Below are positions 1 to 64,000 of a DNA stretch of 64,000 nt, in pieces (within the stretch, counting starts at the first letter, position 1; each line of letters begins with the position of its first letter). The position numbers and the translations under genes were made by a program. Source of the DNA: an uncultured Acidimicrobiales bacterium (GTDB lineage: Bacteria; Actinomycetota; Acidimicrobiia; Acidimicrobiales; SZUA-35); NCBI GenBank assembly GCA_937922785.1, contig CALAJQ010000010.1:62001-126000 (forward strand), read 5' to 3'. The notes under the pieces are model-generated. The model saw nothing but the letters and a program-made list of their open reading frames with translations, was not told the origin of the DNA and did not search any database.

Positions 1-2332
1 CAATTCCTTCGACAATTATCTCAAGGCCCAGTTTGTTGGCCAGGTCCTGAATCGATTCCACAATCGCCCGGGTTGCGCCGCACGACTCAAGCTTGGATGT
101 GTAGGAGTAGTCAATCTTGAGGAACTGCACGGGCATATCGCGAACGTGGTTCAGTGACGAATATCCAGTGCCGAAGTCGTCGAGCGCTATCTCTACGCCT
201 GCGTCAACTAGCTCCTGCATGGTGGCAAGAATCTGATCTCCAACGTCGATCCAGGTTGTCTCGGTAACTTCCAGAACAACAACAAAAGGGTCGATGCCAT
301 GACGGGCGATTGTTGCCAGCACCTTGTTCGCAAATCCCGGTTCGGAAAGCTGAGTGCCCGTGATGTTGATGCCAATCCTGAAGTCTTTGGCGCCAGTAGC
401 AATCATCTCCGCAGCAATGCGGCAACAGTCGTTGATGATCCACCACCCCAGCGGGATCATCAGATCAGACTCAGCAACATAGGGAATGAAATAGCCAGGC
501 GAGATCTCGCCCCTGATCGGATGGTGCCACCTGATCAGTGCTTCGGCCGCAACAACCTCGTTCGTTTGCAGATTAAACAAAGGCTGAAGATGCATTCGGA
601 ATTCGTCGTTCTTGATCGCATCGTGCATGGAAGACTGAAGGTCGAACCGCTGGTTCAACGACTGTCGCATCTCGTCGTTATATATCGCCCACCGTGTCCC
701 GCCTGCCCTCTTGGCGTCATACATCGCCATATCGGCGTTGCCAATAATCACATCGGCCTTGGTGTCGAGACCATCTTGCAAAGCAATCCCCACACTCACC
801 CCGACGCTGGCTGTGGAGTTTCCCACAGCAATCGGTTCTTGAACTTTGGCCATCAGGCGCTCGGCCAGCCTGATCACGTCTTCTCGGGTCGAGCCCCAGG
901 CGCACAGTGCAACAAACTCATCACCGCCCACACGTGCCACGATGTCACCGGGCCGAAGCACCGATTTCAAGCGTTGACCAATCGTGATCAGTAGCTGATC
1001 GCCCGCCTCGTGACCCAACCCGTCGTTCACCAGTTTGAATCCGTCGAGATCCAAAAACAGGCACGCGAACTGGGGAGCGACGCGGTCCTGACTTTCGATC
1101 ATGTCTTGCAGGCGCTCGATCAGTGCAGCCCGATTGGGTAGACCGGTCAGGTGATCAGTCATCGCCTGACTACGAAGTTGGTTTTGAATCGAAGTGGCCT
1201 CGGTGATGTCTTCCAGTGAAGCGATCATGCCGAAGATTTCTCCGTCCATCAGCAACGGTCGGCACCGCACAAGACAGAGGCGGTACTCGGCGCTTTTGAA
1301 GTTCATCAGACGTACGTGAAAGTCAACCTCTTCAAGCCGCAGGCAACGTCTTAAGGCATCGCGCATCTTGGGCACGTCTTCGGCCTTGATCGCTGCAAGC
1401 ATTTGATTAGACGCAACATTGGGTCCGTCGACTTGGGTCATCTCTTGAATCCAGGAGTTGGCAAAGACCAATTCACCCTTGAGGTCCATCTGGACTACGC
1501 CGACCGGCAGCGCCTTCGCCAGAGTCTCAAACTGAGAAACGCTAACCCGGGCTTGGGCCAGCGCTCGCATCTCAGAATCGACATCAAGGCTTTCGATGCG
1601 CATATGGGGACTATCGGGATCATCCAAGTGGTTGTAGTAGGTGTACTCGATCCACTTATGGTCGCCGTTCTTGGTCAGCTGCCGACATCGGTGGCGAGTC
1701 CCGTCCTGTCCGCCGACCGCGGCGAGCCATGCCTGAATTGCCCGGTCTCGATCAAGATCGTGCAACATTGACGCGCCGGTCTTGCCGAGAATTTCATCAG
1801 GGGACCACCCGACAGTCTCTGTGATCCGGCTGTCAACCTCGAAGTATTGGCCAAGAGCATTTGTCTTGTGGTGTTGGACCATTGGAACGCCTTGAGACAA
1901 CGACGCCACCACCTCCCCACCCCATCGGGGCTTGAAGTCACCAATTATGAAGACGATGGCATCATGAGATTCGCTCAGATCGAAAATCTGTATCGCAACT
2001 TCTGCGACGAGTTCCTTCAACTCACCGGCCAAGCGCACGCTTGCCCCACCAATCCCTCGAGTTCGTGCCACCCGGATCTGACTAGTTACAACCCGGTGGT
2101 CACGCTGGTCGATCGCAGCCAGGAACCGACCTTCCACTTTGGCGTTTTCTGATTCAGGGAGTCCGAGCGCCATAAGAGCAGGCGGTATTGCTATTGGCTG
2201 AAGCGAGCTATCAAGACAGAGGACCTTCAGAATCTGCGCGCTCGCAACAAGAGATCTCAGTCCCTCTAACCGATATTTGGTTGAGTAGGAGTTCGACGGC
2301 GCTTTGGGATCACCGTTACTGCCAAAGGTCAT
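1..2332 (-). CDS. PAS-PAS-GGDEF-EAL c-di-GMP signalling protein (3' end beyond left edge)
   Basis: My reverse-strand translation from ATG at 2332 stays open to the left edge. GGDEF motif (RVGGDEFVAL) at about 914-928, EAL signature (AEALIRW), and GLEIIVEGI near the edge. Not in the ORF track because it has no stop in the window. Confidence 0.93.
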   Translation of the reverse strand, partial: MTFGSNGDPKAPSNSYSTKYRLEGLRSLVASAQILKVLCLDSSLQPIAIPPALMALGLPESENAKVEGRFLAAIDQRDHRVVTSQIRVARTRGIGGASVRLAGELKELVAEVAIQIFDLSESHDAIVFIIGDFKPRWGGEVVASLSQGVPMVQHHKTNALGQYFEVDSRITETVGWSPDEILGKTGASMLHDLDRDRAIQAWLAAVGGQDGTRHRCRQLTKNGDHKWIEYTYYNHLDDPDSPHMRIESLDVDSEMRALAQARVSVSQFETLAKALPVGVVQMDLKGELVFANSWIQEMTQVDGPNVASNQMLAAIKAEDVPKMRDALRRCLRLEEVDFHVRLMNFKSAEYRLCLVRCRPLLMDGEIFGMIASLEDITEATSIQNQLRSQAMTDHLTGLPNRAALIERLQDMIESQDRVAPQFACLFLDLDGFKLVNDGLGHEAGDQLLITIGQRLKSVLRPGDIVARVGGDEFVALCAWGSTREDVIRLAERLMAKVQEPIAVGNSTASVGVSVGIALQDGLDTKADVIIGNADMAMYDAKRAGGTRWAIYNDEMRQSLNQRFDLQSSMHDAIKNDEFRMHLQPLFNLQTNEVVAAEALIRWHHPIRGEISPGYFIPYVAESDLMIPLGWWIINDCCRIAAEMIATGAKDFRIGINITGTQLSEPGFANKVLATIARHGIDPFVVVLEVTETTWIDVGDQILATMQELVDAGVEIALDDFGTGYSSLNHVRDMPVQFLKIDYSYTSKLESCGATRAIVESIQDLANKLGLEIIVEGI

Positions 2333-2482
2333 ATACCTACACATCGGCACGGCCTAACCCCTGCTTAAGCAAGCATATATCTCCACAGGAACTGCATATA
2401 AGGGCAGGTAAAGGGGCTTGCGCTGCTGGCCACGCGTTTGTACCTTGTGCGCTTTGGGCGGGTGTTCTAGGCGGAGAATCAG

Positions 2483-2563
2483 ATGCGGCGAAAACGGATT
2501 GTTCTAGTGATTGCGATGGCCTCGCTGTTGCTGGCGATGTTGTCGACAACTGCCTTGGGTTAG
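2483..2563 (+). CDS. possible 26-aa hydrophobic microprotein or signal-peptide remnant (MRRKRIVLVIAMASLLLAMLSTTALG)
   Basis: ATG..TAG short ORF with a basic N-terminus, hydrophobic core and A-x-G-like end. Confidence 0.3.
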   Translation: MRRKRIVLVIAMASLLLAMLSTTALG

Positions 2564-2576
2564 GCTCGACGGCCAC

Positions 2577-4082
2577 ATGGTTGATTATCAGTTCTACATC
2601 GACGGCCAATTCTGCGAAGCGGCCGACGGCGCTCGGCTTGAAAGCGTCAATCCAGCTACGGGCATGACGTGGGCGACTGCACCAGTTGCCGGTGAAGCCG
2701 ACGTCAACCGTGCAGTTGATGCCGCGCACCGGGCCTTGCGTTCTGGACCGTGGGCGGAGATGACTGCCACCAAGCGCGGCCAGATGCTTTATGCACTAGC
2801 TGACAAAATCGCTGAGGTAGCTGGCCACCTGGGTGAGATTGAAACTACCGACTCCGGCAAGCTGGCCGCTGAAACGCGGGCTCAGACGGCATACGTGGCC
2901 GACTACTACCGGTACTACGCGGGCCTTGCCGACAAAATCCAGGGCGCCACACTCCCAATCGACAAACCCGACATGCAGGTTTTCACTCTTAGAGAACCCA
3001 TAGGCGTTGTGGCGGCTGTAGTTCCTTGGAACGCACAGATGTTTCTGACTGCCACCAAACTCGGCCCAGCTCTGGCTGCGGGTAACACGGTCGTGCTTAA
3101 AGCTTCGGAGAACGCTCCAGCCCCGATGTTCGAGTTTGCGAAGATAATTGACGAGGTTGGCTTCCCGCCGGGGGTCATAAACGTAATAACGGGATATGGG
3201 GAGCCTTGCGGTCGAGCCCTCACCTCGCACCCGAAGGTAAGCCGAGTTGCATTCACCGGAGGCACTGACGCTGCCCGTCACGTTGTGGCCAACACAGCCA
3301 ACAACTTTGCTGTTCTTTCACTTGAGCTGGGCGGCAAGTCCCCGATTTTGATCTTTGATGACGCCGATCTCGACGGCGCGGTTAACGCCGCCATTGCGGG
3401 CAACTTCGGTGCTTCAGGACAAAGCTGTGTGGCTGGTACTCGAGTCTTTGTTCAAGCCGGCATCTACGACGCATTTCTTGCCGAAGTTGGTGAACGGGCT
3501 AAAGCCATCCGGATCGGTGACCCGTTGGCCGAGGATACTCAAGTTGGTCCTCTGGCCACCGAAGCCCAACTAGAACGTTGCATTGCGGTTGTTGCGGACT
3601 CAGTCGACCAGGGCGCCACTCTTGTTGCCGGTGGGCAGCGGCCCAGTTTCCAGCGACCCGGTTTCCAGCGCGAAGATCAGACCGAAGCAGGCTGGTACTT
3701 CGAGCCCACAGTGCTTGCATGCCCGGATCAGTCAATCAGAAGCACTCAGGTTGAATTGTTCGGGCCCGTGATGTCGGTAATCAAGTTCATTTCCGAGGCC
3801 GAAGCCCTTCAGATGGCAAATGACACCGAGTTCGGCCTGGGGTCAGGAGTTTTCACCTCCAACCTGGCCCGTGCCCACCGAGTCAGCAAGGCAATTCACT
3901 CAGGAATTGTTTGGATCAACACCTATCGAGTGATTTCCCCAATTTCGCCCTTCGGCGGCTACGGCAATAGTGGCTATGGCCGCGAAGCCGGGATTGATGC
4001 CATCAATGAATACACCACCACAAAGACGGTCTGGATCAACACCTCTGAACAGCCGATGGCCAATCCATTTACGATGCGCTAG
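2577..4082 (+). CDS. aldehyde dehydrogenase family protein
   Basis: ELGGKSP, GASGQSCVAGTR and FGPVMSVIKF motifs. Start set at MVDYQFYIDGQF rather than the upstream M. Confidence 0.95.
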   Translation: MVDYQFYIDGQFCEAADGARLESVNPATGMTWATAPVAGEADVNRAVDAAHRALRSGPWAEMTATKRGQMLYALADKIAEVAGHLGEIETTDSGKLAAETRAQTAYVADYYRYYAGLADKIQGATLPIDKPDMQVFTLREPIGVVAAVVPWNAQMFLTATKLGPALAAGNTVVLKASENAPAPMFEFAKIIDEVGFPPGVINVITGYGEPCGRALTSHPKVSRVAFTGGTDAARHVVANTANNFAVLSLELGGKSPILIFDDADLDGAVNAAIAGNFGASGQSCVAGTRVFVQAGIYDAFLAEVGERAKAIRIGDPLAEDTQVGPLATEAQLERCIAVVADSVDQGATLVAGGQRPSFQRPGFQREDQTEAGWYFEPTVLACPDQSIRSTQVELFGPVMSVIKFISEAEALQMANDTEFGLGSGVFTSNLARAHRVSKAIHSGIVWINTYRVISPISPFGGYGNSGYGREAGIDAINEYTTTKTVWINTSEQPMANPFTMR

Positions 4083-4227
4083 CGCGCTATTTCAACTCGG
4101 ATTTCAAGCTCGGGCTGACCATGTGCCCAAAACGGCTCAAAATCCGTTACAATGAAGGGCTGGACCTGGTCGCCATCTGTTGTGTACGACAACTCATTGG
4201 CGTGACCGTTCCGGGAGGATGTGCACT

Positions 4228-4539
4228 ATGGGTAAGCAACGATCGAGCTTTGCAAAACTGCAAAGAGACCGAGCAAAGGCCGCTAAGAAAGCCGAAAAGC
4301 AAGCCGCTCGAGAGGCCGAAAAGGCTGGTGGCGGCGCAGTAGACGTGGTTGAAGAGCGCCCCGAACTAGTAGAAGGGTCAACTATCGAACAGATGTTGGC
4401 TGGTCGGGACGAGCTATCAGCGCCGGAGCTGCTGGAAATGATTGAGCAGATTCACAAGCTACGTGAAGACGGCGACATTACCGAAGAAGACTTCGAGGAT
4501 GCCAAGGTTGAGCTCTTTGCTCGCCTACCCATGGACTAG
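4228..4539 (+). CDS. small coiled/basic protein with C-terminal SHOCT-like segment
   Basis: MGKQRSSFAKLQRDRAKAAKKAEKQ N-terminus; C-terminal LREDGDITEEDFEDAKVELFARL resembles a SHOCT motif. Confidence 0.65.
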   Translation: MGKQRSSFAKLQRDRAKAAKKAEKQAAREAEKAGGGAVDVVEERPELVEGSTIEQMLAGRDELSAPELLEMIEQIHKLREDGDITEEDFEDAKVELFARLPMD

Positions 4540-4586
4540 CCAGCTCCGCTGTGCAAGGGTGAAGCGTCTACTTCCTTAGGTGCGCA

Positions 4587-6287
4587 ATGTTCACCCTTAA
4601 GTCAAAGTCAATCGTCGAAACAACCGCTGGCCCGGTAGAGGGTTCCTTTGACGCGCGTCGTCACTATGTTTCATTCAAAGGAATCCCCTACGCAGCTCAG
4701 CCGGTAGGGCAACGCCGCTGGAAGCCTCCGGCCCCGCTAACGCCATGGATCGAGCCTCTCGATTGCACCACACCGGGCCCGATTGCGCATCAGCGCAGCT
4801 CTAGCTATGAGTTCGGCGCCAAAATCGTAGATGGCCTTGGGCTCTCCGTCGGCAAACGAGCCCTTTTGAAAGCGGGCATGCGGGCTCGATCCACAACCGA
4901 ACATGAGAACTGTCTCACGCTTAGTGTCCGTTCTAGAGCAGATGCGGACAACGCACCGGTCATGGTCTGGATACACGGCGGCGACCACACAGACGGAAGT
5001 GGGTCGGAGCCGATTTATGACACAAACGCCCTGGCATCTCGTGGAATAGTTCAAGTCAACATCAACTACCGGTTGGGGTTGTTCGGGTTCTTGGCTCATC
5101 CTGAGCTTGACGAAGAGTCCGAAGCGGGGACGTCGGGCAACTACGGGCTGATGGATCAGATAGCGGCGCTGCGATGGGTTCAGGAAAACATCGAGAACTT
5201 TGGCGGAAACCCCAACAACGTCACGATCTTTGGCGAGTCTGCGGGCGGACAGGCCGTTCTCAACCTCATGACAGCGCCTGCCGCTCGAGGCTTGTTCCAT
5301 CAAGCAATCTCCCAAAGCCCCGGCGACAGCGGCCGATGGCTTCACCATTCACGACCCGCTCTTGACTTTGAACCAGCAAACGTCGCGGGCCTCAAGTTCG
5401 CCAACTTGGCTGTTGGCGACGGCCCGAATCAGATTCCCCGGCTACGTGCTGTAACTGCGGAGCGGCTCATGGTTCTGTACCGAAACCACGCCGAAATCGG
5501 TCGCTACTTCTACCCGGCTGTTGACGGCCACTGGCTTCGGCAAGTTCCGCTGTCGGCGTTCATGCACCGCACGCAGGCTCCAGTGCCGCTGATGATTGGA
5601 TACAACGCCAACGAAGGCTCGTTGTTTTCCGATGCCGGAATCCCGGCCGGGCCAGAGATGCTGGCCTATGGATCCGAAACAGTTCTGACAACGTTGACCC
5701 GTTCCTATGGTTCGGCTGGAATCGCCCGAGCTGTGATGGCTGCCTACCCAGGCCTTGAAGACCTTGAAGCGTCAGCAATTGCTGATCATCTCCGAGACCA
5801 CATCTTTGGCGTCCAGGTAGATCACTGTGCCCGCGAACACGCGGACTCGGGCCACAACGTTTACCGCTACCACTACCGAAACCGGCCAGCATCGCGAACT
5901 GCAACAATCGGCGCCTTTCATGCGGCGGAGATCTTTAATGTATTCGACTCGGCCATTCCGCTAGTGCCTGGGGGAAGCGGGTATGAGAACCTGACCAGAA
6001 CCATGGGCGACCGATGGGCGGCATTTGCTACCACGGGCAGTCCCAATTGTGCGGACCATCCGAACTGGCCCGCTTATGACCCCGATGCTCCGGCCCACAT
6101 GATCTTTAATCGCCCTGACTCTGGCGTCGAGCCCTGTCCTGCGCAGGACGCACTGGATCTAATGCGAGCGCGGATCGAGCGCCTCACTGACATCGTCACC
6201 TCCGACGTTGATCTGACTGAACCCATGCCTAGCCGTCCTGGTGACACATCATCATCTACCGGTGCCAGCATGTTCACCGGGATCTAG
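4587..6287 (+). CDS. type-B carboxylesterase/lipase family protein
   Basis: GESAGGQAV nucleophile elbow, NYRLGLFGF and ENCLTLSV (EDCLxLNV-like) motifs. Confidence 0.93.
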   Translation: MFTLKSKSIVETTAGPVEGSFDARRHYVSFKGIPYAAQPVGQRRWKPPAPLTPWIEPLDCTTPGPIAHQRSSSYEFGAKIVDGLGLSVGKRALLKAGMRARSTTEHENCLTLSVRSRADADNAPVMVWIHGGDHTDGSGSEPIYDTNALASRGIVQVNINYRLGLFGFLAHPELDEESEAGTSGNYGLMDQIAALRWVQENIENFGGNPNNVTIFGESAGGQAVLNLMTAPAARGLFHQAISQSPGDSGRWLHHSRPALDFEPANVAGLKFANLAVGDGPNQIPRLRAVTAERLMVLYRNHAEIGRYFYPAVDGHWLRQVPLSAFMHRTQAPVPLMIGYNANEGSLFSDAGIPAGPEMLAYGSETVLTTLTRSYGSAGIARAVMAAYPGLEDLEASAIADHLRDHIFGVQVDHCAREHADSGHNVYRYHYRNRPASRTATIGAFHAAEIFNVFDSAIPLVPGGSGYENLTRTMGDRWAAFATTGSPNCADHPNWPAYDPDAPAHMIFNRPDSGVEPCPAQDALDLMRARIERLTDIVTSDVDLTEPMPSRPGDTSSSTGASMFTGI

Positions 6288-6817
6288 CTCGCTTTTAAAA
6301 GCTGCTCGGTTAGCTCGGCGATCTTGTTGATAGTTTGGCCGCCAACCACTGACGTGTAGCTGCCACCAGGCTCGACAAACACCAGTGTCGGGTGCGAAGT
6401 TACCTCATAGTGACGCCAAAGCTCGCTGTGGTCATTAACCACATGTTCAAACTCTTCTACCCCGATTTGGTGGATCGCTTTAACTAGGCGCTCGGGTGAG
6501 TCACCGTTGGTCACGGCGACGAATCTAACCTCCTCACCGTATTTCTGTTTCGACAATGCGACCGCAAAGCCCTGAGAGGTGCAGGTCTGTCAATCGGGAG
6601 ACCAGAACCACAAGACCGTTGGTTCTCCCGGTTCTAAGACCTGGTCCGAGGGAATCTCCGAAATCGGCCCGGTTAATGAATCGGTGCTTGCAGTCGGTGT
6701 GGACAGATCCGTACTTTCAGCTTCAGCGGACTGCGAGGCACAACTCGCTGCCAGAAGAGCCAGCACAACCCAAACAATCAGATTCCCCGATGTCCTGAGC
6801 TTGGCCACACCAATCAA
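6284..6817 (-). CDS. thioredoxin-like lipoprotein, predicted selenoprotein (UGA codon 6590-6592 read as Sec, motif D-U-Q-T-C)
   Basis: Track ORFs 6590..6817 and 6284..6556 are in the same frame. Combined reading: ...EPTVLWFWSPD-[UGA]-QTCTSQGF...TSHPTLVF... (Trx active site plus cis-Pro loop). N-terminal signal with LLAASC lipobox-like site. Confidence 0.82.
6560..6587 (-). promoter_or_regulatory. candidate bacterial SECIS hairpin downstream of UGA 6590-6592
   Basis: GACC-(U)-GCA ... UGC-GGUC stem, 13-nt loop CCUCUCAGGGCUU with G residues 18-20 nt after the UGA. Confidence 0.55.
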
Positions 6818-6836
6818 TGTAGCTAACTTGGCGTTT

Positions 6837-7874
6837 ATGAAGATCGCGATGACCGTTAACTACTCTGGCGACGTAAAGGCAATGGCTGAACAAGTCGTGG
6901 CCTATGAAAAGGCTGGCGTTGACCTCGTGTGGGTTCCAGAGGCCTATGGAATGGATGCGGTAACAGTGATGGGGTACCTGGCTGCCCTCACCGAGACCGT
7001 GACAATCGCGTCGGGCATTTTGAACATATACAGCCGCACACCAACCACCCTGGCCATGACCGCAGTGGGAGTCGACGTGTTGTCCGAAGGTCGTGCGGTA
7101 CTAGGACTTGGTGCCTCCGGTCCCCAGGTTGTCGAGGGCTGGCATGGGGTTCCCTACGACGCTCCCCTGGGCCGAACCCGAGAAATCATGCAGATCTGCC
7201 GCAAGATTTGGGCAAGGAAGGACAAGCTCACTCACGATGGCAAGCACTACCAACTGCCCCTTCCGGCCGACCAAGGCACAGGCTTGGGCAAGCCGCTGAA
7301 GATCATCACCCATCCGCCTCGACCATCCATTCCGATCTTCCTGGCCACCTTGGGCCCCAAAATGGTTGAGCTAACTAGCGAGTCTGCGGACGGATGGATC
7401 CCAACTCTGTTTATGCCCGAAGGGGCATCGATGGTCTGGGGTGACGCGATCGAGCGAGGAAAGGCCAAACGACTTGAGGGCCTTCCAGCGCTTGAGACAG
7501 TTGCTGGCGGAATGCTGGCGATCGGGTCAGAGTCAGAGGTTGGCAAGTATCGAGATTATGCACGGCCCGGCGTTGCCCTCTACGTGGGCGGCATGGGCGC
7601 CAGGGGTAAGAACTTCTACAACTCGCTGTTTAGCCAATACGGATACGAAGGCCAAGCCAAGCAGATCCAAGATCTTTATCTAGACGGCCACAAGGACGAG
7701 GCCGCGGCCGCTGTTCCGGCTGAATTCCTTCAGAAGTCCTCGCTCGTTGGAGACGAAGGTTTCGTCAAGGACCGAATCGCCGCTTATGCCGAAGCTGGAG
7801 TTACCTACCTGGGAGTAAATCCAGTGGGAGATGACCCAGTGGGTTCTGTGGCAAAGCTTAAGGAACTTCTTTGA
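6837..7874 (+). CDS. LLM class flavin-dependent (F420-type) oxidoreductase
   Basis: MKIAMTVNYSGD..., GLGASGPQVVEGWHG..., R(T)REIMQICRKIW; typical luciferase-like monooxygenase fold sequence. Confidence 0.9.
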   Translation: MKIAMTVNYSGDVKAMAEQVVAYEKAGVDLVWVPEAYGMDAVTVMGYLAALTETVTIASGILNIYSRTPTTLAMTAVGVDVLSEGRAVLGLGASGPQVVEGWHGVPYDAPLGRTREIMQICRKIWARKDKLTHDGKHYQLPLPADQGTGLGKPLKIITHPPRPSIPIFLATLGPKMVELTSESADGWIPTLFMPEGASMVWGDAIERGKAKRLEGLPALETVAGGMLAIGSESEVGKYRDYARPGVALYVGGMGARGKNFYNSLFSQYGYEGQAKQIQDLYLDGHKDEAAAAVPAEFLQKSSLVGDEGFVKDRIAAYAEAGVTYLGVNPVGDDPVGSVAKLKELL

Positions 7875-8443
7875 CGCTTTTCGACGAGCTCGCTTCTCGG
7901 TTCGAATCCCCACCCGCCCGCGAGTTTTATGGCGAACAGGTCACCATTGCTAGCCACATGTGCCAAGCCGCAGCTTTGGCCGAAGCTGATGGCGCCAGTG
8001 CCGAGATGATCGTCGCCGCACTGCTTCACGACGTTGGCCACCTAGTTCCAGACCTGCGCCCTGATGACCGCAATCGCGATCATGCTCGGTTGGCAATGGA
8101 GATCCTGGGCAAACACTTAGGGCCAGAAGTAACTGAGCCTGTTCGACTACACGTGGATGCTAAGCGCTACTTGGTTGCGGTCGATCCAAGCTATGCCGGC
8201 ACCTTGTCACCGGCTTCGGTTCACACCCTCAAACTTCAAGGGGGGCCAATGACTGAATCTGAAAGCCGAGCGTTTGCCACCCACAAATTCTTTGACGACG
8301 CTGTCAAGCTTCGCCGCTGGGACGAGGCCGCAAAGGATCCATCGGCGCCCGTGTTTAGGCTGTCCCACTTCAAGCCGTACATCGACTCGGTTGCCGTGCT
8401 CGACCCGAATCTGAGCGACCCGAATCTGCACGACCCGACGTGA
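7871..8443 (+). CDS. HD-domain protein, PhnZ/TmpB-like (phosphonate-associated HDIG family)
   Basis: YGEQVT...SH, ALLHDVGHL, HVDAKRYL, LQGGPM, RRWDEAAK motifs as in PhnZ-type HD oxygenases. TTG start overlaps the upstream stop. Confidence 0.75.
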   Translation: MTLFDELASRFESPPAREFYGEQVTIASHMCQAAALAEADGASAEMIVAALLHDVGHLVPDLRPDDRNRDHARLAMEILGKHLGPEVTEPVRLHVDAKRYLVAVDPSYAGTLSPASVHTLKLQGGPMTESESRAFATHKFFDDAVKLRRWDEAAKDPSAPVFRLSHFKPYIDSVAVLDPNLSDPNLHDPT

Positions 8444-8453
8444 GAGGCAAATC

Positions 8454-9155
8454 ATGAGCGATAAGACAGACATTGGGCTGCTTGAAGGCCTGGCGACCAC
8501 GCGAGCCATACGTCGGTACAGGAACGAACCAATTCCGTCCGAAGATCTTGCCAAGATTCTCTTTTCCGCAACTCGAGCACCGACGGGCTCAAACCGTCAG
8601 TCATTCAGGTTCCTAACGTTGCAGGACAGCCCACCGGCGGTAGCTGCCAAATCTGTTCTCGGTGAATCGTTCCGTGCAGGCTGGGCCGCAAAGAAGACCG
8701 CCGACGGCTACTCCGGCGGAACAGGCGCCGACGCTGATTCACCCAAATCTCGCATGGCTCGAACCATGCAACAGTTCGTAGACAACTTTGAGCAGACACC
8801 GGTCGTTGTGCTGGCCTGTGTTCGCGAACGTCACGGATCCATCATGGACGGCGCGTCGATTTATCCCGCTTGTCAGAACCTACTTCTGTCAGCCCGGGCA
8901 CTGGGCTATGGCGGTGTTCTAACCGGATGGCATGGACCTGTGGAGACCGAGCTTCGAGAGCTGCTTCAAATTCCCGACGAGTATCTAATCGGCGCAACAA
9001 TTCCGTTAGGCATACCTGAAGGAAATCACGGGCCAGTAAGACGTCGCCCGCTAAATGAACTTGTCTACGACGGCCAGTGGGGCACAACCCCAGATTGGGC
9101 GCAGGATCCTGAAGGCACCCGATTTACTAGTGCTGGTCCGCCACCAGCCCACTAG
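8454..9155 (+). CDS. nitroreductase family protein
   Basis: TTRAIRRYRNEPIP..., APTGSNRQ..., GGVLTGWHGP; FMN-dependent nitroreductase pattern. Confidence 0.9.
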   Translation: MSDKTDIGLLEGLATTRAIRRYRNEPIPSEDLAKILFSATRAPTGSNRQSFRFLTLQDSPPAVAAKSVLGESFRAGWAAKKTADGYSGGTGADADSPKSRMARTMQQFVDNFEQTPVVVLACVRERHGSIMDGASIYPACQNLLLSARALGYGGVLTGWHGPVETELRELLQIPDEYLIGATIPLGIPEGNHGPVRRRPLNELVYDGQWGTTPDWAQDPEGTRFTSAGPPPAH

Positions 9156-10573
9156 GTCCAGAAACCCGGAAGCGGTCCGACCAGTCTGTTTGAGCCGTAC
9201 TGAGCGAGCTTGTGAGCATCGTCAAGATCCAGCAGCTCGACCACGTCAAACACCGACGATGAACCCACGGCCTTAAGGGCTTTGTAGGTCTCAGACCCTT
9301 TCCTAGGCATGTGCGGTGTTAGCAGCAGCAGACGGGTCCGGCGGCCGATCTTGCGGCGTGACTTCGACGCCGCCAAAACGTGAGACTTAGCCAACACCTT
9401 CCAAACTGCATCGGAGTTCAACATGCCAGGCTTGGAAGTTGTGAACCCGCCAACCACTTCTACGAACCAAGGAATCTGGTCGGCGCTGCTTAAAGCACTA
9501 AAGGTAAAGCTGACACCTGTGCCCTTCAGCTTGGGATTCAGGTCAACTATTTTAAATCCTGCCTCACCCAGTGCTTGCCCTGCAATGTCCACGGCCTTCT
9601 TGCCCAGTGCCACCGCTTGAGAACTTGGCGAATCGACTTCTCGCTGAGACTCAGAGCTTTGAAGCCGAGCCTGCGTCAGATCCACATAAGCCGGATCGGT
9701 GTCATAACCAACAGAACGGCGACCCGCCTGCTGTGCGGCAACCAGTGTGGTGCCTGCGCCCATGAACGGATCCAGAACCAAGTCGCCAGAGTAGGTGTAG
9801 AGATCTATTAGCCGGCGGGGCAACTCCACTGGGAACGGGGCCGGGTGGTTAACCCGTCGAGCACTCTCGGGGTCCATCTCCCACACGTCAAGTGTGGAGG
9901 TTAAGAACTCGTCGGTGGTGATGGTGGGTTGGTGGGGCAAGCCCTGAGCTTCACGCTTGGCGGCAGGCAGGGCCCGGTCGAACCGGCCCTTGGACGCAAC
10001 GATTACACGCTCAGTTACGTCTCTGAGAACTGGGTTAGCTGGCGAGCGAAACGAACCCCACGCGCAGGACCCGTTGCTGCTTCTACTCTTCTGCCAGATG
10101 ATCTCGCCTCTAAGCAGCAAGCCCAGCTCGGCCAATATGTTCGACACGTCGGCCGACAGGCTGCGGTAGGGCTTTCGGCCAAGGTTGGCGACGTTTACAG
10201 CTATCCGTCCGCCCGGTTCGAGCGTCCGAACACACTCGGCAAAGACGTCATGTAACAGGTCAAGGTATTCGCGGTAGCTGGCGGGCAACTCGCCCAGCGC
10301 ATTGCGATCGCCAGCGTAAAGTTCTGACTCATACTCTTTGCCAACAAAATATGGAGGTGAGGTGACCACTAGAGCGACGCTGTTGTCTGGCAATTCAGCC
10401 ATCTTGCGGGCGTCACCCAGAAGAGGTCCTTCTACTTCGGGGGCCGGGCCGATGGTCTGATCATTGGAAATGTCGGGCGGAGTGAAGCGGGCATAGAAGG
10501 CCGACGAATCATGCGCCTCGCGTTTTCCCACACCAAACGCGGAAGTCTCTGTTGCGCTCCGCTCGCGTGCCAT
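9152..10573 (-). CDS. site-specific DNA methyltransferase with C-terminal extension
   Basis: TSPPYFVGKEY (motif IV) precedes DPFMGAGTT (motif I); about 170-aa C-terminal extension. Confidence 0.9.
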   Translation of the reverse strand: MARERSATETSAFGVGKREAHDSSAFYARFTPPDISNDQTIGPAPEVEGPLLGDARKMAELPDNSVALVVTSPPYFVGKEYESELYAGDRNALGELPASYREYLDLLHDVFAECVRTLEPGGRIAVNVANLGRKPYRSLSADVSNILAELGLLLRGEIIWQKSRSSNGSCAWGSFRSPANPVLRDVTERVIVASKGRFDRALPAAKREAQGLPHQPTITTDEFLTSTLDVWEMDPESARRVNHPAPFPVELPRRLIDLYTYSGDLVLDPFMGAGTTLVAAQQAGRRSVGYDTDPAYVDLTQARLQSSESQREVDSPSSQAVALGKKAVDIAGQALGEAGFKIVDLNPKLKGTGVSFTFSALSSADQIPWFVEVVGGFTTSKPGMLNSDAVWKVLAKSHVLAASKSRRKIGRRTRLLLLTPHMPRKGSETYKALKAVGSSSVFDVVELLDLDDAHKLAQYGSNRLVGPLPGFWT

Positions 10574-10583
10574 CGCCCTGACT

Positions 10584-11813
10584 CTATCGGCTAGAAGCCG
10601 CCCGGGTTTCGGCCCAGGTCATGCCCTTTTGCAGATTCATCTCACGCGGCAAGCCCAAGACGTGTTCAGCCACAATGTTGCGCTGAACCGCGAACGTTCC
10701 GCCTCCAAGCGTCAGCGCCGGTGCAAACAAGAATCCGTAGTGCCAGACCGGATCAACTCCAGGGAACTGATCAGTGTGGAGATTGTTCTCGGTTGCCCCA
10801 CTTCCCGACTTCACCGACAGCTCACCAACTGGTCCAGCGCCTGTTAGCAACGCATCGGTGCCAGCAAGGCGCAGAGCCATTTCCATAACTCGCTGACCGT
10901 GCTCATCAGCCAGAATCTTCAAGATCGACGCCTCGGGTCCCGGCGCCTCTCCCCTGATTCGGGCGCTAAGGACCCTTAGTCTTCCCAGCCTTAACACCTC
11001 TGCTTCGCAGTGCAACTGGGCAACCTCTTGCCTAAGTAACGGGTCGTCAACGCCACCCTGTTCTCTCACAATTCGCAACAGATCTGTGGCCGAAGGGCCT
11101 GCGCCCCAAAGTGATCCGCCTGAAGACAGACCCACTCGCTCGTTCGAAAGCGTTACCTTCGTCAACCGCCACCCGTCGTTCTCCGCACCCACAAGATTCT
11201 CAGCCGGAAGGACAACATCATCAAAGAACACCTGGTTAAACGAGTGAGCAGTTGTCATGTCAACCACCGGCGCCATGGTCAAGCCGGGCGCGTCGGTGGG
11301 GCAGATGAAGTATGAGATCCCCTTGTGTTTAGGAACATCTGGGTCGGTCCGGGCTATGAGAATTCCAAAGTCTGCGTGGTGACCGCCGCTGGTCCAGATC
11401 TTTGAGCCGTTGACGATGTAGCTGTCACCATCTCGGACCGCACGGGTGCTGATGTCGGCCAGATCAGACCCCGCATCAGGCTCAGAAAACATCTGGCACC
11501 AGATCTCTTCAGCCGACAAAATCTTCGCCAGGTAACGATCCTTCTGTGCTTCGGTTCCAGCGGCCAAAATAGTCGGACCCGCCCAGCCAATGCCGATCTG
11601 GTTGCCTGGTCTGTTTACTTTCGCTTTGGTGAGTTCGTCGTCGATTAGGAGTTGGTGCTCAGGGCTGGCGTCAAGGCCATAAGGCCGCGGCCAATGAGGC
11701 ACGACGTAGCCAGCTGACGCCAATTGGGCGTAGCTGGGATTCGGGTTCGCTTCGAGCCAGTCACGAACCGCCTGACGTCGTGGGTCATCCTCGGCAGGAA
11801 AATCGAAATCCAT
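10584..11813 (-). CDS. acyl-CoA dehydrogenase family protein
   Basis: MFSEPDAGSDLA, NGSKIWTSGGHHADF and LSNERVGL motifs; start at MDFDFPAEDDPRR. Confidence 0.93.
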   Translation of the reverse strand: MDFDFPAEDDPRRQAVRDWLEANPNPSYAQLASAGYVVPHWPRPYGLDASPEHQLLIDDELTKAKVNRPGNQIGIGWAGPTILAAGTEAQKDRYLAKILSAEEIWCQMFSEPDAGSDLADISTRAVRDGDSYIVNGSKIWTSGGHHADFGILIARTDPDVPKHKGISYFICPTDAPGLTMAPVVDMTTAHSFNQVFFDDVVLPAENLVGAENDGWRLTKVTLSNERVGLSSGGSLWGAGPSATDLLRIVREQGGVDDPLLRQEVAQLHCEAEVLRLGRLRVLSARIRGEAPGPEASILKILADEHGQRVMEMALRLAGTDALLTGAGPVGELSVKSGSGATENNLHTDQFPGVDPVWHYGFLFAPALTLGGGTFAVQRNIVAEHVLGLPREMNLQKGMTWAETRAASSR

Positions 11814-11877
11814 GTTTGGAGTTTCGCCGGTTGGGACGGCTGCACGCCAATTGGCAAACGGCGTGCTTAGTGACTTA

Positions 11878-13161
11878 CTAGAGGGCGAGCTCTTCGCGAA
11901 GCAAGCCCTCAATCAGATCGGCTGCTCGCAGTGCGCCTTGTTCGTCTGCGATCAGCGCAGCAAAACGCCGGGCGTTGTCGGCCATGTGTTCATCAGTGAC
12001 AACCCGGGCCAGTGCCTCACGCAACTGAGACTTCTTCGCCACGTGTAGTCCAGTGCCAAGCTCCATCTGTCTTTCGGCGTGCCAGAGCTGATCAAACAGA
12101 ACTGGAATGGCCACCGAGGGAACTCCAGCGTTCAGAGTTATTGCGCTGGTTCCGGCGGCCCCTGAATGAATCACTGCCTTTGCCCTACTAGCAACAGCAT
12201 CAAGCGGAGCGAACGGCACAGCGTGGTGATTCTCAGAGTTCGGTCCGAGGGCCTCGACAACCGACGGCACCGAGGTGAGGTAAAGGCCTCGCTGGCCAAG
12301 TTCTTCTAACTCAGCCCTTATCTCGGTGAACAGTTCAGGGCGGGCTGACGCCGCAGAGGTTCCAAGACAAACCACCACTGGTGGTCCACCTCGGTCTAAG
12401 AAATTCACAACCTCAGAATCGAGATGACCGGAACCAGGTCCGCCCCAAAGGCTGAAACCGACAGGCACGTAGTTCTCGGGCCAGTCCGGGGCGGGCCTGA
12501 AATAGTGAGGTGAGGACAACCCAATGTTCAGGAAGGGCGAGTCTCCGTAATCGAACGGATTCTTTCGTTCGGCATCGAGACCCTTGCGAGCGCGGAACTT
12601 TGAGAACTGATTGGCGGCTGAAAGCCGGTCAACCAGTCGAGACCCAGCCAAGTCCCAAAGCCTGCGGTTGGCCCTTCTACCCAAATTCGGCATGCCCGGA
12701 GGCGCGTAGTAGCTGCTGCGGCGAAGCATCGGGAACAGATCTCCAGTTACCCAAGGCACATCCGTCGATTCGGCAACCATCGAGGCCACGATCGCAGCCG
12801 CCGAATGAGTCACTATGACGTCGGCCCTTGTGTCAGTTACAGCCTCGCGAAGCGAGTCATAAAGCGGGTCAAGCTGCTTGGCAGTTAGCTCGCCGAAGAA
12901 CATTCGACCAAGTCGAGCGCCCTTTAGCCGCATACCCCAGCGTCGGACGTAACGAGCGTGTCGAGGTGAGTTCAAAAGCTCAGGGCCAAAGTCAGTGCCA
13001 GAGTGTCGACATGAGAACCCTTCTTGGGCAAAATCAGAGTGGTACTCGTTGGGCACAACCATGGTCACGTTGTGCCCGCGATAATGCAGCTCGGCCGCAA
13101 TGGGCACAAACGGGTACACATCGCCTCGGTAGGCCATCGAATAGACAATGACGTTCGCCAC
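11878..13161 (-). CDS. glycosyltransferase, GT1/MGT-like
   Basis: Y(R)GDVYPFVPIAAELHYRGHNVT N-terminus and HSGAAGTSAITLNAGVPSVAIPVLFDQ C-terminal signature. Confidence 0.92.
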   Translation of the reverse strand: MANVIVYSMAYRGDVYPFVPIAAELHYRGHNVTMVVPNEYHSDFAQEGFSCRHSGTDFGPELLNSPRHARYVRRWGMRLKGARLGRMFFGELTAKQLDPLYDSLREAVTDTRADVIVTHSAAAIVASMVAESTDVPWVTGDLFPMLRRSSYYAPPGMPNLGRRANRRLWDLAGSRLVDRLSAANQFSKFRARKGLDAERKNPFDYGDSPFLNIGLSSPHYFRPAPDWPENYVPVGFSLWGGPGSGHLDSEVVNFLDRGGPPVVVCLGTSAASARPELFTEIRAELEELGQRGLYLTSVPSVVEALGPNSENHHAVPFAPLDAVASRAKAVIHSGAAGTSAITLNAGVPSVAIPVLFDQLWHAERQMELGTGLHVAKKSQLREALARVVTDEHMADNARRFAALIADEQGALRAADLIEGLLREELAL

Positions 13162-13208
13162 GCCGACATACTAGGCATCGTGGCTCACGACGCCATAGGC
13201 TGCGCCCG

Positions 13209-14039
13209 ATGGATAGCGATTACCAGTTCGACGTCGAAACCGCAGTTTCGGCTGATGAGGGCAGTTCCGAGGCCAACAAAACCGTCTTCAAGACTCATGT
13301 CACACGGCACTACAACATTGCCGAGAACCCGAACGGCGGCTATCTGGCCGCAATCGTGACCGCCGCCATGAAGCAGGTGTCACCGCATCCAGATCCAGTT
13401 TCGGTGAACACCCACTTTCTCCGACCAGGTTCTGCCGATTCTGATGCCACGGTTACAGTCACGCTGGTCCGATCGGGCCGATCAGTAACCACCATGAGAG
13501 CGACGCTTAGTCAAGATGGCAAGGATCGTCTTGAAGTATTGGCAACCTTCGGCGAGCTTTCGGGATCTGGACAAAGCGAGCCTCTGTTTACTATCGCCGC
13601 ACCCGAGTTGCCCCCAATTGATGAGTGCCTGCTGCGCAGCGGAGTTGAGCAGGGTTTGAATCTGCCAATTCTTAGCCGGGTGGACATTCAGCTGCCCGCA
13701 CAGTTCGCTTTGGCCGGCCAATCTGACGAGGCCATGGTGAGAGGCTGGATTCGTTTCGGTGATGGCAGAGAACCCGACAGCCACGCAATGACGCTTTTTG
13801 CTGACGCCTTCCCACCGCCGGTATTTACCGCCCTTGGCAACATCGGTTGGGTGCCCACAATCGAGCTGACCGTTCATGTCCGACGCCAGCCTCAACCGGG
13901 ATGGATGAAGGGTCAGTTCTGGACTACCGATTTAACTGACGGTCGGTTTGTTGAAGACGGGCTGCTTTGGGATTCCAGCGGTGCCTTGGTGGCCCAGTCT
14001 CGACAGCTGGCAATGCTACTGACACCGCCACCGGGCTAG
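13209..14039 (+). CDS. thioesterase family protein (TesB-like double hotdog)
   Basis: NPNGGYLAAIVTAAM..HPDPVSVNTHFLRP..., LTVHVRRQPQPGWMKGQFWT. Confidence 0.85.
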   Translation: MDSDYQFDVETAVSADEGSSEANKTVFKTHVTRHYNIAENPNGGYLAAIVTAAMKQVSPHPDPVSVNTHFLRPGSADSDATVTVTLVRSGRSVTTMRATLSQDGKDRLEVLATFGELSGSGQSEPLFTIAAPELPPIDECLLRSGVEQGLNLPILSRVDIQLPAQFALAGQSDEAMVRGWIRFGDGREPDSHAMTLFADAFPPPVFTALGNIGWVPTIELTVHVRRQPQPGWMKGQFWTTDLTDGRFVEDGLLWDSSGALVAQSRQLAMLLTPPPG

Positions 14040-14063
14040 CCCGCCAAAGGCTAGGGTCACTTG

Positions 14064-14945
14064 ATGGTCTGGACCCAGGACAAGATCCCAAATTTGCAAG
14101 GTCGAACCGCAGTGGTTACAGGAGCCAACGCCGGGCTCGGGTATGAGACTGTGCTGGGGCTAGCTAAAGCTGGCGCTCACGTTGTGATGGGCTCACGCAA
14201 CCAAGAAAAAGCGCAGTCAGCCAAAACCTCGATTGAGGCGCTACATCCGGATGCTTCTTTAGAGATCGTCGAGTTGGATCTGGCCAATCTCGAGTCGGTA
14301 GCTCTTGCCGCCAACGCCATCGCAGTCAATCACCGCCAGCTCGACCTTCTTGTGAACAATGCCGGTTTGATGGGCTTGCCCGAAACTAAGACCGCTGACG
14401 GATTCGAAATGATGTTTGGGGTGAACCATTTAGGACATTGGGCTCTTACCGCCCAACTAATGCCCATGTTGTTAGTCACCGCTGGTTCTCGAGTTGTCAC
14501 TGTCACCAGCGTTGCTCGTCACATGTGCTTCAAGCTGAACGAGAAGAACCCGCACCTCGAAGGTCGATACAAGCCGGGGAAGGCTTATGGCCAGTCCAAG
14601 CTGGCCAACTATCACTTCGGCATCGGACTGAATCGCAAGCTCGGCGAAGCAAGAGTGTCGACCACCAGCATCCTGGCCCACCCCGGCCTCACCAACACAA
14701 ACCTGCTTGCTGACTCTGCGGTCGCAGGCAGCGGGATGTCACCGGCCACAGGCGTAAGACCTCAACTTCTGGCGGCGACCAAGCCTGGCGTCGAAGGTGG
14801 CACCTTGTATGCGCCAAGGTTTGTCAGCACCGGACCGGCGGTTCGTGTGCCGATCATGAGACGGCTTGGAATGAGCCGCTCGATCGAACGACTGTGGCGA
14901 GTGTCCGAACGCGAAACCGGTATCAAAATCGAGCTGCCGTCTTAG
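14064..14945 (+). CDS. SDR family oxidoreductase
   Basis: TVVTGANAGLGYE-type nucleotide-binding motif (AVVTGANAGLG), NNAGLMG, YGQSKLAN. Confidence 0.94.
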   Translation: MVWTQDKIPNLQGRTAVVTGANAGLGYETVLGLAKAGAHVVMGSRNQEKAQSAKTSIEALHPDASLEIVELDLANLESVALAANAIAVNHRQLDLLVNNAGLMGLPETKTADGFEMMFGVNHLGHWALTAQLMPMLLVTAGSRVVTVTSVARHMCFKLNEKNPHLEGRYKPGKAYGQSKLANYHFGIGLNRKLGEARVSTTSILAHPGLTNTNLLADSAVAGSGMSPATGVRPQLLAATKPGVEGGTLYAPRFVSTGPAVRVPIMRRLGMSRSIERLWRVSERETGIKIELPS

Positions 14946-14966
14946 CTTTGCTGTAATGTCCGATCG

Positions 14967-16274
14967 ATGGTTGGACGGATCGCCAAAAGCCTGCAAGACG
15001 CTGCCCCGGAGGTGCTTTACGCCGCCACCGAAGGACACCACCTGAACATCGGTCCTGGCGAACCTGCCATTGGCGAGTGGAAGGCCCTAGGTCTGGAACT
15101 CCCCCATCTCGACTCGATGCGCAGCTACCGCAAGCAGCGGGTCTTGGATCAGATGAACAAGATGGGATATGACGGCGTAATTGTCATGGATCCCATGAAC
15201 ATTCGCTACATAACAGACACCACAAACATGCAGGTTTGGGTGATGCACAACGGTGCCCGATATGCCTGGCTCGGCGCCGACGGCCACACGATTGTCTGGG
15301 ACTACCCGAACTGTGAGTTCCTTTCGGGCCACTCAAACGTCGTTGACGAAGTGCGACAGGCCACAGGTTCTACCTACTTCCTTGCCGGCCCGCGTTATGC
15401 AGAAAAGGCAAAGGCCTGGGGCAACGAAATGCTAGACGTCATCAGGGCCCAGGTGGGCGCTGGAAGCGCCCGAATCGCCATCGATCAATGCCATCACATC
15501 GGCTATCAGGTACTCACCGAAGGCGGGGTCGAGATTGGCGCAGGCCAGGAGCTGATGGAATTGGCAAGGCTCATTAAGGGGCCCGACGAAATCAAAGCCA
15601 TGCGCTGCGCAGTGGCGGCTTGTGAGAACTCGATGCTGGAAATGGCCGAAGCACTCAAGCCAGGTATGACTGAGCGTGAACTTTGGTCGTTGCTACACGC
15701 TGGCAACATCAAGCGGGCCGGCGAGTGGATCGAGACGCAGATCATTGCCTCTGGTCCGAGGACAAATCCCTGGATGCAAGAGGCAAGTAGCCGAGTCATG
15801 AACAACGGCGACATCGTGGCTTATGACACCGATCTTGTTGGCGCCTACGGGATGATGGCTGACATTTCACGAACCTGGATTGTTGGAGACAAAGCCCCAA
15901 CCGCAGAACAAAAGCATGTGCACGAACTGGCCTTACACCAAGTTGAGAGCAACATCGAGATGATGAAGGTTGGCACAAGCTTCGCCGACCTCACACACAA
16001 GTCGTTCAAGCCCCCGGCAGCCGACTATCGCCATTACACCGTGTTATTCCACGGAGTTGGCCAGTGCGATGAGTTCCCCGACATCATCTTTGAAGAGGAC
16101 TGGGACGACTGGGGTTATGACGGTGAGCTTCAAGCAGGAATGGTTTTGACTGTCGAGGCCTTCGTCGGCGTCCGATCCGGCGGACCCGGTGCAAAGCTAG
16201 AAAACCAGGTGCTGATTACCGACGACGGCCCCGAACGCCTGGACACAATCGTCTCCAACGACCTCATGTTCTGA
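14967..16274 (+). CDS. M24 peptidase-fold protein, DddP-like (candidate DMSP lyase)
   Basis: DPMNIRYITDTTNMQVW, GEWIETQIIASGPRTNPWMQE, AYDTDLVGAYGMMADISRTW, FHGVGQCDEFP, LENQVLIT resemble recalled DddP sequences. Confidence 0.75.
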   Translation: MVGRIAKSLQDAAPEVLYAATEGHHLNIGPGEPAIGEWKALGLELPHLDSMRSYRKQRVLDQMNKMGYDGVIVMDPMNIRYITDTTNMQVWVMHNGARYAWLGADGHTIVWDYPNCEFLSGHSNVVDEVRQATGSTYFLAGPRYAEKAKAWGNEMLDVIRAQVGAGSARIAIDQCHHIGYQVLTEGGVEIGAGQELMELARLIKGPDEIKAMRCAVAACENSMLEMAEALKPGMTERELWSLLHAGNIKRAGEWIETQIIASGPRTNPWMQEASSRVMNNGDIVAYDTDLVGAYGMMADISRTWIVGDKAPTAEQKHVHELALHQVESNIEMMKVGTSFADLTHKSFKPPAADYRHYTVLFHGVGQCDEFPDIIFEEDWDDWGYDGELQAGMVLTVEAFVGVRSGGPGAKLENQVLITDDGPERLDTIVSNDLMF

Positions 16275-16402
16275 CCTGGCTACCAGCCACAAATTCGCAA
16301 CCGACCTGGGAACCAGCCGGGTTTGACTGGGTACACCGCCAGTTCGGATTTTTTGACTGGGTACACCGCCAGAAGCGATTCGGGTGACTGTTTCCCAGGT
16401 CA
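16272..16402. repeat. degenerate tandem/inverted repeat array between convergent stop codons
   Basis: TTTGACTGGGTACACCGCCAG at 16322-16342 and 16352-16372; GACCTGG..ACCAGCC at 16273 and 16303; inverted GACCTGGGAA (16303-16312) / TTCCCAGGTC (16392-16401). Confidence 0.85.
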
Positions 16403-16413
16403 GAATGGGGGGA

Positions 16414-16806
16414 TTAGAACTCGGTCCACTCGTCGTCGGGGCCGCCTTGGTAATCGGGCAGCGGTTCGGACTCATCCCGGGCGGGAGCCGAACCTAAATC
16501 GGGCATCGACTCGGTCTCTTCACGCAGATCGATTGGGGCTGGCTTGGCTGGCCGCTGCGACTGACTCGACTGGGCGTGCTGGGGATCATCATCTCCGGGT
16601 GCGTAGCCGTAACACATCTTTATCCCGTCCACGTCAAACGGTTTCCCCAAGGATCCAACCGTGAACTTTGACCAGTCACCGTTCTTCTTCTGAACATCAA
16701 CCTTGCCATCGGCCGCCAAGGCCGCCTCAAGATCTTCAACTGGAGCCATGACTGCCCACTTCTCAGTCTTGGTCTTTCGGAATCGGGCTGGGATCTTCTC
16801 GCTCAC
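16414..16806 (-). CDS. hypothetical protein, acidic low-complexity C-terminus
   Basis: Intact 130-aa ORF MSEKIPARFRKTKTEKWAVMAP... Confidence 0.75.
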   Translation of the reverse strand: MSEKIPARFRKTKTEKWAVMAPVEDLEAALAADGKVDVQKKNGDWSKFTVGSLGKPFDVDGIKMCYGYAPGDDDPQHAQSSQSQRPAKPAPIDLREETESMPDLGSAPARDESEPLPDYQGGPDDEWTEF

Positions 16807-16894
16807 AGTTTGAGTATGGACCTAGAGCTGGCCCCACTCCAACATAAGTTTGTGGGCCGCTTGCTTGGGCCGCCTGAGCGGGTATCGGTGGGAA

Positions 16895-17722
16895 CTAGCT
16901 AAAAGCCAACTCAATTACGCCATGTGGACCGAAGTCAACATGGAACTCATCTCCAGGCCTACACATGACCGGCCGGGTGAACGACCCAGCTAGGACCGTC
17001 TCACCAGCTTCTAACTCAACTCCATGATCAGACAGTCGCCGGGCAAGCCACACAATTCCTTGAACTGGATCATCCAGAACAGCTGCTGCAAGCCCGCTTT
17101 CCTCGACGGTGCCATTTAGCTTGCAGATCGCCCCGACCCATCGAAGATCCGTTGAGTCAACGTCAATCTTTGTGTTTCCGACAATAATCCCCGCATTTGC
17201 TGCATTGTCTGAGATTGTGTCCTTAACGGTCCGGGTTACTCCGTCGTTGGGATCCACTCGATACGAGCGGGCGTCGATCAGCTCTAGCGCCGGCACCACG
17301 TATTCAGTAGCAGCCAACACTTGCTCGGCAGTGACGTTCGGCCCACCGATTGACTCGCGCAGCACAAAGGCCAGCTCAACTTCGATTCGAGGATCGTTGT
17401 AGTCAGCCGCAGACAGAGTGTCGCCGTTTGAGATGAACATGTAGTCCAACAAAGTGCCGAAATCTGGCTCGTGAATCTTCATTGCCATCTGCATTGCTCT
17501 CGAGGTCAACCCGATCTTGTGGCCATCAACGACGGCGCCGTTGGCAACTTGGAGATCCACCCAGGCTTGCTGACACAAATAGGCGTCGGCGAGAGTCATG
17601 TCGGGATAGGTCTTGGTTACCCGCGATCCCTGGGTCACCGCTTGGCGATGGTGTTCGTGCTGACGGGCAACCTCCTCAGCCTGATCTTGAGTGAGGGTCA
17701 GCTCGTACGCGTTTGCCGCCAC
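16895..17722 (-). CDS. hpaH: 2-oxo-hept-4-ene-1,7-dioate hydratase-like (HpaH family)
   Basis: GHKIGLTSRAMQ, EPDFGTLLDYMF, RIEVELAFVL, ELIDARSY motifs; adjacent to HpaF-like gene. Confidence 0.88.
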   Translation of the reverse strand: MAANAYELTLTQDQAEEVARQHEHHRQAVTQGSRVTKTYPDMTLADAYLCQQAWVDLQVANGAVVDGHKIGLTSRAMQMAMKIHEPDFGTLLDYMFISNGDTLSAADYNDPRIEVELAFVLRESIGGPNVTAEQVLAATEYVVPALELIDARSYRVDPNDGVTRTVKDTISDNAANAGIIVGNTKIDVDSTDLRWVGAICKLNGTVEESGLAAAVLDDPVQGIVWLARRLSDHGVELEAGETVLAGSFTRPVMCRPGDEFHVDFGPHGVIELAFS

Positions 17723-18099
17723 TAGAGGTAGTCCTGCACATTGTTTTGATTGGTCCGATACTCCGCATCAATCTCGGTCAGCTTGGCACTTATGGCCAAG
17801 CCACTTACCGACTGAACCGGAGCGAGAACCTCATTCATTGCATCGAGTAACTGAGCGACTAGATCCTTCTTGACCTCAGCTGAACGTCCCGGCCCCAGTT
17901 GAGCATGTAGAGAAACAAACCCATGATCAGGATTACCGTCGGCGATCCGGTAGAACTCACGAGCAACAGCTCTGGTTCTTATACCAGCGAGGGGCGCAAC
18001 TTCGGTTTGGCGAGCCCGCTCATGGACCACTTCGACCAGCTGGCCGATGTCACATTTGTCGGCGACGTTCGCTGAGTACTCAATCGTTATGTGAGGCAT
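17722..18099 (-). CDS. hpaF: 5-carboxymethyl-2-hydroxymuconate isomerase-like (HpaF family)
   Basis: MPHITIEYSANV N-terminus with Pro after Met; operonic with hpaH-like gene. Confidence 0.85.
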   Translation of the reverse strand: MPHITIEYSANVADKCDIGQLVEVVHERARQTEVAPLAGIRTRAVAREFYRIADGNPDHGFVSLHAQLGPGRSAEVKKDLVAQLLDAMNEVLAPVQSVSGLAISAKLTEIDAEYRTNQNNVQDYL

Positions 18100-18103
18100 A
18101 TAC

Positions 18104-18115
18104 ATAGCATGCTAT
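18104..18115. promoter_or_regulatory. perfect 12-bp palindrome ATAGCATGCTAT just upstream of hpaF-like start
   Basis: Seen in sequence; operator role is inference. Confidence 0.35.
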
Positions 18116-18286
18116 TCACTCGGTCGATACGAGCAGCTCAACGCAGAAATCGCGCGCGGTGAGATGCTTCGGTACCGATGTTGGACTAGAAAGTAGTAAG
18201 GCCCTCGAACATGATTCAGGGCAGCTCTAGTGGAACAAATCGGGCCCGGAAATCAAGCCGGAATCAGACCCAGAAATCAGGAATAA

Positions 18287-21280
18287 ATGACAACCAGGCG
18301 GCGGATTTTCCTTAGCGTTGTGGCTGCGATGCTCATGGCTGGCATCGCCAGCGTGACAAACGTTGCGGGAGCTGAGTCCGAACAACAGCTGAGCCGCGAA
18401 GGTGAAGTGGCTCAGCAAGTGATCGACCAGCTCACAAACAACAGTGAGATTTCACTTGATCAGATCAACCTGGATGGTCTGGGCCCGCCGCCTTGGACAT
18501 CATTTGTGCCAAATCGAGACCCCAAAGCAGTTCAGGCCTGGAAGTTGTTGGCCCAGCGCTTCCCGGCTTTGCGCTCGACGGGGCTAGCTCCTTCAGTTGA
18601 CCTACAAGATTTGGTGATTAGCGAAAACGAGCCAGCCGGAACCGTTGGCCAGAACGACACTCCAAGTACTGGCGAGCCAATCACTGGATTTGGCACTGGC
18701 GAAGGCGAAACGGACTTCGTTCGAGTACTAGGCACGCTATTTACTCCCGCTCCGCCTCCCGATTGTTCCTCAGCTGAAGATGACGGCGCAATCAACCTGG
18801 CCTCGCCAACCGATTTGAACCCTGATACTCAGGTTCAGCTTTGTGAAGGCTTCCTGGGCGACGGCCCCCACGGCGAGACCACCGGCGATTTCGACTTCTT
18901 TGCAATGAACAACGTCGCCGCCGGACAGACTCTTGTGATCGAGGTTATTGCGAGCCGAGAGACACAAGAAGAGCCTCCAACAACCATTTCGATATTCAAC
19001 AGCGCCGGACAACTAATCGGCTCAACTGACGACGACGGATCAGAAAGCTCATTCCTCGAACTTGTCGCCCCAGAAGAAGACTCTTACTTTGCTGTGGTCG
19101 CTGGCATCGGCAACACTCAATCTGACCCGTTTGATTCCTCCGCTGGAAATGGCGCCACCTCTATTGGCGCCTATGAGGTCTTTGTGGTGAATCTTTCCCC
19201 CTTTGAAGGACCACCGCCGTCGTGTTTCTCCGAAGAAGAAGACGGTTCGATTAACGATGCGATACCAACTGTGCTGGACCCCGAGGATTCGGTTCAGCTG
19301 TGCTCTGGCTTTATCGGCGATAGTGCGCACGAAGAAGGCGGAGGCGACTTCGACTTCGTGGCCGCCAACACCGTGGAGGCTGGCCGAACCGTCATTGCCG
19401 AGGTCGTCCCCAGCCGTGTAGACCCACTAGAGCCAGCCACAACCGTGGCTATCTACAACAGTGCTGGCGAAAAGTTGGCGAGCGCAGATGACCCAGGCGG
19501 CACCGACGGCCCCATCAGCCTTGTGCAGGTCGTTGCCCCTGAAACTGATACTTATTTCTTTGCGATCTCAGGTGTGGGGAACGTTGCCGCAGACCCGTTC
19601 GACCCCTCATCTGGCAGCGGTTCAGACAGCGTCGGACCCTATGAGATGTACATTGGCAATCTCGAAGAACCCGTTGATGCAGGCTTGGGTCTAACTCATT
19701 GGCGTAACCGCATGGACGAGCCGCCAGCGCCCGAAGGCGAAGAAGGCGACCAACCAGCAGACGGCGAAGAGGAGCCCCCAGCGGGCGAAGAGCCCGATGC
19801 GGACTTCTTCCTGGTTGATCTAGAACCCGGCGACGTAATCACCGCCGCATTTGAGCCATTCGGAGTTGTGGAGATCTACAACCCCGATGGCACTTTGGCC
19901 ATCGGCTCAACCCAAACCGCGTCGTTTATCTACCCAGCTACCTCCCCGCTACGCCACTTGGGTTCGTTGGGCGCAGACCACGTAGCCAAAGAATCTGGAA
20001 CCTACGCCATTGGCATCAGCCAAAGCAGCGGACCGTACGAAGGTGAATTCCGAGTCACCCGTACTGGCCGTCAGGCCGGCACCAGCGACGATGTCCAGAT
20101 CATCTACCTGGACTTCGACGGCGGAGCTCTTTCGCCCTCCCTGTTTGACCCGTTCGCCCCAAGCGAAGAGTTGCCGTTGTCACCAATGGTTGACTTCTTC
20201 AGCCGTTGGGACCTCGACCCAAGCGAAGAGAACGTCGTCATCGACGCTGTCATGACTGAAGTTGCCAAAGAACTCGGCGATCATCTCCGGGCCCAAGGCA
20301 CCTACGGCGACCGCGACGCAAGCGGGATTCCCGGCGAACTCGACATCGAACTACGTAACAGCCGCGACCACCAAGACATCTGGGGTCAGAAGAATGTTTC
20401 CCGGGTGATTATTGGCGGAAGCATCGACGAGTTCGGAATTCCCACGATCGGAATCGCACAGTCAATCGACCCCGGCAACCTAGACGCCGAAGAAAGCGCT
20501 GTTGTACTGCTCGATGTTTTGTCTGGTGATCCTGAGGAGTTTGGCGATAGCTCACTGAATTCCTATGAGTTCGCCGACACAACCTCCAAGGCAGAAATGG
20601 TGGGAGCCGGAATCGGCGTCATCGTGGCCCATGAGATCGGCCACTTCATTGGCAACTGGCACACCGAGACAGGCAACGAGGTGTTTAACATCATGGACGC
20701 CGGCGGAGACCTGGCTGGCACCTTTGGTGTTGGCCCAGACCGGATCTTCGGTACCGAAGATGACATTGACGTTCACTTCGTGTCCGATGTGTTCAATTCC
20801 CAAGAGGGTTTCCTAGGCATTGAAGACACCGAAGCTCGAACCGGCTTTGCGCTGTTGACCGGTCCGCTTGCAGACAACCAGCCGCCACAAGGCTTGACCC
20901 TTGATCAGCTCACCAGTCATTACAAGTTCAGTCAGGCTGACGCGCAGGTTCTGCGGCTGTACCTCGCATTCTTTAACCGCCAACCCGACCCCGGCGGCGC
21001 TAACTATTGGGTCGCCGTCAGGTTTAATGGCGAGTCCTTGCAGTCGATCTCTGGGTTCTTCACCCAGTCGCAGGAGTTTGCGAACAACTATGCGGGAACG
21101 TCAAACGAAGAGTTCCTAGAGCGGGTCTATACCAACGTGCTTGGCCGCGATTATGACCAGTCAGGTTTCGACTACTGGCTGAACCTGCTTGAGACCGGTC
21201 AGCTGGACAGGGGCGGAGTAGTTCAGTGGATATCGCTTAACGGCGAATTTGTGGATGCTAACCCCTACGGCGGCGTCTAA
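18287..21280 (+). CDS. secreted multidomain protein: PPC-like repeats, metzincin-type HExxHxxGxxH motif, C-terminal DUF4214-like domain
   Basis: Signal peptide MTTRRRIFLSVVAAMLMAGIAS; VAHEIGHFIGNWHTE; YLAFFNRQPDPGGANYWV...VLGRDYDQSGFDYWL. Confidence 0.9.
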   Translation: MTTRRRIFLSVVAAMLMAGIASVTNVAGAESEQQLSREGEVAQQVIDQLTNNSEISLDQINLDGLGPPPWTSFVPNRDPKAVQAWKLLAQRFPALRSTGLAPSVDLQDLVISENEPAGTVGQNDTPSTGEPITGFGTGEGETDFVRVLGTLFTPAPPPDCSSAEDDGAINLASPTDLNPDTQVQLCEGFLGDGPHGETTGDFDFFAMNNVAAGQTLVIEVIASRETQEEPPTTISIFNSAGQLIGSTDDDGSESSFLELVAPEEDSYFAVVAGIGNTQSDPFDSSAGNGATSIGAYEVFVVNLSPFEGPPPSCFSEEEDGSINDAIPTVLDPEDSVQLCSGFIGDSAHEEGGGDFDFVAANTVEAGRTVIAEVVPSRVDPLEPATTVAIYNSAGEKLASADDPGGTDGPISLVQVVAPETDTYFFAISGVGNVAADPFDPSSGSGSDSVGPYEMYIGNLEEPVDAGLGLTHWRNRMDEPPAPEGEEGDQPADGEEEPPAGEEPDADFFLVDLEPGDVITAAFEPFGVVEIYNPDGTLAIGSTQTASFIYPATSPLRHLGSLGADHVAKESGTYAIGISQSSGPYEGEFRVTRTGRQAGTSDDVQIIYLDFDGGALSPSLFDPFAPSEELPLSPMVDFFSRWDLDPSEENVVIDAVMTEVAKELGDHLRAQGTYGDRDASGIPGELDIELRNSRDHQDIWGQKNVSRVIIGGSIDEFGIPTIGIAQSIDPGNLDAEESAVVLLDVLSGDPEEFGDSSLNSYEFADTTSKAEMVGAGIGVIVAHEIGHFIGNWHTETGNEVFNIMDAGGDLAGTFGVGPDRIFGTEDDIDVHFVSDVFNSQEGFLGIEDTEARTGFALLTGPLADNQPPQGLTLDQLTSHYKFSQADAQVLRLYLAFFNRQPDPGGANYWVAVRFNGESLQSISGFFTQSQEFANNYAGTSNEEFLERVYTNVLGRDYDQSGFDYWLNLLETGQLDRGGVVQWISLNGEFVDANPYGGV

Positions 21281-21330
21281 CCGCTATGCCTTTAACCGCT
21301 GTGCCTCTAACCGCTGTGCCTCTAACCGCT
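21277..21330. repeat. 15-bp tandem repeat (TAACCGCTGTGCCTC, about 3.6 copies) between convergent stop codons
   Basis: Units at 21277, 21292, 21307, 21322; carries the + strand TAA and - strand TAG stops. Confidence 0.95.
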
Positions 21331-21987
21331 TAGCTCGGATTTGAAGAACTCAAGCGTTCGGGTTCGAGCTAAGTCGGCTGCGTCAGAGTCGAAGCTGCCG
21401 CGGGCGTCACAGCTGAACCCGTGTCCGGCTCCCTCATAGACGAAGGCATCAATAGCCGGATAACCAGCGCGGATTGCGTCGACGTCCTCCAGTGGAATTG
21501 AGTGGTCTAGTTCGCCAAAGTGCAACATAATCGGAGCCGTCGGTGCCTGATTCATGAACTCGCGTATCTGACCGCCGTAATATCCAACAGCAGCATCAAC
21601 GCTGGGCAGACCAGCGGCTAACCAGGCCATCGATCCGCCAAAGCAATAACCCACAACACCGACCGGGCCGCTGCTTGCCACGTGTTCCACTGCGGCTGCG
21701 ATGTCTGACAGCGAATCGCTATTCTCGAGGCCTCCCCGGAAGCGCTTGCCGGCCTCGACGCCTTCGGCTGTGTAATCAAGTTCTACGTTGCGCTCAACTC
21801 GGTCAAACATGGCCGGAGCAACTACGTGATAACCCTCGGAGGCGTAGGCATCGACCACGCTTCTGATGTGAGGGTTGACTCCAAAGATCTCCTGCACCAC
21901 GACGATTCCAGCGTGAGCGTTCTCGCCCACCGCCTCGTAAGCATCAAAGATGTGGCCATCGGCTGAAGTGAGTTCGATCATTCCCAT
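21322..21987 (-). CDS. dienelactone hydrolase family protein
   Basis: VVQEIFGVNPHIR, GVVGYCFGG nucleophile elbow, GAGHGF. Confidence 0.94.
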   Translation of the reverse strand: MGMIELTSADGHIFDAYEAVGENAHAGIVVVQEIFGVNPHIRSVVDAYASEGYHVVAPAMFDRVERNVELDYTAEGVEAGKRFRGGLENSDSLSDIAAAVEHVASSGPVGVVGYCFGGSMAWLAAGLPSVDAAVGYYGGQIREFMNQAPTAPIMLHFGELDHSIPLEDVDAIRAGYPAIDAFVYEGAGHGFSCDARGSFDSDAADLARTRTLEFFKSELSG

Positions 21988-21996
21988 GATCGCACT

Positions 21997-22734
21997 TTAG
22001 TCAGCTACTGCTGCTCCTAGCGCTAGCTCGACCGCAACCGCTATTGCTGATCCGACGACGGACTGATCCGGGTTGTATTGACGCATTGACCCCCCATCGA
22101 CAGCCAGAGGGTTTCCGTCAATGGCCAGAACAGCCCCAGCTTCAACACCATGCATTGCAGCCACAACCAAAAGCGTTGCAACTTCCATCTCAACCGCAAC
22201 TACGTGGGCTTTGGCCCAGTCGCCCAATTCTGATCCCAACATGTCGCCCGGGTAAAAGAGATCGCTGGTCAAAACGATGCCCTCGAATAGTCCAGCAACC
22301 GGCAAGGCAACTTCCTGAGCCTCGGCCCGCAGAGCATTCACCACATCTACTGAGGCAACCGCTGGGAAGCCAGCCGGAACGAGTCGCTCGGAAAGACCGT
22401 CGTCTCGTACTGCTGCGGTCGCAATTACTACCGCCCCCTGCTGCACTTCGGGCTGCATACCACCGGCGCTGCCTGCTCGGACGATGCGCTCGGCACCTCC
22501 CCTGCAGAGCTCAGTAAAACACAATCCTGCGCCAGCCGATCCGACACCGTGGGAGACAACGCCAACATCAACTCCGTTGTAGTTCCCGCGAATTGACCGA
22601 TACTCACGCTTGTTTGCCAGCGCCTTAACGCCGGTTAAGTGTTCGGCTACAACATCGACGCGGCCTGGGTCACCAACGGTGACGATCCGGTCGGGCATGT
22701 CATTGGAATCGAAGTTGAGAACCCCCAGCTGCAT
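21997..22734 (-). CDS. nucleoside (uridine) phosphorylase family
   Basis: VTVGDPGRVDVVAEHL, VVSHGVGSAGAGLCFTEL, RAGSAGGMQ, VEMEVATLL. Confidence 0.9.
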   Translation of the reverse strand: MQLGVLNFDSNDMPDRIVTVGDPGRVDVVAEHLTGVKALANKREYRSIRGNYNGVDVGVVSHGVGSAGAGLCFTELCRGGAERIVRAGSAGGMQPEVQQGAVVIATAAVRDDGLSERLVPAGFPAVASVDVVNALRAEAQEVALPVAGLFEGIVLTSDLFYPGDMLGSELGDWAKAHVVAVEMEVATLLVVAAMHGVEAGAVLAIDGNPLAVDGGSMRQYNPDQSVVGSAIAVAVELALGAAVAD

Positions 22735-23342
22735 TACAAAAGTCCTCGTGCAGTTAAGTCTGATTGCAAAGCGTCGGGCTCAGCGAAGTGGTGAGTGTGA
22801 AAACCCAAACCGTCGGCCGCTTCAATGTTGGCGGCGGAATCGTCAATGAACAGCGCCTGGGAGGGCGTGAAGCTGTATCGCTCACACAGCAACTGGAAGA
22901 TGGCCGGGTCTGGCTTTATGACCTTTTCATAACCCGAAATCAGCAGGCCTTCGAACCAATCAAGAAAGTCGAAGCGGTCCTTTACTTGTTCGAACGTGTC
23001 CCATCCCCAATTCGACAGCGCTATGCAACGAGTGCCGCTATCTGTTAGCGAGCCCAACATTGCCACCGATTCAGCGATCGGGTCACCAACTGTCTCACTC
23101 CACCTGGTGGCAAATGCTTCAAGTAGCTCCGAATGCTCGGGATACTTTTTGATGAGTCCGGCCGACACCTCAGCTAGTGGCGTGCCGGCGTCCAACTTGG
23201 CATTTTCAGAAAGCGTAAGGACATTGTCCAGGAAGTAGTCAAGCTCTTGGGAGTCGGGGATGAGTTTTGAGTAGAGGAACCGCCGATCCCATCGAATCAA
23301 CACGTTGCCAAGGTCCCACACGACTACCGATATGTCCGTCAC
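22734..23342 (-). CDS. HAD family hydrolase
   Basis: VVWDLGNVLIRWD, ALSNWGWDTF, KPDPAIFQLL, LFIDDSAANIEAA. Confidence 0.92.
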   Translation of the reverse strand: MTDISVVVWDLGNVLIRWDRRFLYSKLIPDSQELDYFLDNVLTLSENAKLDAGTPLAEVSAGLIKKYPEHSELLEAFATRWSETVGDPIAESVAMLGSLTDSGTRCIALSNWGWDTFEQVKDRFDFLDWFEGLLISGYEKVIKPDPAIFQLLCERYSFTPSQALFIDDSAANIEAADGLGFHTHHFAEPDALQSDLTARGLL

Positions 23343-23362
23343 AAGCTCGACACTATCGACAA

Positions 23363-23442
23363 CTCGCTATTGACCCAGCTCTTCTTTAATGGACCTTGCT
23401 ATTTAGACAGCTCTTCTTTTATAGACCTCGCTATTGACACAG
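23363..23442. repeat. 32-bp tandem repeat (2.5 copies) spanning the stop codon of the FAH-family gene
   Basis: CTCGCTATTGACCCAGCTCTTCTTTAATGGAC / CTTGCTATTTAGACAGCTCTTCTTTTATAGAC / CTCGCTATTGACACAG. Confidence 0.92.
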
Positions 23443-24252
23443 ATTTCGGGTCTCGCCAATTCCTTCAATTGCACACACAACTTCTCGCCCCGCACTCAGC
23501 CATTCAGGCGGCGTCCGGGCCGCCCCCACACCACCTGGGGTCCCGGTAGCGATCACGTCGCCGGGAACTAGCGTCATCACCTTCGAGAGGTCAGACACAA
23601 TGGACAAAGCATCAAACAGCAGCTCCGACGTATTGCTTTGCTGCTTGATTACCCCGTCAACACTGCTTGAAATCGCCAGACCTGACCCGTCGCCGAGCTC
23701 ATCTGCGGTGACAACGATTGGCCCAAGTGGCGTCATACCTTCAAACGTCTTGCCAGCCAGGAATTGAGAGGTCCGGCGCTGCCAATCTCGGACCGACACG
23801 TCATTCAGGATCGTGTAGCCGCCTATGGCGGCTTGTGCCTGGGACCGGTCGGCGTTTCGGACCTCGGACCCTATAACGATCGCAAGCTCAGCCTCCCAGT
23901 CGATGTGGGTGCTCACTTCTGCTGGCGGAAGCGTAATTTCGTCTCTGGCCCCAATCAGGGCTCGCACAAACTTGGCGAAGTAAGTCGGAGCGCTGGGCGG
24001 GGTGCGGCCCATCTCTGCAATGTGATCGGCGTAGTTCACGCCAACACAAACGATCTTCTCGGGCCGGGTCACCACGGGGGCAATGCTTGCACTGGCCAAC
24101 CCAACCTCGTCTCCGCTTGCTGTCTGGACAGCCGCCAGCTGTCCGCTAGCAAAAACAGCGCCAACGTCTGCATAGTTCAAAAGTACGGCCTCATCGCCTT
24201 CGATGCGGGCGGCCCGGGTGCCATCTCTGGTTCGAATGGTGGTCAGCTTCAT
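23431..24252 (-). CDS. fumarylacetoacetate hydrolase family protein
   Basis: CVGVNYADHIAEMG, DWEAELAIVIG, GDVIATGTPGGVG. Confidence 0.94.
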   Translation of the reverse strand: MKLTTIRTRDGTRAARIEGDEAVLLNYADVGAVFASGQLAAVQTASGDEVGLASASIAPVVTRPEKIVCVGVNYADHIAEMGRTPPSAPTYFAKFVRALIGARDEITLPPAEVSTHIDWEAELAIVIGSEVRNADRSQAQAAIGGYTILNDVSVRDWQRRTSQFLAGKTFEGMTPLGPIVVTADELGDGSGLAISSSVDGVIKQQSNTSELLFDALSIVSDLSKVMTLVPGDVIATGTPGGVGAARTPPEWLSAGREVVCAIEGIGETRNLCQ

Positions 24253-24304
24253 TTGATGTGCGCCTGCCTTCGGTTATTGGTCTCCCCAAGCTAACTTTGT
24301 AAGC

Positions 24305-25387
24305 GTGAGCTTGGCCAACACGCCGACTACCGCCAGTGGGTCTGGCGTCGCCCGACAAGGCCCTTCAACCGTTTCCCTTCGGTCTCTTCGACGCGTCTAC
24401 GCCATAATCCCGATCTCAGTTGCCATCGTGCTAGTGGACCTGACGCTTTGGGGTGGCTTCTTAAGGGACTCATTGGAGAACACGCCCCAGGGCTATCTGA
24501 TGTTGGCGCTTATCTTCGGAACTCCTCACATCGTCGCGTCGAATCTGATCTTGGTCTCCAACCGCGACTACTTGATGCACTATCGATTCACGCTTTTGAA
24601 GATCACGGCTGCGATCGCAGCATTCTTCTTAGTATTCGGACTTTGGCAAGCACTGCCGTATGAATTGCTGTACGCCCTAATCGCCGGCTGGACGGTCACC
24701 CACGTGGTCAAACAGCAACTAGGTATCGGCAACATCGTTGCCCGTAGCTCCGGCCCGGCCTACAAAGCCTGGGTCGTATCGGGAATTGCTGCCGGAGTTT
24801 GTTACTACCTCGCAATCTTCCTCCAGTACCGACTAAGCGACGGCAGCGTCGCCCTACTTACCGCGTTCGCTGCCTTGTTGGCCGCCATCGCCGCAGCATG
24901 CACGGTGTATTTGTGGAGTCAGTGTTCAACCGCAGAAGGTCGCCGCTGGATAGTGGCCAATGGCGCAACCATGGTTGGTGGAACTCTTATGTTCCTCGCC
25001 GGATACCCGTTCTTCGCTGTGTTGATTCCCAGGTTCGTTCACGACGTGACTGCGTTTGCGTTTTATGTAACCCATGACCGGAATCGGGCAGCGGCTGGCC
25101 ACAAGACTTTGATGTCACGAAGTTGGCTTCCCGAATCGATCGCAAACTTGGGACCAGCATCCATCGTGGCGCTACCGCTATTCGCTATCGGAATATCGGC
25201 ATTGCTCGAACACGGAGCCGACAGTTGGGTAAACAACGGTCTCGATTTTGCGTTTGGTGTCAGGGTTGACCGACCGGTGTCCCTTGGCGTCGTAGGATTC
25301 TTGGCACTGCTTCACTACGCGTTCGAAAGCTTCACTTGGAAGAGTTCATCGCCGTACAAGCCATATGTGCATCTACGAACCGACTAG
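24305..25387 (+). CDS. polytopic membrane protein with conserved-looking His clusters, unknown function
   Basis: Multiple TM segments; GTPHIVAS, THVVKQQLG, RFVHDVTAFAFYVTHDRNR, LHYAFESFTWK. Confidence 0.75.
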   Translation: MSLANTPTTASGSGVARQGPSTVSLRSLRRVYAIIPISVAIVLVDLTLWGGFLRDSLENTPQGYLMLALIFGTPHIVASNLILVSNRDYLMHYRFTLLKITAAIAAFFLVFGLWQALPYELLYALIAGWTVTHVVKQQLGIGNIVARSSGPAYKAWVVSGIAAGVCYYLAIFLQYRLSDGSVALLTAFAALLAAIAAACTVYLWSQCSTAEGRRWIVANGATMVGGTLMFLAGYPFFAVLIPRFVHDVTAFAFYVTHDRNRAAAGHKTLMSRSWLPESIANLGPASIVALPLFAIGISALLEHGADSWVNNGLDFAFGVRVDRPVSLGVVGFLALLHYAFESFTWKSSSPYKPYVHLRTD

Positions 25388-25396
25388 AACCGACTA
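25377..25396. repeat. 10-bp tandem duplication GAACCGACTA x2 spanning stop codon
   Basis: GAACCGACTAGAACCGACTAGG. Confidence 0.9.
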
Positions 25397-25406
25397 GGAC
25401 AGACAA

Positions 25407-26360
25407 ATGACCGACCCAGAGGCGCCTGGTTCATCTGGATATACCGCCCTCATCGGCTCGGTTCTCGGCCGTGTTGCCGAGGCTGGCACGTGGATGACCG
25501 CCGATGAACGCGTTGCGGTGGCCAAGCTTTGCCGAGACCCGGATGCAGAAACTGGCGTCAGGCCCGAAATTGCCATGGCAGCCGCAAGGATGGCGCATGA
25601 ACCCACACTGATTACAGCTGATTGGGTGGCCGGGCTAGAGCAACAGGGTCTGGGCCGAGTGACCATGGTCGAAATCATGGGCGTGGTGTCGCGGCAGGTG
25701 GCGATCGACCGGTTCATGTTTGGAGTAGGCGCCGAACTGACCGAGTTACCACCTCCAAATCCGGGCCAACCCACAAAGGCCATAGTGGACCGAGCGAAGC
25801 TTCAGAACGGATTCCTACCCACAGTTGGCGCCGCGTCGCCTAGAACTGCGTTCACGTCGGTCCCAGCCGACCAGGTCGCGCTTGAGGAGCTATGCGCCGG
25901 CTTCTACATGCCGATGGAAGAGATGGGTGACTACTCCTACGTGCGTGATGGCGTCACTAGATCTCAAATTGAACTTGTTGCAGCCCGCACGTCGTTCCTC
26001 AACGACTGCTTCTATTGACTGGTTTCTCACGCCTGGATGCTCCGTGAGAGCACCAACGTTTCAAACATGGCTCTCCACCTTGGCGGCATCACCGACATCG
26101 GCATCGACACCGCAATTCCTGGCGCCGCCGAGCTAATCGCACTAACCGATGCCGTTGTGTTGGCTGACCACGAAGAGCTTGAAATAGCACGTTCCGCGTT
26201 GTCAGAACTACTGGGCGTTGCTGGCACTGTTCGGGTGATCGCGGTGGCCGCGAACTTCATGATGCTCAATATCATCATGGACACACTTGGAACGCGACCC
26301 GGCGATAACTACGTTTTATTGGCTCAAGAACTGGGCATAGGGCACACTCTTACTAACTGA
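25407..26360 (+). CDS. AhpD/carboxymuconolactone decarboxylase-like predicted selenoprotein (UGA 26016-26018 read as Sec, C-F-Y-U-x3-H)
   Basis: Track ORFs 25407..26018 and 26037..26360 share one frame with no other stop: ...AARTSFLNDCFY-[UGA]-LVSHAWMLRESTNVSNMAL... matches the AhpD CxxC-x3-H redox motif with Sec in the second Cys position. Confidence 0.85.
26021..26054 (+). promoter_or_regulatory. candidate bacterial SECIS hairpin downstream of UGA 26016-26018
   Basis: GGU-UUCUCACG [CCUGGAUGCUC] CGUGAGAG-(C)-ACC; 11-bp stem with one bulge, loop GG 17-18 nt after UGA. Confidence 0.72.
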
Positions 26361-26379
26361 TCGCCCCTGGAGGCACATA

Positions 26380-26796
26380 ATGGCAAAGGCAAAGAACCAC
26401 CTAGCGAGTCTCGACTTGTTCTCACAGCTATCAGCAGCTGATTTGAAGAGGATTGATGCCCTAATGACGACCACCTCAATTAAGGCTGGTCGAGAGTTCA
26501 TCAAAGAGGGATCTCCGGGGCGTGAAGCATTCATTATTGTTTCCGGAACTGCCACCGTCCGCAAAGGTGGACGAGTTATTGCAACCCTGCGAGAAGGTGA
26601 CTTCGTCGGAGAGATGTCTGTTGTAGCTGGTATCCCGCGCACGGCTTCGGTGACCGCCAATGAAGACCTGGTTGTAGAGGTTCTGAACAGGCGCGAATTC
26701 TCCACTCTGTTGGATAACGACGCCAAGATCTCAAAGAAGATCATGATCGGCGCGCTAACCCGCCTACACGAGCTCGCACCAAGCATCGCAGGCTGA
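26380..26796 (+). CDS. cyclic nucleotide-binding domain protein
   Basis: GREAFIIVSGTATVRKGGRVIATLREGDFVGEMSVVAGIPRTASVTA. Confidence 0.92.
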   Translation: MAKAKNHLASLDLFSQLSAADLKRIDALMTTTSIKAGREFIKEGSPGREAFIIVSGTATVRKGGRVIATLREGDFVGEMSVVAGIPRTASVTANEDLVVEVLNRREFSTLLDNDAKISKKIMIGALTRLHELAPSIAG

Positions 26797-26825
26797 CACC
26801 AACCTCATCCCAGCTTGGTGTTTTG
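26796..26825 (+). terminator. Rho-independent terminator
   Basis: ACACCAA-cctcatcccagc-TTGGTGT followed by TTT. Confidence 0.65.
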
Positions 26826-27017
26826 ATTCCGCAACACTGAGAGTCGTGTGAGCACACTTTCACCCTTCGTGATAATTGGGGTGAAGGTGCTTAGATCGAT
26901 TACCCAAGCTGGGACTTTTCGCCCAAACCCGCCCGGAATTCTTGCCCATTCGGTCCGTCACCACTCAGGCGTAGGTTACCTCTCGTAACGAAAGCGTCAT
27001 TCACGAGTGGAGCGACA

Positions 27018-28211
27018 ATGGTTAGTGTGAATCGAACAAGGAGTTCTCGGCCAATTCGGCTGGGCCCCTTCTTGCGGGGGATCGTCGCTCCCGTTGAGTC
27101 AGCGCTGCTTGCGCTGGGACAGAAGCGGACTCCGCTTACTCCTGACGCTCGCTCAAAGGTCGTCAGAGACCTTTTTCACGAAGGAGAGCGCCGAACTGCC
27201 TTCCTTCACAGGTTCTACTGCCTGATGAGTCTGTCGGTTGGCATCGCTGTTCTGGGTGTCCTGGCAAACTCCACCGCAGTCGTGATTGGAGCCATGTTGG
27301 TCGCCCCCCTCATGGCTCCGGTCCTTGGAATCTCTGCGGCCATCGTCATGGACTGGCCACGACGAGCCGCTAGCGCAGCTGTCACTGCCACGTTCGGTTC
27401 CGTCCTGGCCGTGGCACTAGCGGCACTCGTGAGCGCAATCATTCCTGGCGATCCCCACCCGCTGCCGTCTGAGCTGCTGGCTCGCACCTCGCCCACAATG
27501 GTGGACTTGGGAGTTGCCCTGGTCGCTGGAGCCGCTGGCGCTTACTCACACGTTCGCCGTCAAGCCTCTGATGCCATTGTTGGTGTAGCCGTCGCAGTGG
27601 CGCTGGTGCCACCGCTAGCAGTTGTTGGAATCACCCTTCAGCTCGGCTTGTACCGAATGGCCTTAGGAGCAACCCTGCTGTTCCTCGCCAACGTTTCTGG
27701 AATCATCACCGCTGGCGCCATCACCTTTGTTGCCTTCGGATTGGTGCCACTGGGCAGACTCAACAACGCCTCGCTGGGAATCTCTCGGGGGCTTCGACTT
27801 GCCGCAGTAGGAACCCTTATCGTGGTGGCTCCGCTTCAGATCGTTAACGAGTGGCATACAACGCCAACGCTTGAGTCCAGGCCTGAAGAAGTGGTGATGG
27901 ACACCGTGAACGACTGGCGCTCTGACGTGTCATTAATCTCGCTGCGCGTCGACATGGAAACCGCCGATGCGGTCCCTCGAATCGAGCTAACCCTGGCGCA
28001 GGCCTCCGGTGACTCTGGCCCACTGGGCGTCGAGGCCTTGGCCGATGAGCTGGCAATCAAGATTGGTCGACCAGTAGATCTGGTAGTCACATCCTTGGAG
28101 AGCAACACACAGGTGGCCTCCGCTGATGATCCGACCGAAGAGTCCGACGCTGACGAAGTCGTACCAGACCTAAGCGAACCGCTTGCTCACGCCGGGGTGG
28201 CATCAAACTAG
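27018..28211 (+). CDS. DUF389 family membrane protein
   Basis: NSTAVVIGAMLVAPLMAPVLGISAAIVMDW and VGVAVAVALVPPLAVVGI signatures. Confidence 0.92.
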   Translation: MVSVNRTRSSRPIRLGPFLRGIVAPVESALLALGQKRTPLTPDARSKVVRDLFHEGERRTAFLHRFYCLMSLSVGIAVLGVLANSTAVVIGAMLVAPLMAPVLGISAAIVMDWPRRAASAAVTATFGSVLAVALAALVSAIIPGDPHPLPSELLARTSPTMVDLGVALVAGAAGAYSHVRRQASDAIVGVAVAVALVPPLAVVGITLQLGLYRMALGATLLFLANVSGIITAGAITFVAFGLVPLGRLNNASLGISRGLRLAAVGTLIVVAPLQIVNEWHTTPTLESRPEEVVMDTVNDWRSDVSLISLRVDMETADAVPRIELTLAQASGDSGPLGVEALADELAIKIGRPVDLVVTSLESNTQVASADDPTEESDADEVVPDLSEPLAHAGVASN

Positions 28212-28239
28212 AAACGTCCTCGGTAGAGCGAGGGACGGC

Positions 28240-28280
28240 AGAGTGGCCCGATTTGGAAGCGTTGGGCCACTCTGTTCTTT
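28240..28280 (+). terminator. Rho-independent terminator
   Basis: AGAGTGGCCC ... GGGCCACTCT then GTTCTTT. Confidence 0.85.
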
Positions 28281-28308
28281 AACTGCGGTTCTTTAACTGC
28301 GGTTCTAC
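28274..28308. repeat. 14-bp tandem repeat GTTCTTTAACTGCG x2.4 in terminator tail
   Basis: Direct reading. Confidence 0.9.
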
Positions 28309-28398
28309 AGAGCGCTTTGTAGGTCGGGCTGACCAACTAATGAGTACTTCGGTGAGTATTTCTGCTTAAGTTTTTTACCCTCTGCGACGAATAACTGG

Positions 28399-29583
28399 GT
28401 GATGTTAAGCCGCCTCCTTGGTGCCGTTGTTCTTCTTGGCGCCCTCCTAGCAGTACCTATCACCCCAGCCTCGGCAGCGCTTTCTCACGATGAGAATCTC
28501 GCGGCCATCATTGTCGCGGATCACAACAAGGCGAGGGTCGCCGCTGGTCTAACCCCACTTTCGCTGCTGGGCCCACTGGCGAACTTCGCAGACGCCAACA
28601 GCTCCACAATGGCTTCTTCTGGATCTCTGGCCGCAACCGATCTGAACAAGGTCATGGATGCCTTTCCCGGCGCCTCGTGGGCTGGCGAGAACACCGCAAC
28701 CATGTTCGACCCGGCATCTTCAGCAACTGCAATCTGGCTTGAGTCAGAGCCTCATGCGGAGACTCTGATGGCTCCGTTCGCCACTCACGTCTACGCCAGC
28801 GTCAGCTGTAGCGCCGACGGTCGACTTTGGGCCACCGTCATTTTGATGGAAAACGTATCGGCCCCTCAGATCCCACCGCCCGAACCGGACTCAACAAGCC
28901 CGGCCGACTCACGATGTGCCCGACCATTCGAACCATTCCGCTCAAGCCCTGATTTTGTTGCACAGCAGTATCGAGATTTTCTGGCTCGAGAAGCTGACTC
29001 AGATGGCATCAACTACTGGGTCACCGAGATCGAGAACCAACTCGTCACTCCAACCCAGTTGATGGCCGCATTCATGAACAGCGCCGAATTTGGCGGACGA
29101 GTAGCGCCGGTTGTGAGAGTGCACCTGGCAACAACTGATGAACTGCCAACAGCTTCACTGCTGAAGTCCACCTTGACCCGCACCGACGATGGCCTAAGCC
29201 TCGCCGCTTTGGGTGATGAGCTACTTACATCGGCCGCAGGCATCGAAACCTATGGCCAGGTCGACGACGAAACGTTTGCCATCGAGATGTACAACTTGCT
29301 ACTCGACCGACCCGCAACCAGCGCTGAGCTCGCCCAAGTTGCCGGCGCCCTTTCTGGTGGGTCATCCCGTGGCGAAGTTCTTGCCGATCTCGCCAATGCT
29401 GGTGAATATCGAGACGGAACCTACGCCCTGGTTCAGGTCTACATGGCTTACGCCGCAATGCTGCTGCGAGCACCCGATGCCGAGGGCCTCCAGTACTGGA
29501 CCCAGGTTGTAAACGACGGTGGCTCGATTGAGGCGCTTCTCGACGGACTGATCCGTTCAGACGAATACCGCAACCGCTTCTAA
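28399..29583 (+). CDS. secreted CAP/SCP-domain protein with C-terminal DUF4214-like repeats
   Basis: Signal peptide; DHNKARVAAGLTPLSL, GENTATMFDP, FVAQQYRDFLAREADSDGINYWV. Confidence 0.88.
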   Translation: MMLSRLLGAVVLLGALLAVPITPASAALSHDENLAAIIVADHNKARVAAGLTPLSLLGPLANFADANSSTMASSGSLAATDLNKVMDAFPGASWAGENTATMFDPASSATAIWLESEPHAETLMAPFATHVYASVSCSADGRLWATVILMENVSAPQIPPPEPDSTSPADSRCARPFEPFRSSPDFVAQQYRDFLAREADSDGINYWVTEIENQLVTPTQLMAAFMNSAEFGGRVAPVVRVHLATTDELPTASLLKSTLTRTDDGLSLAALGDELLTSAAGIETYGQVDDETFAIEMYNLLLDRPATSAELAQVAGALSGGSSRGEVLADLANAGEYRDGTYALVQVYMAYAAMLLRAPDAEGLQYWTQVVNDGGSIEALLDGLIRSDEYRNRF

Positions 29584-30779
29584 ATCTTGGTGAACCGGCT
29601 TACACATTCGATATGTGAAGTGTGACCGAACATGTCAACCACCACGGTTCGCTCTAGCTGATAGCCATGGCCGATCAGCAGCCCGGCGTCTCTTCCTAGC
29701 GCTGCAGGGTCACAGCTAACAAGGACTATCACCGATGCATTGGTTGCTGCCAGCACCGCAGCATCGTCCGCCCCCAGGCCCGCCCGGGCTGGATCAGCGA
29801 TAACAGCGTTGAAGTCAGAAGCCGTCCAGTCGCCGAAGGCAGCGACGGTTAGCGTCGAGTCTTTAGGGAGGTTCACCTTGGCGTCATCGACGGCGTGGGC
29901 ATTCAGCTCGACTCCCGTGATGGTTCGCCCTCGGCCACATAAAGAACCGAACAGCCCAACGCCGCAATAGGCGTCTAGCAGTGGACCTTCAATCTCACCC
30001 AGCATCTCGTTCGCCAGATCGGTCAGAACCTTCGCACCGTCGGGCCGACACTGAAAGAAAGACTGAGCAGAGATCCGGAATCGTTGATCGCCAATCGTTT
30101 CGTGAATGAATGCCTTTGCACCTGCGTCGAGCTCGTCTTGCCCGACCACGAGCACATCTTCGGGTACCTGCACCTGATCGGCGCTCGGACTTACCAGAAC
30201 CATCCGTTCGCCCGTGTTTGCCCCCACCCTCACCATGACTTCCGATGCTGACCCAAAGCGCCCTTCGGTCAGAATCTGTTCCGCCAAGGGGTGGGCAACC
30301 AGGCAACTATTAACCAGAACCGGCTCGTGAGACTCCGCCTTTCGATACCCGGCCCGACCCTCTGAAACGATGGCCCGGACGGTTGTGCGGTAACCATTCG
30401 GATCCAAGGACGGTCCGGCTTCTACGACGCTGTTCACCAGCTCTGGAGCTAGACGGCCGATGCGTTCCAGCGAGTCGGTGACAATCTTGCGACGCAGCTG
30501 TGACTGAGTCTCTGGTGTTGCGTGTTGCCAATTGCATCCACCACAACCGTCGGGCACATGCGGACATGGCGGCTCTTGGCGGCCCGCAGCACCGTCGATG
30601 ACTTCCACAAGCCGGGCATTTGCGAAGCGCTTCTTGGCCTTCACTACCTCTACCGCAACGGTGTCTCCAGGGATGGCACCCGGCACAAACACCACCCGAC
30701 CATCGTCATCGATCCCGATCCCGTCGCCTCCGCCAGCCACTCGAGAAACGGAGATTTTCAGATTTCTTGCCGATACCAC
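29580..30779 (-). CDS. class I SAM-dependent RNA methyltransferase, TrmA/RumA family
   Basis: CPHVPDGCGGCNWQHA Fe-S cysteines; LLDAYCGVGLFGSLCG; VSCDPAALGRD. Confidence 0.93.
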   Translation of the reverse strand: MVSARNLKISVSRVAGGGDGIGIDDDGRVVFVPGAIPGDTVAVEVVKAKKRFANARLVEVIDGAAGRQEPPCPHVPDGCGGCNWQHATPETQSQLRRKIVTDSLERIGRLAPELVNSVVEAGPSLDPNGYRTTVRAIVSEGRAGYRKAESHEPVLVNSCLVAHPLAEQILTEGRFGSASEVMVRVGANTGERMVLVSPSADQVQVPEDVLVVGQDELDAGAKAFIHETIGDQRFRISAQSFFQCRPDGAKVLTDLANEMLGEIEGPLLDAYCGVGLFGSLCGRGRTITGVELNAHAVDDAKVNLPKDSTLTVAAFGDWTASDFNAVIADPARAGLGADDAAVLAATNASVIVLVSCDPAALGRDAGLLIGHGYQLERTVVVDMFGHTSHIECVSRFTKI

Positions 30780-30816
30780 CCTCGAAGAGTGGCATGCAGT
30801 AGCCGTTCAGGCCAGG

Positions 30817-31512
30817 ATGGCGGCCATGAGTTCTGATTCTCGCATCCAAATCGCCCCGTCCGTCTTGCCCGCCGACTTCTCCAAGCTGGGCGACGAGTGC
30901 ATCGCTCTAGAAGAAGCGGGCGTCGACAGAATCCAGTTCGACATTATGGACGGCCGCTTTGTCCCCAATCTCACGTTCGGAGCGGCAGTGGTGGCGTCGG
31001 TCCGAGACAAGGTAAAGATTCCCTTTGAAGCCCACCTGATGATTGAGGAACCGGACCTGCTCATCCCCGAGTTCATCGATGCCGGCTGTGAGATCATCAT
31101 CGTTCATGAAGAGACCGCCACCCACCTTCATCGGACGCTGTCCAGAATCAAAGATCTTGGTGCTCGGCCCGCAGTAGCCCTGAACCCGCACACGCCGATC
31201 TCCAGAATCGAACACGTTCTCGACTTGTTGGACATGGTGCTGATCATGACCGTGAACCCGGGCTTTGGCGGTCAGGCCTACATCTCAACCATGGAACCCA
31301 AAGTTGAGGCGACCCGTGCTTTGCTAGACACTGCCGACCATTGGATCGACCTGGAAGTCGACGGTGGCATTTCTGACAAAACCGTTTCAGGAGCCGCAGC
31401 CGCGGGGGCGAACGTCTTGATATCTGGGTCGTGGCTCTACAAGCACCCAGGCGGTTTGGGTGCCGGAGTGAAGGAGTTGCGTGAACTTGGCCAAGCCGCC
31501 GCAGGTCAGTAA
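30817..31512 (+). CDS. rpe: ribulose-phosphate 3-epimerase
   Basis: IAPSVLPADFSKLGDE, FDIMDGRFVPNLTFG, MTVNPGFGGQAYI; start chosen between 30817 and 30826. Confidence 0.95.
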   Translation: MAAMSSDSRIQIAPSVLPADFSKLGDECIALEEAGVDRIQFDIMDGRFVPNLTFGAAVVASVRDKVKIPFEAHLMIEEPDLLIPEFIDAGCEIIIVHEETATHLHRTLSRIKDLGARPAVALNPHTPISRIEHVLDLLDMVLIMTVNPGFGGQAYISTMEPKVEATRALLDTADHWIDLEVDGGISDKTVSGAAAAGANVLISGSWLYKHPGGLGAGVKELRELGQAAAGQ

Positions 31513-31521
31513 GGCTCTGTC

Positions 31522-31591
31522 TCTTAGAATTGCGGCGTCTTAGAATTGCGGCCTTCGCTAGCCTGCGTCGCTACCTAGCCTGCTTCGCTAT

Positions 31592-31595
<4 letters not shown>
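31522..31595. repeat. two adjacent short tandem repeats between convergent rpe and clpP stops
   Basis: TCTTAGAATTGCGGC at 31522 and 31538; then TTCGCTAGCCTGC / GTCGCTACCTAGCCTGC / TTCGCTATTTAG. Confidence 0.9.
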
Positions 31596-32206
<611 letters not shown>

Positions 32207-32469
32207 CCACACAGCGTAGTGATAACTGATGCCAGTGGTGCGGAGGGCCGCTGGGTCCCCCAAGTCAGCCAGACCCTCATGCCCGCGCCCCCTCTCTCCC
32301 AAATTGGTGTCACCTGCAGCTGACATTTAGAGAAGATTTGAAATTTTGGCATGGCACCTGATGGCACCAACTAGCCAACTGAGATCGACCTAGCTGGAGT
32401 TCTGAGTCTCGGCTAGTTATCCACAGAAAGTAGAACCTGGCTACCTTTGAGACTTGACCCCAATTTTTT

Positions 32470-32556
32470 TGGTGCGGAAGGGGGGACTTGAACCCCCACA
32501 CCCGTAAGGGCGCCAGGACCTAAACCTGGTGCGTCTGCCAATTCCGCCACTTCCGC
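32470..32556 (-). tRNA. tRNA-Leu(UAG), CCA encoded
   Basis: Reverse strand GCGGAAGTGGCGGAATTGGCAGACGC...CAGGTTTAGGTCCTG...GGTTCAAGTCCCCCCTTCCGCACCA. Confidence 0.96.
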
Positions 32557-32624
32557 GTGACACAATCAATGTATTGCAACAGCGAGTGTAGTGCAGAGCG
32601 CATGCACCCATGCACGAAATCTTT

Positions 32625-33608
32625 TTACTTCGCCAACGAGTTGACCAGCTCCCAGACTTCGGGAGCTACCTGCACGGTGTCAGTGGCTCTGGCCCCGGTA
32701 CCGGGAAGCCGTGCTCCCTCTTGGGCGGCCACCACTTCGGCCAGTGCCTCGACACGGTCATAGAATCCGTCACCGGCAAAGGCAGCCGGATCGACCACGA
32801 GATAGAACTGGCCGATGTCGTGATGAGGACCCTCGGGCGCCTTAAGCGGCGGAATGGTTGTACTGGGCAACGACGCCGTCAAAGCGCTGGCCAACAGTTC
32901 AACCATTAGGCCAAGGCCATAGCCCTTGTAGCCACCGGTTGAGACCAGCGAACCCTTCAACGCTTCGGCCGGGTCAGTGGTCGGGTTACCGTCGGCGTCG
33001 ACTGCCCAGCCAAGTGGAATGGATTCACCAGCAGCGTTGGCCATCGTGATCTTGCCTAAGGCAACAGCGCTGGTGCTGTAATCGAATTGGAAGGCCACTC
33101 CCCCATTTCGGGCGGGCACAGCCATCGCCATCGGGTTTGTTCCAAGAATTGGCGTCGAGCCACCTGGAGGCGCAACTCGGGCGGTCGAGTTAGTGGCACC
33201 GATGGCTAGCAAGCCGACTTTGGCGAATTGTTCGGTGAAGTAACCCAGCGACGTGCAGGTGTGGCTGTGCTCGATTGAATACCCAACGGTGCCGTTGGCA
33301 CGAGCTGCTTCAACGGCGGTTTCAAAACCGGCTTTGAAGGCCCACTGGGCGAAGCCGAATTTTGCATCAACTCGAACTGCGCCCGGGTTGTCATGGGTGA
33401 CCACCGGGTCGGCGTCACCAAGTACGCGGCCCGATTCCAGCTGCAGGCAATAACTCTCCATGTAGTACAGCCCACAGATCCGGTTGCCGTTGGACTCGGC
33501 CACGCGCACCGCGTTGGCTACCGAGTCTGCGACGGCGCTCGGTGCACCGTGGGCAGTCAAGGCTCGGGCCGAAACGGCTTCGATTTCGTCAAGGCTTACG
33601 TCAATCAT
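32625..33608 (-). CDS. Ldh family (malate/L-lactate) oxidoreductase
   Basis: ATNSTARVAPPGGSTPILGTNPMAMAVP; GGYKGYGLGLMVELLASALT. Confidence 0.93.
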   Translation of the reverse strand: MIDVSLDEIEAVSARALTAHGAPSAVADSVANAVRVAESNGNRICGLYYMESYCLQLESGRVLGDADPVVTHDNPGAVRVDAKFGFAQWAFKAGFETAVEAARANGTVGYSIEHSHTCTSLGYFTEQFAKVGLLAIGATNSTARVAPPGGSTPILGTNPMAMAVPARNGGVAFQFDYSTSAVALGKITMANAAGESIPLGWAVDADGNPTTDPAEALKGSLVSTGGYKGYGLGLMVELLASALTASLPSTTIPPLKAPEGPHHDIGQFYLVVDPAAFAGDGFYDRVEALAEVVAAQEGARLPGTGARATDTVQVAPEVWELVNSLAK

Positions 33609-34201
33609 TGGTTCTCCTCACCAGGAAGCTCATCAAGCTTGAGAATTACGTTGTTTAGGGCTCGGGCCCGATGGCTGATCTCAGCCTTCTCCGAGCTTGC
33701 CATTTCAGCGAAGCTACGGCCATCGCTCTCGATTGGAATGAAGACCGGGTCATAACCAAAGCCGCCGTCACCAACCGGGTTGTGCCCGATAGTGCCATCA
33801 ACTCGGCCATCAGCCAGCACCTGGCGGCCGTCGGGCCAAACAACTGCGATCACTGTTTCAAAATAGGCCGAACGATCGTCAGCTCCGTCTAGTGCTGAAA
33901 GCAACTTCGATACGTTGGCTTCGGCATCACAGGCCGGACCGGCGTAACGAGCTGAATACACACCAGGTTCGCCACCGAGCGCAGTCACAAACAAGCCGGT
34001 GTCATCGGCCAACGCAGGAGCGCCCGTAAAGGTAGCGATTTCAGCAGCCTTCTTAACGGCGTTGCCGACAAGAGTGTCTTTGTCTTCGATGGTGTCCGGG
34101 GCTGCGTCGGGGCGCGGCACGATCTCGAACTTGCCTTCCATCAACTCGGCAAGCTCGGCGACCTTTTTCGGGTTGGCCGACGCCAGCACTAACGTGCGCA
34201 A
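33605..34201 (-). CDS. rdgB: XTP/dITP diphosphatase (RdgB/HAM1)
   Basis: TLVLASANPKKVAEL, ADDTGLFVTALGGEPGVYSARYAG, GFGYDPVFIP; TTG start assigned. Confidence 0.95.
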   Translation of the reverse strand: MRTLVLASANPKKVAELAELMEGKFEIVPRPDAAPDTIEDKDTLVGNAVKKAAEIATFTGAPALADDTGLFVTALGGEPGVYSARYAGPACDAEANVSKLLSALDGADDRSAYFETVIAVVWPDGRQVLADGRVDGTIGHNPVGDGGFGYDPVFIPIESDGRSFAEMASSEKAEISHRARALNNVILKLDELPGEENQ

Positions 34202-34208
34202 GTTGCCG

Positions 34209-34937
34209 CTAGCCCCGGTCGGGACGAGCAGGCGGAGGTGTTGAAACAACAGCCTTCTGCATGTCAACCAATTCGCCGATGCCCTTCTGAGCAAAATCGA
34301 GCATCTGGTTTAGCTCGTCACGGCTGAACGGAGCGCCTTCGGCTGTGCCCTGAACTTCGATCATCCCACCTGACCCAGTCATCACAACGTTCATGTCAGT
34401 CTCAGCAGTGGAGTCTTCGATGTAGGGCAAGTCCAAGCGAGCTTCACCGTCGACGATGCCAACGCTGATCGCCGCGCAGAAATCGGTTAGCGGGTGGGAC
34501 TTAATGGTGCCAGCGGCAACCAAACGGCTTAGCGCATCGTGCAAGGCGATGTAGCCGCCGGTGATCGAGGCAGTTCGGGTACCGCCGTCAGCTGAAAGAA
34601 CGTCGCAGTCAACAGTGATAGAGACATCGGGCATCGCTTCCATGTCGCAAACTGCGCGAAGGCTGCGGCCGATTAGTCGCTGGATCTCCATGCTGCGGCC
34701 GTTTTCACGACGGCGTACGCGGTCAGGACTAGAACCCGGAAGCATTGAGTACTCGGCGGTGACCCAACCTTTGCCTGTGTTCTTCATCCACCGGGGCACG
34801 TCAGTCTGCACAGAAGCGGTGCAAAGCACGTGGGTGCGACCGGCCTTCACCAATACAGAGCCGTCGGCCATGTCGGTGAAGTCTCGCTCGAATGTGACCT
34901 GTCGTAGTTCGTCTACTTCACGATTATCGGGGCGCAT
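34209..34937 (-). CDS. rph: ribonuclease PH
   Basis: [49 protein letters not shown]. Confidence 0.97.
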
Positions 34938-34966
34938 TATTTAGCTCAGTTCTTTGTCAGTTCAGG

Positions 34967-35785
34967 TCAGCGGCTGGGAGGATCCCAGCGCATTGCATCA
35001 GTTAGTTCGGGTCCCAACAGTCTGGAGCCGAGATTCTTGAATGCCGCCACATCTCCTGAAGATATGAACTTATGCTGCCCGGTTCGGCCTGGGGCTGGAT
35101 GATTCAGATCTTGAATCGTCAGCAAGTCCTTAAGTTCGAACGCGGTTTCATCCGCTGAGGACACAAGAACAACATCGCGACCCATCACATCGGCAATGGG
35201 TCGAGCCAGGTACGGATAATGGGTGCAGCCCAGAAGCAGAGTGTCGACGTCGGCATCAACTACGGGTTTCAACAGCGCAGTTGCCAACACGTTCACCTCT
35301 GCACCGCTCACAACTCCGCGTTCCACAAACTCAACAAAACCCGGACACGCCGTGACCGTAAGGTTCAGGTCAGCCGGCGGGTTGGCGGCTTTAACCGCTG
35401 CCGGGTAGGCCTCAGAACTCACGGTCCCGACGGTGGCGATTACGCCAATCCGATTCGATTCGGTTACGTCCAACGCTGCTCGAACACCTGGCTCAACAAC
35501 CCCTATGACGGGGATATCCAGAGCCGCGGAAAGCTCGTCAAGCGCGGCAGCTGCTGCGGTATTGCAAGCAACCACGAGGATCTTGATGTCGTATTTGGCC
35601 ACCAAGTGGTTCGCGATTTCGAGGCTGTGACTGAGCACGACGTCTTGGGGCTTGGAACCGTATGGGTATCGGGCGGTGTCACCCAGGTAGACAAGGTCTT
35701 CGCCGGGCAAAAGGTCAATTGTGGCCCGGGCAACGGTTAGTCCACCGAACCCAGAATCGAACATTCCTATCGGCCGAGAGTCCAT
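34967..35785 (-). CDS. murI: glutamate racemase
   Basis: IGMFDSGFGGLTV, VVACNTAAAAAL, LLLGCTHYPYL. Confidence 0.97.
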   Translation of the reverse strand: MDSRPIGMFDSGFGGLTVARATIDLLPGEDLVYLGDTARYPYGSKPQDVVLSHSLEIANHLVAKYDIKILVVACNTAAAAALDELSAALDIPVIGVVEPGVRAALDVTESNRIGVIATVGTVSSEAYPAAVKAANPPADLNLTVTACPGFVEFVERGVVSGAEVNVLATALLKPVVDADVDTLLLGCTHYPYLARPIADVMGRDVVLVSSADETAFELKDLLTIQDLNHPAPGRTGQHKFISSGDVAAFKNLGSRLLGPELTDAMRWDPPSR

Positions 35786-35840
35786 TGCCCAGACACGTTA
35801 GGGCGTGTGACCCACCACCGGGCGTACTTGATAGGTGGAA

Positions 35841-36005
35841 CCTCCCGATTTCTTTCTATTTGTTCTGAGGTCACATACCTTCAGTGCTTACGCAGGTTGG
35901 TCAGGCTTACTGGCGATGCCTTCTGGGGAGACTGACCTCCTGCGTAAAGATCGTGGGCAAATGACAGAAACGCCGGACACAATCGTGTCCGGTCGTTTCA
36001 GTTTT
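35841..36005 (+). ncRNA. candidate structured ncRNA with own terminator; 6S-RNA-like rod architecture (5' end approximate)
   Basis: Stem TTACGCAGG/CCTGCGTAA plus GGTCAG/CTGACC, flanking asymmetric bubble, closing pairs ATTTG/CAAAT and TTTCT/AGAAA; no ORF; strong terminator at 35967-36005. Confidence 0.45.
35967..36005 (+). terminator. strong Rho-independent terminator
   Basis: GAAACG-CCGGACAC-aatc-GTGTCCGG-t-CGTTTC-AGTTTT. Confidence 0.9.
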
Positions 36006-37083
36006 AGGCGAAAGGTGGCTTGTAGTAGTTAGCTCCGCCACCCGAGGCCACGACGTCTTCTAGCCAGCTGCCCTCATACACATCGGTTGGGGCTTGAAGC
36101 ATGTCTGAGGGCTCACCCTCTGGGGTTGTCTCGATAGTCCAGGCTTGGCGCTTATATGTCCAGTTGTCAGGCTGAGCCTCATGAGCGATGCGCCAGTACT
36201 TGCGCGAAGCCTCCTGGTTGCCTTGCTTAAAGAAATACTGGCCAAGCTCAAACGCAGCCGCAGCCCGGGAATGCTCTGGGGTCCGCTGCGCGCTTGCGTC
36301 CATGACCTGGTCTGGCGATAGCGAATACTGCGAATCCGAACCCTTCTCAACCCAGTCGACAACAGCATCGCGGTAGCCAACCGAAACGTCGGGAATCGCT
36401 TTAACGTTCGAAAGAAGCCGCTTCATATCGGGCGGCGTGTCGTCGGGGATTTCCATATCGCTGCTCGGTGAACGATGCAGCGCCGCAGCCTCTGGTGGCC
36501 GAACAAGGTTCAGTTCTTCGTCAATCCAAACCGCCATCGGCACGTTCGTAAAACCAAGAAGTTCGCCAGTGATGTGGGCCGAATCAATGACCGATCGATG
36601 AGTCGGGTTGGCCTTCTCGATCCAAGGCAAGGCCTTCGACCGATCGATGTCCAGAGCTACGGTCACAACTTCGAGCCCCTCTAGTTCCTCGTGCAATGCC
36701 TGCCACCCGGGCAGACTTTCTCTACAGCCTCACCAAGAAGCCCAGGCAACAAGCAGCGTCTTCTTGCCATACATCGACTTCAGACGCCACGGGTTGCCCT
36801 TGTGGTCTGGCAGTTCGAGCTCTGGAGCCCGAACACCGGCCAGTACTTTGGTTTGGCTTTCGGGACCCAAGGCACTTATGCCAGACGCATCGTCGGTGAT
36901 CAGCTCCATGCCCAGCGGCTGAGCTACCCGCATGACGTCCAACATCCCGTCATAATCAAGCGGGGAGTCAATCGGAACACACTGCATGCCCTTACAAAAA
37001 CCTTCTGGCTTTATCTCCCAGCCAGTCCGGGCGGTAAAAACCGCAGGCGACACCTTCAACGAGTCCATCAACATGGTTGCCAA
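36004..37083 (-). CDS. ResA/TlpA-like redoxin, predicted selenoprotein (UGA 36730-36732 read as Sec, W-A-S-W-U-G-C-R)
   Basis: Track ORFs 36730..37083 and 36004..36696 share one frame: ...KKTLLVAWASW-[UGA]-GCRESLPGWQALHEELEGLEVVTVALD...; AhpC/TSA-TlpA-like flanks and a C-terminal TPR-like region. Confidence 0.87.
36698..36716 (-). promoter_or_regulatory. candidate bacterial SECIS hairpin downstream of UGA 36730-36732
   Basis: GUCUGCC [CGGGU] GGCAGGC, 7-bp stem, GGGU apical loop about 21-25 nt after UGA. Confidence 0.72.
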
Positions 37084-37119
37084 CCTAGCTGAAACCTCGG
37101 CTGGGGCTTGATGAGCCAG

Positions 37120-37223
37120 AAAAAGATACGGAGTAGTTCCCGCTGAGTGAGACTTCAGCCGTACGTCCGCGAGAACGCCGAAAAAGATACGGAGTAGTTC
37201 CCGCTGAGTGAGACTTCAGCCGT
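37120..37223. repeat. 61-bp-period direct repeat (two 43-bp identical copies)
   Basis: AAAAAGATACGGAGTAGTTCCCGCTGAGTGAGACTTCAGCCGT at 37120-37162 and 37181-37223; each read on - strand ends in a T-run after short hairpins. Confidence 0.95.
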
Positions 37224-37257
37224 CCGGATAACTGGCATCTGCAAGCCAAACGCTGGG

Positions 37258-38691
37258 CTAGCCCCGACTGATTAACCCACCGATTTTGGGCCAGAGCGAC
37301 CCCAGCCGTCCTCCGGTCCACTTGCCGACGTCGCTCTTCCATTCTGAGGAAGCCTCGGCCACATAGGCGTCAACCGCCCTGCTAATGGCATCACCATAAG
37401 TCGGATAGGCGTACACGGTTCCGTACCACTTGTGGAATGCAATGTCGTTCTTCATTGCCAAGCTGAAGGTGGTGATCATCTCGCCGGCCCGAGGTCCAAC
37501 AATGGTTGCGCCCAACACGGCTCCAGAAAAGCGGCGCACGTCAACTATCAGAATCCCGTGCTCCACCTCATCGGTGAAGGCCCTATCAACTTCGGCGAGG
37601 TCGATAGTGATGCGGCGAACGTCGTCAGGCACTTCGGAAGGTTGGCTACCGATTGTGGCGAGCTCGGGAGAAGTGAAAATGACGGCTGGGGTTTGCGGCT
37701 CGGAGCCAAGGGGAAGTAACGGCAGTGCTATGGCCTGGATCAATCGCCGGCCCCACGCGTTCGCCATGTGGGTTGTTCCGCCACGCGTTGTGACATCGCC
37801 AACTGCCCACACCCCATCAACGTTTGTTGCCGACTTTGAATCGGTGACGATGTAGCCACGGTCGTCGCGCTCGACGCCAACAGTTTCCAGCCCAAGACCT
37901 TCGGAGTTCGGAACCCTTCCGATAGCCACCAAAACTGCATCGACATCAGCGATGGTTTCAGTTGGCGGCTGCTTGAACGGCCCAATCCGCAACGAACGAC
38001 TAGCTGGGTCATAGTCAGCAGGAGTTAGCCCCGGCCGAAGATCTACCCCTTGGCCGCTCAGGGCTTGCGCCAAAACCGCCGACGCCTCAGGCAAAGCGTT
38101 GGGCGCAATGTGGGGTTGTGCCTCAAGCACGATCACTTCGGTTCCAAGCCGGGTGAATGCCAGCGCCATCTCAAGCCCAATGGGTCCAGCACCAACAATT
38201 GCCAACCGAGCGGGAGGCTTTTCTAACTCAAAGATCTCTTCGTTGGTGAGACTGCGGTCTTCGGGAAGCCCGGGAATGGTTATCCGCCGGGGTTTGGAGC
38301 CAGTCGAAACCACGATGTTCTCGGCTTCATAAACCGAAACCTCCCCAGTGTCGTTTGCGGTGACCGAGACACGGTTAGCCGCCACCAGCGTGGCAGTTCC
38401 AAAGATAAGCGTGATGCCTTCAGAGTTGCTGAACTCGGCCCGTTCGTGGGCTTCAAGATGGTCACGACGTTCGCGGACCTTAGCCAGCACAGCTTGAGGG
38501 TCAGCCGCCTTGGCCACATCAGCGCTGTTGTGGAGAAGCACCTTCGATGGGATGCAGCCGAAGTTGGTGCAGTCGCCGCCCACCAGACTCTTCTCAACCA
38601 TCAAAACCTGTTTTCCGAATCGGCTTAAGCCGATAGCCGCCGTAAGGCCACCGCTTCCAGATCCGATCACAATTGCGTCGTACTTATTCAT
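37258..38691 (-). CDS. FAD-dependent pyridine nucleotide-disulfide oxidoreductase (dihydrolipoamide dehydrogenase/MerA-like)
   Basis: GGDCTNFGCIPSKVLL redox motif; GAGPIGLEMALAFTRLG; WAVGDVTTRGGTTHMA. Confidence 0.95.
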   Translation of the reverse strand: MNKYDAIVIGSGSGGLTAAIGLSRFGKQVLMVEKSLVGGDCTNFGCIPSKVLLHNSADVAKAADPQAVLAKVRERRDHLEAHERAEFSNSEGITLIFGTATLVAANRVSVTANDTGEVSVYEAENIVVSTGSKPRRITIPGLPEDRSLTNEEIFELEKPPARLAIVGAGPIGLEMALAFTRLGTEVIVLEAQPHIAPNALPEASAVLAQALSGQGVDLRPGLTPADYDPASRSLRIGPFKQPPTETIADVDAVLVAIGRVPNSEGLGLETVGVERDDRGYIVTDSKSATNVDGVWAVGDVTTRGGTTHMANAWGRRLIQAIALPLLPLGSEPQTPAVIFTSPELATIGSQPSEVPDDVRRITIDLAEVDRAFTDEVEHGILIVDVRRFSGAVLGATIVGPRAGEMITTFSLAMKNDIAFHKWYGTVYAYPTYGDAISRAVDAYVAEASSEWKSDVGKWTGGRLGSLWPKIGGLISRG

Positions 38692-39410
38692 TCGGCAACA
38701 CTCCTTGATGGGCTCTTGCCCTTGAGATACCGGCTCAGGAATGATCCGGCCACGGCTAAAGCGACTGATGCGGCCAACACTCGCAGATCAAAGGTCGGGG
38801 TGCCCTCGCTTAACGAGCTTACTGAGGCTCCGAACCCCACGAAGGCAATCGTTCCCGGCAATGTGCCCACAAATGACCCGGCCAAGAAAGCGGCGAACGG
38901 AATGGCCAAGAACCCGGCCGCATAACCAACAGCGTCGAAAGGCAAATACAACAATCGAGCCAAAGCTGCTGTTTCAAACGGATTCCGTCTAGCCCGCTCA
39001 ACAAGGGATCCCATCATTTGCACAAGTCGTTCAGCAAAGGCGCCCTTCAGAACCGTTCGACCAACCGCATACGCCACCGCAGTCGAAAGGTTCGAGGCAA
39101 TGACAGTCCACACCGTTCCCCACCCAAGCCCAAAAGCTAGCCCGGCCAGGATCGTTAGGATCGAAGCTGGAAACAGGACCAGCGGGCGAAGGGCGTAAGC
39201 CAAAATGAATAGAGCTGGACCCCACCAGTTGTCGGCCAAAGTGGACCGTAGTTGCTCGGCAGTTTCAAGCGGGGATAAATCTCGGGACCTGGTGTAGTAG
39301 ATGTAGCCCGCTATCAAACCAAGCCAGACCACAACAGCAGCAATCCGTTGGATGGATTTCGGTTGCGTCACGTCGGCAGGATCAGCGGCAGTCATCGAAG
39401 CTGCTCCCAT
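38688..39410 (-). CDS. TVP38/TMEM64 (VTT) family membrane protein
   Basis: GLAFGLGWGTVWTVIASNLSTAVAYAVGR; RLLYLPFDAVGYAAGFLAIPFAAFLAGSFVGTLPG. Confidence 0.92.
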   Translation of the reverse strand: MGAASMTAADPADVTQPKSIQRIAAVVVWLGLIAGYIYYTRSRDLSPLETAEQLRSTLADNWWGPALFILAYALRPLVLFPASILTILAGLAFGLGWGTVWTVIASNLSTAVAYAVGRTVLKGAFAERLVQMMGSLVERARRNPFETAALARLLYLPFDAVGYAAGFLAIPFAAFLAGSFVGTLPGTIAFVGFGASVSSLSEGTPTFDLRVLAASVALAVAGSFLSRYLKGKSPSRSVAE

Positions 39411-39988
39411 CCGGAACGGAACCGAAGGCCAGCCCCTAGGACAACCAAACCTGCCATCACAAACATGAGCGCGACGCCAAATTGAGGGAATAACAGCATC
39501 GCTGTGTAGAAGGCAATAGTCTCTGCGCCTTCAATCAGGCCACCGGCCATAGGCAAACTCGTTCTGGAATTGCGCCTGTTCAGGAGGCCAGCGAGATAGC
39601 TCCACGTAATGGTGTTCACCGGAAAGGTGGCAACAAGAAATGCTGCTGCCATCCAAGCCTGGGTCGTCCCGATGCCGGCGGCAACACCTAGCGGCAGCAT
39701 TGCATAAACAAAAAGGTCGAGCGTGATGTCGAGATAGCCGCCCTGATCGGTGTTCGCTCCTGCAGCGCGGGCAACGATCCCATCTATTCCATCAAGCGTC
39801 CGGTTCAGCAACCAAGCCGCAAGCGCGACTAGCCACCAAGTCTGACTGGCGGCAATCGCAGCCGCTACGCCAAAACCAGCACCCACCAGAGATATCGCGA
39901 CAGGACTAGCCCGCTCAAAAAGCTTTCCTAGCGGCGCAAGAACTTGTTCAGAGATTGGACGCAGCGAGTCGTCATACATCTCCATTAC
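39392..39988 (-). CDS. CDP-alcohol phosphatidyltransferase family protein (start approximate)
   Basis: DGIDGIVARAAGANTDQGGYLDITLD matches DGx2ARx8Gx3Dx3D. Confidence 0.85.
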   Translation of the reverse strand, partial: VMEMYDDSLRPISEQVLAPLGKLFERASPVAISLVGAGFGVAAAIAASQTWWLVALAAWLLNRTLDGIDGIVARAAGANTDQGGYLDITLDLFVYAMLPLGVAAGIGTTQAWMAAAFLVATFPVNTITWSYLAGLLNRRNSRTSLPMAGGLIEGAETIAFYTAMLLFPQFGVALMFVMAGLVVLGAGLRFRSGWEQLR

Positions 39989-40097
39989 CAAGCCCTTCGG
40001 GCGTGGGATTATTCCCGGAGGCCAATCATCCTCAGGTATGACAAGCAAGGGACCCTGGTAGGACGCCAGATTGGGCCAAGGAATCTACAGTGGTCTG

Positions 40098-41282
40098 ATG
40101 GAGTCAGTCCGACGAGTGCGAGAGTGGGCCGAAGGCAATGCTCGAGTCGCGGACGCAATTGTGACTGCACTCGTACTTGCGTTCAGCCTCTTTGGCTTGT
40201 TCGGCCTACAAGGCACACCCGATGATCGATCGATTGACCTGCTGGCAGCGGGTCTCGTTGTAATACCGTGCCTGGCGGTCTTCTATCGCAGAACCAAACC
40301 CATTCACGCGCTCGTCGTCGGGTCAGTCTCAGGGTTCAGCTATTGGATTCTGGACTACCCCGCCGCCGGAGCTAGCTTCGCCCTATTGGTGCTTCTCTAC
40401 GCTGTTGGCCGATACGCAGAGAACCGAGTTCAGTCAACCCGCACCCTCATCACCTTTACGGTCTTCCTATTGCTCGTGCTTGTTGCCGGATATTTCTACG
40501 AGGGCGAAGAAGAAGTTACGATTGGGGTCATTGTTCTCAACCTCATTCTGTTTCAGCTGGCCTGGATGGCAGGCGACAGCGTTCGGAACCGAGTCGATTC
40601 GATGGCCGAACTGGCTAGGCGAATCGAAGCCACCGAACTGGAACAAGTGGCCAGAACCGACTCCGCAATCGCCGGTGAACGCAACCGAATCGCCCGAGAA
40701 CTGCACGACATTATGGCCCACTCGTTATCGGTCATAGTTGTGCAGGCCGAGGGCGCAATACGGAACGTCGGCAGCAACGACGCAACCGTCATCGATGCTT
40801 TGGACACCATCCAAGACACAGCACGGGCAAACCTGAAAGACCTACGAGGCGTTGTTGGGATGCTACGTGACGATGGTCAAGGCAGAGCACCTGCGCCCGA
40901 ACTATCAATGGTCGATTCGCTGATTAGCCAATGCGGCGAGTCGGGTTTGGCGGTCTCACTTAGTGTTAACGGCCACCGTCGTCCGCTGCCGCCAATGGTT
41001 GAGCTCTCCGGATATCGCATCGTTCAAGAATCCCTGACCAACGCGATGAAACACGCTGGCCCGGGCGCCAAAGCAACAGTCATGCTTGACTACCAAGCAG
41101 ATGCTCTTGCCATCTCTGTTGATGACAACGGCAGGGGCGCAGGGAGCGACAAGACCGAACCCGGACATGGCCTAATCGGCATGCGCGAACGGGTCGAAGC
41201 CTTCGGAGGCAACCTACAGGCTGGCCCCAAACTAGGCGGCGGATTTTCGGTGAACGCAAAACTTCCGATCGCTAGCCAATGA
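40098..41282 (+). CDS. sensor histidine kinase (HisKA_3 type)
   Basis: ERNRIARELHDIMAHSLSVIVVQAEGA; GYRIVQESLTNAMKHA; HGLIGMRERVEAFGG. Confidence 0.95.
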   Translation: MESVRRVREWAEGNARVADAIVTALVLAFSLFGLFGLQGTPDDRSIDLLAAGLVVIPCLAVFYRRTKPIHALVVGSVSGFSYWILDYPAAGASFALLVLLYAVGRYAENRVQSTRTLITFTVFLLLVLVAGYFYEGEEEVTIGVIVLNLILFQLAWMAGDSVRNRVDSMAELARRIEATELEQVARTDSAIAGERNRIARELHDIMAHSLSVIVVQAEGAIRNVGSNDATVIDALDTIQDTARANLKDLRGVVGMLRDDGQGRAPAPELSMVDSLISQCGESGLAVSLSVNGHRRPLPPMVELSGYRIVQESLTNAMKHAGPGAKATVMLDYQADALAISVDDNGRGAGSDKTEPGHGLIGMRERVEAFGGNLQAGPKLGGGFSVNAKLPIASQ

Positions 41283-41932
41283 TCAAAGTTCTTGTTGTTG
41301 ATGACCAGCCGCTGCTGCGAGCCGGATTCTCAATGATCCTCAAGACCGAAACCGACCTTCAAATAGTGGCCGAAGCAGCCAATGGACTGGCCGCTATTGC
41401 CGAGTGCAAGAACCATCGGCCCGACATCGTCCTCATGGACATCCGAATGCCCGAGATGGATGGGCTCGAGGCCACCAGACAAATACTGGAACTGCCTGAC
41501 GCCCCAGCGGTAATCATCCTGACCACGTTCGATCTTGACGAGTACGTGTATGACGCCCTCAGGGCAGGGGCATCAGGGTTTCTACTAAAGGATGCGCCAG
41601 CTGAAGAGCTGATCAATGCAATCAGGGTTGTTGCATCAGGCCAAGCGTTGCTAGCGCCCTCGGTCACAAAGCGGATGATCGACAAGTTTGCCGACCAGAA
41701 CCCAGCAGATACCGAGCCAGCAACTTGGTTGGAAGAACTCACTGAGCGAGAGCTAGAAGTCCTTCAATTAATGGCTACTGGCCTTTCCAATTCCGAGGTT
41801 GCCGCCGAGTTGAATCTCGGCGAAACAACAATCAAGACCCACGTAAGTCGGGTGCTCTCGAAGCTCGGAGCCCGTGATCGAGTGCAGGCTGTAATCGCCG
41901 CGTTCGAGGCCGGCATAGCCAGACCCAGATAG
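41279..41932 (+). CDS. NarL/LuxR family response regulator
   Basis: VLVVDDQPLLRAGF, DIVLMDIRMPEMDGLEA, LTERELEVLQLMATGLSNSEVAAELNLGETTIKTHVSRVLSKLGARDRVQAV. Confidence 0.97.
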   Translation: MIKVLVVDDQPLLRAGFSMILKTETDLQIVAEAANGLAAIAECKNHRPDIVLMDIRMPEMDGLEATRQILELPDAPAVIILTTFDLDEYVYDALRAGASGFLLKDAPAEELINAIRVVASGQALLAPSVTKRMIDKFADQNPADTEPATWLEELTERELEVLQLMATGLSNSEVAAELNLGETTIKTHVSRVLSKLGARDRVQAVIAAFEAGIARPR

Positions 41933-42091
41933 ACCTCGGCTCGGCGTTTCCCCTCAGGGTCATCCCCCACAGGGTTGACCAAAAGGTCAGGGTCCAATCA
42001 TCCCTACGGCCGACGACATATCAGCCGAGGTCGATCACAGTGGTACTCACAAACGGCGACACATTCACCGACCAGGAGGACACAAACCAAA

Positions 42092-42856
42092 ATGAACACT
42101 CAGACGATGCAAAGAACCGCAGCACCTGTGGGAGTTGCAGCCAGCACAACAGCCGCCAGCAAGATCTACGGCTCTGGCGACACCCGGGTGGTTGCTCTCG
42201 ACAAGGTCGATGTTTCATTCGCCCAAGGTCAATTCACCGCCATCATGGGCCCATCCGGCTCGGGCAAGTCGACCCTGATGCATTGCCTCGCTGGCCTCGA
42301 CCGGTTGACCGACGGAGCCGTAAGAATCGGCGATGTCAACATTTCCGAACTATCGGAGAAAGACCTCACGCTGCTACGCCGAAACAAGATCGGCTTTGTC
42401 TTCCAGGCCTTCAACCTCGTACCAACACTGACGGCCATAGAGAACATCACTCTTCCGATGGACCTGGGCAAAACCAAGCCCGACCAGGCTCACTTGGACG
42501 AAGTTATCCGAGCCGTCGGTCTCGCCGACAGGCTTAAGCACAAGCCCAACGAACTCTCAGGCGGCCAGCAACAGCGCGTGGCAGTAGCTAGAGCATTGGG
42601 CTCTCGCCCTGATGTGATCTTCGCGGATGAGCCGACCGGCAACCTTGACTCCCAGACGGGGGCAGAGATCCTGGCCTTCATGCGCCGGGCAGTTAACGAG
42701 TTCGGCCAGACCATCGTGATGGTCACTCACGATCCAGTCGCCGCCTCATATGCGGACCGAGTGCTGTTCCTAAACGACGGACGCATTGTCAACGAACTAC
42801 AAAACCCTGACGCAGACGCCATTCTTGCCGCGCTGCGTTCAGCGACTTTGGGATAA
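42092..42856 (+). CDS. ABC transporter ATP-binding protein (LolD/MacB type)
   Basis: GPSGSGKSTLMHCLAGLD, LSGGQQQRVAVARAL, VIFADEPTGNLDS. Confidence 0.97.
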   Translation: MNTQTMQRTAAPVGVAASTTAASKIYGSGDTRVVALDKVDVSFAQGQFTAIMGPSGSGKSTLMHCLAGLDRLTDGAVRIGDVNISELSEKDLTLLRRNKIGFVFQAFNLVPTLTAIENITLPMDLGKTKPDQAHLDEVIRAVGLADRLKHKPNELSGGQQQRVAVARALGSRPDVIFADEPTGNLDSQTGAEILAFMRRAVNEFGQTIVMVTHDPVAASYADRVLFLNDGRIVNELQNPDADAILAALRSATLG

Positions 42857-42867
42857 GGGGAAACCAA

Positions 42868-45471
42868 ATGCTTCGCCTTGCCTTTAAGAATCTTGCCGCC
42901 AACGCGGTCCGGCTTGCCCTCACCGGCTTAGCCATCGTTTTAGGAGTCGGCTTTGTTGTCTCCTCGTTTGTCCTCAGAGACGGTTTGAAGGACTCCTTCG
43001 CAGGTTTGTCCCAAGAGATCGTCCAAGGAACCGACATTCTGGTCGACACCGTTGATGATGACCCTGATCTTCCAATAACCGACGCCGACCTGGCAACGGT
43101 GAACGCAATTCCGGGAGTCCGAATCGCCGAAGGCGGCCTGACCGGCTTCGAGAACAGCGTCCAGCCGATCAAAACTGATGGCACCACCATTGCCACAAAC
43201 GGTCCTCCGCAGATCTCATTTGCCTGGACCTATGACGACGCGCTGAACCCAACAACCATCGAAGCCGGACGCTTTCCGTCGGAGCGAAACGAATGGGTAA
43301 TCGACATCGATGCTGCCGAAAACCACGGCTTTGTCGTAGGCGAGACATACCAGTTCGTTACGCCAGCTGGCAACCGCGAAGCCACCCTTGTTGGCACGTT
43401 CCGCTTCGGTGAGGACAACACAACCAACGGGGCAACGTTGATGGGATTCGAAACTGAAACCGCCCGCGAATTCTTCATCGCCGAAGACGGCATCTGGGAC
43501 GAGATCAGTGTTTCCATCGACGGATCAGTTCCAGTTCCCGAAGTTCAAGAAGCCATCTCGGTAGCGCTCGGTAACGAACCGAACTCAATTGGCCCGGACG
43601 CAGTGCCGAACGAGACCAACCGGTTCGAAGTGCTCGACCAGGCCGAAGTTGCAGCCGAGACTGCAGCCAGCTTTAACCAGGGCATCGACTTCTTTGGCTA
43701 CGTGCTACTGGCCTTCGCTTTGATCTCGCTGTTCGTGTCGGTATTCATCATTGCCAACACATTCTCTATTGTGATCGGCCAACGAATCCGAGAACTTGGC
43801 CTGCTGCGAGCAATCGGAGCCACCCCATCTCAGATACGCCGGTCTGTGCTGATTGAATCTTTCCTAATCGGAATCATCGCATCACTTGTTGGCATCGTCG
43901 CCGGTATCGGTCTCGCATTCGGGCTGAAGAGTGTGCTTGGCGCAATTGGGGTTCCGCTGCCAGATTTCGATGTAATCCTGTCGACAACAACCATCGCAAC
44001 CGCTCTGATTGTTGGCACCGGAGTAACTATGCTGTCGGCCATCATCCCTGCGTTGGCGGCATCGAGAACCTCGCCAATCACGGCGATCTCGGGCATCGCC
44101 GAGAAGGAAGAGAAGTCGGGCCGTCGCTACATAGTTGGCGCTGTGGCTTCGGCTGCTGGAGCCGGCCTGCTGTTCTTGGCGCTGTTCGTATTGGGTGGTA
44201 CGCAAAGCACACTGATTGCACTCGGAGTCGGCGCAGGAACACTGTTTATTGGCCTCACGCTGCTTAGCCCGCTAGCGGCCAAGCCGCTGGCCCGTTTCCT
44301 CGGGGCTCCCCTTCGATCAGCCCTAGGCATGCCAGGCGAGCTCTCGAAAGAGAATGCAGCCCGGAACCCTCGGCGAACAGCCAGCACTGCGGCTGCTTTG
44401 ATGATCGGTTTGTCACTGGTGTCAGGAGCTCTCGTATTGGGAAGCTCGATCAAGGCTGAGATCACCAAGACATTTGAAGCTGGCCTGATTGCTGACTACT
44501 TCGTCAACACCCAAGCGTTCGACATTCCCGACGAAGCGATTGAGCAGATCGAGGCTGACCCGGCCTTTACCGCCGTTACTGGTGTTCGCTTCTGGGGAGT
44601 CGAACTCGAGAACACGCCAGTGGATGCTGACCCAGGCGAAACCGGCACCGGAACCGGCGTTGGAGCCCTTGATTTCTCGGTAGCTGACCAGCTGTTCAAC
44701 CTTGGCGTTATCGACGGTGATCTAAAGGACGTCGACAATGACTCGGTTGCCTTAGATGATGACCTCGCTGAGAAGCTAGGTCTGGGCATGGGCGACACCG
44801 TGCAAATGGTGCTGGACAACGGTGAGGTTGCCGACCTCGAGGTTGTGGCATTGTTCACCGAGGCACAGCTCCTGGAGGCGATGTTGATCACGGTCGATCG
44901 CTACGAGCAGATCTCAGATCAGCCGACGTCAGACTTTGCAGCTGCCCTGAAAGCTCCGGATGTGACCGCGGCCGAGGCTGATGAGCGGTTCGCTGAGATC
45001 GGAGCTAGCTACCCGAACCTCGAGTTCCAGTCAGCAGCCGAGGCGAGAGAGTCCTTCGCCAGCTTCGTGGACACATTCACTTCGGTGCTGTCGGCGATGT
45101 TGGGCCTAGCGATTTTGATTGCGCTGGTTGGGATCGCGAACACAATGGCACTGTCGGTCTTCGAACGAACCCGGGAGATCGGTTTGCTTCGGGCAGTTGG
45201 CATGACCCGCCGCCAGTCACGAACCATGATTCGGTGGGAAGCCGCAATCATCTCTGCAGTGGGAGCGATCCTGGGGGCAGCTATCGGGCTTGGTCTTGGC
45301 ATCTTGTTAGTGCAGGCAATCCCGGATCAGTTCCTATCAACCATCGCCGTGCCATGGTTGCGGATTCTGGTTCTGGTGATCATTGCCTCGGTAGCCGGAT
45401 TGGCTTCGGCCTTCTTCCCCGCTTACAGAGCAAGCCGCATGAACGTCCTAGACGCCATCAGCACAATGTAA
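42868..45471 (+). CDS. ABC transporter permease, FtsX family
   Basis: Two FtsX-like domains; RIRELGLLRAIGATPSQIRRSVLIES and RTREIGLLRAVGMTRRQSRTMIRWEA. Confidence 0.96.
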   Translation: MLRLAFKNLAANAVRLALTGLAIVLGVGFVVSSFVLRDGLKDSFAGLSQEIVQGTDILVDTVDDDPDLPITDADLATVNAIPGVRIAEGGLTGFENSVQPIKTDGTTIATNGPPQISFAWTYDDALNPTTIEAGRFPSERNEWVIDIDAAENHGFVVGETYQFVTPAGNREATLVGTFRFGEDNTTNGATLMGFETETAREFFIAEDGIWDEISVSIDGSVPVPEVQEAISVALGNEPNSIGPDAVPNETNRFEVLDQAEVAAETAASFNQGIDFFGYVLLAFALISLFVSVFIIANTFSIVIGQRIRELGLLRAIGATPSQIRRSVLIESFLIGIIASLVGIVAGIGLAFGLKSVLGAIGVPLPDFDVILSTTTIATALIVGTGVTMLSAIIPALAASRTSPITAISGIAEKEEKSGRRYIVGAVASAAGAGLLFLALFVLGGTQSTLIALGVGAGTLFIGLTLLSPLAAKPLARFLGAPLRSALGMPGELSKENAARNPRRTASTAAALMIGLSLVSGALVLGSSIKAEITKTFEAGLIADYFVNTQAFDIPDEAIEQIEADPAFTAVTGVRFWGVELENTPVDADPGETGTGTGVGALDFSVADQLFNLGVIDGDLKDVDNDSVALDDDLAEKLGLGMGDTVQMVLDNGEVADLEVVALFTEAQLLEAMLITVDRYEQISDQPTSDFAAALKAPDVTAAEADERFAEIGASYPNLEFQSAAEARESFASFVDTFTSVLSAMLGLAILIALVGIANTMALSVFERTREIGLLRAVGMTRRQSRTMIRWEAAIISAVGAILGAAIGLGLGILLVQAIPDQFLSTIAVPWLRILVLVIIASVAGLASAFFPAYRASRMNVLDAISTM

Positions 45472-45505
45472 TCATGCCGTTCCCCGGCCACGGAGGCCGC
45501 CCGAC

Positions 45506-46624
45506 TCACTGGCTCAGTCGGGAAGCCATCAACGCCGCCGTTGCTGCAATAGTCAGCGACGGCGAACACCGCACCAACGAAGGCATGACAGACGCATCCA
45601 TGATGTGCAGCCTGCCCCAGCCTTCAGGTGCTCCACTTCGGTCCACCACCGTTCCCCCCGGCAAGGTGGACGCGGCGTGATAGTAGCCACCAGGACTTTC
45701 GAACCTCCTGGTGGCTACTCCGCCAGCCTTAAGCTCATCAACAATCTCTTGCATTCGCCGGACTCCTCGTTGGAGTCCGGCGTGTTCGGTTTCTGCCACC
45801 ATGACCGCCCCCTGGGTCCGGTCTCCGCCGAGGTGATCCAGCACCAAAATCTCGAAGCCGTAACCTTCGATTCTGGTTGAGCCTGGGGACAGGCCTGGCT
45901 CATGGGTCCGAAACTGCTCGGCCAGATCGAGCGTGATGGCCTTGGACTTGTGATCCTGAACTGGTTTCGGATTCAAGTCGATGCCCGAGCGATGCAGCAG
46001 TTCGGCGGTGCCAAACGTTCCTGCACACAGCACCACGGCACCACAGCTGATGCGCTCGCCACTGACAAGCTCGACGCCCACGACCTGCCTACCTTCGGTG
46101 AGCACGAGTTCAACTTCTACCTCGCTGCGCACCGTCAGATTCGACGGCGGCTCCGCCAGGTAGACGTCGGCGAAAGTCCTGCGCTGACCTTCGCTGTTCA
46201 GAAACAACTCGAGTGGGACCCAACCTTCGGACCGATTGATTGCTTGTGACAACCTGCCGGGAGACGCCAGCTTGGGGCTCATCTTGGCCCTGACTTGCTC
46301 TAAGTACCGGCCCAGCTCTTTGTGGCGCCACCCGTTTGGCCACTGGTCATAGAAATCTGGAGTATCTGCGGCCGAGACCATTCCGTTGATAGCGCTACCA
46401 CCGCCAAGGCCACGGCCGCGTAGATACTCACCAGGCACTAGAAGTTCACTCTGCCAAAGCCACGGCGTGCCGTCGGCCTGGCCGAGCCAGTCGGCCGATC
46501 GTAGTTCTAGAGGCACATCGGCAAGGCCAGCCTCAAGCAGCAGGACGTTGACGCCAGAATCGGCCATGGTTCGGGCCGCGACGCAGCCGGCTACTCCCCC
46601 ACCAACTACAACTACATCAGCCAA
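45506..46624 (-). CDS. GMC-type FAD oxidoreductase (short)
   Basis: VVVVGGGVAGCVAARTMADSGVNVLLLEAG; RGLGGGSAINGMV; MDASVMPSLVRCSPSLTIAATAALMA. Confidence 0.9.
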   Translation of the reverse strand: MADVVVVGGGVAGCVAARTMADSGVNVLLLEAGLADVPLELRSADWLGQADGTPWLWQSELLVPGEYLRGRGLGGGSAINGMVSAADTPDFYDQWPNGWRHKELGRYLEQVRAKMSPKLASPGRLSQAINRSEGWVPLELFLNSEGQRRTFADVYLAEPPSNLTVRSEVEVELVLTEGRQVVGVELVSGERISCGAVVLCAGTFGTAELLHRSGIDLNPKPVQDHKSKAITLDLAEQFRTHEPGLSPGSTRIEGYGFEILVLDHLGGDRTQGAVMVAETEHAGLQRGVRRMQEIVDELKAGGVATRRFESPGGYYHAASTLPGGTVVDRSGAPEGWGRLHIMDASVMPSLVRCSPSLTIAATAALMASRLSQ

Positions 46625-46635
46625 AGCTGGGCTCG

Positions 46636-48192
46636 TTACTTGTTCTTGTCTCGCAGGAAACGGCGCAGAATCTTGCCCGAAGCCGACTTTGGGATCTCGT
46701 CGGTGAACTCAACAAACGCCAGCTGCTTGTACTTAGCAACGTTGCTGGCCACAAAAGCCTTGATGTCATCTTCACTAGCAGCGGCGTCAGGCTTTAGAAC
46801 GACGTAGGCCTTTGGCAGCTCTCCGGCTTCAACGTCGGCCACGCCTATCACAGCAACATCAGCAACGGCGGGGTGGGTGATGATCAAACCTTCAAGCTCG
46901 GCGGGGGCCACCTGGAATCCCTTGAACTTGATTAACTCTTTGACCCTGTCAACGATGTACATATGACCGTCGGCGTCGATTCGACCGACGTCGCCGGTGT
47001 GTAGCCAACCGTCAGAATCGATCGTTGCGGCAGTCGCCTCGTCGTTGTTGAGGTAACCCTTCATGACCTGGGGACCTCTCACCCAAAGCTCGCCTTCACC
47101 ATCAGGGCCCTGATCGTTTCCGTCCTCGTCGACGATGCGACACTCTGTATTTGCCACGGTGATGCCGTTTGATCCCGGCTTGGCGTCAAAGCCGTTTGTG
47201 GCGTGACTGATCGGGCTTAGCTCGGTCATGCCATAGCCCTGAACGATTGGGCAGCCGATTCGAGCAGCGGCCTCCTCGGCCAAATCAGCGCCCAGGGGTG
47301 CAGCTCCAGAGAACACCTTCCGCAAAGCCGAAATGTCATAGGAGTCAACCGCTGGGTGCTTAGCGAGGCCCAAAACCATCGGCGGCACCGCAAAGAACTG
47401 AGTGACCTTGTGATCCTGAATCAGCTTCAGCGCCTTCTCCATGTCGAACCTGGCCATGGTTACCACAGGGATACCTTCGGCCAGAAGGCCGTTCATCAGA
47501 ACCTGCATGCCGTAAATATGGAAGAACGGCAAGCAGGCCAGCGCCACCTCATTCTCGCCATAGTCAAGAACCGTCTTGGACTGAGCCAAATTAGAAACCA
47601 AGTTGTAGTGGGTGAGCATGACGCCCTTAGGCAGGCCGGTGGTGCCCGAGGAGTAAGGCAGGACGATCACCTGGTCTTTAACGTCGATCTCAACTTGGGT
47701 GATTGGGTCGCCCATCAAGTCATCCATTGACCGAAGCCCATCAGTTGGATCACCAATTACGACCACCTCAGATGCGTCTGTGCCCTCGATGGCTTCAACA
47801 CCACTGGCAACCGAGCCCGGAACCGTGAATAGCATCGACGCTCCAGCATCGCGGAGCTGGAATCGAATCTCTTCAGCTGTGTAACTGGGGTTGATAGTTG
47901 TGACTGTGCCACCGGCGAGTCCGGCGGCATGGAAGATGATGGTGAATTCAGGCGAGTTTGGCGCCATCAGGCCAATCGTCTTTCCGGGCCCAAACCCTTC
48001 AGACTGAAGCCCACCAGCGAGCCGGGCAATTGCGTCGTTGAGCTGGCCAAACGTGAACACCTCGCCGGTGTCGCCGTTGATCATCGCTGGCGAATCATCC
48101 AGCTCTGGGCCGTGAGCCAATACATAGGAACTTAGAGCCACCTCAGGTAGCTCAACATCGGGCAGTGGTGAAGGGAAAATGTGGGTAGCCAT
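46636..48192 (-). CDS. AMP-dependent acyl-CoA ligase (4-coumarate:CoA ligase-like)
   Basis: LPYSSGTTGLPKGVMLTH, VQGYGMTELSPISH, GWLHTGDVG, KSASGKILRRFLR. Confidence 0.96.
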   Translation of the reverse strand: MATHIFPSPLPDVELPEVALSSYVLAHGPELDDSPAMINGDTGEVFTFGQLNDAIARLAGGLQSEGFGPGKTIGLMAPNSPEFTIIFHAAGLAGGTVTTINPSYTAEEIRFQLRDAGASMLFTVPGSVASGVEAIEGTDASEVVVIGDPTDGLRSMDDLMGDPITQVEIDVKDQVIVLPYSSGTTGLPKGVMLTHYNLVSNLAQSKTVLDYGENEVALACLPFFHIYGMQVLMNGLLAEGIPVVTMARFDMEKALKLIQDHKVTQFFAVPPMVLGLAKHPAVDSYDISALRKVFSGAAPLGADLAEEAAARIGCPIVQGYGMTELSPISHATNGFDAKPGSNGITVANTECRIVDEDGNDQGPDGEGELWVRGPQVMKGYLNNDEATAATIDSDGWLHTGDVGRIDADGHMYIVDRVKELIKFKGFQVAPAELEGLIITHPAVADVAVIGVADVEAGELPKAYVVLKPDAAASEDDIKAFVASNVAKYKQLAFVEFTDEIPKSASGKILRRFLRDKNK

Positions 48193-48261
48193 TACCCGAC
48201 ATGGTGCCCCGCTCAACTCGAACGCGCAAACGCTGAAGGCGGCTTGAGCTACTGTTAGCCC

Positions 48262-48573
48262 ATGGATCCTCGTCTGATATTTGTGGTCTTGTTTATCGCA
48301 TTGCGAATCTTCGGCGTGATTAATCGCCGACGCAAGCAACAACAAAGTGCGGGCCGCGGCATGGATGGCCAGGAGATGGGAGACCTGTCAGGTGACGGCG
48401 CGAACCCCATGAACCCGATGAACCGACGCCGAACCGGGAATCGTCAGATTTCGGCGGCTGACGCACGACGACCAAAGGTCTTCCACAAGCGAGACAAAGA
48501 AGATCCGTTCGATGGCCTGAACGGCGACGTGACCCAAGCCAAGTTGACCATGGACGACATAGTCACCAAATAG
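48262..48573 (+). CDS. hypothetical small protein with N-terminal TM segment
   Basis: MDPRLIFVVLFIALRIFGVINRRRK... intact ORF. Confidence 0.65.
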   Translation: MDPRLIFVVLFIALRIFGVINRRRKQQQSAGRGMDGQEMGDLSGDGANPMNPMNRRRTGNRQISAADARRPKVFHKRDKEDPFDGLNGDVTQAKLTMDDIVTK

Positions 48574-48598
48574 CCCAGCTGACATAGTCACCAAGTAG
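48556..48598. repeat. 25-bp tandem duplication spanning the stop codon
   Basis: GACATAGTCACCAAATAGCCCAGCT / GACATAGTCACCAAGTAG. Confidence 0.93.
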
Positions 48599-48610
48599 AG
48601 TGACCGCTGC

Positions 48611-48696
48611 GCCCGGATGGCGGAATTGGCAGACGCAGAGGGCTTAAACCCCTCGGGAGGTAATACTCCGTGTGGGTTCAAGTCCCACTCCGGGCA
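48611..48696 (+). tRNA. tRNA-Leu(UAA)
   Basis: GCCCGGATGGCGGAATTGGCAGACGC...GAGGGCTTAAACCCCTC...GGTTCAAGTCCCACTCCGGGCA. Confidence 0.96.
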
Positions 48697-49134
48697 CTAT
48701 TGGCAGTTGGCGCACTGACCGTGCAGGTCAAGACTGTGATGGAGGGGTTTGAAACCCAATCCTTTTGCAGCTGCGCCCAGCGCAGCATCAATGGCCCGCT
48801 CGGTTGGTTCACCGATGTGGATGTCTTCGATAGCTCCACAATCGACACAAATCAGATGGTGGTGATGACCTAACAAAGGTTCAGCAAGCTCAAACGCAGC
48901 GTGGTCGGCGGTTGCGTTGATGCGCCTGATTACGCCACTTTGTTCCAGCACATCAAGGTTGCGATAGGCCGAACTCTGGGTCAGCTCTGAATCGGACTCA
49001 AGAATCTGAGGAAGTGTCAAAGGCCGATGGGCAGAATCCATCACATCTACCAGTCTTTGGCGACCTGGGGTATAGCGGTGCTCGTGCTGACGAAGCATCG
49101 AAGCGGCCTCGTCATGAATAGATTTAGTGGCCAT
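48697..49134 (-). CDS. zur: Fur family regulator, probable Zur (start approximate)
   Basis: EHRYTPGRQRLVDVM, SSAYRNLDVLEQSGVI, HHHHLICVDCGAIEDI, CANC; adjacent to ZnuABC-like genes. Confidence 0.88.
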   Translation of the reverse strand: MATKSIHDEAASMLRQHEHRYTPGRQRLVDVMDSAHRPLTLPQILESDSELTQSSAYRNLDVLEQSGVIRRINATADHAAFELAEPLLGHHHHLICVDCGAIEDIHIGEPTERAIDAALGAAAKGLGFKPLHHSLDLHGQCANCQ

Positions 49135-49936
49135 GTTGGTGATCATGGTGATGGTCATGGCCGTGATCGTCAAATACCGCAGCGACGCCGTCCTGAGTAA
49201 CTACGCGGTCTCCAAATGTCATTCGCAAAGCCTCCGCAGTAAGAGTGTCCGTTGGCGAGCCGTCAGCCACAATTTCGTTACGTAATAGTAGGACTCGACC
49301 GCAGCGTCGGGCCTCGTCCAGGTGATGAGTAGAGAATACAACCAGGCGACCTCTAGCTGCCTCGCCCTCAATCACCTTAAGGATTCGTTCCTGACTTGGG
49401 ATGTCTAGGCCCGTGATTGGTTCGTCCAACAGCAGGGTCGGCGCATCCATTACCAGAGCCGTAGCAACCAACACCCGTTGACGTTGACCACCCGAGAGAT
49501 CGTTGAACGGCAGTCCAAGTAGATCTTGAATGTCAAGCCGGGCCGCCGCACCGGCGATCAAGTCTTTGTCGGCCGTCCTAAGTCTCCCGAGCAAACCGCG
49601 GTCACCATAACGTCCAGTCCGAAGCACCTCGGCAACCGTCAGAGGCAACCATCGGTGTTGATGTTGGTGCTGACCGACATAGGCAACTCGAGGCCTAGGA
49701 ACTGGGCCGATCGTGCCTTTGGTTGGGCTGGCAAGACCAGCCAGAAGTTTAAGCAGCGTTGTCTTCCCTGAGCCGTTCGATCCGACCAACGCCACTGTCG
49801 AACCAGCGTCGAAAGTGACCGTCAAATCATCCAGGGCCACTCGCCGTCCGAAGCTAACTGAAACGCGATCAAGCTGGACAAGTCTCTGACCGGTATTTGT
49901 CTCGATGTCGTTATGGTTATTGGGAATAGTTCTCAT
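49124..49936 (-). CDS. znuC: metal ABC transporter ATP-binding protein, ZnuC-like with His-rich tail
   Basis: GSNGSGKTTLLKLLAG, LSGGQRQRVLVA, C-terminal DDHGHDHHHDHQHGH. Confidence 0.9.
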   Translation of the reverse strand: MRTIPNNHNDIETNTGQRLVQLDRVSVSFGRRVALDDLTVTFDAGSTVALVGSNGSGKTTLLKLLAGLASPTKGTIGPVPRPRVAYVGQHQHQHRWLPLTVAEVLRTGRYGDRGLLGRLRTADKDLIAGAAARLDIQDLLGLPFNDLSGGQRQRVLVATALVMDAPTLLLDEPITGLDIPSQERILKVIEGEAARGRLVVFSTHHLDEARRCGRVLLLRNEIVADGSPTDTLTAEALRMTFGDRVVTQDGVAAVFDDHGHDHHHDHQHGH

Positions 49937-49938
49937 TA
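49918..49938. promoter_or_regulatory. candidate Zur box TATTGGGAATAGTTCTCATTA
   Basis: Imperfect 21-bp palindrome TAnTGnGAAnnnTTCnCAnTA in the divergent znuC/znuA region, overlapping the assigned znuC start. Confidence 0.6.
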
Positions 49939-49976
49939 TTGTGCGAACCATTCCTATTTCCACGAGGAGAGCCGTT

Positions 49977-50912
49977 TTGTTGCTCGATCGCCACCTACAA
50001 ATTCGGTTCGTAACCGTCATCTTTGCGGCTGCGCTAGCTCTTTCCGCGTGTTCCACATCAGCTGATGCCACCAACCCCGGCGAGACCGGTTCTCCTTTGG
50101 TGGTCACAAGTACATCTATTTGGGCCGACATAGTCACAAACATCACTTGTGGTGAGCTGGTCAACGTCGTAGCCATAATCCCTCCCGGCGGCGATCCCCA
50201 CGCGTTTGAGCCGTCGCTGGCCGATCGAGGATTAATAGATTCCGCATCGCTGGTTGTTGTAAACGGACTTGGTCTTGAAGAGAACCTGGATGACACCCTT
50301 GAAGCGGCCACAACTAACGGTGCGGCCGTTGTAGCTGTCGGCAGCCAGATTCAGCCTTTGATGTTCGGCCCAGCCCGGCGTGATCCTCACTTTTGGTTCG
50401 ATCCGCAAAGAGTCTCAGAGTCGCTGCCTTGGCTGGCTGAGCGAATATCGAGCCGAGCAAACCTGGACATGACAGCGGTCAACGAGTGCACCAGTGCGTA
50501 CCAAGAAGAACTAGCGGGCGTCGACGGAGAACTGAAGGCAGTGTTCGATGCCGTTCCCGAAGACCGTCGCAAAATGGTCACCAACCACGACTCGCTGTCC
50601 TACCTCGCAGATAGATACGGGTTGGAGATCGTGGCCACAGTACTTGGTTCAGAATCCAGCCTGGGCGAAGCGACCCCCGCAGGACTCCAAGAGGTGGCTA
50701 ACCAGATTGAAGCCGAAGGTGTAACTGCAATCTTTACTGAGGTTCAGGCCTCTTCTGAAGACGCTGAAGCACTGGCATCGTCGCTGGGCGAGATAAACGT
50801 GGTGGAGCTGAACACCGGAACCCTGGGGCCAAAAGACTCCAACACCGGAACCTACCTAGATCTACTTCGCACCAACGCAGAGCTCATTGCCTTAGGCCTG
50901 TCCGGGTCATGA
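49977..50912 (+). CDS. znuA: zinc/metal ABC transporter substrate-binding lipoprotein, ZnuA-like
   Basis: ALALSAC lipobox; STSIWADIVTNI; GGDPHAFEPSLAD; DPHFWFDP; TNHDSLSYLADRYGL; TTG start assigned. Confidence 0.9.
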   Translation: MLLDRHLQIRFVTVIFAAALALSACSTSADATNPGETGSPLVVTSTSIWADIVTNITCGELVNVVAIIPPGGDPHAFEPSLADRGLIDSASLVVVNGLGLEENLDDTLEAATTNGAAVVAVGSQIQPLMFGPARRDPHFWFDPQRVSESLPWLAERISSRANLDMTAVNECTSAYQEELAGVDGELKAVFDAVPEDRRKMVTNHDSLSYLADRYGLEIVATVLGSESSLGEATPAGLQEVANQIEAEGVTAIFTEVQASSEDAEALASSLGEINVVELNTGTLGPKDSNTGTYLDLLRTNAELIALGLSGS

Positions 50913-51766
50913 CGTTCTTAACCGATCCTGCCGCATGGTGGATCGAGCCGTTCGCTGACAACTCGTTCATGCTGAACGCATTGGGTGCCGGCCTGCTGGC
51001 AGTACTGGCGACCTCGGTTGTTGGAACCTGGGTAGTGCTGCGAGGTATGAGTTTCCTGGGTGACGCCTTAGCCCATGGGGTGTTGCCTGGAATCGCCATA
51101 GCCTTCGTATTCGGTTTCAGCCCAACCATCGGTGCCTTAGTGGCAGCGGCGGCAATGGTAGGCGGTGTCAATTTCATACGGACCTACAGCCCCTTGCCTG
51201 AAGACACATCCATCGGGGTCTTGTTTGTTGGGTTCCTTGCGCTCGCAGTGGTAATCATGTCAAGCCAGTCAGGGGCATATGCCGGAGATCTGAATCGCTT
51301 CTTGTTCGGTTCAATCACGGGTGTGACCAGTGACGATCTTCGCCGCCAGACGGTTGCCACCCTTATCTCGATACTTGGGGGCGTGCTGTTCTACCGAGCG
51401 TTTCTAGTAATGACGTTTGATGAAACCCAGGCGAAGCTGCTCGATCTCAGACCTCGCCTTGCTCACCTTCTCCTACTGACTCTGCTCGCGGTTTCAATCG
51501 TTGCGTCATTTTCCGCAGTCGGAAACCTGTTGGTCTTCGCGTTCTTGGTTGCGCCGCCGGCAACGGCTGCGTTATTGGTAAGACGAGTGCCGTTTATCAT
51601 GGCAAGCGCGGTGGCACTTGGGTCGGTGGCTGTGGTGGTTGGACTCTTAGTGAGTTACCACTCTGGCACAGCAGCGGGCGCCACAATGACGCTGGTTGCT
51701 GTGATTATCTTCCTGGCGGTTCTTCTCGCAACCACTACGAGAACCTGGCTGGCCGGGCTGACCTAG
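50909..51766 (+). CDS. znuB: metal ABC transporter permease, ZnuB-like
   Basis: RGMSFLGDALAHGVLPGIAIAF; SVGNLLVFAFLVAPPATA-like segment. Confidence 0.92.
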   Translation: MTFLTDPAAWWIEPFADNSFMLNALGAGLLAVLATSVVGTWVVLRGMSFLGDALAHGVLPGIAIAFVFGFSPTIGALVAAAAMVGGVNFIRTYSPLPEDTSIGVLFVGFLALAVVIMSSQSGAYAGDLNRFLFGSITGVTSDDLRRQTVATLISILGGVLFYRAFLVMTFDETQAKLLDLRPRLAHLLLLTLLAVSIVASFSAVGNLLVFAFLVAPPATAALLVRRVPFIMASAVALGSVAVVVGLLVSYHSGTAAGATMTLVAVIIFLAVLLATTTRTWLAGLT

Positions 51767-51772
51767 ACAGGT

Positions 51773-52018
51773 CTAGACCGAAGCGGTGAGCCTGGCGTCG
51801 ATGTAGGCCGCCATCAGATCAGCTGTCTGGAAGTTCTCAAGGGTGATGTCGGCGGGATCGATTTCGATGCTGTAGCTATCTTCAATCCAACCGACAATGT
51901 CGAGCACGCCGAGGGAATCGACCAGGCCCGTTAACAGCAGATCCGTTGAGCCTTCAATCTCAAATGAGGAATCGAGGCTTACCTCGGTCTGGATGAAATG
52001 AATAAGTTTGCTTGTCAT
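51773..52018 (-). CDS. acyl/peptidyl carrier protein
   Basis: 81-aa; TGLVDSLGVLDIVGWIEDSYSIEIDPADITLENFQTADLMAAYI with a DSLG phosphopantetheine site. Confidence 0.92.
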   Translation of the reverse strand: MTSKLIHFIQTEVSLDSSFEIEGSTDLLLTGLVDSLGVLDIVGWIEDSYSIEIDPADITLENFQTADLMAAYIDARLTASV

Positions 52019-53565
52019 GAGTTCTGCTCCGAGCCGAGTTTAGAGCGAACCGCTGTGCGGTCTATCTTGCCACTCGGCGTTTTAGGAAAGCTGCTTTGAA
52101 TAGATAACGATTGGGGTATGGCGTTTGGATGCAAACGTTTTTGGCAGAAACGCTTCACCTCTTTGAGATCAATCTCTGTGCCTTCAATCGGCACTAGCAC
52201 GGCTAATAGTCGCACTTCACTTGAAGTTTCTTGGGTTCCAGCCACCGCATAAAGAACATTGGGTGCTTCGCCAAGCACCGATTCGATTGCTTCAAGCTCG
52301 AGCCGCATGCCGCGGATCTTCACCTGGCTGTCTTTGCGGCCGTGAAACCAGTACAGACCGTCTTTGTCCTTACTGACAATGTCGCCTGTCTTGTACCAGT
52401 CGGGACCGTCGGCCCGAGGATGAGAGGCCGATGCTGTCAGCTCTGGGTTTTCCCAATAGCCAGACATTCGGGTTACCGCAGACACCCAAAGTTCGCCTTT
52501 TTCGCCATCAGGCACCGGCGCACCGCTGGGGTCGACCACAAGAAGTTCGGCGCCCGGCCACGCTGGCCCTATGGATGATCCCCGCTCAGGGTCTGGCGGT
52601 CCATCCAAGTGGTACACGTTGCAAGCGTTAACCTCAGCGGGTCCGTACACGTTGCACAGTGCCGCATTTGAGAACGCCTCAGACAACTTCACCAGCGCGG
52701 CAGGCGGATACCGCTCGCCAGCAAAAAGAATCTTGGTGACCTTTGAAACGTCTCGCTGGTCAAGCGCTCCACGATCCACAATTGACTGCAGCAAAGTCGT
52801 CACCGCATAGAACATGGTCCCGCTGTGCTCTTCGACTCGGGCCGTCAGGCTTGCCGGGAATCGAAGTTGACCTTCGCTCAACATGATCACTGACGTTTGG
52901 GCAAGCGGGCACGCATAAAGCTCGAGAGTTCCCATGTCAAAGTGGGCGGCCGAAGTTGCGACCAACCGGTCATCGGGCCCCATTTTGTGGGCCTCAACGG
53001 CCAACCGGGCATAAGCCAGACCACTGCGATGGGTGTGCAAGATGCCCTTGGGCTCACCCGTGGAACCCGAGGTGTAAACCAAGTAGGCCGGATCTTCTGC
53101 CTTTACTTCGGGGAGCTTTGCGATTTCATCTGGTGTGGGCTCAAGTTCTGTGATTTTGACCATCCGCTCATCGGTTGGATCGTCAGACACAAGAACAACG
53201 TCAAGCTTGTTGCCCGCCGACCAGGGGTCGTATTTGGTTACCACTTGGGTCTCGCCGATAACGGCGCTGGCACCAGAATTGGCCAGTACTGCGTGGACTG
53301 CTGGAACTGGGGCAAGTGGGTCAATAGGCACGAGAATGGCGCCAGACATCAAGATTGCGTGAATCGCTTCGAACGTCTCATGGCCCTTGGTTCTCATCAC
53401 CGCTACGCGATCGCCTACCTTTACACCTGATTCGACCAGCTGCACGGCAAGTCTTTTGGCCCGTGAGTAAGTCTCTGACCAGGTAAAAGACCTATCAAGC
53501 CCAATTAGGGATATTCCCGTTGGATTTTGCGTTGCTGCATCCGAAAGGAGGGTGGCCAGCGTCAT
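52015..53565 (-). CDS. stand-alone adenylation enzyme, probable L-prolyl-[carrier protein] ligase (PltF/RedM-like)
   Basis: LVYTSGSTGEPKGILHTHRSGLAYARLA; NVYGPAEVNACNVYHL; WYKTGDIV; start at MTLATLLSDAA. Confidence 0.85.
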   Translation of the reverse strand: MTLATLLSDAATQNPTGISLIGLDRSFTWSETYSRAKRLAVQLVESGVKVGDRVAVMRTKGHETFEAIHAILMSGAILVPIDPLAPVPAVHAVLANSGASAVIGETQVVTKYDPWSAGNKLDVVLVSDDPTDERMVKITELEPTPDEIAKLPEVKAEDPAYLVYTSGSTGEPKGILHTHRSGLAYARLAVEAHKMGPDDRLVATSAAHFDMGTLELYACPLAQTSVIMLSEGQLRFPASLTARVEEHSGTMFYAVTTLLQSIVDRGALDQRDVSKVTKILFAGERYPPAALVKLSEAFSNAALCNVYGPAEVNACNVYHLDGPPDPERGSSIGPAWPGAELLVVDPSGAPVPDGEKGELWVSAVTRMSGYWENPELTASASHPRADGPDWYKTGDIVSKDKDGLYWFHGRKDSQVKIRGMRLELEAIESVLGEAPNVLYAVAGTQETSSEVRLLAVLVPIEGTEIDLKEVKRFCQKRLHPNAIPQSLSIQSSFPKTPSGKIDRTAVRSKLGSEQNS

Positions 53566-53650
53566 AAGTAATGAAGCTACTAATAGCGATCCTGAGCGAA
53601 CAGGGTCAATTCCCCATCCCATAGGTCCAATGGCCCCCGATAATTAGAAT

Positions 53651-54832
53651 TTGGTTACCCAGATGGCACTCTCCCCTACTGAAATCCTCTCGGCGATGAC
53701 AACGCTGGATGCGCCGCGCAAACTTGAAGCGGCGAAATGGGGAGCTGAGAACCTGCCTTACTCTGAAATGCGGCCGTTCGATCGTTCGATTTGGAAGACT
53801 GCCGCCGAGTTCGGCATCCAAGCCACAATGATGCCCGTTTCCTACGGAGGCGACGGGTGCTCGGCCGTGGAGGCAATGTTGTTGTTCGAAGGACTTGGCT
53901 TGGGAAGTCCTGACAACGGGACAACTTTCGCACTAGCTTCCCAGACCCTGGCTATGCAACGAGGCTTGGCCGCATCGGCCTCAGAGGCACAAGCTGAAAG
54001 ATGGTTGCGACCGTTGATCAGCGGAGACGCCATCGGATCGTTCGCTATGACCGAGCCTGCGGCTGGGTCTGACACCGGTGCTATCACAACCACTGCCGAC
54101 CTCCAGCCGGACGGATCCTTCATTCTCAACGGCGACAAGACCTGGGTGACTTTGGGACCCGAGTGCGACGTTGTCATCGTGTTTGCCACCACCGACCCCG
54201 CAAAGAAGCACTGGGGAATCACGGCGTTTGTTGTGGACGCCACGCTTCCCGGCGTGGAGCGAGGTCAGGCCATTTCCAAGATGGGCCTGAACAACTCACC
54301 GTTTGGAACCATGAGCTTCACCGACGTAGTCGTGTCGGCCGACGACGTGTTAGGCAAGGTTGGAGCCGGCGGAGCCATCTTCACAAACGCAGTAGAGGGT
54401 GAACGAGCCTTTCTTTATGCAGCCCAACTTGGGGCCATGGAACGTCTTCTTGACTCATCAATTGAAAGAGCCCGCAAGCGTCAGGCCTATGGGAAAACCA
54501 TTGGCTCTTTCCAAGCAATCTCCCACCGAATCGCCGACATGAAGCTTCGTCATGAGGCCTCACGACTACTTTTGTTCAAGGCGGCAATCTTGTATGACCA
54601 AGGTGGGTCACTGACCATGGCTGCGGCTTTGGCCAAGCTCCAGACCTCTGAAAGCGCCGTCACCTCAAGTGTCGACGCCATCCGCATTCACGGTGCTGAG
54701 GGTTACACGGCTGACTCCGGAATCGAAGTTGAGTTACGTGACGCAATCGGAGGGCTCTCGTTCTCTGGAACATCGGAGATGCAAAAGAACTTGATCGCCC
54801 GGCTCTTGCGACTTGAACGTCCACTTTCTTGA
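53651..54832 (+). CDS. acyl-CoA dehydrogenase-family flavoprotein, possible prolyl-PCP oxidase
   Basis: FAMTEPAAGSDTGAI, AIGGLSFSGTSEMQKNLIARLL; divergent from the PCP/adenylation pair. Confidence 0.85.
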   Translation: MVTQMALSPTEILSAMTTLDAPRKLEAAKWGAENLPYSEMRPFDRSIWKTAAEFGIQATMMPVSYGGDGCSAVEAMLLFEGLGLGSPDNGTTFALASQTLAMQRGLAASASEAQAERWLRPLISGDAIGSFAMTEPAAGSDTGAITTTADLQPDGSFILNGDKTWVTLGPECDVVIVFATTDPAKKHWGITAFVVDATLPGVERGQAISKMGLNNSPFGTMSFTDVVVSADDVLGKVGAGGAIFTNAVEGERAFLYAAQLGAMERLLDSSIERARKRQAYGKTIGSFQAISHRIADMKLRHEASRLLLFKAAILYDQGGSLTMAAALAKLQTSESAVTSSVDAIRIHGAEGYTADSGIEVELRDAIGGLSFSGTSEMQKNLIARLLRLERPLS

Positions 54833-54834
54833 AC

Positions 54835-57800
54835 ATGGAAAACGTCGAGGGAGTGCACCGGCTCACGCCGACCCAGGCCGGGATGCTCTATGAGATCCTG
54901 TCCAGCGACGACCCAAGCCTCTACTTCGAACAGGTTCGCGCTGACATCTCAACACCTGTGCAAACCGACAGTTACCGGGCTGCGTGGCAATCGGTCCTAG
55001 ATCGCCACGAGGCGCTCAGAACAATCATCGTTTGGGACGGCCTGGACGAACCTGTGCAAGTGGTTCGTCGAACGGTGGAAGTCAACTTCGAGTTTTTGGA
55101 CTACTCCGACCGGGCCGACCCCGCTTCAGAACTGGACCGACTTGCTAACTTGCAACGCGAGTCCGGCATTGAGCTAAGCAAGGCTCCGTTGTCTGCGGTG
55201 ACACTGGTCAAACTGGATGAGGTCCGCAGCCACCTGATTTGGAACTTTCATCACATCATCGCTGACGGCTGGTCTGCGGCGATCGTCATGGATGATGTTC
55301 TAGCCGCCTATGACTCCACGGGTTCTCCAGCAGCCAGTCACGAAACCGAAGCGCCCAAGTTCTCCGACTACATCGGTTGGGTTCTTGCCCAGGACCGCAG
55401 CGCTGGGCTGCAGCACTGGAAGAACTTGCTGGCCGGCGTCGAGGCGCCAACTCGTTTTGCACTGTCAAGTAACGAGCCCGTAGACGACGGTCGCTACCTG
55501 GCCCGCCAAAACGAGATACTCCTCGATGAAGAACTAGCCGATCAGATCCAGACCAAAGCCCGAGACCTGCGGGTAACAACTAACACTGTTTTGCAGGGGG
55601 CATGTGCTCTAGCACTTTCGGCATTCTCCAACGAGAGTGACGTGACCTTTGGTGTGACCACCGGCGGCAGACCAAGTGAACTGCCAGGCATCGAACGCGC
55701 CGTCGGCATGTACCTCAAGACTTTGCCGTTTCGGGCTGACACCGCCCAAGCTATCTCGACCGCCCACTGGTTGTCTCAGTTGCAAGATCAACAATTAAGT
55801 GCTGACGAGCATGCCCACATAGGCCTGGCCGAAGCCATTGCCACTACCGATCTGGCCGGGGCACAGTCGCCATTCGACTTGGTCTGGATTTATGAAAACT
55901 TCCCCAAAGCTGAGACCGAGAGAGGTCTAGAAGTTCTGGTCAAGTCAGTCTTTGAACAGACCAACTACCCGATGACCATCATGGCTGGCCCCAAAGATGG
56001 TCGCCTGTCAGTCAACGCTCTGTATAACGGAAACCTCTTGAGCGACGACGCTGTTGCCGCTTTCCTGAGCTACCTCGGCGCCGCCGCCGGGGCCTTGGTC
56101 GCTGGGGCATTGGTCGCCGGGGCCGACAAGCCACTGAACGAATTGAACTTCTTAAGCCTGGCGGAGACCGCCACACTCGTTCAGAGCGGCGAGGGTCCGA
56201 AAACCGAGCTGAGTAACGATCTTCTTCACGAACTCTTCGATGCACAGGCCGCCCGACGCCCGCATGAGACTGCGTTGATAGGCGACGGAGCCAGCCTCAC
56301 CTATGACCAACTTCGAACCCACAGCAATTGGCTCGCGGCCGACTTGGTCCGAGCTGGAGTTACGCCGGGATCCGCTGTAGGCGTGCAGGCTAAGCGCTCG
56401 GTGGAGACCGTTATTGCAATGCTCGCGGTGGTCAAGGCTGGCGCGGCGTATGTGCCACTAGATCCTTCGCACCCCCAATCGCGACGCGAAACAATCATCG
56501 CCGATGCCCAGACAGTAAAGGTTCTCACCTCTGCAGACCTCAAAGACCTGGGACACTCTGAAGACCGTCCTGCGGTCGAGCGGACGCCGCAAGATCCGTT
56601 ACTGATCACCTTCACTTCTGGCTCAACGGGAGCACCGAAAGGCGTGCCAGTTCATCACCGAGGCGTGATCAACCGCCTGCAATGGCAATGGGACGCCTTC
56701 GGATCAGATCCGACGGAAGTAATGACTCACAAGACGAGTTTCACCTTTGTTGATCACCTGTTCGAGCTTTGGGGCGGGTTGTTGGCGGGCCGGTCAGTGG
56801 TGGTGATCGGCGAAGATGTCGCCGGTAATCCGGACGAGATGATCAATGTGCTGGCCAGGCACAACGTCAGCCAGATTTCACTTGTCCCTTCGTTGCTAGC
56901 GGTCCTGTGTGAATTCGACGATCTGGCCATCCGCCTGCCTGCGCTGAAGCTCTGGACCGTTTCCGGCGAGCCGATGTCGGCTGATCTGGCCCAACGGTTC
57001 TATGACCTCGTGCCCCAGGCCACTCTTGTCAACTTGTACGGCATGTCTGAAGCAAGCCAAGACTCCACCTGGTTCCAAATCCCAAACCCGGTAGGTCAGA
57101 CCGTGCCGATCGGGCAGGCAATCTCGAACATGACCACCTACGTTGTCGGGCCCAACAACCGGCTCAGCCCAAACGGAGTGGTGGGCGAACTGTGCTTGTC
57201 TGGCGATGGCCTTTCGCTCGGCTACCTAAATCGACCTGATCTCACAGCCGACAAGTTCACGCCCAACCCTTTCGGACCGGGCACCCTTTACCGAACCGGA
57301 GATCTAGCCCGGCGTCGCAGCGATGGAAATCTCGAGCTGGTTGGCCGAGTCGATCGCCAGGTCAAGATCAGAGGCGTGCGGGTTGAGCCCGAGGGAGTCG
57401 AGACTGCTCTACGTTCGCTCGACTCTGTAGATCAGGCCGCGGTCATATCCGTCGACTCAACTTTGGTGGCCTACGTCGTTGGCGCCTCGGCAGAACCAAA
57501 GACAGTCCGGTCCCAAATGGCTGAACTGGTTCCAGATGCAATGGTGCCAACAACTGTTGTCATAGTCGACGCAATGCCCCTAACCGCAAGCGGCAAACTG
57601 GATCGCCAGTCTCTGCCCGCCATCGATACCACATCAGCTGGCCAGGATGAACGCCATTCGAACCGTCCAGATCGTTCAGAGTGGTCCCCCGAACTGACGG
57701 CCATGATCGGCCTTTGGAGTGACCTGCTAAACACTCAAGTCGGACCCGACGACGACTTCTTCTCATCTGGCGGCCACTCATTGATGGGACTGCGCCTGTT

Positions 57801-58671
57801 CTCACGAATCAAGAAGGATTTGGGTTACTCGCTTTCGCTGTCTCAGTTAGCAACCGCCAACACGCCTCGGACCTTGCTGGCTGCTGCTCAGTCCAAGCCT
57901 TCATTGGAATGGACTCACCTTGTGCCCATGTCTTCAGAGGGCCAGACCAACCTGTTTTGTATGCACGGAGCTGGCGGCAACATTTTGAATCTGCGTGATC
58001 TCGCTTCGGCCCTCGCCCCTCAGCGTCGCCTGATTGCGGTGAAGGCAACCGGCGCCGACGATGATCGGCCCCTGCCTGAAACAATGGACGAGCTACTTGA
58101 CCCCTACGTAGCCGAGATTGACCAGTTCCAGCCCACTGGAGCCCTGGCGATTGCCGGATTCTCTAACGGTGGTCTAGCCGCCTATGAAGTGGCACGACGG
58201 CTGATCGAGCGAGGTCGCACGATCTCAGGAGTGATCCTGCTGGACACCTTTCACCCGAGCGCCAAACCTCAGGCCTATGGTTTGGACCGCCACTTGGATG
58301 ACATCAAACGGGATCCAATCGGCACCATCAAGTTCAAAGCGAACGAGTACGCAGGCAAAGCCAGAATCGCCGCGATCGACAAGTTTGACTGGGCGAGCAG
58401 TCGTTGGGAGGCCGAGGCCACCCATGCAAATCTGATGCGGAACAATATCAAAATTTGGGCGGGCTACGTACCCACCAAGCTTGGCGCCAAGGTCAGCTTG
58501 CTTAGCGCAGCCGACACCCATCCGAACTGGCTACACCTCGGCTCAAGCCGACAATGGCCGGTGGATCTCGGCATTGAGGTTGTGACGGTCCCTGGAGATC
58601 ACACAACACATGTCGAAGGCGAGAACGCCCCAGCCACGGCTGAAGCGATCCAACGTCAGCTAGCTCTCTAA
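54835..58671 (+). CDS. NRPS module C-A-PCP-TE
   Basis: C: HHIIADGW; A: TFTSGSTGAPKGVPVHH, YRTGDLARR; PCP: FFSSGGHSLMGL; TE: CMHGAGGNILNL and GFSNGGLAA. Confidence 0.95.
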   Translation: MENVEGVHRLTPTQAGMLYEILSSDDPSLYFEQVRADISTPVQTDSYRAAWQSVLDRHEALRTIIVWDGLDEPVQVVRRTVEVNFEFLDYSDRADPASELDRLANLQRESGIELSKAPLSAVTLVKLDEVRSHLIWNFHHIIADGWSAAIVMDDVLAAYDSTGSPAASHETEAPKFSDYIGWVLAQDRSAGLQHWKNLLAGVEAPTRFALSSNEPVDDGRYLARQNEILLDEELADQIQTKARDLRVTTNTVLQGACALALSAFSNESDVTFGVTTGGRPSELPGIERAVGMYLKTLPFRADTAQAISTAHWLSQLQDQQLSADEHAHIGLAEAIATTDLAGAQSPFDLVWIYENFPKAETERGLEVLVKSVFEQTNYPMTIMAGPKDGRLSVNALYNGNLLSDDAVAAFLSYLGAAAGALVAGALVAGADKPLNELNFLSLAETATLVQSGEGPKTELSNDLLHELFDAQAARRPHETALIGDGASLTYDQLRTHSNWLAADLVRAGVTPGSAVGVQAKRSVETVIAMLAVVKAGAAYVPLDPSHPQSRRETIIADAQTVKVLTSADLKDLGHSEDRPAVERTPQDPLLITFTSGSTGAPKGVPVHHRGVINRLQWQWDAFGSDPTEVMTHKTSFTFVDHLFELWGGLLAGRSVVVIGEDVAGNPDEMINVLARHNVSQISLVPSLLAVLCEFDDLAIRLPALKLWTVSGEPMSADLAQRFYDLVPQATLVNLYGMSEASQDSTWFQIPNPVGQTVPIGQAISNMTTYVVGPNNRLSPNGVVGELCLSGDGLSLGYLNRPDLTADKFTPNPFGPGTLYRTGDLARRRSDGNLELVGRVDRQVKIRGVRVEPEGVETALRSLDSVDQAAVISVDSTLVAYVVGASAEPKTVRSQMAELVPDAMVPTTVVIVDAMPLTASGKLDRQSLPAIDTTSAGQDERHSNRPDRSEWSPELTAMIGLWSDLLNTQVGPDDDFFSSGGHSLMGLRLFSRIKKDLGYSLSLSQLATANTPRTLLAAAQSKPSLEWTHLVPMSSEGQTNLFCMHGAGGNILNLRDLASALAPQRRLIAVKATGADDDRPLPETMDELLDPYVAEIDQFQPTGALAIAGFSNGGLAAYEVARRLIERGRTISGVILLDTFHPSAKPQAYGLDRHLDDIKRDPIGTIKFKANEYAGKARIAAIDKFDWASSRWEAEATHANLMRNNIKIWAGYVPTKLGAKVSLLSAADTHPNWLHLGSSRQWPVDLGIEVVTVPGDHTTHVEGENAPATAEAIQRQLAL

Positions 58672-61600
58672 ACCACCCAGCAGGTCACCCAAGGCGGCCA
58701 TAGTTGTGGCGTCCACGCCTGTGGTCGCAATGTCAGAGACCGCATCAGGCGTCGCACTAAGGGCTTTAAGGTTTTCCACCGTCGCACGAGCCAGACGATC
58801 CAGTTTGTCTTGACTAATCTCAGCCTCGGCTCCATCCCAGTTGATGACCAGTTCTCCGTCGGCAATCCACGCCACCACACCGACCCGATGCGGGCGATGG
58901 TTTGTCTTGCCGACACCTGCGGTGAAGTTGCCAACTGACTCAAAGAGGTTGCCGGTGGGAATGGCCCGGTCAAGCTGACCTAGATAGTTAAACGCCAGAC
59001 CGGGGATCTGAGCATCCGGTGAACCGCTATCGAACCCTACGCCCAGACTCTCTACTGCGTTGATCGCACTCGACACTGCAACTAGCGCCGAAGCTGGGCT
59101 TGGCGCGGATCCGAAGTCCACTGCGACTGGGTACTGGCTGGTGAACCACCCGAGGGTCCTGGTGAGATCCAACTGTGGCGCCAACTCCGCATCACGGCCG
59201 TGGCTTTCAAGGGTCACTTCGAACTGAGTGAGACCTTCAATTTCACACCACGCCAAGCCAACCGCAGATACCAAAGAGGCTTCTAACCGGTCGGTAGTGA
59301 TCTCGTTGAACTCTTCTTGGCCCAAACTAATCTGAGAGTTCAGAGTCTCGGCCACTGGATGGCGCTCATCGTTGTGAGTAGTCACCACTGGCCAGTGCCC
59401 AGACAACGGTTGGCTCGAGATCGCTCGAGCCCAGTCAGCCTGGGACGAACCAATCGGGCCCAAGTCCACCGGCTGGTTGTCCCGGAGTTGCTCATAAGCT
59501 CGGGTCCAGTCGTCCAGCAGCGGCGCCCACGAAACACCATCAATGACGAGATGGTGAACCGCGACAAAGACCGAAACTGACCCAGCGGCGGGGAGCACGC
59601 CTACTGCAATAAGCCGGCCCGCCTCGATATCAAGAGTTGATTCGACGCTGGTCGCCACCTCTGCTTCATCGGTCCCGGCCTCGAATCTAATCAGGTCAAC
59701 TCTTGGGGCGGCGTCGGCGACGAACTGGGTCCAGCTGCCCGCAGACTTCAAGAAGCGGGACCTCAGAATGTCGTGGTAGTTGATGAGTTCTTGGATTGCT
59801 GCCTCGAACAGGTCAAAATCAGTATCACTATTGACACCGGCCCACAACGACTGCGTCCAGTGGTTGGGGTCAGCAAATTTCTGGTTGAAGAACCAGCGCT
59901 GCATCTCCAACAACGGCACCAAACCGGCCATCGGAACAGACTCAGATTTGGCCTCAGTTCCACTGGCGTCACTAAGGAGGCTGGCCAGCTCGTCGACGGT
60001 CGGGTTGTTGAATACGTCCCGAGGGCGAACTTCGAATCCAGCTTGGCGCATACGGGCCACAATTCTGATGTTGAGAATTGAATCGCCGCCAAGATCGAAG
60101 AAGTTGTCAGTCAAACCAACCGATTCCAAGCCAAGAACGTCGGCCCAGATCTGAGCGATCTCGCCAGCCTTGGGATCGGCGGCCGCATCGATTGGTTCAG
60201 AGGTCGAAGCTGAAACTGAGACTGAAGCTGACGGCAGAGCGGTCCGATCGACCTTGCCGTTTACGGTGCGAGGCAGCAGTTCCAACGCGGTGATGATCGC
60301 CGGAATCTCATGAGATGGAACCTGACCCACCAAGGCAGCCTTGATTCGATCGGGCTCGGCCGGATCCTCGGAGTTGGTGGTAGCAACCCAGGCCACAAGC
60401 CGCCCGTCTTGAGAATCTACCGCTGCGTCGGAGACCCCCTCAAGTGACATCAACTGAGCTTCGATCAGCTCGGGCTCAACTCGAAAGCCACGCACTTTGA
60501 CCTGTCTATCGACGCGACCCACAAAGCTGAGAAGACCATTCGCTCCAAGCCTGACAAGGTCACCAGTGCGGTAAAGCGTCCCGCTCAAACCCAGAGCGCT
60601 ATATTCCGACGCAGCCACAAAGCGGGCCGCAGTCTCTTTAGGTCGGTTCTGATAGCCGCCGGTTACACCGAAGCCGCCAATAAGAAGCTCACCGACTGCC
60701 CCAACAGCTACTGGGAGTCCGGCTTCATCAACAACAGCGCAGTCGACTCCGGGGATCGAGGTGCCAATCGGAACCGTTTCTTTGAGGGCCGAGTCGCCTC
60801 TTCCGAAATCTGCCGGGAACTGGTAGTGATGGCTCCAGACCGTGGTTTCGGTTGGGCCGTACTCGTTGTGTAGCTGTACTGAGCCGAGCTTGGCGAAGTG
60901 TGCTGTCACAAGTTCAGCAGAACAAGCTTCTCCGGCAACGATCACTGCCTTGAGGCCGATCAGGTCTTGACTGTCGGTTTCTTCAAGCAACACTCGATAG
61001 AGGGCGGGAACCGCCAGCAGGTGTGAGATCTTCATGTCTGAAATGACCGAAGCTAGATGTATCACGTCGGTGTGAAGTCCGTGTTCAGGAAGGACTAGCG
61101 CGCCACCAGTTGTTAGAGACCAGAACAGACCTACCATCGAGGAATCGAACGAGAAAGAGGACAGAAGCAAGAATGCTTTGGGATCGGCGCCATAGACCTG
61201 AGTTCTTGTCTGGGTGCTCTGGACGATGTTGCCGTGGGAAACCACAACGCCCTTGGGCTGACCGGTAGATCCCGAGGTGTAAATGAGGTAGGCCGGATCG
61301 TCTGCCGATGGGACCGGCAAGTTGACCTGTTGTTTGGTTGGGTCGCTGTTACTTGGGTCGCTGTCACTGATGACGACAGGCAGCCCCAGTTCTGAAGCCG
61401 CTTCTGCGTCAGACCTGGCCGCCACGACTGCTCGAAGTTCGCCGTCAGTTGCGATGAAGCGAAGCCTCGATGTGGGGTAGTCGGGATCGAGGGCAACATA
61501 GGCTGCACCGGCAGTTAAAACACCCACGATGCCAACGGCGGTCTGAGCTGAACGTGGGGCAAACACTCCCACCTTGTCTCCAATGCCAACGCCGGCTGCT

Positions 61601-64000
61601 GCCAACTGTTGAGCAACGCCGTTGGCTTGATCGGAAAGACCGGCATAGGTGATCCGTCGAGTGCCGTCGGCGACGGCCAGTGCATCGGGGGTTTGAACCG
61701 CGAACCGGCCAATCAGGCTGGCGAGAGGTTCGAAACGGTCGGCTTTAGAGTCGTTCTCACCTAGCGCCAGGGCATGAGGGGAACTGATGAGGGCCACAAC
61801 GGATTCGTCGAACCGTGCGAGCATCTCTTGGGCCTCGGTCTCAGAGAGGACGTCACCGCTGTACTCAAGGCCGAGCCGTACTGATTCACCACGGACTTCG
61901 GCAAAGAAGGCAATAGGAGCCCGAACATCGGTGCCTGAAAGAACCTCATGATCGGCCTGCAGGCCACCAAGTTCGCTTGTAGCAAACTTGCTGAACGCAA
62001 ACGTGACCTGGGGATCTACCGGGGCAAGGCCGTGGCTGCGACGAATACGGTTAACCGTGGCCGGAGGCACCATTCTTCGAGACAAAGCTTGACCCACTGC
62101 ACGGCCGCTTTGGTCAGACAGGTTCCGATATGTGGAGCCCTGCTCAACCTGTATCTGGATCGGCACAACATTAAGCCAGCAACCCGCCAGCTCAGAAGCA
62201 GAACTGTCACGTGCAGAGACAGCACGCGCCGAGACGGGCAGAGCGATTGAGAGCGTGTCCGACGGACTTAGTGGCCTCAAACTTGCAGCTAACCCGGCAA
62301 GCAGTGCCGCCATTGGGGTGGCTCCAGCAACGGTGCCGAGCGAGTGGGCGGCAAAACTTGCAGACATCTGCACGTAACCATCGGCTCCCCCACCGTTCGA
62401 TCCGAGATTCAGCTTTGGCGCCACGATCTGTTCGGGCCCAATCCAGCTGGTGTCAGCGGCAGCAATCTCAGCCAAGTGACGCTTTGTGTATTCGCTGTAT
62501 GTGTCTTCAAGTGAACTCAGCTGGACTCCGCGGTACGCCTTGTCTATGTCGGTCCAGATAATCTCGGTGCCGTCCAAGTCACTAACACCGTGGTGGGCAA
62601 CGATGACTACACCAGTTGAACCGTCGACCATCGGGTGGATCGCCACTCGCAACAGCGGGCCGTTTTCTATGTCGAACGGCTGACCTAGGGCGGCGCTAGC
62701 GATTTCATCAAGCTGGTCTGAGCTCACAGGGCTGAATCCGGCAGCGATGTCAACCGCAGATGCGGCCGGCAAAATTCGGTGGTCGTCAAGACCCAGCGTG
62801 GTTCGAAGCGGAACATGGCGCTCGACTGCTGATTGCACGGCGGCCGCAAGCTTGCCGACGTCAACCTTGCCGCGCACGACGTAACGCCGACCAACGTTCT
62901 GACGGCCGCTGTCTGGGTCGTTCATGTGCTCGAAGACAAAAGACTGTTGCCACGGCATTAACTGAGACGGCGTTAACTGAGAGGGCGATAACTGAGAGGG
63001 CGTGAGTTCGGTAGTCTCAGCAGGCGCTGGAGCGTCCTGAATAACTGAAGCGATTGCCCCAGCCAGACCACGAGGCGTCGTGTGACTAAAGACGATCTCT
63101 TCTGGAATCGGTTGCCCAATAGCGTCGCTAAGAGCAACGACCATTTCCAGGGCGGCAAGCGAATCTCCGCCAAGGGCAAAGAAGTCATCGTCGATGCCGA
63201 CTGGTTCTGTGTTGAGAACCTGTTCCCATACCCGAGTCACCTGACGTTCTGCTTCAGTCAGAGTCTCTAGGTGCACAACTGGCACAGCACGATGAATTCG
63301 GACAGGGCGAGGTAGCTGCGCTTCGTCCAACTTGCCGTTGGCTGAAGTGGGCAACTCGTCCACGGTTACAAAAGCGGCTGGTATTGCGTGCTTGGGCAGC
63401 CTGTCGGCCAAGAACGCTCGCAACGCGCCAGGGCTTGGCGTTTCGGCCCCATCTTCAAGCTCAATCCAACCGGTGAACACTTCCTGGGGCTTAGGCGTGT
63501 AGCCAATCTCGGCCAGCATCGAAGCCACATCGTCGAGGTCTAGTTGATCGTCAAGTTCTTCAATTGCTTCATCGCGAGTCTTGTGACCCAGGCGGACATC
63601 CCACGCATAAGGCTCGGCATAGTTGTGGTAACCCTGTTCGGTGATGTGGGTGTGAATTCCGGCAGCGTTCACCAAACAGTTTGTGGATCGGCCGGTGTCG
63701 CTGGGGCGAACCCAAGGCGCACGGTTTTCGAGGAAGTCCAACATCTCCGCAAGAGAAACATCGGTGTATCGGTAGTAGTCGACATACGAAACTCGATCAA
63801 AGACTGTGCCATCGTCAAAAACCGAGTTGTCCAGTAGCCGATTCGGGCCGTCATCGATCTGGTGATAGACGCGCCTGGCCTGAACCACAGCAGAGTCGAT
63901 CGCAACGGGATCAAAGCGGTCTTCGGTGAACTGAGCCGGAATTAGGCGAGTCTCAAACAGCTGCCCTCGAGACAGCCCGGTGAAGATAATTGGAGCGCCA
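58660..64000 (-). CDS. multimodular NRPS: N-terminal unusual domain, A-domain tail, PCP, C, A, PCP, E/C-like (5' end beyond right edge)
   Basis: ORF stays open upstream of 63888 to the window edge (GAPIIFTGLSRGQLFETRLIPAQF...); PCPs FFALGGDSLAAL and FFDLGGDSILNI; C HHGVSD; A YLIYTSGSTGQPKG; terminal HHLVIDGVSW and AFNYLGQL (epimerization-type). Confidence 0.93.
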   Translation of the reverse strand, partial: GAPIIFTGLSRGQLFETRLIPAQFTEDRFDPVAIDSAVVQARRVYHQIDDGPNRLLDNSVFDDGTVFDRVSYVDYYRYTDVSLAEMLDFLENRAPWVRPSDTGRSTNCLVNAAGIHTHITEQGYHNYAEPYAWDVRLGHKTRDEAIEELDDQLDLDDVASMLAEIGYTPKPQEVFTGWIELEDGAETPSPGALRAFLADRLPKHAIPAAFVTVDELPTSANGKLDEAQLPRPVRIHRAVPVVHLETLTEAERQVTRVWEQVLNTEPVGIDDDFFALGGDSLAALEMVVALSDAIGQPIPEEIVFSHTTPRGLAGAIASVIQDAPAPAETTELTPSQLSPSQLTPSQLMPWQQSFVFEHMNDPDSGRQNVGRRYVVRGKVDVGKLAAAVQSAVERHVPLRTTLGLDDHRILPAASAVDIAAGFSPVSSDQLDEIASAALGQPFDIENGPLLRVAIHPMVDGSTGVVIVAHHGVSDLDGTEIIWTDIDKAYRGVQLSSLEDTYSEYTKRHLAEIAAADTSWIGPEQIVAPKLNLGSNGGGADGYVQMSASFAAHSLGTVAGATPMAALLAGLAASLRPLSPSDTLSIALPVSARAVSARDSSASELAGCWLNVVPIQIQVEQGSTYRNLSDQSGRAVGQALSRRMVPPATVNRIRRSHGLAPVDPQVTFAFSKFATSELGGLQADHEVLSGTDVRAPIAFFAEVRGESVRLGLEYSGDVLSETEAQEMLARFDESVVALISSPHALALGENDSKADRFEPLASLIGRFAVQTPDALAVADGTRRITYAGLSDQANGVAQQLAAAGVGIGDKVGVFAPRSAQTAVGIVGVLTAGAAYVALDPDYPTSRLRFIATDGELRAVVAARSDAEAASELGLPVVISDSDPSNSDPTKQQVNLPVPSADDPAYLIYTSGSTGQPKGVVVSHGNIVQSTQTRTQVYGADPKAFLLLSSFSFDSSMVGLFWSLTTGGALVLPEHGLHTDVIHLASVISDMKISHLLAVPALYRVLLEETDSQDLIGLKAVIVAGEACSAELVTAHFAKLGSVQLHNEYGPTETTVWSHHYQFPADFGRGDSALKETVPIGTSIPGVDCAVVDEAGLPVAVGAVGELLIGGFGVTGGYQNRPKETAARFVAASEYSALGLSGTLYRTGDLVRLGANGLLSFVGRVDRQVKVRGFRVEPELIEAQLMSLEGVSDAAVDSQDGRLVAWVATTNSEDPAEPDRIKAALVGQVPSHEIPAIITALELLPRTVNGKVDRTALPSASVSVSASTSEPIDAAADPKAGEIAQIWADVLGLESVGLTDNFFDLGGDSILNIRIVARMRQAGFEVRPRDVFNNPTVDELASLLSDASGTEAKSESVPMAGLVPLLEMQRWFFNQKFADPNHWTQSLWAGVNSDTDFDLFEAAIQELINYHDILRSRFLKSAGSWTQFVADAAPRVDLIRFEAGTDEAEVATSVESTLDIEAGRLIAVGVLPAAGSVSVFVAVHHLVIDGVSWAPLLDDWTRAYEQLRDNQPVDLGPIGSSQADWARAISSQPLSGHWPVVTTHNDERHPVAETLNSQISLGQEEFNEITTDRLEASLVSAVGLAWCEIEGLTQFEVTLESHGRDAELAPQLDLTRTLGWFTSQYPVAVDFGSAPSPASALVAVSSAINAVESLGVGFDSGSPDAQIPGLAFNYLGQLDRAIPTGNLFESVGNFTAGVGKTNHRPHRVGVVAWIADGELVINWDGAEAEISQDKLDRLARATVENLKALSATPDAVSDIATTGVDATTMAALGDLLGGLES

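What the first reader, a model, noticed from the sequence alone, without database searches (positions are those of the whole stretch)
6284..37083. Three independent UGA-Sec redox genes within about 31 kb suggest a selenoprotein-rich organism
Three unrelated redox families each carry a single in-frame UGA at the catalytic Cys, each with a hairpin at SECIS distance. Three coincident sequencing errors in exactly these codons is implausible. If Sec is decoded genome-wide, many other genes will be mis-annotated as truncated. I saw no tRNA-Sec or sel genes in this window, so the decoding machinery must lie elsewhere.
Basis: inference. Interest (0 to 1): 0.9.

Follow-up and report, generated by a model that had tools for sequence, protein, structure and literature searches.

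The report
Selenoprotein-rich actinobacterium (Acidimicrobiales)
The three genes with an apparent internal stop codon are real genes predicted to insert the rare selenium amino acid selenocysteine at their active site; the genome carries the full machinery for this and about twenty such genes in the half examined, which is well-understood biology in a bacterial group where it seems little described.

Summary
The finding holds. Three window genes carry one in-frame UGA exactly at a catalytic cysteine: an AhpD-like protein (CFYU), a ResA/TlpA-like protein (WASWUGC) and a thioredoxin-like lipoprotein (SPDUQTC). The same UGA is kept in 30/30 AhpD, 63/63 TlpA and 25/28 thioredoxin loci from relatives; the three exceptions are Cys, two of them in genomes without SelB. 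The genome has tRNA-Sec(UCA), adjacent selA-selB, and a selD that is itself a UGA gene. UGA homologues occur in 28/30 SelB-positive and 0/10 SelB-negative genomes (p=8e-8). UGA also ends a third of long genes, so it is not reassigned. In the 49% of the genome I could read, at least 19 selenoprotein genes in about ten families were found, with almost nothing comparable at TAG/TAA; one is a UxxU (double-Sec) thioredoxin-like protein. The clade is Acidimicrobiales (Actinomycetota), with an aerobic-type COX1. Corrections: two of the three families share the thioredoxin fold; SECIS-like hairpins are significant for the set but not for the window thioredoxin gene alone; two families already have curated NCBI models. 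Known mechanism, known families, under-described host lineage.

The parts
25407..26360 (+). AhpD-related selenoprotein gene (NF041238, CFYU motif), U at codon 204, terminator TGA at 26358-26360
   Evidence: translation; NF041238 197.7 bits over cut-off 175; U in 30/30 loci
26016..26018 (+). Sec UGA codon of the AhpD-like gene (second redox position of CxxU...H)
26020..26055 (+). SECIS-like hairpin after the UGA, -13.1 kcal/mol
   Evidence: 8% of coding controls as strong; family-wide 5-bp helix fully formed in 76% of 29 sequences; synonymous-codon test p=0.012
36004..37083 (-). ResA/TlpA-like selenoprotein gene with WAxxUGC motif (NF041054) and a TPR-like C-terminal part; start probably ATG at 37074
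   Evidence: NF041054 438.8 bits over cut-off 300; U in 63/63 loci
36730..36732 (-). Sec UGA codon of the TlpA-like gene
36698..36716 (-). SECIS-like hairpin GUCUGCC-CGGGU-GGCAGGC, loop 21 nt after the UGA, -10.0 kcal/mol
   Evidence: 6-bp helix fully formed in 90% of 52 sequences; synonymous-codon test p=7e-4
6284..6817 (-). thioredoxin-like selenoprotein gene with lipoprotein signal (LAASC), UxxC motif
   Evidence: Thioredoxin_8 5e-7; UGA homologues in relatives
6590..6592 (-). Sec UGA codon of the thioredoxin-like gene
6552..6571 (-). weak SECIS-like hairpin with GGUC loop 27 nt after the UGA (-5.3 kcal/mol); not distinguishable from chance on its own

Best explanation
The three genes are selenoproteins. 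In this Acidimicrobiales genome, SelD makes selenophosphate, SelA converts Ser-tRNA-Sec(UCA) to Sec-tRNA-Sec, and SelB carries it to ribosomes at a UGA followed by a SECIS hairpin in the reading frame, so selenocysteine replaces the catalytic cysteine of thiol-redox proteins. Shown here: the genes, the conserved UGA, the machinery genes, the hairpin enrichment for the set. Inferred: actual Sec insertion, and the roles (AhpD-like = peroxide or disulfide reduction; TlpA-like and thioredoxin-like = probably thiol:disulfide exchange, the latter membrane-anchored outside the cytoplasm). The organism is selenoprotein-rich: at least 19 genes in half the genome, roughly 25 in all by extrapolation.
For: tRNA-Sec at C45:9760-9851 (66.7 bits, anticodon tca); SelA 384.6 bits, C21; SelB 275.2 bits with SelB-wing_3 domain, gene overlapping selA; SelD 368 bits with in-frame TGA, SHGAG[U]GCK. 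Conserved UGA in 30/30, 63/63 and 25/28 homologous loci with conserved protein on both sides. SelB presence versus UGA homologues 28/30 against 0/10. Own census: 19 Sec genes incl. SelD, GPx NVASR[U]GLT, DUF3179, DsbA-like, UGSC family, PrdB/GrdB-like, five AhpD/CMD, two TlpA, six thioredoxin-like. SECIS-like hairpins stronger than controls, several with a GGU(C) apical loop.
Against: No protein or ribosome data. The SECIS hairpin of the window thioredoxin gene is weak, and the family-wide synonymous-codon test for thioredoxin is not significant (p=0.28). Two SelB-positive relatives (G031, G038) show no UGA homologue of these three families. tRNA-Sec is on a short contig (18.9 kb), although relatives carry it too.
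Confidence: 0.97

Rival explanations
1. UGA is reassigned genome-wide to an ordinary amino acid (Trp, Gly or Cys).
For: UGA lies inside three conserved reading frames.
Against: UGA ends 549 of 1623 long non-overlapping ORFs and at least 13 of 48 window genes; SelA, SelB and COX1 have no internal stop; the convincing internal UGAs sit at redox Cys positions; a complete Sec machinery is present.
Confidence: 0.005
2. Sequencing errors or pseudogenes: frames truncated by a mutation TGC/TGT to TGA.
For: Some census hits with R or W aligned to TGA look like ordinary decay or antisense matches.
Against: The identical UGA recurs in dozens of independent genomes with conservation downstream; TAG/TAA controls show no such pattern at redox sites.
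Confidence: 0.005
3. Sec is used, but the window thioredoxin gene is a decaying paralogue whose UGA is not efficiently decoded.
For: Weak hairpin (-5.3 kcal/mol, 49% of controls), low coding score (rank 907), divergent motif SPDUQTC instead of WAPWUPTC.
Against: Frame open across the UGA to a TAG, with a lipoprotein signal and a conserved thioredoxin C-terminus; found by homology at 5e-22 in relatives.
Confidence: 0.08

Closest known systems
Bacterial Sec decoding (tRNA-Sec, SelA, SelB, SelD, bSECIS)
   Same: All four components found; UGA followed by in-frame hairpin, several with a GGU apical loop as in the E. coli formate dehydrogenase SECIS (that comparison is from memory)
   Different: No mechanistic difference found
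NF041238 AhpD_rel_CFYUT (AhpD-related (seleno)protein; 'hypothetical protein 1, Sargasso Sea metagenome' in PMC13188914)
   Same: 197.7 bits over the curated cut-off of 175; CFYU motif followed by xxxH
   Different: none of note
NF041054 WAxxUGC_long (ResA-like); UGC-containing Prx/TlpA-like family of PMC2398784 and PMC13188914
   Same: 438.8 bits over the cut-off of NF041054 (300); WAxxUGC motif
   Different: whether NF041054 and the UGC families named in the papers are the same set was not tested
Sec thioredoxin-like / Prx-like thiol:disulfide oxidoreductases (UxxC, UxxU) in PMC13188914
   Same: UxxC at the redox site, thioredoxin fold; a paralogue with UxxU
   Different: the window protein is a short lipoprotein with no curated equivalog model over its cut-off
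Selenoprotein-rich bacteria (Thermodesulfobacteriota, Synergistota, Clostridia; records 57 and 63 genes, PMC13188914)
   Same: at least 19 genes in half a genome, far above the threshold of six (PMC5029168)
   Different: Actinomycetota (Acidimicrobiales) with aerobic-type COX1, whereas 78% of selenoprotein-rich species were anaerobes (PMC5029168); not a record in number

Membership tests
Sec-decoding bacterium | tRNA-Sec with UCA anticodon | tested here: met
   RF01852 66.7 bits, full length; ARAGORN tRNA-SeC (tca)
Sec-decoding bacterium | SelA, SelB, SelD | tested here: met
   all over curated cut-offs
Sec-decoding bacterium | in-frame SECIS hairpin after the UGA | tested here: met
   set-wise p=4e-5 versus coding controls; strong for SelD and TlpA, modest for AhpD, not significant for the window thioredoxin gene
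Sec-decoding bacterium | Sec actually present in the proteins | not testable with these tools
   needs 75Se labelling or mass spectrometry
NF041238 AhpD_rel_CFYUT | score over the curated cut-off | tested here: met
   197.7 versus 175 bits
NF041238 AhpD_rel_CFYUT | CxxU...H redox motif | tested here: met
   DCFYULVSH
NF041054 WAxxUGC_long | score over the curated cut-off and WAxxUGC motif | tested here: met
   438.8 versus 300 bits; WASWUGC
Thioredoxin-like (Pfam PF13905/PF13098) | gathering score | tested here: met
   30.3 versus 27 and 28.8 versus 27 bits
StoA/ResA equivalogs (NCBIfam) | score over the curated cut-off for the window thioredoxin-like protein | tested here: not met
   best 29.8 versus 210 bits
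Selenoprotein-rich organism (at least six genes) | number of selenoprotein genes | tested here: met
   19 in 2.42 Mb; threshold from PMC5029168

The most novel reading that the evidence does not exclude
A family of aerobic Acidimicrobiales has built a large selenoprotein-based thiol-redox network, much of it outside the cytoplasm, with expanded families of Sec thioredoxin-like lipoproteins, including UxxU forms that could work through a diselenide, and is one source of the orphan AhpD-like, UGSC, PrdB-like and UGC selenoproteins seen in environmental metagenomes. This would be an exception to the rule that aerobes rarely keep many selenoproteins.
Probability: 0.35. Interest if true: 0.6.

Novelty: new member of a known kind. 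Interest (0 to 1): 0.45.

Why it matters
It adds an actinobacterial order with respiratory COX1 to the short list of selenoprotein-rich bacteria, against the view that aerobes rarely retain selenoproteins, and gives a host lineage to selenoprotein families known mainly from environmental sequence. It also warns that the less well-modelled families here (thioredoxin-like lipoproteins, UxxU forms, CMD-like) may be split or truncated in standard annotation.

Tried and rejected
A homology census against the organism's own ORFs was swamped by antisense and decay matches. A first coding-potential filter with a genome-wide background had too little power; a margin over the other five frames worked. 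High-scoring TGA sites without a redox motif were mostly two adjacent genes in one frame by Pfam (LysE/patatin, FHA/PP2C, ABC/MacB, ferredoxin/aldehyde dehydrogenase) and were not counted. C8:60974 (weak DsrE match) looks like a normal terminator. C21:12329, C14:1695 and C5:68100 have a Cys at -3 but no family support (C14:1695 was not scanned) and were not counted. Clustering of the three genes within 31 kb was judged by eye only, is not obviously beyond chance, and was not pursued. No structure prediction was made, since motif and family evidence sufficed.

Full report
Observation. The three genes were re-read with TGA as a residue. A thioredoxin-like lipoprotein gene at 6284-6817(-) reads SPD[U]QTC with UGA at 6590-6592 and ends at TAG. 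An AhpD-like gene at 25407-26360(+) reads DCFY[U]LVSH with UGA at 26016-26018 and ends at a second, normal TGA. A ResA/TlpA-like gene at 36004-37083(-) reads WASW[U]GCRES with UGA at 36730-36732 and ends at TAA. Pfam places them in thioredoxin-like, CMD and AhpC-TSA/Redoxin families; so two of the three share the thioredoxin fold, a correction to 'three unrelated families'. No fourth Sec gene was seen in the window, and the window has only two tRNA-Leu genes.

Machinery. The window is part of a 4.91-Mb, 45-contig genome, 95.7% complete. It holds tRNA-Sec at C45:9760-9851 (66.7 bits, anticodon tca), SelA at C21:42693-43838 (384.6 bits), SelB at C21:43877-44938 (275.2 bits; with the SelB-wing_3 domain, in an ORF overlapping selA by 4 bases), and SelD at C16:164748-165671 (368 bits) with its own in-frame TGA, SHGAG[U]GCK.

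Conservation. Searches of up to 99 relatives, together with one genome-contig scan, gave loci in which the same UGA is kept: 30 of 30 AhpD-like, 63 of 63 TlpA-like (some genomes occur in both collections), 25 of 28 thioredoxin-like; the three exceptions are TGC. The pattern preferred U over C where both occurred, so these ratios lean slightly towards U. Among the 40 genomes in which SelB was scored, 28 of 30 SelB-positive and 0 of 10 SelB-negative genomes have a UGA-containing homologue (Fisher p=8e-8, tabulated); SelB-negative G026 and G029 have Cys forms instead. The protein is conserved well past the UGA (57% identity over the whole TlpA-like protein), so it is translated.

Not a reassigned codon. 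UGA ends 549 of 1623 long ORFs (TAG 648, TAA 426) and at least 13 of 48 window genes. SelA, SelB and COX1 have no internal stop.

Census. I could read 2.42 Mb. Among stops flanked by coding sequence on both sides in one frame, Cys at +/-3 occurs at 12 of 62 TGA, 1 of 94 TAG and 0 of 46 TAA sites (p=3e-6). Putting motif, coding score and family scans together gives 19 selenoprotein genes: AhpD-CFYU (window; C20:87229), other AhpD/CMD (C45:16274, C16:148432, C5:26291), thioredoxin-like (window; C20:41817, C5:43758, C34:47412, C6:186233, C8:93892-94329), TlpA-like (window; C8:99527), SelD (C16:165641), PrdB/GrdB-like (C16:83945), UGSC family (C9:173975), GPx (C12:169375), DUF3179 (C6:243103), DsbA-like (C12:239235). 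Contigs were partly chosen because they held hits; on the roughly 1.1 Mb chosen without regard to hits there are three, which suggests about six or seven more in the unread half, so about 25 in all. That is an extrapolation. The published threshold for selenoprotein-rich is six (PMC5029168); the published records are 57 and 63 (PMC13188914).

SECIS. Scored with a simple bSECIS rule (single hairpin, loop 14-37 nt after the UGA, G among the first two loop bases), 19 own Sec UGAs average -10.1 kcal/mol against -5.5 for coding windows (p=4e-5) and -4.3 for terminator UGAs (p=2e-6). GPx, DUF3179 and several thioredoxin-like and CMD genes show a stem capped by GGU(C). Across relatives, the TlpA hairpin forms fully in 90% of sequences and is stronger than synonymous-codon shuffles (p=7e-4); SelD p=2e-6, AhpD p=0.012, thioredoxin p=0.28. 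These tests treat related sequences as independent, so the p-values are optimistic. For the window genes taken singly, only the AhpD hairpin is somewhat unusual (8% of controls); TlpA 21%, thioredoxin 49%.

Lineage and literature. TlpA-like matches in public genomes are almost all metagenome-assembled genomes titled Acidimicrobiales, Acidimicrobiia, Ilumatobacteraceae or unspecified Actinomycetota. Same-family genomes G013, G003 and G010 appear to be the records CALKTH01, QIKW01 and JABDIY01 (same motif sequence and ORF lengths), all titled Acidimicrobiales or Acidimicrobiia. The genome has a COX1 of 517 bits, so aerobic respiration is likely; it does not prove an obligate aerobe. In the held library no paper of substance links Acidimicrobiia with selenoproteins, though the library is incomplete. 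The families themselves are known: AhpD-like, UGSC, PrdB, UGC-containing Prx-like, DsbA and GPx selenoproteins are listed for environmental metagenomes (PMC2398784) and in a 2026 review (PMC13188914), and NCBIfam has curated models for two of the three window families. The mechanism is therefore ordinary; the host lineage and the expansion of thioredoxin-like forms are the fresh part.

Verdict. Real, correctly interpreted, with an ordinary mechanism in an under-described lineage. Interest 0.45 rather than 0.9.

Noticed in passing
G000:C8:93892-94329 (L161), also L143 and L154: A paralogue of the window thioredoxin-like gene has two in-frame UGAs as UxxU (WAPW[UPHU]RREAP); UxxU is kept in two relatives of another genus, so both redox positions are probably Sec.
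   Followed up: partly
G000:C16:83945 (L181:3559-4464): A PrdB/GrdB-like (D-proline/glycine reductase family) protein with UxxC (APA[U]PDCC) in a genome with aerobic-type COX1; it scores below the PrdB equivalog cut-off, so its role is unclear.
   Followed up: partly
G000:C6:243103 (L229:2518-3786): DUF3179 protein with UxxC (VTW[U]PLCGTA) and a GGU-capped hairpin; family function unknown.
   Followed up: partly
L309 (VXTU01000114.1): A record titled Chloroflexi bacterium carries the same WASWUGC TlpA-like gene at 36% identity, suggesting transfer or a wider spread of the family.
   Followed up: no
L295, L297, L312: Records titled Bifidobacterium breve carry these Acidimicrobiales-type genes; the titles are probably wrong.
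   Followed up: no
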